A DNA stretch of 64,000 nt from Citrus sinensis. Its lineage: Eukaryota; Streptophyta; Magnoliopsida; Sapindales; Rutaceae. Below, in pieces: positions 1 through 64,000 of this stretch (its first letter is position 1; each line of letters opens with the position of its first letter). The stretch is from contig NC_068559.1 of NCBI RefSeq assembly GCF_022201045.2, positions 3,632,501 through 3,696,500 of the forward strand, read 5' to 3'. Position numbers and translations under genes: made by a program. The notes beneath the pieces are model-generated. The model was not told the origin of the DNA. It saw nothing but the letters and a program-made list of their open reading frames with translations, and ran no database searches.

Positions 1-878
1 TTTTTTCCTGTATTAGCGCCCTTCGGTTTTTCCATTTTTTTTTGCCATTTACCACCACCACCTTCTTCCCTTACGCCCGTGGGCCCACGTGCTCGTTTTT
101 CATTTTCAATGGAATTTTGCAAAATTCACGAAAAATATTTCGTTATAAGCGATGCACATATACATTCACATCATAATATTTTTTACTCTCTGAGAAACAA
201 CATGGGCAATTAATTTATCCTTATATGAAATCAAACAAAAAGAACAGGTACTAAAATTTAAAACAATTAATGGAATATTCAAGGGAAGTAGAAAAAAAAA
301 TGCCTAGTATAGTTGCATTGTAATTTTCCTGAAGTTTCTAGGTAACGTTGTCAGCCGCCTATTTATTTTTATTTTTCATTAAAAAAACCCCAAAAACCAT
401 AGATATGAAAAGGAAAAATTTTATGTAATAATTATAAAACCATTAAAATAGAATTAGTTTTTATCGTAAAAAGGTAATCAATGTGTCCTTTTTGTTAATA
501 GCTCCAGTAATCGAGTGTTTAAACTCAATCACAACAATATTCAACTGAGAAACAGAAGCACGTACGAATGTATTTTATACGTACATAAGTGTAAAAAATG
601 TCAATATATATATATGTGCTTGTGTAATTGTGTTTGTGTATAATGTAATGTAATCACGTTCACAAAAACTCACAAGTCGTAAGCCAAATAAAAGTCTATC
701 TGTCTACCATTTGCCTCTCTGTCCTCTGTGTTTTTTTCTTTTTTTTCTCCATTTCTTTATTCCCCATCTTCTCTCCTTATATCTCTTGCTTCCTCTCAGT
801 ATCTTCTCTCCCACTCTAAACTAAAGTTGCCCTCTTTATTTCTCCCTCCACAGTTCGGTTTTATTAGGGGTTTTAGCT
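1..878 (+). promoter_or_regulatory. Upstream region and 5' UTR of the ARP1-like gene
   Basis: No coding gene is visible here. A G-box core CACGTG lies at 86-91 inside GGGCCCACGTGC, a short TA run lies near 604-613, and a pyrimidine-rich stretch (about 715-855) sits just before the ATG at 879, typical of a plant 5' UTR. A transcription start cannot be fixed from sequence alone. Confidence 0.45.
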
Positions 879-3196
879 ATGAGCAGCAACAGCAGCAGCA
901 GCAATATTGGGCAGTTCGGTGACACGACACTGACCAAAGTCTTTGTCGGAGGCTTGGCATGGGAGACTCCCAGAGAAGCCCTGAGGGAACACTTTGACAA
1001 GTACGGTGACATCCTCGAGGCCGTCATTATCTCAGACAAGCTCACCGGCAGATCCAAGGGCTACGGATTTGTATGTTTCATTTCTTGTTGCATTAATTAT
1101 CTGCATGCATGATGCAATGGCCCTTAAAATTTATGTGTGTGTGTGTGTATAAATATGTATAGGTTACGTTTAAGGAACCTGAAGCCGCTAAGAAGGCTTG
1201 TGAGGACGCCACGCCGATCATCAACGGCCGCCGAGCCAATTGCAATCTGGCTTCTCTCGGCGCACGCCGCCCGCGCTCGGCTTCCGCCACCCCTCCTCAA
1301 CAAGGTAATGCAATGCAGCTTCAGATGCATGGGGCTTATTTTGCTCTGTGCTTTTTTTTTTACTTTTTTACTTTTTTTTTTTGGTGGGGTTCTGTTCTGA
1401 TACATATGAAACATTATTGTGATGTAAATTCGTGAAGGATCCAATGTAGGACCGAGGTCCACGTCATCTGCACCAGCAAATCATGTGCAGTGGTACTATC
1501 CTGCGGGGACTCCTGCGACGCCGTTTCATCATCATCAGCATCATCAGGCCGTTCCTTTTTATGGGTATGTAATATATATCAATAGTGTCCCCACTTTTTC
1601 TCTTGTTTATTATTCTTTGTTGGGCTGGGGTGTATTTTATGAAAATGGATTGTGTCTTACGGGATTACTTCTTCTGTCCAGGTACTCTCCCACCTGCATT
1701 GCAACTGATGTCAGTTACAATCAACATGTAAGTTGACGGAACGATACTCGCATGATGGTTTCATGTGTCCTCACCGACCTACCACTGATGCAAAATCACA
1801 TGGGCTTTAGTTTTTTCTGTAATGTTTATTATAAAATTAATTCTGGTGATCAATCATGAAGGACCCACTCAACCGTTAATCTCCCACTCCCATCGTCCAC
1901 ACTAATTACATTATAATCATTCATTACTCCTTGGCCTTGCTACCCGTTGGGTAGATCAGACGGTTAAGAATCACTATTCAATCACATCTCTTCATTATTT
2001 TTCTTGTTTCATTTACACTACATATATTTTGTCTATTAGGTTACAAATTTCAAATTAAGAGTCATAAATACATTTTGTCATATTTTATGTTTTGTTTCAC
2101 CTTTCATATTTGTGTTCGTATTCTAACATTGAATTCGTTTGTTGTATTCTCTGCGGTGATGGTACACAGAAGCTGAGCTACACCGGTGGGTCCTACGTGA
2201 ACGGGCATTTCCCACAGATGTATCCGGGGCAACCTATCGTGGGTGCCACCAATACACTGATGCCAATATACCCTCTTTATCACTTCCATCAATCACAGAC
2301 AATGGGCCTACCGGCCCATATCTTCCCACCAACCACTGCGGGCCACATGACAACGGTGCCAGCCATCATATCAAAACCTGCATCAATCGCTCCCAACACA
2401 GGTGCGTTAGCGTTGCATTGATTTATTATTATACAACCGGCCGCACTTGATTGCATGTACTAACCTAGTAAATGGCTAAAATAAGACACAAGGGGGAACG
2501 TGCAGCATCATTGTGTCACGCGACCCCGGCCAGGGTTGAATTTGGACCCATTTGCCAGCCTGGCCTCTCTAGGAAACCCACATGGCCTAAAATGACTAAC
2601 GTATCCTTTTGTTGTGGGTTTCACTTTCGTTTCGCATGCCCCATCTATCTTTTAATACAAATTTTTTTTGAAAAATTCAAATAATTCATAATCTATTTCA
2701 AGTGATTTGATGGATAAAAATTATAAACGATATCTTCTTAAGTTTGTAGTTAAAGTATTTTTTTTTCTTTTCCATTTTAGCCTTAGTTTGATAAATATAT
2801 GAACGTTTTCCTTAGCAAAAAACCCAATGACCTAAAGATATTGATGGATATTTCATATTTGCATCCCATAATGTTAATTGCATGCACTTGGGCATGTGCC
2901 ATAATCAACTTGCAATGAGCGACTTTTGAAAACCCATGTCGAGATCGTGATCAAGATTCAAGAACCTCTACAGCTTTTGCCTTGTTGCCAACTCTTTAAT
3001 TGTTGCTTAAATAATTTTGTTGTTGATAGTGTATGGTGATAATGATACATGTGAGGCAATTACTAATTATACGATTAAAAATAAAAACTGATATTACAGA
3101 AACAGTTTGCTTGGCTGTGGAGTAGGTACTACAGTTGGAGCAAGGGGTCCTCATCACCATCGTCATCATCAATTAAGACTTAAAAAAGTTGGTTAA
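879..3196 (+). CDS. ARP1-like RNA-binding protein with one RRM
   Basis: Likely a nuclear or cytoplasmic single-RRM RNA-binding protein like Arabidopsis ARP1 (ABA-regulated RNA-binding protein 1). Proposed coding exons are 879-1070, 1163-1304, 1438-1564, 1682-1727, 2170-2401 and 3126-3196, all with GT-AG introns and consistent phase, giving 269 residues. The RRM fills about residues 18-100: RNP2 is KVFVGGLAW and RNP1 KGYGFVTF is completed across the first intron. The stretch RRANCNLASLG after the RRM is typical of this plant subfamily. The rest is low-complexity, with His/Gln runs (HHHQHHQ), Pro-rich segments and a final HHHRHHQ. The ATG at 879 is chosen because a short Ser/Asn-rich leader precedes the RRM as in relatives. 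Oddity: if the weak donor at 2402 is not used, the frame stops at 2421, so two C-termini are possible. The RRM part is secure; the last exon is less so. Confidence 0.85.
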
Positions 3197-4013
3197 GTTG
3201 GCAATAACATGCAAAGAAAGGAAAAGGGTGGAAGAATAAGAAGCTGCTTCAGAGCAACACTATTATTATCTGATCTGTTGTGGCTCGTCTTTCTTTCTTT
3301 CTTTCTTTTTCTTTTTTAATTAATTTCTTTCTTTCTAAATTTAATTTATTATTATTCTTAGGTGTTTGATCATAAGAAGATATTCTTTCATTCTCTTTTC
3401 TATCTCTAACATCTAAGCCTGAGCTGTGAACCATTAATTAAACGAACTTGAAAACCGATAAAAAAAAGAATGTAAGGGAGCAGTTATTTATCATGCATGT
3501 ATGAATATGTATGCATGTCTTTCTTTAGCCCATGTCTTATGGGTTATTGCTTTCGATTCATGGCTTCAAATTCATTAATACGAACGGGCAAAAGTTAAGT
3601 TGAAATGGGCTCCCTTTGAAATTTATCCACATAAAGTTGGGTTTGGGCCACAGTTAACGAAGCAGTTTGTGGCCGCACGCACATTAAGTTGATGTGCAAA
3701 TTGCCATGGTATCTATAAAAATCAGTGCGTACATGTGTAATTGCAATAGCCTGAAAAGTAAAATCTAAATGGCAAAGAATGTGCTCTACATTTTGCGACA
3801 CATATTGATTTCAGTCTTTGAATCTCCGTTTGGAAAATGAAAGGTGGAATCCTTTAGATTTCTTTTATAAAACTGATCCCAACAGACTACAGTCCAAGTC
3901 CAGAGCGAACGAGTCAATTTGTGTGTAGATTCCACCTTACAAGTTATAACCCAATTTGTCAAAAGAGTTGTCAACTCAACCATTGTGCTTTAGATTGTCG
4001 GATATAAGTTGGA
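3197..4013. other. 3' flank of the ARP1-like gene, intergenic
   Basis: Non-coding. It begins with the probable 3' UTR, holds a TTTC microsatellite near 3288-3312, and otherwise is AT-rich sequence in which I see no gene. It ends at the 9-bp target duplication of the neighbouring MITE. Confidence 0.5.
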
Positions 4014-4022
4014 TATTTTAAA

Positions 4023-4850
4023 GGAAAATGACATTCACACCACGTTAAGCCCCACGGTAAGCCTCGAACGCAACGTTTTGTTTATCATACATATTGTCAC
4101 CGTTACGCATTGACTTGTCAACACACACGCACTGTTCGCAAGCATCATTCACAACACCTCTCTCTCACGGCACACGCTCTCTCCCTCTCTCCCTCACGAC
4201 TCACTGCCCCAAATCTCATCAAGCCCCCCCCCCCCCCCCCCCCCCCCACCCAAAAAAATATATATATATATCCAACAGGCAATTGACTTTCAGGGGTAGC
4301 AGAGAGTTCCAAGAAAAGATAGATTAGTATTATTGCAGCATGGAAAACTCTATGACACAGTCATGTCAACAGACCATAATCATATTTGGATTAGAATGCA
4401 TCTGTATATTATAAAATTAAATTATTAATGCAGGGTACAAAGTGTTAAATAAGATCCTAAGGTTGCACTTTCTAAACTAGTAATAAATGAGGCTGACTAA
4501 ATAGAAAATTAGACTTTTGAAAGTAAGCTAATGAACATGCAGAGTAACAAGGGCCGATCACAGATAAGGGTCACTGCAAAAGAGTAATCACATCCATGAA
4601 CCATGCGACCTTTAGTTGGAGAGAGGAGGGGCAGAGGGGTGGGGGAGAGCCGCTGACGGAGCGTGGTGAGGATGAAGGGGAGATTGGTGGCTTGCTGAGA
4701 TTTGTGGCAGTGAGCCGTGAGGGGGAGAGCCAGAGAGTGAGTGCTGCGAACGGCGCGCGTGTGCTGATAAGTCAACGCGTAACAGTGACCATAGATAATA
4801 TTAACAAAACGCTGTGTTTGGGGCTTAATGTGGTGTGAGTATCGGTACTG
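4023..4850. mobile_element. Mutator-type MITE with long terminal inverted repeats
   Basis: An 828-bp non-autonomous DNA element. Its two ends are inverted copies: 4023-4223 pairs with 4850-4688 over roughly 160-200 bp; for example CACACCACGTTAAGCCCC on the left matches CACACCACATTAAGCCCC read from the right end. It is flanked by a perfect 9-bp direct repeat, TATTTTAAA, at 4014-4022 and 4851-4859, the size Mutator-like elements make. The middle carries a run of 24 C (4224-4247) followed by a TA repeat, and no transposase. The outermost bases of the two inverted repeats are less alike than the inner part, so the exact tips are slightly uncertain. Confidence 0.8.
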
Positions 4851-4859
4851 TATTTTAAA

Positions 4860-6467
4860 ATACACTAATCCTCTTTTAGAAGGGGTGAGAGCAATGTTTT
4901 ATGTGCGGATTTTAATTATTCAACAACTTAAATTATTCATAAATTAAAATTGATTAAGTGGAATCTGGATATGTTATTTGTTGTTGCTACTTGCTGGTTA
5001 GTTGTTCTTATTGGTTTAATTTTGAGGCCTATTGTACTTTTTTTACTTATATTTAATATAGACTTCACATTGTAAGTATGTTTGAAGATGTAGAAATTTT
5101 GTAGAGACTACTTATGGGAAAGGGGTCAATTTTCCCTCTACCCCATCTCCGAAATTTTGTCTTAATGCCTTAATCCTTGTATCCTCGGCCACTTTATTTT
5201 CATTTTAGGTGTATGTATGATGTATGAGGATATTTCAACATAGAGAGAGACCTCCATATATAGGTACTCAATCCTCTTACCATTTAGCTTCTAAACTAAT
5301 CAAATCGCATTAAAATAAAAACCTTATATTAGCTTAAAGCACAATGAATTGTTTAAGGGGGACAAAAATAAAACATAAATTGTTAATAACTAATTAGCTA
5401 CAGAAAAGACAAATTATTTGATAACTAATCAATTTGACAAATTATTCATTGACTGAATGGTGCTCACATTCTTATCACATTTCGTCATGTAGGAGCTTGG
5501 GCAAACGGGTAACGGACTGTTTGTGTATGAATTCCAAGGAAGACAAAAGTTGAAAAAAAAAAAAATTTAAATTTTGCTCCGTCCTTCGTACTGAGCTTTT
5601 TTTTTTTTAAAAAAAATCGAATATGGTCGCCTCCAAAAAATAACAATGTTTTATAATAATAATAAATAATTACTTCAAACACAACATGTAAAATATTAAC
5701 AAAATCATTAAGAAAAAATCCACTATATATTGACATCTACGTAAGTACGACATCTTTCAAAATTCTTCGGAAACGTACTAATGGATGAAATTATACACAT
5801 TATTTAAAAAGAAACTAAATTATACTCTATTATTTATAAATAATATAACAAAATAAGTAAATAAATTCAAGAATTTCAAAAGAAACAAACATTTCTAGAT
5901 GATAAACAACTGGAGGGAAGGTTTTAAATAATTAATCATTTATTAGTTATTAAGACGTGAAAACTCATTGTGACGGGGAAAGGTTGAAGATACAAGTGAG
6001 TGTCAGTCAATTAAGAAGAAGCTTATCGAGATACTCAAGCCTGCGCAGAAAATATCCCCAGGCAAAAAGTGTCGTCACCGATCACATCACTGATCGTACT
6101 ACGCATAACGCCTCCATGCTACCACTTCCACAAACGGCCACGTGTATAATCAAGGCAAACAGAAATTTTCATTCCACGTGTTTGAATATCATTGTACTTC
6201 ATACTTCAATTCTCACAGACATAAAACGTAAAACATTTTGGGAAAATAGAAATACAAGTGAAAATCGAATTAAAAAAAAGGGGGAGCTGACCAGTCACTT
6301 GAAAGTGCAAAAGGACAAGAAACCATTGTGCTCGGGTTTTGTTTAGTTCTTTTATTAGATCTCTTAAACGACAACCATTTTATGAACAAAACGCAAACGC
6401 CCCCTTTTTCTTCTCTCTCTCTAAAACCCAAACCCTCGGCTTTCACTACTCTGGAGATCTAACAAAG
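4860..6467. other. Intergenic DNA and promoter of the PWWP gene
   Basis: No convincing gene. AT-rich DNA with several homopolymer runs (5550-5630), grading into the promoter and leader of the PWWP gene. The open frame at 5957-6346 has no recognisable similarity and lies in promoter sequence. Confidence 0.5.
6139..6180 (+). promoter_or_regulatory. Two G-box/ABRE-like motifs upstream of the PWWP gene
   Basis: Two CACGTG cores at 6139-6144 (GGCCACGTGTAT) and 6175-6180 (TTCCACGTGTTT), start to start 36 bp. Such cores bind bZIP and bHLH factors. They lie about 290-330 bp upstream of the first leader-exon donor. The role is inferred from motif and position only. Confidence 0.4.
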
Positions 6468-6698
6468 GTACGACTTTTAATCTTTTTCTCTGTGGGTTTT
6501 ACTGCTTAAAGATTCAATCTTTACTTTCCATTTCCATTGCATGCTTCATATGGCTTGTAAATTTAATTTCTCTTTTAAGTTTTGGTACTAGCTTTATAAG
6601 CTTTTCTGGGAATTGTTTCGTTAAAGAGGCTCTTTTGTTTTTTTCCTTTTTTTTTCCTTTTTTTTCTTGATTTTGAAGTATACCCAGATATTATTTTC

Positions 6699-9600
6699 AT
6701 GGATGAACAGAAAGACAAGGATGTTTCTGTTTCTAGGGGTGATTTGGGAGATTCTACTGTGACAGTTAGTGAACATGTAGATGGTAAAAGTGAAACCCCA
6801 TTTGAGTCCACGGTACCTGAGTCTCAGGTTGGTAAGATTGAGGGGTCTAATGAGGCTGGTGGGGAGGAGGATGTAATGGTGGAGGTTTTGGGTTCGCATG
6901 TTGTTGTTGATGGGGTTTGCAGTAGCAGTAATGGTGCTAGAGTTGGAGGTGAGGAGCATTTGAATGATGAACAGATTCGTGGTCTTGGTGGCGGTGGGTC
7001 TGCTGAGGCTGGTGTCGAGAAAGATTTGAGAAGTGTAAGTTATGCCCGGGATGTAGTTAGTGATTTAGGAGCTAGGGAAAGTGGGGTTTCTGGTGTTGAA
7101 GTGTCATCAAGTCATAGATTGGAAGCCAGGTTTGAAGGGTCTTTGGCAGAGGAGGGAGCTGCCATGGAGAGTTTGGAGAGAAATAAGGAGGTGCTTGGAA
7201 GTGAGAGTGAAGGTTGTATAGTTGATGAAATGTGTGCACACGAAAATGGAGCTCAAGATGATGAGGTTCAAGACAGGGGAATGGGGACTAAGGTTGAAGG
7301 GTCTACAACAGATGTGGGTTCAACGGGTAGGGAAACTCAAGTTGTTCATGCAGAGGACATTGGGGTGGTATCCGCGGAGGAGGGTTTGGAGAGAGGATTG
7401 CCTAAGGAGGATGCAGAGAGAGGTAGTGAAATGGTTAGTGGTGTTGTTTGCGAAGCACAAGGCCATGGAGTTGAAAATGTGGTCGGATCTTCTACAGTGG
7501 AGTCTGGCACTCTGAATGAAGAAACTCAAGTTGTTAAGAAGAAAGCTGATAGGGAGAATGAAGATGTTGTGGCCAAAGATTTGGTTCAGGGTGCTGAGCA
7601 AGGTGGGGAAATATATGCTGCTGGGAAAGATGCAAAAGAACTTGTTAAGGGTCCTGAGAAAGGTAGGGAAATCGATGCTGCTGGAGGGGATGCACAGCAA
7701 TATGTAGAGCCGCAGAATTTGCATACATCGAACAATAAAACACTGGATCCTTGTAGTCGAGTCGCTGTTGCAGGTTCCCCAGTAACCGTCGAATATCTAA
7801 GTGTTCCCATCCAGGTTGTTGAGAAAGCTGCAGTTACGGTCAATGACAAGGGTTTGAAGCCCAAGATTGATGCTGTTGGCATTGATTCTACGGAGGGGAT
7901 TATTTCTAGTTCAGAAGAAAAGAAAATTCCAATTGCTATGACAGATGACAGAGGAAGAGGAAAAGACAGTATTATTAGTGTACACTCTAAATCCATGGAT
8001 TATCAAAATCCTGTTGCTGTTACGAGGGAAGTTGCAGAGATGGATAAAGAGGAATTTATATGTTCTACCATGGAAGGTATGGAAACTGACTCTTTCGATG
8101 AAAATTTAAGTTTTTCATTGGAAGAACTGCAGGGAAATTTTGGAAGACTTGATGGGAGCACTGAAAATCACTGCAATGTTTATGCAGATTCACTATCCTT
8201 CTATCATCCAACCCAAGTGGTTGGAAGCGAAGATGCCATGATGGACAAAAATGTGCATCCTAGTGAAAATCACCAACAATCGAAGTTTCAAGGGTGTTTA
8301 GACCAGGGTACTGCTCATTATGTTACTCAGGTTAATTCAAATACTCAAGAACCAATGGAAATTCATGAACAAGTTTCTACGGCTGAATTGGATGAGATGT
8401 TATCTTGCTCTGGAGATGTTCAGAATTTTAAGGATGGGAGACTGGCCATGGATACTGCATTAGATACCCAAGTCACTACCAGAGGTGGTGAAATTCCTTT
8501 GATAAACAATCAGGAGGCTCTAAATTCCAATACGAAGGTCCAGATGCCTACTGAGAATGATCAACAATTGAAACTTCAAGAGAGATTCGACAATACAGGG
8601 GTGTGTCATCTTGCTCAGCCTCAGGTTGCTTCAAATTTAGGGAAAGTAAAACCAGATGTAGGGAAAGAAATGGAAATTCAAAAACAGGTTGCTGGTGGTA
8701 AATTTACCGCAGTGGATGAGAAGGTTTTTTCAAATCCGATTGTTGAAGTTCCCTGCCCTTCTGTTCAAGTCATAAATGAAGGTGAAGGTCTGCAGACTGC
8801 CGAAGGAGATATGAGTGCAGCGGGTAGCCTTTCTGGAGTTGATTCAACTGTTGAGGGTCAAATGCATGTTGAAGAACGGGTTACTGATGCTGAACAGGCT
8901 GCATTACATGGAGATCAGGAGATGGAAGTTGAGGGACAGGATAGTGATACTGAACAGACCGAAACCAATGAGGAAAAATTTGTTCACCGAGTAACTGCAA
9001 GGGGAGGAAGCTTGGTGAAACCCCATCGGGTTAGTTGTCTGTTGCCACTGGAAGATGAAGGAGAGTTTTTTGTGTCTGATTTAGTTTGGGGTAAAGTCAG
9101 GAGCCATCCGTGGTGGCCCGGACAGATTTATGATCCTTCAGATGCATCCGAGAAGGCAATGAAGTATCATAAGAAGGACTGTTTTCTGGTTGCTTATTTT
9201 GGGGATCGGACATTTGCTTGGGTTGATGCATCTCAGCTAAGGGCCTTTTATTCACATTTCTCTCAGGTAGAGAAGCAGAGCAATGCAGAAGTATTTCAGA
9301 ATGCTGTCAATTGTGCTCTAGAAGAAGTCAGCAGACGCATAGAGCTGGGTCTTGCATGCCCCTGCATACCAAAGGATGCATATGATAAAATCAGATTACA
9401 GATTGTTGAGAATGCTGGAATCCGGCAGGAATCAAGTGAGAGGGAAGGTGTGGACAAATGTGCAAGTGCTCAGTCTTTTCAACCTGATAAATTAGTTGAG
9501 TTTATGAAGGCATTCGCGCTATCTCCATCTGGTGGGGCTGACCGACTGGAGCTTGTGATAGCTAAAGCTCAGCTGCTGTCCTTCTATCACTTTAAGGGAT

Positions 9601-10928
9601 ATTCTGAGCTACCTGAATTCCAATTTTGTGGAGGATTAGCGGAAGATGGTGTTGATACTTCACACTTTGCGGAGAAGATGCACACAACTCCAGTTAGTAT
9701 GGATGATGAACATATATACTCTGAAACTCAAAGAAGCTCTCATCACAAACGTAAACACAATTTGAAGGATAGCATGTATCCTAGTAAAAAGGAAAAGAGT
9801 TTGTCTGAATTGATGACTGGTTCATTTGATTCCTTAGATGATGACGAATTTGACTCTGATGGAAAAGCTGGCGGTAAGTTGGTTTCACCATCTTCTATCA
9901 AGAAGCGCAAGGTAGTTGATTTTGCAGGAGATGACTCGTCACAAGATGGAAGGAAAACTATTTCCCTTGCAAAAGTGTCTATCTCGACGGCTAATATTCC
10001 TAAGCCATCCTTCAAAATTGGTGAATGTATTCGTCGAGTTGCAAGCCAAATGACTGGATCTTCATCTGTTCTGAAGAGTAATAGTGAGAGGCTGCAGAAA
10101 CTTGATGCCGATGGTTCTGATGATTCTTTTGAAAATTTTGAGGATGCCGAAGGAAAGAGGATGATTCTTCCAACAGACTATTCATCATTAGATGACTTGC
10201 TATCACAACTTCATTCGGCTGCAAAAGATCCCATGAGAGGATACAGTTTTTTGAACATGATCATCAGTTTCTTCTCTGATTTCAGGAACTCAATAATTTC
10301 AGACCGACGTGCTATTGACAAAGTTGGCGGTAAAAGGAAAAAATCATCCCAAATTATGGGTTCTCCAGAAACTTTTGAATTTGAGGATATGAGTGACACT
10401 TATTGGACAGACAGGGTAATCCAAAATGGGGCTGAAGAGCAACCTTCAGCACCAGCAGCACCAGCAGGACCAGCAGCTACAAGTGGAAATACCCAAAGAT
10501 ATCAAGTTGTGCCTGTTGAACTGAAACCTGTACAAAAGAGTCGTAGGTCGTATTCTAGGAAGCAATATTCTGATGCAAACCATGATCTGACCCCACCGAA
10601 ACCACCGGGCTATGTGGATGAGAATGCACCAGCGGAGCTCATAATTAACTTCTCTGAGATGGATACCATTCCTTCAGAGACAAACCTGAGTAAGATGTTT
10701 AGGTGCTTTGGACCTTTAAAGGAATCTGAGACGGAAGTTGACAGGGAAAGTAGCCGTGCCAGAGTGGTTTTCAAGAAATGTTCTGATGCAGAAGTTGCTC
10801 ACAGTAGTGCCACAAAATTCAATATCTTTGGACCCAAGGTTGTAAATTACCAGCTTAGCTATACTATTTCAGAACAATTTAAAGCTTTACCCATTGGTGC
10901 ATCCCTGGGCGAGGATTATGCAACTTGA
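6699..10928 (+). CDS. PWWP domain protein (PDP1-like)
   Basis: A nuclear chromatin reader of 1409 residues in one open coding exon. The PWWP domain lies at about residues 787-860 (DLVWGKVRSHPWWPG, then VAYFGDRTFAWV), followed by the helical region that plant PWWP proteins of the PDP family share (to about residue 980). A basic, Ser-rich linker contains KKRK-type nuclear signals. A C-terminal RRM-like fold at about 1311-1390 is introduced by PKPPGYVDENAPAELIINF. The long acidic N-terminal part (1-780) is low complexity and contains a short internal duplication around 7580-7695. Arabidopsis PDP proteins bind modified H3 tails and work with FVE/MSI5 in flowering control; that role here is family inference. 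A leader intron is likely at 6468-6687. The 3' UTR also looks spliced. The protein is longer than the roughly 1070-residue Arabidopsis PDP1, mostly in the N-terminal part. Confidence 0.9.
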   Translation: MDEQKDKDVSVSRGDLGDSTVTVSEHVDGKSETPFESTVPESQVGKIEGSNEAGGEEDVMVEVLGSHVVVDGVCSSSNGARVGGEEHLNDEQIRGLGGGGSAEAGVEKDLRSVSYARDVVSDLGARESGVSGVEVSSSHRLEARFEGSLAEEGAAMESLERNKEVLGSESEGCIVDEMCAHENGAQDDEVQDRGMGTKVEGSTTDVGSTGRETQVVHAEDIGVVSAEEGLERGLPKEDAERGSEMVSGVVCEAQGHGVENVVGSSTVESGTLNEETQVVKKKADRENEDVVAKDLVQGAEQGGEIYAAGKDAKELVKGPEKGREIDAAGGDAQQYVEPQNLHTSNNKTLDPCSRVAVAGSPVTVEYLSVPIQVVEKAAVTVNDKGLKPKIDAVGIDSTEGIISSSEEKKIPIAMTDDRGRGKDSIISVHSKSMDYQNPVAVTREVAEMDKEEFICSTMEGMETDSFDENLSFSLEELQGNFGRLDGSTENHCNVYADSLSFYHPTQVVGSEDAMMDKNVHPSENHQQSKFQGCLDQGTAHYVTQVNSNTQEPMEIHEQVSTAELDEMLSCSGDVQNFKDGRLAMDTALDTQVTTRGGEIPLINNQEALNSNTKVQMPTENDQQLKLQERFDNTGVCHLAQPQVASNLGKVKPDVGKEMEIQKQVAGGKFTAVDEKVFSNPIVEVPCPSVQVINEGEGLQTAEGDMSAAGSLSGVDSTVEGQMHVEERVTDAEQAALHGDQEMEVEGQDSDTEQTETNEEKFVHRVTARGGSLVKPHRVSCLLPLEDEGEFFVSDLVWGKVRSHPWWPGQIYDPSDASEKAMKYHKKDCFLVAYFGDRTFAWVDASQLRAFYSHFSQVEKQSNAEVFQNAVNCALEEVSRRIELGLACPCIPKDAYDKIRLQIVENAGIRQESSEREGVDKCASAQSFQPDKLVEFMKAFALSPSGGADRLELVIAKAQLLSFYHFKGYSELPEFQFCGGLAEDGVDTSHFAEKMHTTPVSMDDEHIYSETQRSSHHKRKHNLKDSMYPSKKEKSLSELMTGSFDSLDDDEFDSDGKAGGKLVSPSSIKKRKVVDFAGDDSSQDGRKTISLAKVSISTANIPKPSFKIGECIRRVASQMTGSSSVLKSNSERLQKLDADGSDDSFENFEDAEGKRMILPTDYSSLDDLLSQLHSAAKDPMRGYSFLNMIISFFSDFRNSIISDRRAIDKVGGKRKKSSQIMGSPETFEFEDMSDTYWTDRVIQNGAEEQPSAPAAPAGPAATSGNTQRYQVVPVELKPVQKSRRSYSRKQYSDANHDLTPPKPPGYVDENAPAELIINFSEMDTIPSETNLSKMFRCFGPLKESETEVDRESSRARVVFKKCSDAEVAHSSATKFNIFGPKVVNYQLSYTISEQFKALPIGASLGEDYAT

Positions 10929-12832
10929 TGTCAATACTCGTAGAGGTGGATTTTAGATGGAAATATCAGGTAATTTTTAGCTATTGGGCCGAAAGTTTTA
11001 TACTGTTCAATGTTGGAATTCTTGGCTATGATTTCTGTCAAATTTTGTTTGTAGAAGATGTTTTGACATTCCTTATCAAATATTTCTATTAAATTACTAG
11101 TATTTGTTATCTTAACATTTGAACCAAAAATTGTACAAGTAGGAGCAGATGTTATCTTAAAACATCCTGGGAATTTTGGTTTTTTAGTAGTTTTTGGGAA
11201 CACCAGTCTCTCCATGTCATATCTTTATCGTTGAGATGGAAGCTTCATTCCCTCTTTAGACTCAGCCTGTCCTGAAGAGCTTCTTATTTGTGAACCTTTG
11301 GATGTTGTTATTATTGCGTATTGCATAATGTGATGGATTTTGCCCACATATGAGCCTGGCACCCTATTAAATTGAAGTTAATCAGATAGCTGTTTGTATG
11401 ATGTAATGTGATGTAACCTTTGATTCATCCTTTATCACCTTCGATTCATAACAAAAATCTTATCATACTTATTTTTGTTAATTGATGGATATGTTTTAGG
11501 ATAGGGCAGACATTGAGGATGTTGGCGGATACGGTGCTGATGAAAAAAAAGCTATGGCATATGCTTGATTAAAGAGGTCGCCAAAGGAGGTAACCAGGCT
11601 GTTAGTTTATCTGGTTATTTGCTTCACCTTCTGCTCAAAGTTTGCATTTTGTTTTAAGTTATGCACAGATGCATGATATTATCTCCTGCATGCTTCAGTG
11701 TAATGTATAGTAACTTATAGCAACTTTGACCTTTCTGTGCGATGCTGTCCACGAGCATTAAAAGATTCCACAATTGAATCATGTTTCTTGTCGATCATTT
11801 TATGCTTTATCCTTCTGTTATCTTATATGAGGGCTGTTAATAACTGAAGGCTGCGGTGTATGCTTTTGTTCCACTCTTTTGAGTTATTCCTGGCATTGGC
11901 AGTTTGTGGGTTGCCAACGCATGGGAGCTGTGTGCAAGATTTTTCCCAAGATGTGCATATCGGATGTCCAATCATCATTCATGCCGATTCATGCAAGAGT
12001 ATACTAATGCTGTGATTACACGGGAAACACAATTAAAGGACTAATTAAAACTGATTTATTAATAATGCTAGCAGTATGTACAAGCTGCTTTAAGAGAAGT
12101 AGGAACCGATGAATCTGCTTAAAGTTAGTGGAAGTTAACAGAGAATTGTGTAATGATAAATCTATTCACGCTGAGATAAGTTATTAAATTAGATTGTGAA
12201 GAATCGGTAAATGAGCTTATTCTGTTCAGTTCAGTTCAGTTCAAGTAGATTTAGTTCCTATGTTTTCTTTTCCTCTTTGTATTAAGAGACTATTTTGAGA
12301 AGAACAAGAACTTGCAAATGAAAAAATATCGTCAGATCAGTGAAAGGGAATGAGGATACAAAGGCAAAATTATAGAACCAAACGCAAACGGGTTGAAGAA
12401 ACTCTGCAGTTGTTATTTTTTCCAAGTGAAATTTAGTAAGGATTTAATAAACAGTAGCATGCATTCAACCAAAGAGAAGAATCTTGCTTCTTTTCTAATA
12501 TGGGAAACCTTATTATCGACCATACAAAACGTATTTATTACACGTACGGTTCACAGTACAAAGTGTACTGCAGTGCGCGTATCCAATACATGTTATGCAC
12601 AAAAATATACAAGGTGTGCCTCTGTTTACAGTCATGCATTTTGCTTTTCCCTCAATCAATTACAAAACTTGTCAATAGATTTGAACAAAACACGGCAGCA
12701 GAAGAGCGTATGCTCCGTCAGATTAGGGTCCGTATTACCCGATGAATAAGTCATTGTGAAGTTTCAGTTGATGCCGAAATGACGTCCTACCCTCTATTTG
12801 ATGCGAAGAAACAAACAATGAAAGAGTAGCAA
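10929..12832. other. Spliced 3' UTR of the PWWP gene and convergent intergenic DNA
   Basis: No coding gene. Likely 3' UTR introns: donor CAG-GTAATT at 10970 with acceptor TTTTAG ending at 11499, then donor GAG-GTAACC at 11590 with a possible acceptor near 11900. A four-fold TTCAG repeat lies near 12224-12243. The right part holds the 3' flank of the oppositely oriented PPR gene. Confidence 0.45.
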
Positions 12833-15160
12833 CTAATCAACTGCTTTGGATATGCTTTTTCGTCTCTTGATAAGCCCATTCATAAGATTCATGTAGGTGG
12901 ACTTATTTATAGCGATACCCTTCTGTCTTGTTTCTTCAAAAATCTGTAATGCATCCTTGTATCTCCCTTGACTGCAGTGTTCATTGATTTTCTCCGAGTA
13001 AGAAATGGAGCTTGGATCAATTTCCTCTGGAGTCTTAGAAGTATTTGGTTGCACCACCTGATGGTTTATTTTTCCAGTTTCAACCATTATTGAAGTGAAT
13101 TTCTGTGCTTCCTCTAACCTACCAGACTCAACAAGTGCAGTATGGATGGCAGCATAAGTATATCGATCAGGCCCTAATTTCTTTTCTTCCATTTCAGAGA
13201 GAAGACCAAATGCATCCTCAAGTCTACGTTCCTTGCATAGGCTAGATATCAATGTATTGTAAGTAACTGAATCGACGGCCTTCCCTTTCAAAATCCATGA
13301 CCTGAAGAACTTCAGAGCCTTTTCTAGTATACCCTCTCTACAAAGTCCAGAAAGAAGAATATTACAAGTAACAATGCCTGGCTTGAACGACTTCTCAACC
13401 ATTTTGTTATGAAACTGCAATGCTTTCTCAACCTGACCCTCGCTGCAGAACCCATGAATAATCGTATTAAACGTAGTTTCATCCGGAATCATACCACTCT
13501 GAAGAAGCTCATTCAACATGTCAATGGCTTGCTCAGTCTTCCCTGACTGACTTAGCCCCCAAATCATAGCATTATAGGTAAAAGTGCTAGGCATGATTTG
13601 TCTCTCTTTCATCTCATCCCAAAGCTTCAATGCTCTGTTTGCCTTTTCATCTCTGAAGTACCCTGTTATCAAAGTGCCATAGCTCACCTCATCAAGATAA
13701 TAACCCCTCTTACTGGCACTATTGAGCAACATGTATGCCTCATCAAGCTTCTTCTCACAACATAGAGTATGGAGAATGGTATTTAATGTAATAGTATTCA
13801 TCTTCAAGCCTTTCCTCCCCATCACATCCATCATTCTGAATGCTTCTTCCATGTTTCCAGCTTTACAATTTGCATCTATCAATGTATTGTAAGTTACACA
13901 ATCTGGTGAAAACCCATTTTCTTCCATATTCCTCACAATTTTACAGGCTTCGTCTATCTTCCCTTCTTTGCAATACCACTTAATCATTATATTATGAGTA
14001 ACTGCATTTGGCTTGATTCCATGCTCATCCAACTCGTCAATCAACTTAAATGCCTCCATGCTACGACCAGATTCAAAAAACCTGTTAATCAACGTATTAT
14101 ATGTAACCACATCAGGCAACAACTTCAAACTTTCCATCTCCTTCCTCAGCCTAAATGCTTCTTCCAACATGCCTGCATTGCACCACCCATTGATCAACAT
14201 ATTATATGTCCAAACATCTGGCAATGATTTATTCTGTATCATCAAATCCACAACTCTCATCGCCTCCTTTAACCATCCCAATTTACAATACCCAGAAACC
14301 AAAATATTATATGTAGTTCTATTCGGAACCAACCCTCGTTTCTTCATATCTGACAGCAAATCCTTAACCTCATTCAACTTCCCTTTCTTAAACAAAGCAT
14401 CTAAAATCGTATTATAAGTCACGTTATCAGGCAAACAACCAAAACCCTCCATTTTATCCACCCATTTAAGCGCATCTGTAATCTTGTTCTCTAAGCAACA
14501 CCCGTATATCAACACATTAATAGTATTAGTAGTTGGTTTCACTTCAAGTTTATAAATCATATCCTCGAAAACTTGATTCGCAAGCAAAATAGAATGTGAA
14601 GACGGGTGTCTTACCAAAGAATTTATAAGCGTATGGCAAGTCAGCGAGTTAGGCTTCATCCTCAACCTTTTCATCTTGCTAAAAAGCTGCGCCGCCAAAT
14701 GGGGTTTTCCGCATTGAACATAAGCAGTAATGCAGGTATCCCAAAGAGGTTTTAACGACTTGTAACCATTTTTCCTGGGGTTCCACATCTGGGGATTGAG
14801 CAAATACCTATGAAGCGCATGCTGGCGGTCGTTGTTGATGAATGCAACGAGTAAAGATTTTGCATCGGTGTATTTGCAACGGTCTAAAAGTGAAGGGAGA
14901 AGGGAAAGGAGAGGGAGAGGGGATTGAGTAAGAGGAGGGGGCAAATGGTCCTGGGCCCACTTGAAGAAACAGATGAGTGTGTTGGGAAGATTGGCTAGGG
15001 TTTTGGAAGAGAGAAGAGAGATGAGCACTGGTTGTGTTAAGTGTTGAGTGTATTGAGTGAGAGATTCAAGTGGGGTTTTGTCTTTGGTCAGGATTTTTGT
15101 TAGGGTTTCTACTAATTCTGGGTTAGGGTTTGTTTTTGTTGTTGATGGTGCTTGGTTCAT
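12833..15160 (-). CDS. P-class pentatricopeptide repeat protein
   Basis: An intronless 775-residue PPR protein, resembling Arabidopsis At2g16880. P-class PPR proteins bind organellar RNA, each 35-residue motif contacting about one base. From about residue 135 to 700 I count roughly 16 back-to-back 35-residue P motifs with signatures such as VTYNTLI, GYCKLGWLKEA and MEENGFSPD. There is no E, DYW or SMR domain at the C-terminus. The first roughly 130 residues lack clear motifs and contain a conserved-looking segment (LTKILTKDKTPLESLTQY). No strong mitochondrial or plastid presequence is obvious by eye, so the compartment is uncertain. The start is the ATG at 15160, after which the frame stays open. 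It shares its promoter region with the divergent gene at 15547. Confidence 0.93.
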   Translation of the reverse strand: MNQAPSTTKTNPNPELVETLTKILTKDKTPLESLTQYTQHLTQPVLISLLSSKTLANLPNTLICFFKWAQDHLPPPLTQSPLPLLSLLPSLLDRCKYTDAKSLLVAFINNDRQHALHRYLLNPQMWNPRKNGYKSLKPLWDTCITAYVQCGKPHLAAQLFSKMKRLRMKPNSLTCHTLINSLVRHPSSHSILLANQVFEDMIYKLEVKPTTNTINVLIYGCCLENKITDALKWVDKMEGFGCLPDNVTYNTILDALFKKGKLNEVKDLLSDMKKRGLVPNRTTYNILVSGYCKLGWLKEAMRVVDLMIQNKSLPDVWTYNMLINGWCNAGMLEEAFRLRKEMESLKLLPDVVTYNTLINRFFESGRSMEAFKLIDELDEHGIKPNAVTHNIMIKWYCKEGKIDEACKIVRNMEENGFSPDCVTYNTLIDANCKAGNMEEAFRMMDVMGRKGLKMNTITLNTILHTLCCEKKLDEAYMLLNSASKRGYYLDEVSYGTLITGYFRDEKANRALKLWDEMKERQIMPSTFTYNAMIWGLSQSGKTEQAIDMLNELLQSGMIPDETTFNTIIHGFCSEGQVEKALQFHNKMVEKSFKPGIVTCNILLSGLCREGILEKALKFFRSWILKGKAVDSVTYNTLISSLCKERRLEDAFGLLSEMEEKKLGPDRYTYAAIHTALVESGRLEEAQKFTSIMVETGKINHQVVQPNTSKTPEEIDPSSISYSEKINEHCSQGRYKDALQIFEETRQKGIAINKSTYMNLMNGLIKRRKSISKAVD

Positions 15161-15546
15161 TGTAATGGAAAATGGTTTCTTTTGTGAGTCTGTAAAAATG
15201 GTTTTTTAGGGGTTTAGGGTTTGAAGATTGAAGAAGAGAGGAAGAGATGACGAGGAAGAAACGCACAACCAAAACGACGTCGTGTCTTGATGGTAAGTTA
15301 AAATAACATGCATATCCCTAACTTTTAATAAAAATACAATTAATTACATATTATACTGTTTCTGACGTTGGATTCCGATAAAATAAAATTCCAAAATTTG
15401 ACTATTTGTTTCGAAGCTTTCAACCATGCCCTTATTTGTAATTTCCTACAATTGCTATAAATCATATGTAACCTGTAAGCTATTATGATTCTGCTTTGCT
15501 GCCTCTCTGCGGTGTCCATTGATTGAAAATAATCTGAAGCTGAGAA
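15161..15546. promoter_or_regulatory. Divergent promoter between the PPR and AllA-like genes
   Basis: 386 bp separate two start codons that point away from each other. On the PPR side a telo-box (AAACCCTAA read on the minus strand) lies at 15214-15222, a motif common in promoters of plant organelle and translation genes. Between the genes lies the palindrome ACGACGTCGT at 15274-15283, containing the C-box GACGTC bound by bZIP factors. Regulation by these motifs is inferred. Confidence 0.5.
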
Positions 15547-17115
15547 ATGGAGAAACAAGAAGAGGTGGTGACAGTGAAGCTGAGGGCAATAGAAGCAACA
15601 GCAGAGAGCTTTAAAGAATATGGGCAAGTGATAGAGGCTTCTGCCGACGGTGAAGAGTTTGGTCCTCAAGATGCTCAGTTAGATCTTAGCCGTGGGATAC
15701 CAAGGTAACACAATTATTCTTGGCTTATGATTATCTCATCATACTTATCTAAGATTTTTAAAAGATGTCTTGCATACTTTCATTTTCTGGGTTCTTTTTC
15801 TTTTTTTTCATATATTTACCGCAATTTGGATTATGTTAGTTTTTGTTTGTTACCTTTATAGGAGATAAAGCCTCACTAAGTTTCAGTAGGCTCTATTCTT
15901 CTTCTTTTCCTAAGCGTTGATGGAATTGAAGCTCTCTATATCAAATTTATGCAACAAATACTGAATTGAAAATTAAAGAGGAAACTGATGTGCACGAGTG
16001 GTTTTTATTTCATTCAGTAAAAGTTTGTTTGGGGATTTGATGATGGCTTTCATCATGATTATATGACAGGTTTTACATTATGCACTTGGAAAACCGACCA
16101 CTCAAGTTTTCCACAATTACACATCATGCAAGCGTAACTCAATGCCTAGGATCAATCGGCGGTCATGTTTGGTATCTTGGAGTTGCAAAGCCATCCATCC
16201 TTGATTCAACAGAAACTGAAGGAGACATGGGCACAAACATCGTGCGGTCACATTGTGGTCATTTCTATGTTCCTCCTGCCATTGAGGATGTGCGTGTTTT
16301 CAAAATAGCAGGTCCTAAGTTCCTTAAACTTAATCGTGGAACATGGCATGCTGGGCCTTTGTTTAAGGCTGACGACATGGACTTCTACAATCTAGAACTG
16401 AGCAACACCAATGTGATCTCTTCGCTCTTTCTTTCTTTGTCCTGCATATATGAATTTACATATGGTTTTTGGTGGCAATGAATGACCCCTAGGAAATTTA
16501 GCACTGAGCAACTTCATTAGAGGATGGTTTAAGAATACGTGCTGTGTTGATTCATCATGATACACGACATGTTGGATAATTTAATACAATATTCAGCCAA
16601 AGGCATTTGATGTAAAATCATAATTTATGTTTTAGAGAAGCCAATTTTCCATGTCTGACCACTGGAATTTCGTCTTGCACCATGAGCATGTGCACTGTTC
16701 CATTACTCTTGAAAATTTAGCTTTGAGGAGTTTGTTATACGATGACAACTTGCTATGAACGAGTGTGAAATTGGGTAAAACTGTGCATTGCTTAGTTTTC
16801 TTTATCTTCTGCATTGCTTGGTTTATCAAACATGTCTGATTGTCCATCATTACCTACAGTTTCACCTTAGAGATGCATTTGCATTGTTGTTGCCAATGTA
16901 ATTACTTCTTTGTACTGATAGCTAATCATATTATGATGCCCGATAATTCTGGACAGCTTGATTGGTTAATAAGATGTTGGTTGGTCTTTTTTATTTCCTT
17001 TTTTTTTTTTTGTTTTGCCCATATAATATGACATGTTGATCTTTTCGCCTAGGTGGTGGATCACACAACACACAGCTTCAAGAAGAATGGGGTGGTCTAT
17101 ACTATTGATGACTGA
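15547..17115 (+). CDS. Ureidoglycolate hydrolase/lyase (AllA)-like protein
   Basis: Three exons, 15547-15704, 16070-16412 and 17053-17115, with GT-AG introns in consistent phase, give 187 residues. The product matches the small plant family annotated as ureidoglycolate hydrolase (Arabidopsis At2g35810-At2g35830), which has the cupin-like fold of bacterial AllA. Visible family traits are the N-terminal segment LRAIEATAESFKEYGQVIEA, the middle HLENRPLKFSTITHHASVTQ, and the His-bearing segments VRSHCGHFYVPP and NRGTWHAGPLF that shape the active-site cup. The protein ends HSFKKNGVVYTIDD. The second exon holds most of the fold. The plant enzyme proven to act on ureidoglycolate (UAH) is an unrelated amidohydrolase, so the substrate of this family in plants is uncertain. 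It diverges from the PPR gene and converges with GET4. Confidence 0.88.
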
Positions 17116-17685
17116 CGAGCAGATGTATATGCGCACCTTATTTAGTTCTGAATTTCACATTTGAATCCATTTCGTGTATTATGAATAAAAATGGTAGATA
17201 CAAGATTGAAACAAAACACAAGTCTTTCATCTTTACAAGATGAGTTAGCTTTTGTGGGGAACGAAAAAAATGAAAAACACATTTGATTAATTAATTTCTT
17301 TTTTTCTGGGATCTGATATTTGTTTGAAGATGACTTCAAGATTGAAACCAAACCCTAGATCTTTCAAAGCTCAGCACAATTCAAATCACCAAAGCGTGTA
17401 GTCGCCCAGCCAAATAGTACAGAATTAAAGATCGAATAAAAAGTCAAAAGTGATAAAAGGTTAATTCCGTAATAGGAAACAGATATTGTAAACCCAAAAT
17501 CTAATCTTACTGAATTACAGGAGGAAGTTCAGGTCACTGAAAAAAATGATATTACAAACGAAGAGAAGAAAAGTGAAAAAAGTACACAAGTATTGAACAA
17601 ATCAATTTCTCCACTTAAAGACAGAACAAGAGCGTTGCCACCCAGTGTAGATAGCAAGACGTTGAAACTGTTGTCCAGGCGCTGC
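17116..17685. other. 3' UTRs between two convergent genes
   Basis: 570 bp between the stop of the AllA-like gene (+) and the stop of GET4 (-). No gene. It presumably holds both 3' UTRs and poly(A) sites. Confidence 0.5.
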
Positions 17686-20600
17686 TCACATCATCTGCAA
17701 AAAAGAGTCAAAATTTGAAATGAGAATCTGCTACTGAAAAGCATTTTTATTGATATTTCGAAAGGAACATTTCATTCAATTTTCTGCTGTAGAACCAATC
17801 ACACCCAGGAATCAATTTTCTAGGCATTGATTTTAATATCTAGGCATTCATTTAGTCCAACAATATGATTAAACACGTCGAGTGGATATAGAAATATAGC
17901 AGTAAAAATAAAAGTAATTACCTTGAAGATATCCCCAAAAATTCCTTGCATGGGATTTCTACGCTTAACTCCAAAAAACTTCTCCGCTATGTCATCTAGC
18001 ATCTGAACAATTCTTTGTGTCAGAATCCATATATACTTATAAGTCACTGTTTGAGTTAAAGAGATCAAGAGACCCATAATAGCTTAATTTCAGTCAGAAC
18101 TATTTGCAACCAACATTACAATATTGATAGAAAACTTTGATCTATGTACCAAGAAAAACAAGGGATATAAGAATATATATGAAAGCAAGAAAACGGGACC
18201 CATGGGTTTTGACTAGAAATAAAAATGTACCTCATTAAATGCCGGTTCCCTTTCTATACTTGCCTTGTAATTGGCTCTCAACATATTAAAGAGTGGTAAA
18301 GCATCTCTTTCCAACCTGCAATGGACAGAGAGAGGAGAAAAAAAAAATTATGTAAGTTCATATTTTTTGATGAACCCTATGAAATATGTCAACAATACCG
18401 TAGTTGAGCTTTTCAAATGATATTGTTTGGATGGCAAAATAATAATTAAGTTTCAACTTAATGCCAATTCAAATCCATGAATATCAATGGTAATAAATAT
18501 AAAGAAGATTTGCAGCACCATAAACATATATGTCAACTTTCAGCTGGAGGCAGAATCAGGAAATAGATCTGACGAACAGAAGATGAAGTTGCACCAGTCA
18601 TCTCTAAGTAACTGATGCAGACCCTAACTTTTGTTCTCAGTTGTTCCTTTAGATAGTTAAAGAAGTACATGGAAAGAGTAGCTCAATCTCAACTTCTTTA
18701 GAAATTTGACTACAGATTAGTTATTATCCGAGAAAAAGTAATTGCTAACTCCATGCCCACTTCATGCATTTTCCTCAATTTCTTTAAATCTGACAGCAAT
18801 GGTAGAAGATGTGAAGGAAGTGCAACCAAAGTGCACCACCATTCGAGATTCAGACACCTTCCAAGACAAGAAAAAGAAACAAATTAAAAGTGGGTTCCTT
18901 CTTTTGTGTGGATAGATGGGTGAGCAGGAGGGAAACGGGTGAGGAGTCTATGCATTAACCAACTCCTTAACAAACTTTGGGTGCCAAGCCAACCTTCTTA
19001 AAATGAGGCAGCATTATTATCGGCTCACTCCGTAAAAAGAAATCCCATATGTATGGGTATGCATTCTTTCTTTAAAATGGAACATAACGATAAAATGATG
19101 ATGATAATAATGAATACAACTTACGTTTGCAAAACATAAAAAACAAATTGTATTAGATCTGATGGTTGGAGCTGAAGCTGCTTATTTTCCACTTGCTTCT
19201 TTACTTCGTCCATGATATAATTAGCATCTTTCATATTACCCAAAGATAAATACCTATCATCCAAGAAAAATTCACTGTAAATTCAGAACATCACAAAAGA
19301 TATAAATTTCCAAGCAAAAATAATTATTGAGTAGCTGAATGACTATCATACAAAACATTAACAAGTATACAATACATATGAACATTATGGATGCATTTGT
19401 CATATAAGGGAGGGCCAACCATACTGTCATTTCACTTTAAATTGTTGGAGATACAAGGTTCTAAATGAGACCCCCCTTGTAGTTTTGGCTGGATACAAGT
19501 ATTGCCAGAAAGTGTCCAACAAAACAGTATTCAATAGTTGGCTCCTGTGTTCTTGAACATCTGAATTTTTATTGGAAATATAAGAAGTCATTGAATACTG
19601 TTGGGTTAGAATCTTTCAGGGCACTGATATGGAGTACTACAACGGCATCTCACATTGAAAATTGAAGAAGGCATTGCAAGTATATGTTCAAAATCAATGA
19701 AAAATGCATTCGGAACTGCAGTAAGTATAATGTCAAAATTAAGTGTCCAGGAGGAAGGTAAATGGAATAGATAAGATTAAAAAAAGAAAAAAGAAAAGAG
19801 CAAAAAGACATCTTGAGCAAATGCAGAAAAAATGTTGAATAAAAACTGCCATAAACTGTAAAAACTCACTCCTTTTCCAAAATGAACATCTATCAAGATA
19901 AAAGATGTCTCAACTCTAAATTCCTTGAAAGTCAATCATGATGTTTATATGGCCATTATATCAAGGCCAAGAACTGAAATAGGGAAATCTCAAGTCCTTA
20001 CAACACCAAAGGGAAATCTCAAGTCCTTACAACACCAATTAGCATCTCAAAAAATGATTAAGGAAGTTGAATAACAATATTGGATTTTCCATTTCTTTTT
20101 CCCCATTCTTTTTCACATCAGGAAGTGTTGATAACAGATTGAACCCTCAAGACTAGTAAGCTGGATCTGAACTTATGGTATAACCTAGATTTGCAGAAAT
20201 TATGATCCTGATTAAGCATTCAACTATGATAGTAATTTGAACAGAAACAAAGCAAAAATGCAGTTTCTAGTTCTCTAATGAGCTTACATTAGAATTGCTC
20301 GTGCAACTGCCAGATCATCTTCACCAGGATAACACTGCATCAATTGACCAGACTATCAGATGAACCTGTGAGACAACTATGCAAGAAGGACTAACTAACA
20401 CAATAATTGAATTCTGCTCTTTTTTTTTAGTGCTACAGTAATTAAAGGTTTAAGTACTTTTGGCATCTTATCTTGAATAACTCAGCATTCGTGTTAACAA
20501 ATCCAAAAATCTCAAGAACTAATTTTTATTTCAAATTAGGAAGCAAGAAATTGCAGATATCAATTTTCTCCAGTAGCAATAATAATAAAATAAAACAACT

Positions 20601-23600
20601 AATCTTTGAAGGGATGTGTATATAGCATCATAAAAATAGAATGTAGACTGTAAATTATATGATATTGATAATACACAAACACAGTACAATATAGATATTG
20701 CACTAACTTAAGGTTTGGACTTGTGCAACTTGTTGCATCTTTGTCAATGAATTAAAAAACAAAATGAGTTTGTGTTTGTAGGTGTCCACATCATTAAAAT
20801 GCCTAACCTTGCCCATAAAATTGACTATAGTAGATGCAAACTTCTCTGGGTTGTTTCCTCTGACAAAATGAAATGATACTCTTGCCATGTCCTGGAAAAG
20901 AGCTGTATGTTAATGTTGAACATGCCAAAGATATATAAATCCGATGGAAGCACATCATAAAATGGATCACCAAAATCCACATTGTATTAGATATATTGCT
21001 CTTTGAGGTCCAAGTTTTAGCTGTCAAACTTACCAGTTCAGGGGATTCTGAATATAAATATTCAGCTAGCATAACATGAAGCTCCGGGGACCCAGTTTTA
21101 GGAGCTCCAAACTCTATAGACCACCTGAAAAACAAAAGAACTATAAGTTGGGAGCAGTTAACACTCTAACAATACACAGAAAGCAAACATTTCCATATAT
21201 ACAAAGAGCATGGACACATCCCCAACACTTCAACTTCATTCTCGTCCTTGCTCTCTCTTTAAAAAGCTTTACTGTCAACTTATATCCCCTCTCTCCTCTT
21301 CCATTGTCCTCTCCTTCAACTTTTATCTCTATTCATTGTCTTATCACTAGGGGCATAACCTAAAAGTGCGTGCAAAGCAAATGACCTACAAGCTAAATAA
21401 TCTGTCATCAGTGGATATAATGTCAAAATGTTGCTGTGAAAAATCTTACCCTGTGCTAAAATTTTAAGGTTGTGAATGATATTAAATTATTTATATTCAC
21501 AACTGAACATCAAATGCCTGCCTGCAAATGCTTTGTCATTCTGCTTTCAAACTACAACACTAAGATTCACCTTTTAACTATAGATTTAATTACAAAAATG
21601 ACAAGGGAAAAAGGAAAAAATCAGAATTGAAACAAGAATTGCCTCATCATAATGTTGGAAGCATGGTATAAAAGGGACTAACTTCTGGGCACATGGCAGG
21701 GATAATTCCAACTATATTATTCTTATAAAATTTTGCTATTGATGTGGCTACTAAATTATTAGTGACAATAAGAAGAAAAACCAAGTTATATCCATGCTTA
21801 AGAAATCACAACATCCACTAAAAGCAAAAAGTCCAATAATACAATAAGGCAATGATTTCTCACTTAATAGCAGCCTTTAAGAATGATGAGCAGCCCTCTA
21901 CGCGCAATTTTGCTGCACCAAGGGCTTCAGTAAGTTCGTGAAGATCGTCATCATCCTCCAAGTTATGCGGCACTGGAATCTGGGGAAATAACTCATAGAT
22001 CTTTCTGACACGATCTAACATAAATATTTTGTTACAATTGTGAAGACAACACAGAATCATGTATATTATCCAAACAAACAACGATGACTACAAGCATATG
22101 TAACTCAACAATGATATTGTGTAAGATCACGTAAATTCATAAAATCATTGATATATGCATAAGATTAAAAAAAGTTTTGGTTATCATGGCCAGAGTTACT
22201 AATAAACATTAATTATCACATCACAATGTCACAGTTTGACCAAATTCTGAACTGATAGTAAGCTTAACTTTTGAAAGTTACGTCACAAGTATGAACTGAC
22301 CAAGGTTTTCATTAGCATAAGCAACTTTCCCCTTAACAAGTGCCTCCACGAAAGACACAGCTAGCTCTGCCCCACACGTAAGCTGAAAAATTTTCAAAAC
22401 CACAACATCAATGAAATCAATTCAGATTAAACAGTGATAACATTGAGAATTTTCATATTATATTCATGCAACACAAAGTTTCAGTATTTTTCTGGTAAAA
22501 TATTACATTAATGAACAAAGCTCAAATTTATAAAGGTAAAGCATTGGCTCTCTATGACAACACAAACATTTTTACTGATATCTATAACAATATAATCAGG
22601 GGTGTTGAAAGGACCAAACACGGCCTGCCATTAAATTGTACAAAATTGGGCTTTATGGCAGGATCGTATTAAATTAAATTAATACCCGAGATCAAATCAA
22701 ATAACTTGCATCACCATTTCTAATTAAGCAAAGCCCTTTACAACTCTGACAATGAAAATGGGCCTATGTGTGTGTTACATAGACATGTATATTTAAAGAA
22801 GACCACAAAATTATCTAACTGGAAAAAAAAATGCACAACATAATAAGATTCATTTAACTCAATAAACTATATAAATCTGCTAAAAAAGAGCCAAATAGAC
22901 CTTTCAATCACCCATAACAGACATTTTAACCCAACTAACATACCAGATTAACCACACCCTCCTCACAATCTAATTACTATCTGAATCCCACATCAATAGT
23001 CACATCTAATCTGCACCTTTCAGGAACAAACCGAACCAAATACCAGCTAGAAGAGACTGATCATTATTACCAATAACTAGCCTTTATCCAAGTTGTTTGT
23101 TTTTAAGACAAACTCCATGCCCCAAGCTTCGATAATAATGCAACACTACTAAATTCTATTAATTATCTTCCCCAAACATTGAATTTACACTTATCAAAGA
23201 TTTTGCAAATGACAAAAAAGAGAGAAACCTGGTTGTTTTTCAACTGGAGGCATGCTCCAGCATGTAAAAGATCCAATGCTTCAGAATATCTCTGTGCAGC
23301 TACATATCTGTATCCATACAAACAAAAGAAAAAAATTGAATTTTTGTTTTTGGAAAATATGTGGCCATTACATGAATAAATCAAGAACAACAACAGGGCC
23401 AATACCGTGCACTAATAGACTTGTACATTTGTTGAGCTCCATAAAAGTTTCCTTCATTCACAATTTTCTCTAGTTTATCAATATTCTGCCATTAATACAG
23501 GTCACAAAAATGCAATAAGAAATCTTTATTATTATTATTATTATCAATTGAAATCCCAACAAACATCAGTTAAACAAGAATTTTTTTAAATTTTCAATTC

Positions 23601-23721
23601 GTGAATGTAAATTTATTTTTAATTAAATTGTTAAAGAACTGGGGGAAAAAAATTAGATTTTTTCTTTTCGTACCTCTTGTGCCGGCGGTAAAGCGGTGCG
23701 TTTTGGCCTTTGGCGCGACAT
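17686..23721 (-). CDS. GET4: GET4, pre-targeting factor for tail-anchored proteins
   Basis: Twelve coding exons read leftward: 23721-23674, 23485-23406, 23307-23229, 22382-22301, 22014-21864, 21124-21034, 20891-20808, 20334-20288, 19253-19125, 18315-18231, 18002-17922 and 17694-17686. All junctions are GT-AG, phases agree, and they sum to 966 nt, that is 321 residues, close to the Arabidopsis protein. The product starts [16 protein letters not shown] and shows the helical-repeat segments of GET4 ([70 protein letters not shown]). GET4 forms a cytosolic complex with GET5 that hands tail-anchored membrane proteins to the GET3 ATPase for insertion into the ER. Oddities: a 47-nt exon and a final coding exon of only two Met codons plus the stop. 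The 5' leader contains a GA/CT repeat. Confidence 0.94.
19982..20038. repeat. Two-copy 29-bp tandem repeat in a GET4 intron
   Basis: The unit beginning GGGAAATCTCAAGTCCTTAC occurs twice head to tail, at 19982-20010 and 20011-20038, within the intron between the 20288 and 19253 exon ends. It looks like a simple recent slippage duplication. Confidence 0.8.
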
Positions 23722-23735
23722 ATTGAAAGCAGAAA

Positions 23736-23772
23736 GAGAAAGAGAGAGAGAGCGAGAGAGAGAGAGAGAGGA
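23736..23772. repeat. GA/CT microsatellite in the GET4 leader
   Basis: A nearly pure GA repeat just upstream of the GET4 start codon, read as CT in the transcript. Pyrimidine repeats are common in plant 5' UTRs and can be GAGA-factor (BPC) sites. Confidence 0.7.
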
Positions 23773-24512
23773 GGAGATCTATTTTCCAAAGGAGAAGAAA
23801 AATAAAAAGCAAAAGCCATGACGAGATTGTTCCGGCCGTTTTTCAAATTACAGTTTGATCCCTACTTGTAGTTTTTTCTTTGACAAGGCCCCCCTTAGAC
23901 ATTACTCATTACTCATAACAAATCTAATTTCCTTTTCTTTTCAAATATAAGTCTAATATAAATGCAAAATTAAATCCTAGCATAAAAGCTAATAAAATCT
24001 GGTAAAACAAAGCCGAACACATAAATTTATGTGAAAGTAAAGATTTTTGAGTTATTTTTTTATTTTTCTTTCAATGTAGATATATATTTATCATATAATT
24101 AATAGCTTTAAGTTTTAAAATTATTAAGTAACTATATAAAAAAAGGTTGATAATCTAGTTGGTTTAGTCATTTCAACATAAAGTAACATATTAATAGACG
24201 ACATATGTTTATTAGACCACTAATGATATGTGTAGTTATAATTATATTAAAGTAAAATTTTAAACAATGTCTGATTTTAGAGAAATGAATTTGACATTTT
24301 CTTAACTGTAATAATAATTTTTATTAATCCCTCTTTTTTTTTTAACCAGTTCCTCCACCAGAACAAACTCTAGTTAGATTCAAGCATGGTACACTTTTAT
24401 TTATTAGGAGAATCCAAATACTCTCTTAAAAACAAAAAAAATTGTGCAAAGTTCATCCTAAATTTTATTTTATCCTTAATTTTATCCGTTAGTAGACAGA
24501 AGCTGTTGTGAA
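23773..24512. other. GET4 promoter and intergenic DNA
   Basis: AT-rich, no gene visible. It ends in the GTTGTGAA target duplication (24505-24512) of the hAT element. Confidence 0.45.
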
Positions 24513-25664
24513 TAGGGATGGCATAATGATCCGGATCCGGCCCGCATCCGCAAGGATCCGTCAAAATCCGGATTGGTATGTTAAAAAATGCGGATCCGGA
24601 GTTAAAAATTTAAGATCCGCACTGATCCGAATCCGGATCCGGATGTGCATGCATCCGGAAAGCCGGATATCCGGATTCGGCTTATTCTTAATTAAATTAT
24701 TAATTTAATAAAGTTCAATTGAAAAATATATAAACTAAAATTGGAGAAAAAAACCACAAATCTAATCCTATCAACCCTAAAAGCTAAAACTGGAATCACA
24801 TACACTCACGACTTCATCACTACTGCTGCAGTCGAAATTGGAAACAAGCAAAATCCATAACCGTCGAACGCCATCTGCCTCAGGGTCGCTGTTATCGAAC
24901 GCCGGCTGCGTCGCCAAGCTGGGCACCCGTTGCTATCGTCGAACGTGGCTGCGTCTTCGAGCTGGGCACGCGTTTCTGTCGTCGAACACCGGCTGCCCAG
25001 CCTTGCCTCGCTGATCGCACTTTGCTGTCACCAAACGCGGGCACGTCTTTGCATCTCTGGCTTGCTAAGCTCACCGCACCCGGCTGCATTTTTGTAATCT
25101 TTCTTGACTTTGCAAATTATTTCAATTTCTGTAATTAGTATTTTGTTTTTTTTTTCTTGGGAACCATACAAAATCCGAGCAAGAGCCACCACTTGTCAAA
25201 TCCAATGCAACACATCTCCCAATTGATCCTTGTCCCAAGACGCATTTGGATCTAACATTGGCGAATTTGAACAAAGATAAGTGGCTGCCGTTTGCATGCT
25301 GTTGCTTTTCCCTCTTTCATTCTCCAAATCTCAACAATGACTTGCAAAATTTTGACTGATTAATTGGTGAATTTGTTAACAAATAGATAGAATGAATTTA
25401 TGGTTTTGGTTTAATTACTTTGACTAAATGCATTAATTTTCAATATAATGTAAAATTATAAATGCGTAATCTCATTTTTAATTGTTAAATTTTAATTTTT
25501 GCGGATCCGAATATCCAAAATATCCGCCCACAATCCGTGCCAATATTACCCGCATCCGGATTCACAAAAAATTACGGATACGAATACAGATCCGGATATA
25601 AAAATGTCAATCCGGATCCGGATACACCTATATCGGGATCCGAATCCGGATTTTGCCATCCATA
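24513..25664. mobile_element. Non-autonomous hAT element with CCGGATCC-rich ends
   Basis: 1152 bp bounded by inverted ends TAGGGATGGC (left) and GCCATCCATA (right) and a perfect 8-bp target duplication GTTGTGAA at 24505-24512 and 25665-25672, the hAT size. About 170 bp at each end are packed with ATCCGGAT and CCGGATCC motifs in both orientations, which resemble the sub-terminal transposase-binding arrays of hAT elements. The interior (24760-25090) is GC-richer than the surroundings and has imperfectly repeated segments (for example GTCGAAC followed by GGCTGC) with no transposase frame. The richer GC could mark a captured host fragment, but I cannot identify a source. Confidence 0.85.
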
Positions 25665-25672
25665 GTTGTGAA

Positions 25673-26551
25673 TAAGTTGTAGGACAAAAAAGATGACTTA
25701 TTAGTAAAAAGGTAAATTAGTTCATACACTTCGATAATAAAATATAAGACGCCGAGGGACTAAATAATAATTTTCCATTTCATCACTTCGAAACCTTGGA
25801 ATTGATCCTCTGTTCTGTTTGTGTCTTGCTTGTTTGGATTTGCTCACACTCCCACAGGTGCGCTTCTTCTCTCAATTTTTAGATTTTTCTTCCAATAACT
25901 CAAATGGGTTCCTTAAATTAAACTTATGGCAGTTGAAAATTTTCATTTTCATCCTCTAATTAACATTTACTTGGCTTCTCTTCAAATATTTTTCTTCATT
26001 GTGAAAGAAGAACTTCGAAAAAGAAATCTGGGTATTCATTTAATTCCATGTTTTATTAGTTTAAAGCAAATATGTTTCTTGTTGACGTGAGCATTATGGT
26101 TATTTAGCTGTAGTCGTGGAATCGAATTCTATCACTGAAAGTTCATTAAGTAACACTTATCATTGGACTTCAAGTGTTTGATGGAATGCCTGATAGAATA
26201 AAGAATGACCACTAATTATGGTGTATTAGTTCCAATTAAAGAAAGAGTTGGCAAACTTCAGTATCAGTCTTCAAATTTTGTAGTTTGAACTGAAAGAAGG
26301 AGCTTTTGACTATGATAGCCCTAATTCATTGTTTTTATCTCAATAAACTTCTCACTCAGGTCTTCATTCCCTCTTAGAAAATACATTTCATTTAAACTCT
26401 TTAGAAACGTTTGTTGTATGTATCAACTAGCTCAAATGTGCAATTTTATGATCTTTTTGTTCATTTCGCAAAGCTTGATGGATCGTGTTTGTGTGTCAGG
26501 GCCATAGGGAAAATATACAAGTATAGTGATATATAGAGAAGAATTTTGGAA
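25673..26551 (+). promoter_or_regulatory. Promoter and spliced leader of the MZM1-like gene
   Basis: No coding gene. A likely leader exon ends at 25857 (CACAG-GTGCG donor) and rejoins at 26500 (GTGTCAG acceptor), making a 5' UTR intron of about 640 bp before the ATG at 26552. Confidence 0.45.
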
Positions 26552-27415
26552 ATGAGTTCTGAAATTATGCAAGCTGCTAAGGTGTATCGCCAACTCCTAA
26601 AAGCTGTCAAGAACCATATTGGCAAAGAAGATTACAAGATGCATTTCATGGAATATGTAATGCAAGAGTTTCGGAAGAACAGCAAACTATCCGATCCTTC
26701 TTCTATACGACAGAAGATCAAGCTAGCCCATGATTATACTTTTCTTCTTAACAGTGTGCATCATCACAAGGCATGACTCTCTCTTATCCATCGATTTTAT
26801 TATATAATTTGTTTTCTTCTTTGCATGATAAAGGCTTTCCATATTTTCAACTTAAATTTGATTTGTACGATCTCTCATACCATACATAAACAGATTCTTT
26901 TCACCAAGAGTTGCATTTAATATTGATCAACTCATACTACTCAACATTGACTAGTTGAATACCTACTTACAAAATTCTGTTTCGCCATGCTAGAGGAATA
27001 TTGTATGGTTTATAGCTCAATCGCATTACAATAGCAAGTATTGCTGATGGGTAAAATAATAATGGTTAAGGAATTATAATGGTATATGCCTGTGAAATTT
27101 ATTTTTCTTAAAAGTCTTGTATGAATGAAAACTAACCCACTAACAATCTTGGTTTGAGCAGAATTTGAATGCTACCTAGTGGATTTTGCTTGTCTAGTTT
27201 GTCTTGTTGTCTACAAGGGTAGTTAAATGGGGGTAATGGAAGATCTTATACTGCAATGAACTATTCCATCGTGTGTTATACTGATACTGTGACGAATGCA
27301 GGACTTATTGTTCTCGTACAATATTGCTGTAGATAGATCCGATGAAATGAAAAGAATACTGGGGAAATCTGCTGCAAGTGTTGGCCTTCAACTTCCTGAA
27401 GTTTATCAGCCTTGA
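26552..27415 (+). CDS. LYR-motif protein, MZM1/LYRM7-like complex III assembly factor
   Basis: Two exons, 26552-26770 and 27302-27415, give a 110-residue protein starting MSSEIMQAAKVYRQLLKAV. The tyrosine-arginine pair in KVYRQLL, followed by a phenylalanine-containing helix (FMEYVMQEFRKNSKL) and DPSSIRQKIKLAHDYTFLL, fits the LYR family. The C-terminal part (ILGKSAASVGLQLPEVY) resembles plant proteins annotated mitochondrial zinc maintenance protein 1. Yeast Mzm1 and human LYRM7 act in the mitochondrial matrix, holding the Rieske Fe-S protein before its insertion into complex III. The intron between the exons appears to use a GC donor (AAG-GCATGA) with a normal CAG acceptor. Without splicing the frame ends six bases later at 26776 as a 75-residue protein. 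The second exon joined in phase 0 (KDLLFSYNIAVDRSDEMKR) looks like real coding sequence. Confidence 0.8.
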
Positions 27416-28139
27416 TGATCATTGATCATTAGGCCTTCGCCCATCGAGCGTCTTAACCTGGTTTTTGGACAATTTTGTTTGCAGTTTACTATCATTATTT
27501 GTTTCCATGTATGTATACTGGGCACCGTTGGAACCAGTTCTTCTTGTTGTTTGATAACTTGGACTAAACGTGTTTGTTGGTGTACGCTTGAGGTAGCCGA
27601 CGAAAGAAAAATTTGTTTCTTTACTAATAAAATACATACAGTTTATTAGTATTATTTTTGTAGCTGCATCATTAATTTGTTCGGAAAAAATCAAATTTTA
27701 ATTACTAAAATCAGAAAATAGTAATAATTTTGGTAACAACAATATCAACAACGATTCCAGAATCCACACGGGGCCCCCACTCTAGTAAATCTTATGGTGA
27801 GCCTATGGGCGGCGAGTATGGACAATTGTTTTGGATCAAATCCTTAATCACCCATACAAGTCAAAACAAAAACACGGCAGAATAGGTACAACCTGACACG
27901 TGTCCGAAACTAACCCACGTGGCTACCTAGAACTCTGACACTATGACACATACGCACGAACATTGAACGATTCTAATGATGTCCAAGTCTTGAAATCTCG
28001 TTATCTGCACAAGTTTCCGTTTAAAAGTGAAAAACTAAAACTAAATAAATGCACGTCCATCACTGCTTAATTTAGAAGCACTTCTAATTTTTCATCAGTT
28101 ATCATCATCGGCTGCTGCTGCTTCTTCTTCTTCTTGTGA
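27416..28139 (+). promoter_or_regulatory. MZM1-like 3' UTR and RCI2 promoter
   Basis: No coding gene. The left part is 3' UTR of the MZM1-like gene. The right part is the promoter and leader of the RCI2-type gene, with a possible TATA-like AAATAAAT near 28043 and a CTT-rich leader just before the ATG. Confidence 0.5.
27897..27921 (+). promoter_or_regulatory. Paired ABRE/G-box motifs upstream of RCI2
   Basis: GACACGTGTCC (core 27897-27902) and CCCACGTGGC (core 27916-27921) lie 19 bp apart, about 220-240 bp before the RCI2 start codon. Two close ABREs are the classic arrangement for ABA induction through AREB/ABF bZIP factors. RCI2 genes are known to respond to cold, salt and ABA, so the motif pair fits the gene. 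Confidence 0.6.
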
Positions 28140-28480
28140 ATGGGTTCCGAGACTTTCCTGGAAGTGATTCTGGCCATTCTGCTTCCTCCTGTTGGTGTCT
28201 TCCTACGTTATGGCTGTGGGGTAATTTTTTTTTTTTAATTTAATACTTTTGCTATAATACTAAACTCATTATTTATTGATATATGCATAACTTCTAACAC
28301 AAAGAATAGAAATTGTAATGAAATATGTCATAAGTGTTGCAATGGTGTGTTTATTTTAATTTGATTGCTTTAGTTGTGAATGATATTGAATTGCAGGTGG
28401 AGTTCTGGATATGTTTGTTGCTGACAGTATTGGGCTACATACCGGGGATTATATATGCGATTTATGTGTTAGTTGGATGA
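28140..28480 (+). CDS. RCI2/PMP3 hydrophobic stress protein (UPF0057)
   Basis: Exons 28140-28220 and 28397-28480 with a GT-AG intron give a 54-residue proteolipid. It has the family layout: short N-terminus MGSETFLEVILAI, first membrane helix LLPPVGVFLRYG, a small loop with the conserved Cys-Gly and the motif VEFWICLLLT at the start of the second helix, then LGYIPGIIYAIYVL. PMP3/RCI2 proteins sit in the plasma membrane and limit excess Na+ and K+ entry; their loss hyperpolarises the membrane in yeast. The intron position splits the loop between the two helices, as in other plant family members. The gene is too short to stand out by open-frame length. Paired ABREs upstream suggest stress control. 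Confidence 0.93.
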
Positions 28481-28984
28481 TAAATTAAAAATTATGATGT
28501 TGTAACGGAGTTAATTTGATGTCTTTTTTTTTTTTTTTTGTCCAAATTTGTTGGTGAACTAATAGATGTAATGTTGACAATTGGGTTTGTTAATGATGAT
28601 CATTGTCTGTTAATTTATTGTTTAATTTTTTCATAACGTTTTGGCTTCTAATTTATTTCTTGGGCAATGAGGCACGTATATCTTTCACCAGAATTGTCAA
28701 GAATTTGGATTCCATAATACATCACAAATCTGTTATAACATATTGGAATGCACAAACAGTTACGCAAATGTGATATAAAATGACATAGAAGTGATTTGTG
28801 AGTTATTAAGTAAAATGATCTTTGTGGGGAAATTTTCATTTCCTTTCAAGTAGGTTCATTCAACTAGGTTTGAGGGATGTATCGAAAAATAAAAAAAAGT
28901 AGTTTGAGGGAAATAGGTTCCTCGACCGGGTTGGAAAAAGACTGACCATTGTGCTGCGGATCGGTTCTGACAATTCTTCAATTA
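28481..28984. other. RCI2 3' flank and left edge of the duplicated array
   Basis: No gene. AT-rich DNA. From about 28985 rightward the sequence has a second copy starting near 34865. Confidence 0.45.
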
Positions 28985-29372
28985 TAAAATTGAGAATACT
29001 TTTTTTTTCTAATTATAAAATTAAAAATACTCTTTTTTCTTTTAAGATAAACTAAGAATACTTTTAAACGAACAAATACTTCTTATATAAATTAACATAA
29101 TTAAATATATTTAATAAATTAAAATTATAAATAATTTAATTTTTCTTTTAATTCAACCAATTAATATGTAATTAATATGGAGCATTATTTATTTGTAAAA
29201 AAATTGTTTTTCTTTTAATTTAATCTTTTTTTATGGCATCGAATTATTTTAAAATTAGAATTAACAATAAATAAATAGAAAGCAAACGCGACAAACTATT
29301 GCTATCTACTTTAATAATGAATCATTAATTTAGCTAACGGAGAGAGAAGGGAGGTCTTATGGAAAACTCAAA

Positions 29373-30043
29373 TAGGGATGGAAATGGGGTGTGATGGGAG
29401 TGGAGAGTCTTACCTTATTTTCCATCTCATTAAAAATTTCGTCTTCTTCCTCACATCATTCTCAAAAATTTTAGTGGGGTGGGGATGGAGAATCTCTGCA
29501 TGGGGAATGATTTTTCTATTCCTGTCCCATTTCTCATTTACTTATTTTATAGTATGTATAGATATATAATTTCAATAAATTAAAAATTAAAAACTTAAAT
29601 AAATTATCACCATATATATAAAATATTTTAAAAAATCTCTAAAATTTTGAAATAATATCTTAAAAATGATACGAAAACTGAAAAATGATTGAAGAGAAAA
29701 GCACATAAAGAGAGAAAAGAAATGTAATAATATTTTATCGTTGAATAAGAATTATATTGGATGATTTTTTTTTAGTTATAACCCATTTATATTAGGTAAA
29801 AATAAAAAAAAATTATTAACCAACATTGTTATTAATAAAATAAAAATTATTAAACAAAAATTGAAAAAATATTTGTATATAATGGAGATTTGGTAGCAGT
29901 AGGGTGGGAAGTATAAAACTAAACCCACCCCGCTAAGAATTTGGGGTTATTGTTTCCCCATTCCCCAAAATTATTCAAAATCCACCTCATTTTGGGTGGA
30001 CTCCCATGGGGCCCCAAACCCATGAAGAATTTTGTCATCTCTA
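29373..30043. mobile_element. hAT-type MITE, copy in R1
   Basis: 671 bp starting TAGGGATGGAAATGGGG and ending with the inverse complement of TAGAGATGACAAAA, with a degraded 8-bp target duplication (AACTCAAA at 29365-29372, ATCTCAGA at 30044-30051, 6 of 8 match). The terminal 100 bp on each side are rich in GGGGATGG/CCCATTCCCC-type motifs. No transposase. The same insertion at the same place occurs in R2, so it predates that duplication. Confidence 0.75.
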
Positions 30044-30649
30044 ATCTCAGAGCACCCTTTCACGTCTAGTGCTTCTTCTCCAATTGGATAGCCCACTGCC
30101 TGTTGTTGTGCCGTTTTCTCTACCGTTAGCAACAACTGGTAAGTTTTAATTGTTAACTTGTTATACATTTAAGTTATAAGTGGTCCTTTTGAAAAATAAA
30201 AGATAAATTAATGAACAATGTATTTAATATAAACTCTTAATGTGAAATTTCAATATAGTTAAAAGTTATTTTGCAATGTGTTATAATTTTGAAACTTATT
30301 TTATTTTATTATTTTATTTTTTTAGCAAACTTCAGGGAGACAATGATGGGCGAATGAAAGTTTTTTTTTAATAAGTTGATAACGATTAAAGTTATTCACC
30401 ATTCTCCTTTTATTATTTATTTTTATTGTGTGTTTTTTCGATTACTTTACTGTGTGTTTGTTTGGTTGACAGTAATTTAGGTTTAAAGAATAATTAGTTG
30501 AAAATTTTATTCCTAATTCAGATTGGGTGAGAGTATATGAATTCAAAAACCCCTCTTAATACCTATTTACTTATAAAATAATATATATATTTTTCACACA
30601 CATGCATTTGTAACTTGACTTAATGTTGTGCTTAAATTCCATTTTTCAG

Positions 30650-31043
30650 CAACAAGTTGCTACAATAGGAAGCTTGGATCATAATGTTCTTATTTTGGAT
30701 CTAAAACATAATAAGACAATGTTTACGAACATAGGGTATTGCAAGTGTCATTTTCTATGAAATCATTTAAATTTCTTAATTAATCATAAATTGATACTTT
30801 AACAAGTTTTGATATTGTGGGCAGTATGGAGTGACATGTTTGGCTTAAATTGGAAAGTCTGATCAATTTCTAGCTATGCAATCCAAAGATGGGAAGTTAC
30901 AACTTTGGGAGCTCTTAGAGTGTAATGGTCTTCCATGTCTCTAGTGCCATTTCTGACTTATTTGTGTCTTGTGATGAGAATTTCTTGGTAGTTCTATTAA
31001 TGATACCATTCACATGTTTGAGATTGTAAATAAGTTTCTTTGA
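30650..31043 (+). pseudogene. AAMP-like WD40 gene, C-terminal exons (R1 copy)
   Basis: Two exon remnants. The first (30650 to about 30735) reads VATIGSLDHNVLILDL, matching the WD repeat that in plant AAMP-like proteins reads ATGGMDKKLIIWDL. The second (about 30824-31043) starts GVTCLA and contains KDGKLQLWELLE, matching the last repeats of AAMP. The second exon holds several in-frame stops, so this copy is dead. AAMP is a conserved eight-bladed WD40 protein; only repeats near the C-terminus are present here. It lies on the same strand as the middle exons at 33674, but upstream of them, so the gene order is permuted by the duplication. Confidence 0.7.
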
Positions 31044-31428
31044 TCAAGTCGACCTTCAATCAATATTTGAAACCGAATGCATGTATTACTATTTTCACTT
31101 TTTGTTTTATATACTACGATATGTACACAATACATATTTTCAGATATCTCTTTCTTTGTTGTTCCATACGACTCATTAAATTGTGTTTCAATATAAACAC
31201 TATTTCATGGCTCTTATGTATACCATTCTGAATGATCTGAGCCACGACTCCCATAACTTAGACATATCTCAATAGTATATATTACAACATTCCGTTACAG
31301 AAATAATATAAAAGAGTCCATGATTTACATTGAATAAGATCACCAAAAAAATGTACTTTTTAATGATATATAGGTTATATGTTGGGATCTTAAAAGATGA
31401 ATACTTGAGGTGAGGCCAAGTGAACCTG

Positions 31429-31553
31429 TGTGGAAAAAAAAACTAATAATGATATATGACCTAAAAAGATGTTAAATTGAAACAACCAAATGTGGAAAAA
31501 AAAAACTAATAATGATATATGACCTAAAAAGATGTTAAATTGAAACAACCAAA
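31429..31553. repeat. Two-copy 62-bp tandem repeat
   Basis: A unit starting TGTGGAAAAAAAAACTAATA is repeated head to tail at 31429-31490 and 31491-31553 with only a one-base length change in the A run. The corresponding place in R2 (about 37290-37330) carries one copy, so it arose after R1 and R2 separated. Confidence 0.8.
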
Positions 31554-31949
31554 TATGGACAAACTTACTAAAAGGGCTTCTATAGTTGGCTTATAAATAT
31601 ACAACACACAAAAATAAAAACCAAGAATTATTAAAAGAATTATAAACTAAAAAAAATAGGTGGGTTAGTGAGGAAAACGTTTTCTTTGAATCTTTATGCA
31701 ACATAAGCACAACAAGAATCATTGCTTCTGGAGATATAAGCATCCTCGCTTTTTGTAAAGTCTAGTGGCAGTCGATTTTTTTTTTCTAAAAATTTTTTCA
31801 ACCGCCTTGTAACCCTCGTGTATGCCTCTCTACATGATTGAGTCATAACTCCTACAACCTAAACATAACCCAAAGATAGTCTATGTCATGATGTTTCGTT
31901 ACAGAAACACTATACTATAAAGACAATTGATGAAAATCAACAAACAATC

Positions 31950-33080
31950 AGTAATTCACAAAGTAAATTAATGATGTTAAACTGAAACAATCAAACATGA
32001 ATGAACTCACTAAAAAGGTTTTTGTAGTTGGCATATAATATGTAACACACAAAAGTAGAAAATCAAGATTACTAAAAGAATTATAAACTAAACAAACAAT
32101 TAGGTGAGTAACGGTAAACCTTTTCTTTAGATCTTTATGCAATATAAGCGCAACAAGACTCATTACTTTTAAAGATATGAGCTTCCTCGCATCTTTGAAA
32201 GTCTTTGGCGGCAAAGAATAGTTTTTGTTATTGTCTCTCAAAATGTTTCTCTACTGCTCAGAGTCATTATTACCTTCATAGGAATGTTGGCCACCAGAAA
32301 TGTAGTAAAATTTGAAATTTAACCAAACAAGACTATAAATATCTCTATTATTGGCCTAAGATCAAATTCAGTTGATTGCGAACCTCATGTGCTACAATAA
32401 AGAACAAAAAGTAAGTTGCCACATAATGCATTTATAACTAAGAAACTCTAATAGTACAAATTGCTTACCACCTCCCACGCCACATTTCTTTAGGCGCAAG
32501 TAGTATATTATTGGATATGAGATACACACTTTTCATCATGTATTACATAAATCCCATCGATCATATCCTACACAATCATGCCAATTGATAATTAATTTAT
32601 TTAAAGCTATAGTCTTGTAACAACTCTAAAAAAAATTATATTATACTTAGTTTATTAGTCTTCTTTATTCAACAGAGAAGTCATAGTCTTTAAACCTCTT
32701 GAACAGTATGGACTACTTCAGTTTGTTTGGATATAAAAGCCAAATAATTTGCAAAGCTGCAGATGTAGCGCTCCATGAATACTAACAAACTCCTTTTCTC
32801 TACTAGAACCACACGTGAAAATTCCCTTATACGTGGCTCACACATGATAATTTATTCGAATTTGCATAAACTAAACTATTCCATTTCTTTATTTTCATAC
32901 TAAAGTAATGAATAATGTAGTCATAGTTTATTTTCTTCATAATGTGAAGATTTTACATGTTTCAATTAATTTTTTTTTTGGAAATTTCTTCACAGCCACC
33001 TCACGACCCTCATGTACGCCTCTCTGCATGACTGAACCATGACTCCGACAACCCAAACATATCTATGTGATAATATACAT
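31950..33080 (-). pseudogene. IRE1-like kinase gene, minus lineage, copy 1
   Basis: Read leftward, exon remnants appear in kinase order. At 33070-33000 an N-lobe piece reads GSVMQRGVHEGREVAVKKF with the VAVK lysine. At 32890-32680 comes the hinge region with SLLVFMER. At 32567-32466 the segment DMIDGIYVIHDEKCV is followed by a damaged catalytic loop and NNILLAPKEMW. At about 32300-32130 the C-lobe runs from GGQHPYEGN to LHKDLKKR, and at about 32010 the last exon starts with PTTKTFL. These match the kinase part of plant IRE1 (AVKRL, HRDLKPQNVLI, TGGRHPFG, PDPELRPKA). A TAG stop sits just after GGQHPYEGNNDSEQ, and there are further frame breaks. No luminal or membrane part is seen. Confidence 0.7.
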
Positions 33081-33673
33081 CACGACGTTCCATTACAGAA
33101 ACATTATAATAAAAAGACAATTGATGAAAATCAACAAACAATCACTAATTCACAAAATAAATCAATATAAGCATTAATTGGTCTATGCTTTATGCTGAAT
33201 AAGATCACCCAAAAGCATGTATTCTTTAATAGTCTATAGGTCTACATTTTGGTGATCTTAAAAGATAAACACTTGAGGTTGGTTAAAGTGAACTTGTTTA
33301 ATGCACAAGAAAAATTTATCTCAAGGGCAATGAGGCACTATATATCTTTCATTAGAAATTTTGTCAGGATTTTAGATTACAAAATCCATCAAGATTTTAA
33401 AACATGTTGTAATGCACAAACAATTATGCAAGATGTGAAGATAAAACAGCTTGTCTTTGGAGGATTAATGAAGGAAAATTCGGTCATACCTTTCTTGGTA
33501 TGTAGTACATAAAAAAAATATTAATTGCATAATGCTTTGGCTTGAATTGTTTACTCTTCTATTTTTTATGATTATTAGATGTAAATTTTTCTTATTAATT
33601 TCATATTTGTGTTCTTCTAGAATTGAAAATAATAACACATTATTTCATTTGAACTCTTGTTATTTCTCTTCAG

Positions 33674-34040
33674 TCAACTGATTGGAGTTTCTGCTTTGGC
33701 TTTTAATAAAGACGGATCTCTACTTGCTCATGGTGGGTTTAACGGGTATGTCTTCCACTGGAACTCTGCAATTTATGAATTAAAAGGGAAAATTTGGCTT
33801 ATTGGCGGGGACATTGAGGTGAAACTATTTGATTTTTTTAGTGATCAAATTATTCCTTTTATTTTTTTGAACACTAATCATGGCCGTCTCTCAGTGTTAA
33901 GTTGGCACTCAACAAGTCATGTAATATTAGGTGGCTTAGGAGATTGTCGGGCTCACATGCGATACTGCAAGAGAGATTTTTAACATTTTTGTAGGTCATA
34001 GTGGAAGAATGACCTGTGTTGATTTTATGCCTGATGGTAT
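33674..34040 (+). pseudogene. AAMP-like WD40 gene, middle exons (R1 copy)
   Basis: First exon remnant (33674 to about 33795): LIGVSALAFNKDGSLLAHGG then FNGYVFHWNS, matching the AAMP blade that reads VSSLAFSMDGQLLASGGLDG. Second (from about 33892): VLSWHSTSHVILGG followed by GHSGRMTCVDFMPDG, matching WHPRGHIVLAGSED and VTCGDFTPDGK. A frame slip lies between the two halves of the second exon around RYCKRDF. A pseudogene fragment rather than a gene: flanking blades are missing. Confidence 0.72.
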
Positions 34041-34439
34041 TCATAAGTCTATCATATTTTCTACCACTTCTTTTAGGCTTCAACTACATTTGTTTTATTT
34101 ATATATTTTGTAACTTTATATTGACTGTTGTTTGTTTAAAGTAACAAAATTTGTACCAATTACATTGTAAAAACATTACCTACAAAGACAACTAATGAAA
34201 ACAAAAAAATAATAATTAGCAATTCACAAAATAAATCAATAACATATTGAATAATTTTTAAAACTCTAAGGTTTATACTGAATAAGATCAACCAAAAACA
34301 TGTATTCTTTAATGATATATAGGCCTACATTTTGGTGAACTTAAAAGATGAACACTTATGGTGAACCTATGTTAAAAGAAAAAAACAATAATGATATATG
34401 ATCTGAAAAGATATAAAACTAAAATAACCAAATGTGTAC

Positions 34440-34750
34440 AAACTCATTAAAAGGGCTTTTGCAGTTAGCCTACAAATATGCAACACAAAAAAATAGAAAA
34501 TCAACAATTACTAAAAGAATGATAAACTAAAGAAGCAATTAGGTTAGTGAGGGAAAACTTTTTCTTTGGCTCATTATGCAATATAAATGTAACAAGGCTC
34601 ATTACTTTTAGAGATATAATCTTTTACTTCTTTGAAAGTCTCAAGTGGCAGAGAAAGATTTTTGTTGTTGTCCCTTAAAATGTTTCTCTACCACTCAGAA
34701 TCATTATTGTTTTCGTAGGGATGTTGTCCACCAGAAATGTAGTAAAATTA
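34440..34750 (-). pseudogene. IRE1-like exon 4/5 fragment, minus lineage (R1 end)
   Basis: Read leftward: the C-lobe segment beginning GGQHPY (34750-34580) with the same in-frame TAG seen in the other minus-strand copies, then an intron and the start of the last exon near 34460. The upstream kinase exons are absent; R2 begins directly to the right. Confidence 0.6.
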
Positions 34751-35256
34751 AACACAAAAATTTACCATAAGTCTTCAAAACAAAAAAAAATACAAAAATT
34801 CGTGGGAGGGGTCAAACTTTGGGAACTAGAATAAAAATAAACAATAAATTTATATTATTATTAGATAGAATGAAAAATTATATTACTATAAAAAAATAAG
34901 ATTAAAAATAATACTTTTAAATGAACAAATACTTCTTCTATAAATTAACATAATTAAATATAATTTTAATAAATTGAAATTATAAATAATATAATTTATC
35001 TTTTAATTCAACGAATTAATATGCAATTAATATGTAGCATTATTTATTTGTAAAACTTAATTTACTCTTTTTTTGACACCAAATTATTTTAAAATTAGAT
35101 ATTTTTTAAACTAACAAAAAATAAATAGAAAGCAAATGCCACAAATAAAAAATACGCATATCGGATGAAATTGTTATTGCTATCTACTCCAATAAGAAAT
35201 CATTGATTTAACTGACATAGAGAGAAGGGAGGTCCTATTGTTTTTTAGATCCTAGA

Positions 35257-35889
35257 TATGGATGGCTAATACCTCACCTTCTCTACCATTCCCCAATAAA
35301 TTTAGTGTGGTGGAGATGGGAAAATGGATGGGGAATCCTCATGTGGGGAATGATTTCCTCATCCTCCCCTTATTCCCCATTTACTTGTTTTATAGTAAGT
35401 ATAGATACATGATTTTAGTAAATTAAAAATTAAAGATTTAAATAAAATCATTACCATATTATAAAATATTTAAGTTATTTTAAAAAATCTCTAAAATTTT
35501 GAAGCAATATCTTAAAAATGTTACGAAAACTGGAAAATGATTGAAGAGAAAAGCACTTTAACAGAGAAAAGAAAATATAATAATGCTTTAGTGTTGAATA
35601 AGAATTATTTTGGAGAGTTTTCTTTTAATTATAATCCATTTATATTAGGTAAAAAAATTTACTAACCAATATTGTAATTGATAAAATAAAAATTATTAAA
35701 CAAAAAAAAAATATTTGTATATAATGAGGATTGGAGTGGGAGTACAAAGCCAAACCTCACACCGTTAAGAATTTAGGGATTATTGTTTCCCTATTCCCCA
35801 CTCCATTCTCTAAAAATGATTCAAAATTCACCTCATTTGGAGTGGATCCCCATGGGGTCCCAAACCTATAGAGAATTTTACCATCCTTA
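35257..35889. mobile_element. hAT-type MITE, copy in R2
   Basis: 633 bp, the orthologous insertion of the R1 MITE: starts TATGGATGG, ends CCATCCTTA, with degraded target duplication ATCCTAGA (35249-35256) and ATCCCAGG (35890-35897). Interior colinear with the R1 copy, with small indels. Confidence 0.72.
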
Positions 35890-36489
35890 ATCCCAGGGCA
35901 TTCTTCCGAGTCTGGTGCTTCTTTTTCGATCGGGCAGCCCACTACCTGTTGCTGTGCCGTTTTCTCTACCATCAATAGCAATTGGTAAGTTTAATTGTTA
36001 TCTTGTTATACATTTAAGTTATAAGTGGTCCTTCCTAAAAATAAAAGATAAATTAATAAATAGTGTGTTTAATATAAACTTTTAATGTGTAATTTCAATA
36101 TGGTTAAGGTCATTTTGCAATGTGTTATAATTTTAAAACTTATTTTATTTTATTATTTTATTTTTTTAGCAAACTTCAGGGAGATAATGATGGGCGAATG
36201 AAAGCTTTTTTAATATGTTGATAACGATTAAGGTTATTCACCATTATTCTTTTATTATCTATTTTTACTATATGTTTGTTCAGTTACTTTTATTGTGTGT
36301 TTGTTTGGTTGATAGTAATCTAAGTTGAAAAAAAGATTAATAGGGAATTTTATTATTAATTCAGATTGGGTGAGAGTATATGAATTCAGAAATCCCTCTT
36401 AATACCTATTTACTTATAAAATAATACTTTTTTTTTACACACGTGCATTTGTAACTTGACTTAATGTTATGCTTTAATGTTATTTTTCA

Positions 36490-36905
36490 ATAACAAGTTG
36501 CTATAGTAGGAAGCTTGGATCATAATATTCTTATTTTGGATTTGGAACATCAATAAGGCTATGTTTACGAATATAGGGAATGGCAAGTGTCATTTTCTAT
36601 GAAATCGTTTAAATTTCTTAATTAAAAGTGTTGTTTTCTATGAAATCATTTAAATTTCTTAATTAATCATTGTGGGCAGTGAGGAGTGACATGTTTGGCT
36701 TAGATTGTCAAGTCTGATCAATTTCTAGCTATACAATCCAAAGATGGGAAGTTGCAGCTTTGGGAGCTCTCAGAGTGTAATGGCTTTCCTTGTCTCCAGT
36801 GCCATTTCTGACTTATTTGTGTCTTGTGATGAGAATTTCTTCGTATGTAGTTCCATTGATGATACTGGTCACGTGCTTGAGATTGCAAATAAGTTTTTTT
36901 GATCA
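36490..36905 (+). pseudogene. AAMP-like WD40 gene, C-terminal exons (R2 copy)
   Basis: Same two exon remnants as in R1: VGSLDHNILILDLEHQ-like sequence at about 36496-36580 and, from about 36670, GVTCLA followed by KDGKLQLWELSECNG. Several stops interrupt it. A 41-bp tandem duplication (36585-36666) lies in the intron. Best explained as a duplicated dead fragment. Confidence 0.68.
36585..36666. repeat. Two-copy 41-bp tandem repeat
   Basis: A unit containing TTTCTATGAAATC is repeated at 36585-36625 and 36626-36666. R1 has a single unit at the matching place, so this duplication is specific to R2. Confidence 0.75.
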
Positions 36906-37594
36906 AGCGGACCTTCATCAATATTTGAAAAAGAATGTATGCATTACTATTTTCACTTTTCATTTGATATACTACTATATATACACACGATACATATTTT
37001 TGGATAGCTCTTTCTTTATCGTTCCATACGGTTAATTAAATTGTAGTTTGAATATAAACGCTACTTCACGACTCTCATGTTCGCCTTTTTGTACGATATG
37101 AGCCACGACTCCCATGATTCAGACATATCTCAATAATATACGTTACAACATTTTGTTACGGAAATACTATAAAATTCCATACTTTACGTTGAATAAGATC
37201 ACCTAAAAGCATGTATTCCTTAATGATATATAGGTCTATATTTTGGGATCTTAAAAGACAAATACTTGAGGTTGGGTCAAGTGAACAAGTGAGAAAAAAA
37301 TCAATAATGATAAATGACCTGAAAGGATGTTAATTAACAAACAATTAGTAATTCACAAAATAAATTAATAACACAATAACTAGTATTTAAAACTTCATGG
37401 TTTATGCTGAATAATATCACCTAAAATATATATATATTGTTTAATGATATATAAGTCTACATTTTGTTGATCTTAAAACATGAACACTTTAAATTAGGGC
37501 AAGTGAACTTGTGTTAAGTGAATTTGTGTTAAAAGAAAAAATAATGATATTTGACTTGAAAGAATGTTAATCTGAAATAATCAAACGTCGACGA

Positions 37595-38170
37595 ACTCAC
37601 TAAAAGTGTTTTTCTTGTTGGCAAACAAATATGACAATTATTACATAAATTCTCTCGATCATATCCTACACAACCATGCCAATTGACAATTAATTTATTT
37701 AAAGCTACAATTTTGTAACAACTCTAAAAAGAAAAAAATTTAGATTATACTTAGTTTATTATTATTTTTTGATTCAACATAAAAGCCACAAATTTTAAAC
37801 TTCTTGAACATCATGAACTACTTCGGTTTGTTTGGATTTTTCTTAAAAGCTAAATAATTTGCAAGGCTGCCGATGTAGCGCTCCATGAATACTAACAAAC
37901 TCCTTTTCTCTACCAAAACCACACATGAAAGTTCCCCTACATATGACTCACACATGATAACTTATTCGAATTTACATCAACTAACTATTCTAATTTTTTT
38001 TATTTTCATACTAAAATAACGAATAATGTGGTCAGGGCTTATTTTCTTCATAATGTGAAGATTTTACATGTTTCAGTTGATTTTTTTTTTTAGGAAATTC
38101 TTCACAGCCACGTCACTACCCTCGTGTATGCCTCTCTGCATAGAACCACAACTCTCACAACCTAGACATA
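37595..38170 (-). pseudogene. IRE1-like kinase gene, minus lineage, copy 2 (exon 4 missing)
   Basis: Read leftward: N-lobe piece around 38160-38095, hinge exon at about 37990-37790, catalytic-loop exon remnant near 37690-37630 (starting GATATGATCGAGAG), then directly the start of the last exon at about 37620-37595. The C-lobe exon with GGQHPY, present in the other copies, is absent, so an internal deletion has joined two exons. Not functional. Confidence 0.62.
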
Positions 38171-38258
38171 TCTTCGAGATAATATAAATCACAATGTTCC
38201 ATTACAGAAACAATATGATAATTGATGAAAATCAACAAACAATCACTAATTCACAAAA

Positions 38259-39515
38259 GGCTGTTTATGGAGGTTGCAATAGTTTAGTTAATTAAATTAT
38301 TTATCCTTTTTGGTAATATTATATGAGGCTGATTTTGTAATATAAATTTTTATAGCTTCCAAATTATACAAATGCCCCTAACAACTTCATTTACAGCTCC
38401 ATAGTCAATATTGCTCCTCTCATTTTGATTTTGATTCAGTGATTTTTAGCATTTTTTTAGTTGTTAAACTTGTTATAATAGAGATGTATGACTATGATTC
38501 TAGTTGAGTTTGATTTCTCATGTGTATTGTAATGAAAGAGACGCGATTCTATTTCTGTTTGTTTTGGACCTTTTTGCTTTTGGACACCAAGGATTAATTG
38601 ATTTTTACTTGCTTAGAAAGAATGAGATTCATAGATTTGATAATGAATTTATTATGATTTGATTAATACAATACATATTTTAGACTTCTGCATACAGTTG
38701 ATCTAATTTGAATCATAAAAAGCTGATGATCTAGTAATTTTGTCAGTAATTTTTTTTTTATATTTGACACTTTTATTACATATTGATTTCTTACTATAAT
38801 GCATAACTAATATTTTATTGCACAATATTTTGTATTTTTAATTTGAAAAAAGAGTAATGGTAAGAAATTTGTTCATTCACATTTTTTTTTCATTCATTAG
38901 ATATTAACATACTTGTAGGTACGATTAACTTCTATTTCTAAAAAAAATTTGTTTTGAATATAATTTGAAATTTTGGTAAATGTTAATGTTATTTTTGTCC
39001 AATTGAAAGATATAAATGATTCATTCCCATTGATCATTTCATATTTCAACGAAACATTAGAAATATAATCAACCCTCTTTTTCTTCCCTCTTAGTTCCAA
39101 TTTTTCAACCATTTATGATCTCAATTTAAATGAATTTAAGACTTGATGAATGCAGATTATTCATATGCTTTTGAGTATGTTCGAAGGAGTGCTACCATAG
39201 GTGATAGTACAATATTCACTCTTGTTCTCACATAATTATTTATTTATTTATTATTTTTAAAAATTTCATATGGTTCGATTGAAGTTTTATACAATATTTG
39301 TCGCAACGTGCATGAATAAAGTTGATAATTCAATAAATAAGTTTGTTGGCCATTTTGGTAATTATTCTATCGAACATTAATCATTTTTAAACTCATTCAG
39401 ACTTATAGTAGTTATACATAAATTGTTGTTGGAATAATTTATTGAAACACATGCTTTGTCAAAGTTATTCATTTCACCCTCATGTTTTAAAGCCTATCAA
39501 AGCTCTGACTTTTAA
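38259..39515. other. Spacer unique to R2
   Basis: About 1.26 kb of AT-rich sequence with no counterpart in R1. On both sides lie copies of the same roughly 160-bp N-lobe segment (38090-38258 and 39516-39670), which occurs once in R1. No gene, clear terminal repeats or transposase found. It could be DNA caught between two unequal copies of the unit. Confidence 0.5.
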
Positions 39516-40140
39516 CTTTCTAAAAATTTCTTCACAACCGCTTACAACCCTTGTGTACGCCTCTCTGCACGACTGAACCATGACTTCCACAACCTAAACA
39601 TATCTCTGAGATAATATACATCACGACATTCTATTACAAAAATAATATAATAAAAAGAAAATTGATGAAAATCAATATACACATTAATTGGTCTATGCCT
39701 TATGCTGAATAATATCACCAAAAAATGTGTATTCTTTAATAATATATAGGTCTATATTTTGGTGATCCTAAAATATGAACACTTGAGGTTGGGAAAAATG
39801 AACATGTGTAATACATAACATAATTTATCTCAAGGGCAAGGAGACACTATATATTTTTCACTAGAATTTTGTCAGGATTTTAGATCACAAAATTCGTCTA
39901 ACATATTGTAATGCACAAACAGTTACGCAAGAAGTGAAGATAAGTCAGCTTATCTTTGGAGGATTAATGAAGGAAAATTATGTCATAGCTTTCTTGGTAT
40001 GTAGTTGGCTTGAGCTGCTTATTCTTCTATTTTTTATGATTGTGAGCTGTAAAATTTTCTTATTAATTCCATATTTGCGTTCTTCTAGAATAAAAAATAA
40101 TAACACATTATTTCATTTGAACTCTTGTTATTTCTCTTCA

Positions 40141-40525
40141 AGTCAATTGATTGGAGTTTCTGATTTGGCTTTTAGTAAAGATGGATCTCTATTTACTCAT
40201 AGTGGGTTTGACGGGTGTGTCTTCTACTGGGACTCTGTAATTTTTTAATTGAAAAGGAAAAGTTGACTTATTAATGGGGACATTGAGGTTAAACTATTTG
40301 ATTTCTTTTTTAATGATCAATTTATTCTCTCTTTTTTTTTAACACTAATCACTATACATATGACTTTCTCTCAGTGTTAAGTTGGCACTCAAAAAGCCAT
40401 GTAATATTAGGTGGTTCAAGAGATTGTCAGGCTTACACATACGAAACTGCTAGAGAGGTTTTTAACAATTTTGTAAGTTATAGCGGTAGAATGACCTGTG
40501 GTGATTTTACTCTTGATGGTATTCA
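40141..40525 (+). pseudogene. AAMP-like WD40 gene, middle exons (R2 copy)
   Basis: Exon remnants LIGVSDLAFSKDGSLFTHSG then FDGCVFYWDSVIF (40141-40248) and VLSWHSKSHVILGG then SGRMTCGDFTLDG (about 40374-40520). The second exon stays in one frame here (YETAREVFNNF where AAMP has a tryptophan-rich strand), unlike R1. TCGDFT matches the conserved TCGDFTPDGK of AAMP. Still a fragment lacking most blades. Confidence 0.7.
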
Positions 40526-40914
40526 TAAGTCTAATTTTTTTTCTCTTTTTTTGGGCTTCAACAATATTTGTTTCATTTATATATTTTGTAACTTTATATT
40601 GACTGTTGTTTGTTTAAGGTAACGCAATTTATACCGATTCCATTGTAAAAATAATACAATACAAAGACAACTGATGAAAATCAAGAAACAATTAATAATT
40701 CACAAAATAAATCAATAACATATTCACTGATATCTAAAACTCCATTGTTTATGCTGAATAAGATCACCCAAAAAATATATATTCTTTAAAGATACATAGG
40801 TTTACATTTTAGTAATCCTAAAAGATGAACACCTAAAGTGAACCTGTGTTAAAAGAAAAAAAAACAATAATGATTTATGATATGAACAGATATAAAACTA
40901 AAAAAAAAACGTGT

Positions 40915-41230
40915 ACAAACTCATTAAAAGTTATTTTACAATTGGTCTACAAATATGCAACACACAAAAATAGAAAATCAAGAATTACTAAAAAAATGAT
41001 AAACTCAACAAACAATTGGGTTAGTGAGGTAAACATTTTCTTTGGATCTTTATGCAAAATAAGTATAATAAGGCTCATTACTTTTAAAGATATAAGCTTC
41101 CTCACTTCTTTGAAAGTCTCTGGCGGTCGAGAAATGTTTTTGTTGTTTTCCATTAAAATGTTTCTCTACCACTCAGAATCATTATTGCCTTCATAAGGAT
41201 GTTGGCCACCAGAAATGTAGTAAAATTGAG
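40915..41230 (-). pseudogene. IRE1-like exon 4/5 fragment, minus lineage (unit A)
   Basis: Read leftward: GGQHPYEGNNDSEW, a TAG stop, then NILMENNKNISRPPETFKEV and ILHKDPKKM, then an intron and the start of the last exon near 40935. It matches the C-lobe of plant IRE1. The stop is shared with the other minus-strand copies. Confidence 0.65.
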
Positions 41231-41404
41231 CACAAAAATTCACCATAAGTCTTTAAAATGCAAATTTCAAAAATTCATAGAAGGGTTAAATTTCTGGATC
41301 TAGAATAAAAATTATGGAGTATTAAATATCAGTTATTTTGTTTATTGATTTAATTTATGAATTAGTGATATATGTTTATTTTCATCAATTATCTTTGTAT
41401 TACA

Positions 41405-42826
41405 GAGTTTCTGTGATGAAACATTGCGATTATACTGTTTTTGAGATATGTTTAAGATATGGGAGTCGTGGGTCAACCATGCGGAAAGACACACATGAGA
41501 GGCGTAGAGCGGTTGTGAAGCTATTTTCAGAACATGATAATGAAGTGAGAGTGCTAGCTCTTCAAAATTTGAAACAAATAAATTCTGATTATGTTGTTCG
41601 CTATTTTAAAACAGAAAGAATGGATGAGAGTTTGATGGTTTTCATGGAGCATCGCAGTGGAAGCGTTGTGGATTACTTAACTTTTAAGAAAAATCCTAAC
41701 ATGTTCAAGAAGTTTGCTCACTATGACTTCTCAACTGAATCAAAAAGGCTGATAAAGTAATTATAATCTAATTTTTCCTTTTGTCTTTTCTTCTCAGAGT
41801 TGTTACAAGATTGTAATTTTAATAAATTAATCACCAACTGGCATGGCTGTCTAGGGATATGATTAAGGGGTTGTATGTGCTACATGGTCAGAATTGTGTA
41901 CATGGCGATATTAGGCCGAATAATATCCTAATTGCGCATAGAGAAAGTCATCGTGCAAAAGTTGATAAGTGTATAACTTCTTTTGGAGTTGGTAAGTAAT
42001 CTGTATTTTTAGAGTTTCTTGTGTATAAAAACGTTATGTTTCAGCTTATTTTTTATTTTTATTTTTTTTAGGCACACAAGGTTGGCGATCGTCTGAATTC
42101 AATCCGGGACCAATAAGGGCAGCTGAAGATATTTTCAGTCTGAGGTTGGTAATTTTTTACTACATTTCTGGTGGCCAACATCCCTATGCAGGCAACGATG
42201 ATTATGAGCATGAGAGAAACATTTTGATAGACAACAACAAAAATATTTTTCTACCAGAAGAGGCTTCAAAAGAAGTAACGGATCTCATGACTCCTCAAGC
42301 AAGCAACCTCATTGAGGTTATATTATGCAGAGATCCAAGAAAAATGTTTACTTTCACTGTTTGTTTAGTTTATAATTTTTTTTTGGGTAATTTTGGATTT
42401 CTTATTTCTGTTTGTTTTATATTTGCAGGCCAACTACAAAAGCTCTTTTGAAACATCCTTTTTTTTGTCAACCAAGAAGGCTATGGAATGGACTTTGTTC
42501 AAACCCTGAGCAACATACTTTTTACTAGTCAAGTAAAATATCAAGTGGATGCAAAAATATATCTGATTCAAACGTTACTTGATTTGAGTAAATTGCATGG
42601 CGAATTGCTGGACGACATTTGGCATATATCTAACAATAATCCTCCAAGAACCAGGCACTTGTTGTTGGAGATCGACAACACAGCTGATCACTTGTACAAC
42701 TATCGCCCTAGCCTTTTTGGTATATTTGAGGAAAGAGTGTGTGATTACTACTTTACGAAGCTACTGCGTCTCCTAACTGAACTGTATTGGGTGGTTTGGG
42801 CTGATAAAGACACGAGAGAGCAATAA
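41405..42826 (+). pseudogene. IRE1-like kinase/KEN-RNase gene, plus lineage, copy A
   Basis: The most complete copy. Exons: about 41405-41756 (VSVMKHCDYTVFEICLRY..., RRAVVKLF with the ATP lysine, hinge SLMVFMEHRSGSVVDYL), 41855-41991 (CVHGDIRPNNILI, then SFGVG), 42072-42345 (GWRSSEFNPGP, DIFSL, ISGGQHPYAG, LCRDPRK) and from 42430 (MPTTKALLKHPFF). These track the kinase of plant IRE1 (HRDLKPQNVLI, DMGIS, GSSGWQAPEQ, TGGRHPFG). The next open stretch (42488-42826) ends LLLEIDNTADHLYNY... YFTKLLRLLTELYWVVW, matching the KEN RNase domain, but lies in another frame than the kinase exon. The catalytic-loop Asp is kept, the DFG Asp is replaced by Ser, and the RNase Arg before Asn is an Asp. No luminal sensor or membrane helix is present. 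Most likely a pseudogene or a non-catalytic relative. Confidence 0.7.
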
Positions 42827-43019
42827 CATATTCACTAGTATTTAAAACTCCATTGTTTGTGCTGAATAAGATTACCCAAATACATGTATTCTTTAACGAT
42901 ATTTAGGTTTACATTTTAGTGATCCTAAAAGATGAACACCTGAAGTGAACATGTGTTAAAAGAAAAAAAAATAATAACGATATATGATCTGAAAAGATAT
43001 AAAACTAAAACAAACAAAT

Positions 43020-43330
43020 GTGACAAACTCATTAAAAGTTATTTTACAGTTGGTCTACAAATATACAACACACAAAAATAGAAAATCAAGAATTACTAAA
43101 AAAAATGATAAACTCAACAAACAATTGGGTTAGTGAGATAAACATTTTCTTTGGATCTTTATGCAAAATAAGCATAACAAGGCTCATTACTTTTAAAGAT
43201 ATAAGCTTCCTCACTTCTTTGAAAGTCTCTGGCGATAGAGAAATGTTTTTGTTGTTTTCCCTTAAAATGTTTCTCTACCACTCAGAATCATTATTGCCTT
43301 ACTAAGAATGTTGGCCACCAGAGATGTAGT
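43020..43330 (-). pseudogene. IRE1-like exon 4/5 fragment, minus lineage (unit B)
   Basis: Near-identical to the unit A fragment, with the same TAG stop after the GGQH region and the same exon 5 start. Confidence 0.62.
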
Positions 43331-43509
43331 AAAATTGAACACAAAAATTCACCATAAGTTTTTAAAATGCGAATACAAAAATTCGTAAAAGGGTTAAATT
43401 TCTGGATCTAGAATAAAAATTATGGAGTATTAAATATCAGTTATTTTGTTTATTGATTTATTTTGTGAATTAGTGATATATGTTTATTTTCGTCAATTAT
43501 CTTTGTATT

Positions 43510-44794
43510 ATAGAATTTCTGTGATGAAACATTGTGATTATACTGTTTTTGAAATATGTTTGAGATATGAGAGTTGTGGCTCAACCATGCAGAAAGGCAC
43601 ACATGATGGGTGTAGAGCGGCTGTGAAGCTATTTCCAGAACATGATAATGAAGTGAGAGTGCTAGCTCTTCAAAATTTGAAACAAATAAATTCTGATTAT
43701 GTTGTTCGCTATTTTAAAACAGAAAGAATGGATGAGAGTTTGATGGTTTTCATGGAGCATCGCAGTGGAAGCGTTGTGGATTACTTAACTTTTAAGAAAA
43801 ATCCTAACACGTTCAAGAAGTTTGCTCACTGTGACTTCTCAATTGAATCAAAAAGGCTGATAAAGTAATTATAATCTAATTTTTCCTGTCGTCTTTTCTT
43901 CTCAGAGTTGTTACAAGATTGTAATTTTAATAAATTAATCACCAACTGGCATGGCTGTCTAGGGATATGATTAAGGGGTTGTAGGTGCTACATGGTCAGA
44001 ATTGTGTACATGGCGATATTAGGCCGAATAATATCCTAATTGCGCATAAAGAAAGACAACGTGCAAAAGTTGATAAGTGTATAACTTCTTTTGGAGTTGG
44101 TAAGTAATATGTATTTTTAGAGTTTCTTGGGTATAAAAACGTTATGTTTCAGCTTATTTTTTATTCTTTTTTTTAGGCACACAAGGTTGGCAATTGCCTG
44201 AATTCAATCCGGGACCAATAAAGGCAGCTGAAGATATTTTTAGTCTGAGGTTGGTAATTTTTTACTACATTTCTGGTGGCCAACATCCTTATGCAGGCAA
44301 CGATGATTATGAGCATGAGAGAAACATTTTGACAGACAATAACAAAAATATTTTTCTGCCAGAAGAGACTTCAAAAGAAGTAAGTGATCTCATGACCCCA
44401 GAAGCAAGGAACCTCATTGAGGTTATGTTATGCAGAGATCCAAGGAAAATGTTTACTTTCACTGTTTGTTTAGTTTATAATTTTTTTTTGGGTAATTTTG
44501 GATTTCTTATTTCTGTTTGTTTTATATTTGTAGGCCAACTACAAAAGCTCTTTTGAAACATCTTTTTTTTTTGTCATCCAAGAAGGCTATGGAATGGACT
44601 TTGTTCAAACCCTGAGCAACATGCTTTTTACTAGTCAAGTGAAATATCAAGTGGAGGCAAAAATAGATCTGATTCAAACGTTACTTGATTTGAGTAAATT
44701 GCATGGCGAATGGCTGGACGACATTTGGCATATATCTACCGCGTCTCCTAACTGAACTGTATGGGGTGTTTGGGCTGATAAAGACATAAGAGAG
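43510..44794 (+). pseudogene. IRE1-like kinase/KEN-RNase gene, plus lineage, copy B
   Basis: Same exon layout as copy A: first exon to about 43864 (RAAVKLFPEHDNEV with the ATP lysine), catalytic-loop exon (CVHGDIRPNNILI), C-lobe exon (GWQLPEFNPGP, ISGGQHPYAG, LCRDPRK) and PTTKALLKH. The catalytic-loop exon has a TAG where copy A has TAT (Tyr) after GL. About 140 bp covering the central KEN region present in copy A (LLLEIDNTADHLYNY and flanks) are missing. Over the first roughly 45 codons A and B differ at many positions, but the next roughly 190 bases are almost identical, which suggests gene conversion or a mosaic origin. Not expected to encode an active enzyme. Confidence 0.68.
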
Positions 44795-44994
44795 CAATAA
44801 CATATTCACTAGTATTTAAAACTCCATTGTTTGTGCTGAATAAGATTACCGAGAGACATGTATTCTTTAACGATATATAGGTTTACATTTTAGTGATCCT
44901 AAAAGATTAAAACCTGAAGTGAACCTGTGTTAAAAGAAAAAAACAAGAACGATATATCATCTGAAAAGATATAAAACTAAAACAAACAAATGTG

Positions 44995-46240
44995 ACAAAC
45001 TCATTAAAAGTTATTTTACAGTTGGTCTACAAATATACAACACACAAAAATAGAAAATCAAGAATTACTAAAAAAAATGATAAACTCAACAAACAATTGG
45101 GTTAGTGAGGTAAACATTTTCTTTGGATCTTTATGCAAAATAAGCATAACAAGGCTCATTACTTTTAAAGATATAAGCTTTCTCACTTCTTTGAAAGTCT
45201 CTGGCGATAGAGAAATGTTTTTGTTGTTTTCCCTTAAAATGTTTCTCTACCACTCAGAATCATTATTGCCTTCATAAGGATGTTGGCCACCAGAAATGTA
45301 GTAAAATTGAGCACAAAAATTCACTATAAGTCTTTAAAATGCGAATACAAAAATACAAAATTCGTGAAAAGGTCAAATTTCTTGATCTATAATGAAAAAT
45401 TATTTTACTATAAAAAAAATTAAGATTAAAGAATAATAATAATCAAAATTAATTGCAAATATCTCTTACTACTGTTATTGGGTCCGGATTAAATTCAATT
45501 GATTGCCAAACACATGTGCTTACAATAAAGAACAAAAAGTAAGAGCTAACACGTAATGTATTTATAACTAAGAAACTCTAATAGTACAAATTACTTTACC
45601 ATCTCCAAAAAAAGTTATACTCATGTCAATTTTTAGACGCCACCTTTCTCTATGTGCAATTAGTACATTATTGCATATGAGGTCATCATTTACACATTTT
45701 TCATCAGTTATTACATAAATCCCCTCGATTATATCCTACAAAGCGATGCCAATTGACAATTAATTTATTTAAAGGTGCAATTTTGCAACAACTCTAAAAA
45801 GAAAAATTAGATTATACTTATTTTATTAGTCTTTTTGATTCAACAGAGAAATCACAATCTTTAAACTCCTTGAACAACATGGACAACTTCGGTTTGTTTG
45901 GATTTTTCTTAAAAGCTAAATAATTTACAAGGTTGTCAATGCAATGCTCCATTAACACCAACAAACTCACTTTTTCTACCAGAACCACACGTGAAAGTTC
46001 CCCTACAAGTGGCTCGTCTGTGATAACTTGTTTGGATTTGCGTGAACTAGCGGACTCCATTTCTTTATTTTTATACTAAAGTAACGAATAATGTAGTTAG
46101 GGTTTTTTTTATATAAAGTAAAGATTTTGCACGTTTCAGTGGATTATTTTTTCGAAAAATTTCTTCACAACTACTTACAACTCTCTTGTACGCCGCTCTG
46201 CACAACTGATCTACGACTACCATAACACAAACATATCTTC
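44995..46240 (-). pseudogene. IRE1-like kinase gene, minus lineage, copy 3
   Basis: The longest minus-strand copy, read leftward: N-lobe piece near 46230-46150 (ICLCYGSRRSVVQSGVQES), hinge exon 46065-45818 (LSRVVLVEKVSLLVLMEHC, NLVNYLAFKKNPN), catalytic-loop exon about 45740-45599 (YVITDEKCVNDDLICNNVLI, then FFGDG), C-lobe exon 45310-45110 with the shared TAG stop, and the start of the last exon near 45020. HRDL has become NDDL, and the DFG position reads FFGDG, so the catalytic set is altered besides the stop. Upstream (higher coordinates) it is followed by the MULE. Confidence 0.66.
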
Positions 46241-46409
46241 AAGATAATATACATCATGATGTTCAATTATAGAAACATAATAATACAAAGATAATTGATG
46301 AAAATTAATAAACAATCACTAATTCACAAAATAAATAAATATACACATTAGTTGGTCTATGCTTTATGTTGAATAAGATCACCTATAAACATGTACTCTT
46401 TAGTAATAT

Positions 46410-46500
46410 GGGAAATTTACGAAAATAACCATTAATATTTTATTATTTTCGCAATTAATCCTCTCAACTTTTTTCTATCAACATTAGCCAAACACAAGCC
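46410..46500 (+). repeat. Left terminal inverted repeat of the MULE
   Basis: Begins GGGAAATTTACGAAAATAACC and reaches past TTTCTATCAACATTAGCC at about 46473-46490; pairs with 53352-53442. Confidence 0.8.
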
Positions 46501-46811
46501 TTTCTTCCCAAATTACCCTTCTTTACAGAACAAAACCAACATTGTTTCTCCCATATCGCCAAACCAAAAGCAGCTTTTCACTCTTGAATCATCAGCCAAC
46601 GGCGACCGCAAAAGACAACGATAAAAGTGATATCCGATCATAATCTATCCAGATCCAACACAAATCGACATCACTTAGTGGTATGAATTATTTTCTGAAC
46701 TTACTGAACTGAGTCGGGTGACAGGTTGCCTGTCGCACCCACCTGGAGATTCATTAAAACTGTATTATTTTAATATGACTCAAATAAATTTTTTTTATAA
46801 TTTCAGGCTTA

Positions 46812-49444
46812 ATGGATTCAGTTGTACTTGAATTGTGTTACGATGGTTGGTGGGAGACATTAGAGAATGGCCGTATGGAGTACGTGAATAGTAAAAATCG
46901 AGCTTTTTTGGTTGGAAAAAATTATCTGTTTGATCAGTTATTGGCAAGAGTATACGAGGTGTTACAAATAAACCCTAATGACTATAGTATCACAATGAAG
47001 ACAACATTGAGGTCTAGTAACACATTATATCGTATATGTGCAATGCCCATGGATATATGTGACGATGAAATGGTGAGGGTTGTGTTGCATATGGCATCTG
47101 ACGTAGTTAATTTTGGATGCATTCCTATATTCGTGACCACATCACCTTGAGTTCCGAGCGAAGGTATTGAGCCACATGTCGATACAGAAACTTCGTTTAG
47201 AGCAAATATGTCTAGCCCCGATAATGATGAAGAGGTGTTGCCAAGGACAATATCGCTGCAGCAATATTACTCTCCAATCCACGACAATTATGACAACGAT
47301 GATGATAATGGCGTTACGTTACAGGATGTTGGAGCAACGGTATTTTCAATAACGTCGTTGGAGCAACGATATTCTCCGTATTACAACAATGATTTTCGGG
47401 CAATGATGATTTTCATAATGAGACAGAGGGGGATAATGTTTGTGCAGAACCTTCTAATAATACGAGGCGAGGCACTCGTTTCAATAATGATGGTGATGAT
47501 GGAGGAGTCGGTCCTTCGAATGTTCCGTCGTTTCAACATGAGGATGAGTGTGAAGACAATACTCCTGTGAATAACAGAGGCAATAGACCTATTCCTTCTA
47601 TGGTTCGATCGAGAAAGAGAATTGACCCCCTTATAAGTCTTGCTCCAACTTTGCCTTCGAACATGGTTGCTCCAAGCTTTGTTAGCAGTTGTGACTCAGA
47701 TGATATCAGCGTGGGTAAGCTATTTGCTGAGAAAAATGAGCTTATATTACAACTATGCAAGGTGGCCTTTAGAGATAAGTTTGATTTCAAGATTGCACGG
47801 TCTACTACGACACGTTTCGAGGCTCACTGTTGTTCAGAATCATGTAAATGGCGTATTCGAGCAACTAGAAGTTCGAACGAGCAAAATGTTCCTTGGGTGG
47901 TGAAGAGAATTGATAATGTACACACTTGTCATAATGAGGTATTGGTTGATGGACGTCATCAAGTAAGGAGCCGGGTTGTCGGTCATATTATCGCAGAAAA
48001 ATATATTCAAGATAAGAGGATTTATACTCCCAATGACATAAGAGCAGATATGCAACAAGAATACAATGTTCAGTTAACATACCAGCAGGCATATAGGGCG
48101 AGAGAAGTTGGTCTTGAAATAGTTCGCGGCAACCCTGCAGAGTCATACAACTTGCTCCCTAAATATTCTCACGTACTAACTACAACGAATGAGGGTACAA
48201 TCACTCACCTCGAGCAGGATGGAGATGGTAATTTCTTGTACTATTTTGTAGCACTCAGATATTCCATCAAGGGGTTTATGCAGTACATTCGGTCTGTCAT
48301 TGCTGTAGATGGTACTCATCTGAAGGGACTATATCGTGGAAGCATGTTCGTGACAACATGTCTTGATGGTAACAATCAATTGTATCCGTTAGCCATTGGG
48401 ATCATGGATTCAGAAAACAATGATGCTTGGGAATGGTTTATGATGAAGTTACACGCAGTGATTGGTGATAGACCTGAGTTGGTAATTATCCCTGATCGAT
48501 GCACTGCCATAAGGAGAGCCGTTCTTAAAGTATTTCACAATGCAACTCATGGCGTTTGTTTTTACTACGTCAAAGGTAACATTAAGTCACAATTTAGAAT
48601 GTCCAAAGCTCTTTGGGATAAATTTGAGCCTGCCTTTATTAATGCAGCAAAAGCATATGGCCACGAGGAATTTAAGAGACAACTTAAAGGGTTGTGGATG
48701 ATCCACTCGGGTGCGGCTGATTACCTAGAAAATAATGTCGGTACGTGTAATTGGGCAAGGTCTCAGTTTGAAGGTAGGAGGTATAACATTCTTACCACCA
48801 ACATCGCAGAGAGTGTTAATGCTTTCATGAGGGAACCTTAAAAATTTCATGTTACTCATCTTGTTGATCACTTTAGGAAAACATTGCAGCAATGGTTTTA
48901 TGATAGAAAAATTGTGGCTGAATCAATGACTACTCGGCTAACAACATGAGCGAATGAAATAGTCACTGAGAGGAGAACTATAGCTGAAAGAATGATAGTT
49001 CGGCCGGTGTCTCCGCATCACTTTCAAGTTATAGGCGGTGGGCTTAAGGAAGGGTTGGTTGACTTGCAAAAGAGAACTTGCTCCTGCAGAGTGTTTCAGC
49101 TTGATCAGCTTGTGTGTGCTCATGCAATTGCGGCGTGTCTAACACACCGGGTGGATTTTATTAACTTTTGCTCGGACTTTTACACTACAGAATTGTTGGC
49201 GATAGCTTATGCACAACCAGTGGAGTCAGTTGGTGATGTGGCTGATTGGGAAGTTCTAGATGAAATTCAGGAGATGCAAGTATACCCACCAGTTGAGGCA
49301 CCACCACCTGGCCGTCGTAAAGAGCTCAGAATACCCTCGGCTGGCAAGGACATTGACCGGCGGACTGTAAGATGCGGCCGGTGTCATGAACTAGGCCATA
49401 ATCGTAAGCGATGTAAGAATCTTATTGCGTCGACTCGAAGTTAG
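46812..49444 (+). pseudogene. MULE transposase (MuDR type), interrupted
   Basis: Segments in order: an N-terminal domain 46812-47148 (VVLELCYDGWWETLENGRME), an acidic linker to about 47560, the Mutator DNA-binding zinc region at about 47700-47940 (CCSESCKWRIRA, HTCHNE), the catalytic MULE domain at about 48280-48680 (AVDGTHLKG with the first Asp, IIPDR with the second, HEEF as the likely Glu), a SWIM zinc finger at about 49070-49130 (CSCRVFQLDQLVCAHAI) and a CCHC knuckle near 49372-49413 (CGRCHELGHNRKRC). Breaks: TGA at 47148-47150, a frame change near 47400, TAA at 48839-48841 and a TGA near 48947-48949. In the C..H motif after the second Asp the expected His reads Tyr (HGVCFYYVKG). These suggest a recently inactivated copy. 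The product would bind the inverted ends and cut and paste the element. Confidence 0.88.
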
Positions 49445-49655
49445 TTGTATTTTGTGTGTTATTCGTTGGTTAAAACTATTATTGTTTTTGTGTTTCGTTG
49501 GTTAAAACTGTTATTGTTTTTTGTGTATTGTACACTTATATTTCAGAAAACTTTATTTTATTTTAAAGTTCAAAATGTGAGGCATTAAAATTATATAAAC
49601 TTAAGTGCGCAAATTAAAAAAAATCAAATTTCAACATTAAAATTACTACATAGGT

Positions 49656-52600
49656 CTACAATATAATATCGTCATTAAATATATCAACGACAATCTTCTT
49701 TCTAAAGTACTCGACATGACTAGCGTTAAACTCCAATATAAGCCCGAACATTAAATACATCGTAACCATCAATACAAAAACACCGCAATCGCCAGTGCCT
49801 CTTTCTTGTTGCGGCACGCTCTTAACTGCAATAACTTTCCACGGGTCTTCACTCCACAACTCGGGTCGGATATTGTAGAAGCCAACATATTCCAACCATC
49901 GAGGGAATATAACTTCAAGTGGCTTGAATTTCAACTTGTACCTTTTGTCGTCGCGAAATGTGAGTAATGAGTCATAAATCCAAACTTTATTTTTCCGAAA
50001 GTGAACTCGTGCTAGTACCCAATGCGCGCCGTCCAAGTTAACAGGGATAAATAACTGCATATAAAAATTAAAAAACATGTTCGTTATATATGCAATTGAA
50101 ATACAACAAAGAAAAAGCAACAACTCGAATATTTTCATTATAGAGCACGTGAAATGTAATAAAATACATACCATATCGACATCCGTCATTGATTTGGACA
50201 TTGTGTGTTGTCGCCCATAAAGATAACTATTCAAGCGGTCGTCGAATACTAATGAATCGACCGCACAATCCCCGTTGTTCCATAACTGATTCAAGAACAC
50301 CTAGTACATAGATAACCAAGAAATGCATAAATGAACAACACTTAAAGGCAATAATTAAAAATCAAATTAAATAGTATTTATAAGTTTTGTCGGCACGTTA
50401 CCCAAAAAAATGTGTCAGTATGTGTGACACGTTGGAGTAAGGCATTTGGATACTGCCGTTGTTTCTCGCTAATCAAGCGGAGATACTCGTGAATATGCTG
50501 TATAAAAAAAAATATTACAATTTAAAAAAAAATTATACACAAATCCACAACAGAATACACCACGAGGAAAATATAAATCCCTCATCGCCTAGCCATCCCA
50601 TCGAAGATATATTCAAAATTATTTGAAAGAATGACCGCGGGTACTGGACTCTCCGGCGAACTTTGCTATCACCAGTGAACCATTCGATCAAACTCAGCAA
50701 ACAGACTAGAGTCCTCCAATCCTCTCAGTGGATTTACATCCACACTCGTACTCATGTCAATCGCATGCTCCATGATTTGGGGTCGCGATAAAGGCCGGAC
50801 GTTCTGTCCTCGCCTGACCGGAGGAATCATGTAAGGACTGTTATAAACATACGATGGTATGTACGCGCGGCCGAACTTACTAACCCCCGGAGGCGCCTCT
50901 GTGAACACCTGCACGCTCTCCCCACTAACATTCCCGTAGAAACTATACAATGACGTGGGCGTAGACAAATTTTCATTGCCCACGTCAGTATACACTCCAT
51001 AGTCATCCGGGGCCTGTACATTCGCCAAAAAGAACATATTAAATAACTATCAAATTAAAAGTTAAACGAACATAATTATTAAATTTAAATTAGCTTACCG
51101 CATACGAGCGTGCAGTGGGAGAATCCTTATTTGGACGCTTAGAAAATGTGTCGATGAAGCCAACAAAGGTTTCTTTAAAATCTTTTAATTCTGACTTTAT
51201 TTCATACACGTTACGATCAATCTTATCCAGCCGTCGTCGTACGTAATCATTAAACTGTTTTGTCCTCGACTATTACAAAAGGAAAAAATAAATTTAGAAT
51301 AACAATAAAAAAATAATAATTTATAAAGGAAAAATATCATATATTATTTATAACCTCAGAATCCCGTGCGTCATCAGAGTTGTCTGTTTGCTGCTGGTGG
51401 TCATCAACAGCCACCTCATCCTCAAAAGTGTCATGACCCACCTCATCCTCAAAAGTGTCATGATGCTACTCTGGTATTGGGTTTGGTATGTCATCATGAT
51501 CGTCATGCTCGTTTGATTGCCTTGTAACCGACGGCATCGCGTTGATTGAGGGTTGGTGCTGTATAAAGTATCATTTAAAATTAGTAAATGAAAAGTCAAA
51601 AATTTCGATTAACAAATTTTTTGTACTTAGAGTATACCGACCTTATGAACCCAGTCTGGAATGCTTGGCAAGTAATCCTTCACAGAGAGCCAATATTTTC
51701 TGCTACTCTCCTTTGAATTTAGCTCAAGAGTTTGTAAAACGTCCCCCTGCCATAAATTCAATTGAAAATTTTAAGTAAGTATACATTTCTTAAATTTAGT
51801 AAAGTTAAAAAAATAAGTAATACATATTACTTACAAGACGAGATTCGTCGTTGAAGAACGAATAAACCTCCGCAAAGTTGATTCTCGAAGACGCCATGGG
51901 CTTCCATTGCAGAATGCAGGGAATCTTATTCTTCATTTTGACGACCCATGTTGATGGCAACCCTCCGATTGCTTCGTAAATCCAAGCCTACAACAACCAA
52001 AGTGAAAAATCAAATAAAACAACTATCAAATATTTAATACTATAAAACTTATTAATAAACAAAAAAAAAAGCTCCTGAACCCCAGACGTAAAGCCGTAAA
52101 GATTGTATTTTTTAATATTATGATCTGGATTTTTCAACCGAGTCTTCTTAAATTTCTCGTCTTTCTAGAATAGTGCATTGTCAAGACTCTCGTAAATCAT
52201 TTCCCACGACAATAGACCCCATGGATGCTTTCGGAAGTACTGGATATCATCAACTTGGTCAAGCCAATCGAAATTAATTTGACAGTGATTTTTTCTTGCA
52301 TTCAGTACTCTGTCCGCAAAATAAAACAGCGCAATCTTTAATGCGTCCATATCGTCCATTTCCTCGAATTTCAACTCCTTAAATACTGCATCGAATTGCT
52401 TCACATTAATCTTACGATGCACCCCACCAAAATACGTATTCCGTAGCCTCTGCTCCATTTCATCATTTTCTTGATTGGTATCAACACCAAATGAAAGTCC
52501 AGTAACCAAGCACCATTCAACAATTGACAAGCGAATCAAATGCTTACCAATTTGAAACCATAATTGATCCTCACGGCTATCTTCTTCATGGGCCACTTGC

Positions 52601-52833
52601 TGCAGTAAAAGATTGTGCAAAATTACCCCACTAAATGGAAAACTTCGACACTCCAAAAAATGCCCAAATATATCCTTTTTGAACATACTCAACTGCCGCT
52701 TTGTTAATTTTTTCTCGATGGCTTTTACGACCGAAGATAACATACACATGCTCAAAATTCGACCAGGAAAGTGATCAGCATAACGAAAATACATCTTGCC
52801 TACTTCAATATCCGGTGATTCTGATTTCGCCAT
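49656..52833 (-). CDS. DUF1985-Ulp1-like cysteine protease of the MULE
   Basis: A multi-exon transposon-borne gene. The first exon (52833 to about 52080) encodes a DUF1985 domain (LSIVEWCLVTGLSFG, HPWGLLSWEMIYESL) and contains an in-frame TAG at about 52163-52165, after which the domain continues (YNLYGFTSG). The next exon (about 51988-51837) continues it: AWIYEAIGGLPSTWVVKMKN. Then come charged linker exons, one with a 27-bp tandem repeat (51412-51465), and a proline-rich exon (51017-50669). The last exons (50300-49656, intron at about 50054-50171) form the C48 protease: His in GAHWVLA, Asp in VWIYDSL, Cys in GTGDCGVF, so the catalytic triad is present. Such genes occur only in Ulp1-bearing MULEs and related plant transposons; their job in transposition is unknown. 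SUMO or ubiquitin-like deconjugation is family inference. The stop makes it probably non-functional. Confidence 0.85.
51412..51465. repeat. Two-copy 27-bp tandem repeat in the MULE protease gene
   Basis: The unit CACCTCATCCTCAAAAGTGT... is present at 51412-51438 and 51439-51465, in frame (nine codons, HDTFEDEV on the minus strand), so it lengthens an acidic linker without a frame change. Confidence 0.8.
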
Positions 52834-53351
52834 GTATCTGTAATATTTATAAAATTATTACATTACATTTACAGAAAAAAAATTGACTCGTTAAAAAAAA
52901 CTCTAATTTTTGGTGCAACAGCGCCTGCTGTCACACCAAATATGGTGCGACAGCAAGCCGTGCATGGGCGCACGCTGCTGCCTAGCGATGGACGCGCGCG
53001 CGCCCTGCGCCCCTCCCTCCCCACCCCCAAAATTAAGCGCAATCACTCCAAAATCGAAAACAATACTCCCAAACACCACCAACCACCACAAACATCATCA
53101 CCACCACTATTATTCTCAAGCTATAACTATTATTATTCTAAAATCTCATTTTAAATTAATGAAAATAAGAAAAATAACTAACCTAGGTTTTGTTGAAGGT
53201 TGTAGATCGTAGATCGGATGTCGGTGAGAGATGGAGCCGCCGCCGACGAGGGTTGATGTCGTCGCCTATGATGGGAGTTGGATCGGTTTGGGAGAGATGA
53301 GTGAAAAAGAGTGTTAGGGGAGAGATGAGGGAGGGGTATTTTGGTCTCAAA

Positions 53352-53442
53352 TGTTGTTTTATGGCTAATGTTGATAGAAATATTTTTGGGGGGTTAAGAT
53401 GAAAAAAAGCAAAAATTTTTTGGTTATTACTGTAAATTTTCC
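53352..53442 (-). repeat. Right terminal inverted repeat of the MULE
   Basis: Inverse complement of the left end with mismatches and small gaps; GGCTAATGTTGATAGAAA near 53364-53381 pairs with TTTCTATCAACATTAGCC on the left. Confidence 0.8.
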
Positions 53443-53863
53443 TAGTAATATAGGTCTACATTTTAGTGATCCTAAATGATGAACACTTGAGGTTGGGCTG
53501 AGTGAACCTGTGTAATGCACAAACAGAATTTATCTCAAGGGCAATAAGGCATTATATATCTTTCACTAGAATTTTTGCAGGATTTAAGATCACAAAATCC
53601 GTCTAACATATTGTAATGTACAAACAGTTATGCAAGAAGTGAAGATAGATCAGCTTGTCTTTGGAAGATTAATAAAGGAAAATTATGTCATAGTTTTCTT
53701 GGTATATAGTACATATAAAAGATATTAATTGCATAATAATTTGGCTTGAGCTGTTTACTCTTCCATTTTTTTATGATTGTTAGCTGTAAATTTTTCTTAT
53801 TAATTCCATATTTGTTAGCTGCATAATATTTTTTTCATTTGAACTTTTTTAATTTCTCTTTAG

Positions 53864-55170
53864 GTCAGCTGAATGGAGTTTTTGCTTTGGCTTTTAGTAA
53901 AGGTGGATCTCTACTTGCTCACAGTGGGTTTGACGGGTCTGTCTTCTACTGGGACTCTGTAATTTTTTAATTAAAAAGGAAAATTTAGCTTATCAATGGG
54001 GACATTGAGGTGAAACTATTTGATTTCTTTTTTAGTGATCAAGTTATTCTCTTTTATTTTTTTTAAACACTTATAACTAAACATATGGTTTTCTCTCAGT
54101 ATTAAGTTGGCACTCAACAAGCCATGTAATATTAGGTGGTCAAGAGATTGTATGGCTTACACATATGATACTGCAGGAAAGGTTTAATTTTAACATTTTT
54201 GTAGGTTATAGCAGTAGAATGACATGTGGTGATTTTACGCCTGATAGTATTCATAAATCTATCATTTTCTTCTACCTCGTTTTTTAGGCTTCAACTATAT
54301 TTGTTTTATTTATATATTTTGTAATTTTATATTGACTGTTGTTTGTTTAAGGTAACGCAATTTGTGCATGTTCTGATGATACATCATTAAGGATTTTGAA
54401 TTTTGGAAGCATGAAAGAAAGAAAGGTCAAAAAAGGTATAATTATAGATTTTGATTTGCAATTTCTCTATTTGTTTTCCCTAAGTCACTGAAGTTGAGAT
54501 TTGAACTCAAAGAAATGAGTGGATAAGGAATTTTAAAATTCGAAATTAAATATATGATGGTTGCTTTTAATTAATTCTCAAGCTTTTTCACCTTCTTCTC
54601 TTTTCCCAATCTTTTTAAACATCGTCATTATATTTTTCTTATATCTTGAGTAATTAAAAGTTCCCAAAATTATAATTTGGCCTTTAGAATATGCATAAAT
54701 ATTGTCTTGGTTTACCTTCTCCTTAACTACTATGCTTAGTGTTTGCATTTAAAATAATTAGAATTTTAAAAAGTTCGAATTTATTCCAATAAAGCTAGTA
54801 TCTTCTCATTTTATAGAATATGGTGGCTTTTTTTAGAGGCAAGAGGCAGCACATGTCATGTTTGTCACCTTTCTTTTATTCAACATATCTTTATAACTAG
54901 AGTGTACCAAACTGTCTTGCTTGATTGTTTTATAGTTCAAGTTTTGAAGACTAGATCTACAATAGGATTAGTTGCTTTATGTTTTAATTAAAGATTACAT
55001 TAGTAGTTGTTTACTTTGTGTCATCTATTTATTTATGTTATGCTTTTTCTATAAGAAGTCGATATCATGGAGCGGGTTTGATATGCTTGACCACAACCTC
55101 GGATTCAACCCTTACACTTACTAGTTCTAAAGATGGTTCTGTCTATGTCATTAGATTACCAGATGGAGAG
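53864..55170 (+). pseudogene. AAMP-like WD40 gene, four exon remnants (R3 copy)
   Basis: The longest AAMP-like run. Exon remnants: about 53864-53968 (GVFALAFSKGGSLLAHSG, DGSVFYWDSVIF), about 54100-54245 (LSWHSTSHVILGG with a slip, then SRMTCGDFTPD), about 54352-54438 (NAICACSDDTSLRILNFGS, matching ICTGSDDATLRIWNP) and about 55058-55168 (YHGAGLICLTTTSDSTL, SSKDGSVYVIRLPDGE, matching YHTEGLTCL and GSKDGSVHIVN). The order and intron positions agree with an AAMP-like gene, so this was once spliced genomic DNA, not a retrocopy. Stops and a slip in exon 2 make it a pseudogene. The C-terminal exons do not follow; other sequence and a Copia fossil take their place. Confidence 0.75.
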
Positions 55171-55174
55171 GTTA

Positions 55175-56135
55175 GACTTTATTTAGTTTCAATAAAACTT
55201 TTCTAATCTATATTGTTATTTATTCTATTTCTATGTTGTTAATGTTTCTTAGAGTGGGTAACTTAGTTCACTTGACTCTCGTAATTTTGCTTTATATAAG
55301 CCTTTTACAAGTTGATCATTTAAGTTATAGCCTGAACAAGCACTTTTAAATTATGGTAAAGAATAATAATTCTAAATAAGATTGGATAAGTTCATTTTGT
55401 TTGTTGAATCAAATCCCAGTCCATCCTTTTAACTTGTGTAAAGATATTAAATTTTTCACATGCTAAATTTCATTACATTTTTCTAAGAAAATTCATTTTT
55501 CTGTTCTTGTTTAAAGATATTTACCAAGTTGACATTACTCCTAGGCATCGTAGTTGACACAGTATGGAAAGATAAAAGATTGTATGTTTTTATTGATTGA
55601 TATTTCTTGTTTGGGATAGGGTTTCCACAAAATGATGTTTGATGGCACGCTTGTCTCAGCACATGTAGGGACATGTTCAGATATGGATGATCAATTTTTT
55701 TTTATTCCATGTACCCTACTAATGCCACTCAAAGCATAAATGCAGACTAACTAGTTCTTTTTGAGAGGTTGACATAATATGGGAAGATAAAAGATTGTAT
55801 GTTTTTATTGACTGATATTTCTTGTTTGGGATAGTGTTTCCACAAAATGATGTTTGATGGCATGCTTGTCTCAGCACATGTAGGGACATGTTCAGATATG
55901 GATGGTCAATTTTTTTTTTATTCCATGCACCATAACAATGCCACTCAAAGCATAAATGCAGACTAACTAGTTCTTTTTGAGAGGTTGATGTGTAGGTTTT
56001 TGACCTTTTATCCTTTGTTTGCACGTAAAAGTTTCAACCAATTGGCTTAGTCCCTTGCACCAAATGGTGACAATTGTTGACTTTTGCTTTATCTTTAATT
56101 TTTGTTTAGTTATTGAGGGTGATTAATTGTTCTAC
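55175..56135. other. Intron-like and spacer DNA with a tandem duplication
   Basis: No gene. AT-rich sequence following the last AAMP-like exon remnant, containing the 215-bp tandem duplication listed separately. Confidence 0.5.
55549..55985. repeat. Two-copy 215-bp tandem duplication
   Basis: The block containing GATAAAAGATTGTATG and CTCAGCACATGTAGGGACAT is repeated head to tail, at about 55549-55763 and 55764-55985, offset 215 bp, with few mismatches. Confidence 0.85.
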
Positions 56136-56400
56136 TAGGGGTGGCAATACTACCTGTAAACCCACAAATCCGCCTAAATCCGCCCGTTACAAGTAATTTT
56201 GTAGGTTGCAGGCAGATATGGTATCATAAATTAAAACCCACATCAAGTTGCGGGTGAGTTTGGTATATGTCAAATATTCGATGGATACCTGTATAGATGT
56301 CCACTAACCTACACTTTTTAGGTATTTTTAAAATTTTAATTAAAAATATTTAAACTTAAAAAATATAAAGTGAATAAATGTAAATGTTCATTTACATTTA
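56136..56400. mobile_element. Truncated hAT-type MITE
   Basis: Left end TAGGGGTGGCAATAC followed by motif-rich sequence (CCCACAAATCCGCC, GTTGCGGGTGAG), like the hAT elements nearby. A right end with matching target duplication is not seen; near 56405 the sequence resumes as the array spacer (GTCTACATTTTGGTGG), so the element is cut or decayed on the right. Confidence 0.5.
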
Positions 56401-57219
56401 TTAATAATATACATGTCTACATTTTGGTGGTCCTAAAAGATGAACACCTGAGATTGGGCCAGACGAATTTGCTTCTTAAATGACTAGAAAACTAAGCTAT
56501 ACATAGTAGGCACTAATTGATGTTCTATCATTCAAATCACTTTCGTAATCTGCATCAGTGAATGCAGTAACTTGAGATCATCATCTTTGACAAAATTCAA
56601 ACCATAATCTCATGTCTCTTTTCAGTATCTCAGAACTCTTTTGCAGGCCATCAAGTACTGAAGAGTTGGTGTACAATGTAAGTAATATGGTCTTATTAAG
56701 ATTAAGTACTGAAGACCACCAACTATACTCCTGTAATAAGTAGCATCTTCAATGTAATACTTTATCTCTCCCTCAATAATCTTCTATAGTTTAGAATCTT
56801 TACCACTGCTCATTAATGTGATTATACCTTTGCATTCAAGCATATCCACTTTACTAAGTAAGTCTCTGATATATTCTTCTGAGACAAGTAGATGTTGTTA
56901 TGATTATAAAGCACTTCTATCATAAGGAAATATAACAATTTCTCTAGATTCTTTAATGGAAATATAGAACTAAATTGTTAAATAAAATTCTCCAACACTA
57001 TACTATTGGGTCCTATAACAAGAATATCATCAACATATATTAGCACCATAATCAATGATGTTTTGGTTTTTCTCAAAAACAATGATGAATATGATTTTGA
57101 ATTCTTGAAACCCTACTATAAAAGGCGTCCTCTGAGTTTTTGAAACCAAGCCTTAAGAGCTTTTTTGAATCCATACAATGCATTGGGCAGCTTGCAAACA
57201 AAATTAGGTTTGTTCTAAT

Positions 57220-58006
57220 TGGGGATGACAATGGGCACCGCCCGCAGCGGATTTGGTAATGTTTGTCATTACCAAACCCAAACACGCACAAAATTTAAAT
57301 TACCAAACTCACCCGCAACCCGCAGCGGGTTTTATTTTTTTAACAAAACCACCCGCTGCAGGTTTCGATAATTACTAGACCCGTAATGGTATCCAACTAA
57401 TTTTTTACGAGTTTGTACATTTAAAATCATAAATGTTCAATATATAAATTTACAATAATAACCTCAAATTTCACATACCATATTCAATTTTAAATTTAAC
57501 CAATATAAATGAAAAATTAAAATTTCAACATCAATCCAATACAAATTCTCAAATTTAAATATAAAATACACAACATGATACCTCTAATAATGATTAAGAT
57601 TAATATTTTTAAAAGAATAATACTTTTCAAATATTAATCTGAAGAAAAAAATTATAATAATGAAATAATTCATTCAGTAAGTTAAAGAAAAATAGTTCAT
57701 ATAAAAATATTTTGATTATTTGGCACTTTGCATAATTGTATTATTTTCCTTATATACTTTTTAAATTTAATTTTTTTCAAGTAAAATTAAATTAAAAATA
57801 TTTAAAAAAATATTGCAGGTCTAGCGGATATCCATGCGGGTATCCGTCAAATATGGGGCTAATACCAACCCCATCTGCATCCAAGTGCGGGTTTCAATTT
57901 GTAATACCAAACACACCCGCAACCCACAAAATTATCCATAGCGAGTGGGTTTTGGCGGGCAGGTTTGGGCGGATTTGCGGGTTTACAGGCACAATTGCTA
58001 TCCATA
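57220..58006. mobile_element. Non-autonomous hAT element in the Copia fossil
   Basis: 787 bp with a perfect 8-bp target duplication GTTCTAAT at 57212-57219 and 58007-58014. Left end TGGGGATGACAATGGGC, right end TTGCTATCCATA, imperfect inverted ends. Sub-terminal GCGGGTTT/AACCCGC-type motifs occur on both sides and the interior is AT-rich. No transposase. It interrupts the reverse-transcriptase region of the Copia fossil, so it is younger than that element. Confidence 0.82.
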
Positions 58007-61000
58007 GTTCTAATCAACAAAACACTTTGGTTGCTGCATAAAACTTCATCTATTAAATCGCCATTAAAAAATGCATTGTTAACATCTATTTGTCTAATTG
58101 GCCATTGATGCATCACAACCAAGAACAACTCTGACTGTTACTAGTTTTACAACTAAGGTGAATGTTTCAAAATAATTTACCCCTTTTATCTACTGAAAAC
58201 CTTAACTACTAATCTTTCTTTACACTTACCTAAGTTGGCATCATTATTATACTTCACTATGTACACTTATTTACTACCAATAATTTTCTGATTTTCAAAC
58301 TTTCGTGCTAAAGACCAAGTGTCATTCTTTATCAAAGCATCATATTTATCTTTCATGGCCTGAAACCATTTTTCATTTCACAAAGCTTCATTAATTGTAA
58401 AATCTAGTTCTTTATGGATCAGCAGTGCAGTATATACACTTTTGGCTTAAAAATACATGTTTTTCCTCTTGTGATCATGGAATGAGTATTCTGGTGTTTG
58501 TTTTACAAAGGTTAAGTGGTATTGATTGTTATTTGAGAATATGATAGATAAGATAGAAGAAGAAATTTAAGTATTTATTGTAGGCTGATTAGCTGTAAAA
58601 TTAGGAATATGATTAGTGTTTAGGATTGAAAATGTGTAAAACCATTTGCCTGCATTAAATCTACTGATAAAAGAGGTTCAGTATTGCTAGAACATACTGG
58701 AAGAAAAGATTTAAAACTACTAGTTGAAGGATTAAAAATGATAGGAAGAGTAGACAGATGAAACCCTTGATGCGGAGTAAGAGAATAACCAGACTCTTAT
58801 TGTACTTTATCAATAGAGGTAAACAAAAGATCTAAAGCAAAAGGGAAGGTGTTTTAATATATATATGTCTTGTGATATATGTGTGCCCAGAAAGATGTAA
58901 GCATTTGTAACCTTTGTGAAAAAGGCTATAACCAATGAAGACACATTCAATTTAGTAATAATCAAACTTGTGTTTATTATAATCTCTTAAAAATTGATAA
59001 TAAGCACAACCAAAACACTTAAGCATCTTATAATCAGCCTTATGCTCAAAAAGTTTTGATATAGGGTTGTCATCTTAAGAGCAGAGGTTGGTAACCTATT
59101 CATGTGATAGAGACATGGAATTAGACCAAAACTTTAAAGGTACTTTAACTTGAGCTAGTAATAAGGCCTAACTCAACAACTTGCCTATATTTACTCTCAA
59201 CTAAACCATTTTGGTGATGTGTGTATAGACACGAGTGTCCAAAAAGGGTATCACATTGGTTTAAAAGTTCAACAAATGGTCTATATCCCCTAGTAATTAT
59301 TGTTTGAAATTGATTTTCAATTTGTAACTTGTACAATTGAAAGACATCTAAGGCTTCATATTTCAACTTCAAAACATAAATCTAAGTATATTTAGTGAAT
59401 TCATTAACAAAGCTCATATAGTATCTAAAGCGTTCTCTAGAAAGGGCTGGTAAGGGTTCTGACAAATTTGTATGAACAAGCTTAAGTACAGATTTGGTTT
59501 TAACTTTGTAATAGGAAAACAAAGTTTATATATCTTGCCTCATTGACGTGCTTCACAAAAATGTCATGTTGTTTATTTAATCATGTTTGTAGAAAGATTA
59601 TCAATTTGATTAAACTTGAGTAAATACAGTAAACTTTGAAGATTAGAATGCCCAAATCTTCTTTGCAGAAGAGTTATTTTATTAGCAAAATCATAATATA
59701 TATCAAAACTAGTGTTATGGAAATGAATTTTTGAAGAACTAGTGTTATTTATAAAAGGCACTTGAGAATTGATAACATTGAATAATGGTTTATTGACCTA
59801 ACTCTAAGACAAAAAAGAAGAAGGTTTATTGATCTTGGAGGATTTGAACATCAATTTATATAATCCTTTCTCAGCAATCCCTACATCAAAACCTACCCTT
59901 TTAGTAAATCCTTCACAACACAAAATGAACCAAAGAATTTAATAGAGATATTATTATCACCAGTCAGTTAGGAAACATTTAACAAGATCTTTATAATAGA
60001 AGGAACAAGCAATATATCTTTAAGCACAATATATGAATAAGCATGTGGTATTTTAAAGCCTCCAAATGCAAGATAAGAATCACCAATGTGAGTTATTGAT
60101 AATCTTTCACCAATCAATGATAAGTTTGTCACTACCTCTTAACTCCTTTGTGACATTCAGGTTAGCCATGCTGTTAGTTAAGTGATGAGTAGCACTACTA
60201 TCTAGGTACCAACCTTCATCTGTTGGCCCTTCAAAGTTTGCAACATAAATAGCTTTAACTCCAGGCAAGCTAATAAAGATAGTCATATAGGATAGTCCAA
60301 GAGGAAACCATAAGTTGGTTATTTTAAAGTAAGCCATTTGTGTTCTAGAATTGTTTACCGACCATGGACTATTATTTGGTGAGTAGTATTTCACATAAAC
60401 AATTCAAAGTTAGCCATATAAATAGATCTTGGAATCTTGCCCTCGTAAAACTATCTTGTTGACTGAGATACATAGTTTTCGATACACATGTGCTAGCATT
60501 CAGCAGCTGTATGCCTTGACTTAAAGCAAATTTAACATGTAGGTACTGATTTATCTCCATTAGTGATCTATGATTCAACAGGGGACAAATTACCATTGTC
60601 AATCAAACCACCACCAAGAGAACCCTTTCTAAAATGAGCAAAATTTCCAATCATCATCATTTGACCTCTTCAATGATTAGCAACGTGACCAATTCCAAAA
60701 GGAAATCCTCTTGGATAAAAGTTGAAGAATATCGATATGCCACTTAATGAGCTATTTCTAACCCCTGAATGATCACTATAGTTGTTCTAAAAACCTCGTG
60801 TATAACCTTTCTTGTTATCATCACCTCTTATTTATGCATAATAAGCATTGATCATGCTATAGTTATTGCAGTTAGACATATTACCATAATTGACATTGAA
60901 CATATGTTTTTCACTTTGACTTTGTTCAAGTCCAGGTTCATAAGTAAGAAGTAAAGCATAAGCATTATCATAATCTAATTTGCTTGTTGTTATGAATGTA

Positions 61001-61377
61001 GCTATACCTAGATATCCAGCTTCTATGCCATTTAAAATCTATTGTAACAAAGCTTTTTCACAAATTGGAATAACAGCACAAGCTAGCTTATCTGCAATTG
61101 ATTTCATTTTCAAGCAATATTCTTTTATACTTAAAGAATCTTTACTCAAGACATTCATCTCATATCTAAGTTGAAGAACCCTAGTCTCTGATTGGACTCC
61201 AAACTTTTTCTTCAAAGTTCTCCAGAAATCAAAAGAAGTATTACACGAAAGAACAATGCTTAGGATACCTTCACTAATGGAGCTAAGTAACTAGTTATGC
61301 AGCATTTGATCATGTGATCTACAAGTATTATACTCAGGATTCTCAACTTGTTGAATAGATCCAAATGTTGCTCCAAC

Positions 61378-62000
61378 TAGAGCTACCAAAATTTAACACG
61401 ACCTGATTACCCGAAACGAACACGACATGAATGAATGGGTATGAGTCCTCAAATTTAACAAGATTATTAAATGGGCCTGGTCCAGGTTGACACGAATTTT
61501 TTGGTGTCAGGCTAGGGTTAAAGTTCTTGACCTATTTTCCTAAACAATGACACGATTGTATTTTATATTTTAAAATAATTTTTAGATTCTTGTCATTGAA
61601 ATCAAATACTAGACAAGATTCTGTCTTTTTAATTTTTTTTTTTTTGAAGATGGATATATATACAATGTTTTATTTATAAAATTTTATATAAATTTAGAAC
61701 TTTAATAGTGTAAGTGTGTAATTTGTTGATACACATGTATATTTTATGATATAGATATATAATATTATTTACATATATATAATTTAAACTTTAAATAGTA
61801 TAAATGTGTAATATGTTCGGGTGTGTATATAACATTTGTTAAATATATAAATATTAAACAAGTTATTGGGTAACTTATTTATTTTCCGTGTTGGGTTTGG
61901 ATCTCAATATTTTAACACAATTATTAAATGGGTTGTGTTTACGTCGACCTAAATTTGACACGACACAAAAATAATCCGGTGACCCATTTTGCCAGCTCTA
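61378..62000. mobile_element. Non-autonomous hAT element in the gag region of the Copia fossil
   Basis: 623 bp with inverted ends TAGAGCTACCAAAAT and ATTTTGCCAGCTCTA and a near-perfect 8-bp target duplication (GCTCCAAC at 61370-61377, ACTCCAAC at 62001-62008). Sub-terminal TTAACACGAC and GACACGACAC motifs. No transposase frame. It split the Copia fossil after that element inserted. Confidence 0.8.
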
Positions 62001-62857
62001 ACTCCAACATAGTTTGGTCAAGCTATGAATTGGTTTGGAGCTACTTTCTCTCCAATGACGTAGCCTTCGAGACGATTTCCTCTTATGGAAGCAAGAACAA
62101 GATTATGCCAGATCACGTAATTAAATCGATCTAATTTTACTGCAATAATGAAGTAAAATGTTGTTTGTGGTATTTGACTTGTAGTAATTGAATTTGAATT
62201 TGAATTGAGATTGCTTGAGCTAGCCATTTTGGCTCTGATACCAATAAACAATTGTAATATTGAATGAAGAGTTGTTGTTTGGCAGCTGAGAAAATTTGAG
62301 AAAAAAGATAATTTTCTAAATTTGTTACATATTATTTCTTAATAGAACAGCCCCGAATATGAGCTGTCGATATGCGCATTACAAGCATTAACAAATCATT
62401 AATTAATTCTAACAAATCAGTAACTAATTCTACTTAGTTAACTCTAAGCATGTATAACAGAATTAGTTGAGCTATCACTGCTGCTGCTGATCTGTCTTGT
62501 TGACTTGGCATTACTCACACGTGACTTAACAACCAAATGGCTTTGCTTCTTCACTTCAGCATAGCTAGCTATCTTCACAAATATCATCTTTGCTCATGAG
62601 CAGTTCATATAATGTGATGTTGAAGACGATGTTATAGCAATAATGGAAATGAATGTAAGCTTCAGGAAAATGGAAACGAGAAACATATATTAAATATCTC
62701 AGTTCCACATCTCACAGGGCCGATAATCTACTACTCTCTGTACTTAACGTAGACATGTTTATTGTTTCAAACATTGAAACACAACAGAGAAGACTGTTTC
62801 TTGTTTTGGGAAGCTATTACAAATCCTGGATGAAATTAATGGCTACCGTGTGTTTGG

Positions 62858-64000
62858 TTAAACAATCAACTTGGTTATGGAAGCACACAAATTTTCCTTG
62901 TCATCATCAATTATTTGCAGAATTTTTCTGGAGCAGTGTGCTCTGGAATCTTTTTGCTTCTTGTCCCTTTGGCTGTCCCGGTCTTCATTCTTCATTCCCT
63001 TTCTGTTTGCCATAAATCCTTGGGTTCCTTTGTCTTCTTTCAAAGGGGCAGGATCGGAAGACCTGACGCCTGAAGGAAAAAGTACTCTGTTTCTTTCAGA
63101 ACCAAGCTTCATATTCCCAGTTTCTGTCTTCTGAAGCTTGCTAGGTATTGTTCTTTCTGAAGCTCCATTGCAGTTACCAGTAACTGTCCCAGTTTTAGAA
63201 CTGCTATGTGTACCGAGGTGGAACTTCAGATCTTCATTCGGTGTTAATGCCATAGAATTTTCCTATCAATAGAAATATTATTCATACAATTGGAGGAATT
63301 AGCAACGAATAAATTTATTTAAATGAAGTTGTAAATAAGCTAATTAGTAAACAGAAAAAATGAACCGATATGTTTTTAAATGTGTATAACTAACCGCATC
63401 AAAAAATCCAATCTTCGGAGATGGCATTCGAAGACCTGAAGGTTTGGTGTTTCTTGATACATTCTTGAGAGCAGAATTGCTTCCTTTTGCCTTTTTATTG
63501 AGATGTTTAGTTTGAGACCGTGTGTCCGGATTTTCATGCCTTATACAGCCTTCATTATGATGATGGCTCTCAGAATCTAGTGCTTGAGTGTTAGCACCAT
63601 CAAAAGATGTCTCTATGCAAGGAGTAGTGTCCAGATTTCCTGAGGGGTTCTCAGATATTTGGCTAATAGAAGCAAGTAATTCTGAGGAGCTTATATGGAC
63701 GGAGCTTGCAGGTGATACGTAAAAGGACTTGAAAGAGGATGGCAGATGACAAGGAAGACTAGAATTTAGAATATCAATTTTTTTGGCAGATAAATTTCTT
63801 AAAGCAAAAGGCGAACTAGAAAGTCGAGAACTCAGAGGAGATCTAGCAGCTTGATCGGATAGAGGAAAGGCAAGTTCTGCAGATTCATTTGTGGGAGTGT
63901 GTGAACCAGAAGAAGTTGATTTAGAGGATGCTGTAGCATTAGGTATCACACAACAGGATTCTGCTAGAAAAGGTCTTTTTGCTACATTCAAATGTTGACC
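62858..64000 (-). CDS. Unrecognised Ser-rich plant protein, C-terminal exons (partial)
   Basis: Two exons of a host gene that continues beyond the right edge: 64000-63395 (open throughout) and 63262-62858, joined GT-AG in phase 0 (KIGFFDA then ENSMALTPN). About 336 residues are visible. The product is rich in Ser, Asn and Lys, without a domain I can name. A conserved-looking stretch KPSGLRMPSPKIGFFDAENS spans the junction, and the tail is basic (NRKGMKNEDRDSQRDKKQK) then HCSRKILQIIDDDKENL. The pattern of short SP motifs (LSSRLSSSPFALRN, SPASSVHIS) suggests a phosphorylated, disordered protein, possibly nuclear or cytoskeletal, but I assign no function. A poly(A) signal AATAAA (minus strand) at 62758-62763 lies 95 bp after the stop and supports this 3' end. 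A low-stringency homology search with the visible part would be needed to name it. Confidence 0.75.

What the first reader, a model, noticed from the sequence alone, without database searches (positions are those of the whole stretch)
28985..56400. Array of interleaved AAMP-like WD40 and IRE1-like kinase/RNase fragments
Over about 20 kb (without the MULE), exon remnants of two unrelated conserved genes alternate: AAMP-like (always +) and IRE1-like (two lineages, opposite strands). AAMP C-terminal exons come before the middle exons in R1 and R2, so unit boundaries cut through the WD40 gene, as expected from unequal crossing-over in an array that once held fuller copies. I know of no described locus pairing these genes. 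Whether any transcript is made is unknown; the visible damage argues against working proteins.
Basis: partly seen in the sequence, partly recalled or inferred. Interest (0 to 1): 0.72.

Follow-up and report, generated by a model that had tools for sequence, protein, structure and literature searches.

The report
Decayed AAMP and IRE1-like gene cluster
A stretch of a plant chromosome holds a worn-out local cluster of repeated pieces of two ordinary genes, one for a WD40 protein and one for a stress-sensor kinase; it is real and neatly layered, but it looks like ordinary gene duplication followed by decay.

Summary
Self-comparison shows alternating AAMP-like exons (+ strand) and IRE1-like pieces on both strands at 28649-46409 and 53443-56467, split by a MULE (46410-53442). 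Identities hold: IRE1 chains fill the first 16 PDB rows; C9 AAMP is the best match outside the array for the WD40 part.

One inference is corrected. If units start at the short repeat M before the first AAMP exon, AAMP exons run N to C in each unit; boundaries need not cut the WD40 gene.

Apart from short dispersed repeats, five DNA queries matched only this locus and, for 77 bases, the mitochondrial contig. That 77-base piece of a mitochondrial group II intron interrupts the N-lobe exon in all three minus-strand IRE1 copies that hold it, not in the plus copies: the minus lineage was broken before it was amplified. The plus copies lost key kinase and RNase residues and are stopped or frameshifted at the kinase/RNase junction; their duplication shows no purifying selection. 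Silencing of parent genes is unlikely. This is birth-and-death decay with an unusual pair of partners.

The parts
28649..28773 (+). unit 1: remnant of AAMP-like first exon region (A)
   Evidence: 74% to its reference at 39813-40010
29043..31080 (+). unit 1: AAMP-like C-terminal part (exon F about 30641-30760, exon G about 30800-31080) with a dispersed MITE-like element at 29373-30043
31211..31431 (.). IRE1(-) first-exon tip plus boundary repeat M
31558..33302 (-). unit 1: IRE1-like minus lineage, a truncated copy (31558-31932) and a fuller one (32004-33126; mitochondrial insert at about 32805-32873), then M 33180-33302
33313..34145 (+). unit 2: AAMP-like exons A, B, C
34265..34838 (-). M plus IRE1(-) C-lobe piece between AAMP exon C and the C-terminal part of unit 2; a short dispersed repeat begins at 34761
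34897..36937 (+). unit 2: AAMP-like C-terminal part with the same MITE-like element (about 35287-35885)
37061..38258 (-). unit 2: exon-1 tip, two M repeats, then IRE1(-) middle and N-lobe exons (mitochondrial insert at about 37913-37983)
38259..39516 (.). insertion between units 2 and 3; about its first 100 bases are a dispersed repeat
39517..40625 (+). unit 3: IRE1 exon-1 tip (39517-39667), M (39690-39812), AAMP-like exons A, B, C
40749..41315 (-). M plus IRE1(-) C-lobe
41407..42826 (+). IRE1-like plus copy A: kinase exons 41416-41756, 41855-41991, 42072-42345, then 42429-42826 (frameshift near 42460; KEN part open from 42533 in another frame)
42857..43348 (-). M plus IRE1(-) C-lobe
43516..44800 (+). 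IRE1-like plus copy B: TAG in exon 2, TGA at kinase/KEN junction, internal deletion of KEN at about 44736
44831..46409 (-). M, then the most complete IRE1(-) copy (44990-46300; mitochondrial insert 45979-46055), then M up to the MULE
46410..53442 (.). MULE inserted in an M repeat; TAGTAATAT on both sides
53443..55180 (+). unit 4: rest of M, AAMP-like exons A, B, C, D, E
56396..56467 (+). last repeat M, right edge of array, next to a dispersed element at about 56128-56394

Best explanation
A local, decaying gene-duplication cluster. An AAMP-like gene (+) and a 5'-truncated, sensor-less IRE1-like gene (-), both copied as DNA with introns, came to lie side by side. A 77-base piece of mitochondrial DNA broke the N-lobe exon of the minus IRE1 lineage. 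The pair was then amplified in tandem in place and rearranged (IRE1 C-lobe pieces between AAMP exons). A separate IRE1 lineage on the + strand, without the mitochondrial piece, stayed in frame longer and was duplicated late, together with a minus C-lobe, into copies A and B; both are now broken. A MITE-like element entered before units 1 and 2 were copied; the MULE entered after the M repeats had formed. Shown: homology, order, strands, relative divergence, lesions, the shared mitochondrial insert. Inferred: unequal exchange as the driver, the order of the first steps, and that nothing here works as a protein today.
For: IRE1 identity: first 16 of 60 shown PDB rows, E 4.5e-20 to 5.3e-18, next 1.7e-11; best place outside the array is the C5 IRE1. 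AAMP identity: best two places outside the array are C9 AAMP exons, 1.8e-6 and 4.7e-6, next 2.3e-3; exon-by-exon matches. Locus-specific: 35 of 35 matches of 39500-42850 lie in this locus; outside it the other queries matched only short dispersed repeats and the 77 mitochondrial bases. Mitochondrial insert in 3 of 3 minus copies that hold the exon, in 0 of 2 plus copies; donor contig C10 shows sdh3-like and nad2-like frames and a group II intron. MITE-like element at the same place in units 1 and 2, 38 other copies found. K80: AAMP N part 0.121-0.139, plus A/B 0.044, late C-lobe copies 0.022-0.041. dN/dS A/B 0.55, neutral simulation median 0.62, P 0.35.
Against: The kinase part of copy A is open from an ATG to the kinase/KEN junction with GT-AG introns. 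The plus lineage kept its frame although it is far from the minus lineage: neutral change of 0.10, 0.18 and 0.36 per site left 750 bases stop-free in 12%, 2.2% and 0.3% of simulated copies, so it was probably coding for part of its branch; its true branch length is unknown. No transcript data or related genomes were available.
Confidence: 0.87

Rival explanations
1. The plus-strand IRE1-like copy A is a living gene for a sensor-less kinase-like protein of about 280 residues, with the rest of the cluster as debris.
For: Copy A is open from ATG 41416 through three exons with GT-AG junctions; the plus lineage kept its frame over a long branch and escaped the mitochondrial insert.
Against: Copy A has a frameshift near 42460 compared with copy B, so the KEN part is out of frame; copy B has TAG in exon 2 and TGA at the junction. 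By eye the DFG Asp, HRD Arg, catalytic Lys, alpha-C Glu and activation loop of the C5/C7 IRE1 genes are lost or changed. dN/dS is not below the neutral simulation.
Confidence: 0.08
2. The inverted IRE1(+)/(-) copies act as a hairpin or antisense source of small RNAs.
For: Five inverted pairs that I chose form predicted duplexes of -218 to -271 kcal/mol with uninterrupted helices of 25-34 pairs (G-U included); means of 10 mononucleotide shuffles of one strand are -65 to -83.
Against: Expected from any inverted repeat of about 72% identity. Exact matches of the array to two IRE1 and two AAMP loci reach 20 bases only in simple A/T-rich runs and 16 otherwise, as in two control loci flanking the window, 19 and 16, so the parents are unlikely targets. 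No Rfam match in the window at gathering level.
Confidence: 0.06
3. A transposon (Helitron or Pack-MULE) captured AAMP and IRE1 fragments and carried them here.
For: A MULE and dispersed elements lie in the array; gene-fragment mosaics are typical of such elements (recalled).
Against: No second copy of the mosaic was found; the MULE splits an M repeat and so came later; I saw no ends bounding the mosaic, though I made no special search for Helitron ends.
Confidence: 0.04

Closest known systems
Arabidopsis IRE1C (AT3G11870), PMC6788458 and PMC6883098 (passages seen)
   Same: IRE1 paralogue without the lumenal sensor domain, thought to have arisen by (partial) gene duplication; more diverged than IRE1A/B.
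   Different: IRE1C keeps transmembrane, kinase and RNase domains and is needed in gametogenesis; here key residues are lost, the kinase/RNase junction is broken and no membrane part was found. Both papers place IRE1C in Brassicaceae, so this lineage is probably independent (no tree made).
AAMP (angio-associated migratory cell protein) WD40 gene, here at C9:30355566-30358046
   Same: Same exon order, intron sequence similarity in places, 32-51% identity in the main exon matches.
   Different: Array copies lack exons, carry stops and are split by IRE1 pieces.
Tandem gene clusters under birth-and-death evolution with pseudogenes (recalled)
   Same: In-place copies of mixed age, partial and inverted copies, transposon insertions.
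   Different: Two unrelated gene families are amplified together and interleaved.
Nuclear insertions of mitochondrial DNA (recalled kind)
   Same: 77-base piece, 91% like the mitochondrial contig, inside an exon.
   Different: It was copied on with the array and so marks one lineage.

Membership tests
IRE1 (kinase/endoribonuclease) | IRE1-type kinase domain sequence | tested here: met
   first 16 PDB rows IRE1
IRE1 (kinase/endoribonuclease) | KEN RNase domain (PF06479) | tested here: inconclusive
   E 0.027, 15 bits, below cut-off 23.3; not listed for the composite; out of frame in copy A, partly deleted in copy B
IRE1 (kinase/endoribonuclease) | lumenal sensor and transmembrane segment | tested here: not met
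   ORFs of the C5 and C7 IRE1 loci hit the array at E <= 0.01 only by kinase and KEN parts; three other hits lay outside the array repeats
IRE1 (kinase/endoribonuclease) | catalytic residues (HRD, DFG/DMG, RNase Arg-Asn-His; RNase residues recalled) | tested here: not met
   by eye: HGDIR for HRDLK, TSFG for SDMG, LEIDN for RVIRN; Asn and His kept
AAMP | closest WD40 gene in the genome is AAMP, exon order shared | tested here: met
   AAMP itself named from a recalled plant sequence used as query
AAMP | complete WD40 propeller | tested here: not met
   no unit holds all exons; stops and frame changes
MULE transposon (46410-53442) | transposase domain, terminal repeats, target duplication | tested here: met
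   ends only partly alike
Transposon-captured gene mosaic | dispersed copies with element ends | tested here: not met
   no second copy of the mosaic

The most novel reading that the evidence does not exclude
The plus-strand IRE1-like lineage was, and perhaps still is, a lineage-specific sensor-less IRE1 pseudokinase, independent of Brassicaceae IRE1C, that evolved beside an AAMP-like gene and was amplified with it; copy A may still be expressed as a kinase-like protein acting on the ordinary IRE1s.
Probability: 0.08. Interest if true: 0.55.

Novelty: new member of a known kind. Interest (0 to 1): 0.27.

Why it matters
It is a well-layered example of how two unrelated plant genes can be trapped in one local amplification and decay together, with a mitochondrial insert, a MITE-like element and a MULE as time marks. 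The shared insert shows that an already broken gene was still being multiplied. The IRE1 side suggests that sensor-less IRE1 copies arise more than once in plants. For annotation, gene callers may well report IRE1-like and WD40 genes here.

Tried and rejected
Small-RNA regulation of parent genes: unlikely for lack of matches. Rfam in the window: none at gathering level. Transposon carrier: no second copy. Selection on the latest duplication: not different from neutral. Exons differ more than introns (plus A vs minus R4 241 of 801 against 68 of 321; A vs B 45 of 906 against 12 of 426); I could not tell selection from composition, mutation bias or gap placement and make no claim; the mitochondrial insert also disturbs these alignments. 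In the R1 N and R2 N comparisons of that call most coding columns were gaps. One search used a wrong frame for exon 3 (redone); one search misplaced one exon end (redone). One search listed only the longest match per locus, so one search was run to separate simple repeats. at loose E-values gave many chance rows that I left out. The origin of repeat M was not found. Whether the C5 AAMP copy or the C9 AAMP is intact was not established: 2 of 3 C5 and 2 of 6 C9 matches hold stops, but introns are read through. No plant collection was available, so sister species could not be searched.
Full report
Setting. The window is C4:3632501-3696500 of a 299.7-Mb genome with nine large contigs and two small ones, C10 of 632,500 and C11 of 132,500 bases. 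A plant with nine chromosomes of this size would fit Citrus; this is my inference and was not tested. C10 looks mitochondrial: frames like succinate dehydrogenase cytochrome b556 and NADH dehydrogenase subunit 2/NuoN and a group II intron in the 9.5 kb read.

Observation. BLAST of the window against itself gives long direct and inverted matches from 28649 to 46409 and again from 53443. With 20 reference pieces I mapped the order on the + strand. Unit 1: AAMP exon A remnant (28649), C-terminal AAMP part (29043-31080), IRE1 exon-1 tip and repeat M, a truncated and a fuller IRE1(-) copy, M. Unit 2: AAMP A, B, C (33313-34145), M and IRE1(-) C-lobe, C-terminal AAMP part (34897-36937), exon-1 tip, M, M, N half of IRE1(-) (to 38258), then a 1.26-kb insertion. 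Unit 3: exon-1 tip, M, AAMP A, B, C (to 40625), M and C-lobe(-), IRE1(+) copy A, M and C-lobe(-), IRE1(+) copy B, M and the most complete IRE1(-) copy (44990-46300), M. A MULE (46410-53442, between two copies of TAGTAATAT) splits this M. Unit 4: AAMP A to E (53522-55180), last M at 56396-56467.

If units begin at the M before AAMP exon A, exons run in order in each unit; no unit is complete, together they cover A to G. IRE1(-) C-lobe pieces follow AAMP exon C in units 2 and 3 at a similar breakpoint. Both drawings fit a tandem array; mine needs fewer cuts.

Identity. The IRE1-like composite finds IRE1 in the first 16 PDB rows (60 shown of 671). In this genome 20 places were listed, 16 in the array by construction; outside are the C5 IRE1 (9.3e-7), two other kinases (1.9e-4, 3.9e-4) and the C7 IRE1 (4.3e-4). 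The KEN part alone is weak (E 0.027, below cut-off). Of 16 places for the AAMP-like composite, 12 are in the array by construction; outside are two C9 AAMP exons (1.8e-6, 4.7e-6) and two other places (2.3e-3, 7.1e-3). PDB and Pfam searches of that composite give only general WD40 matches. C9 AAMP matches the array exon by exon at 32-51% in the main matches, with short intron similarity.

Mitochondrial insert. Window 45979-46055 matches C10:611320-611396 at 91% over 77 bases. The same piece lies in the other two minus copies that hold the N-lobe exon, 37913-37983 and 32805-32873 (77% each), and BLAST finds it nowhere else in the window. An alignment shows it as an insertion against both plus copies. 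It overlaps a group II intron match on C10 (L070:4859-4921), next to a nad2-like frame. So the minus lineage had a broken kinase exon before it was amplified; the plus lineage did not share this lesion.

State of the IRE1-like genes. Plus copies A and B have three kinase exons with GT-AG junctions; by eye the e1/e2 and e3/e4 introns lie where the C5 and C7 IRE1 frames break. Compared by eye with those genes, HRDLKPQN is HGDIRPNN, SDMG is TSFG, the activation loop is missing, the alpha-C Glu is lost and RVIRN of the RNase part is LEIDN. Copy A goes out of frame in a T run near 42460; copy B has TAG in e2, TGA at the kinase/KEN junction and a KEN deletion. ORFs of both IRE1 loci hit the array at E <= 0.01 only by kinase and KEN parts; three further hits lay outside the array repeats, one of them in the MULE. 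No KEN match was found in minus copies.

Age and selection. K80: AAMP N part 0.121-0.139 among three copies; C-terminal AAMP part 0.147; shared MITE-like element 0.220; minus exon-1/middle part 0.148-0.219; older C-lobe copies 0.134-0.250; late C-lobe copies 0.022-0.041; plus A/B 0.044; plus vs minus 0.342-0.435. In e1-e3, A and B differ at 38 of 750 bases; dN/dS is 0.55, neutral simulation median 0.62 (P 0.35), 0.97 stops expected and 1 seen: no sign of selection since the split. Before it, the plus lineage was probably coding for part of its branch: 12%, 2.2% and 0.3% of simulated copies stayed stop-free at 0.10, 0.18 and 0.36 changes per site. Differences by codon position, plus A vs minus R4, were 73/268, 75/266, 93/267 (Fisher P 0.041); eight other plus/minus comparisons, two of them parts of R4, and the A/B comparison were not significant.

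Confinement. All 35 matches of 39500-42850 lie in this locus. For 29340-31500, outside matches fall only in the MITE-like element: 38 other copies, 40 of 443 candidates scored. For 31500-34840, 4 of 20 matches lie outside, all at 34760-34840, a short dispersed repeat. For 53453-56467, 37 of 40 listed lie outside, all within about 56128-56394 (40 of 270 candidates scored). For 44750-46400, 5 of 27 lie outside: the mitochondrial piece and four at about 45320-45451, the same short repeat. Stretches 34841-38254 and 42851-44749 were not used as queries but are homologous to ones that were. The insertion 38255-39520 has six short outside matches.

RNA. Five chosen inverted pairs give longest helices of 25-34. 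Exact matches to the four parent loci reach 20 bases in simple A/T-rich runs and 16 otherwise; two control loci give 19 and 16. No Rfam hit in the window.

Literature. Two AtIRE1C papers (passages seen) describe a sensor-less IRE1 in Brassicaceae. Searches for AAMP with IRE1 (12 of 66 and 10 of 12 listed), IRE1 and Citrus (15 of 95 and 10 of 29 listed) and tandem pseudogene arrays of gene pairs (8 of 16 listed) showed nothing on this pairing in the listings; no other paper was opened. (Citrus assemblies) was not used further.

Verdict. Real and locus-specific, best read as a decaying tandem cluster of two duplicated genes, part of which was amplified after it had been broken.

Noticed in passing
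window 45979-46055, 37913-37983, 32805-32873: 77-base mitochondrial group II intron piece inserted in an IRE1-like exon and copied with the array.
   Followed up: yes
window 46410-53442: MULE with a transposase reading broken into two ORFs, SWIM zinc finger, and on the other strand Ulp1-protease and DUF1985 ORFs.
   Followed up: partly
window 29373-30043 and 35287-35885: Dispersed MITE-like element, at least 38 other copies in the genome.
   Followed up: partly
window 56128-56394: Another dispersed element at the right edge, 37 other places listed.
   Followed up: no
window 34761-34913 and 45320-45451: Short dispersed repeat next to the IRE1 C-lobe pieces, also on C1, C2, C3, C4 and C9.
   Followed up: partly
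window 38259-39516: Insertion of unknown origin between units 2 and 3; only about its first 100 bases are repeated elsewhere (six places).
   Followed up: partly
L047 (G000:C5:35257000-35262500): Second AAMP copy, 73-84% like the C9 gene in DNA, with similar spacing; whether intact is not known.
   Followed up: partly
array, 11 places, e.g. 39690-39812: Boundary repeat M of about 120 bases at most joints of the array; not found elsewhere in the genome; origin unknown.
   Followed up: partly
window 24895-24996: GC-rich tandem repeat of a 43-base unit, 2.3 copies.
   Followed up: no
window 56846-57109, minus strand: Translation with a YVDD motif, looks like a copia reverse transcriptase remnant (motif recalled).
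   Followed up: no
window 41407-42826 against 44990-46300: Exons differ more than introns between IRE1 lineages (30% against 21%); cause not resolved.
   Followed up: partly
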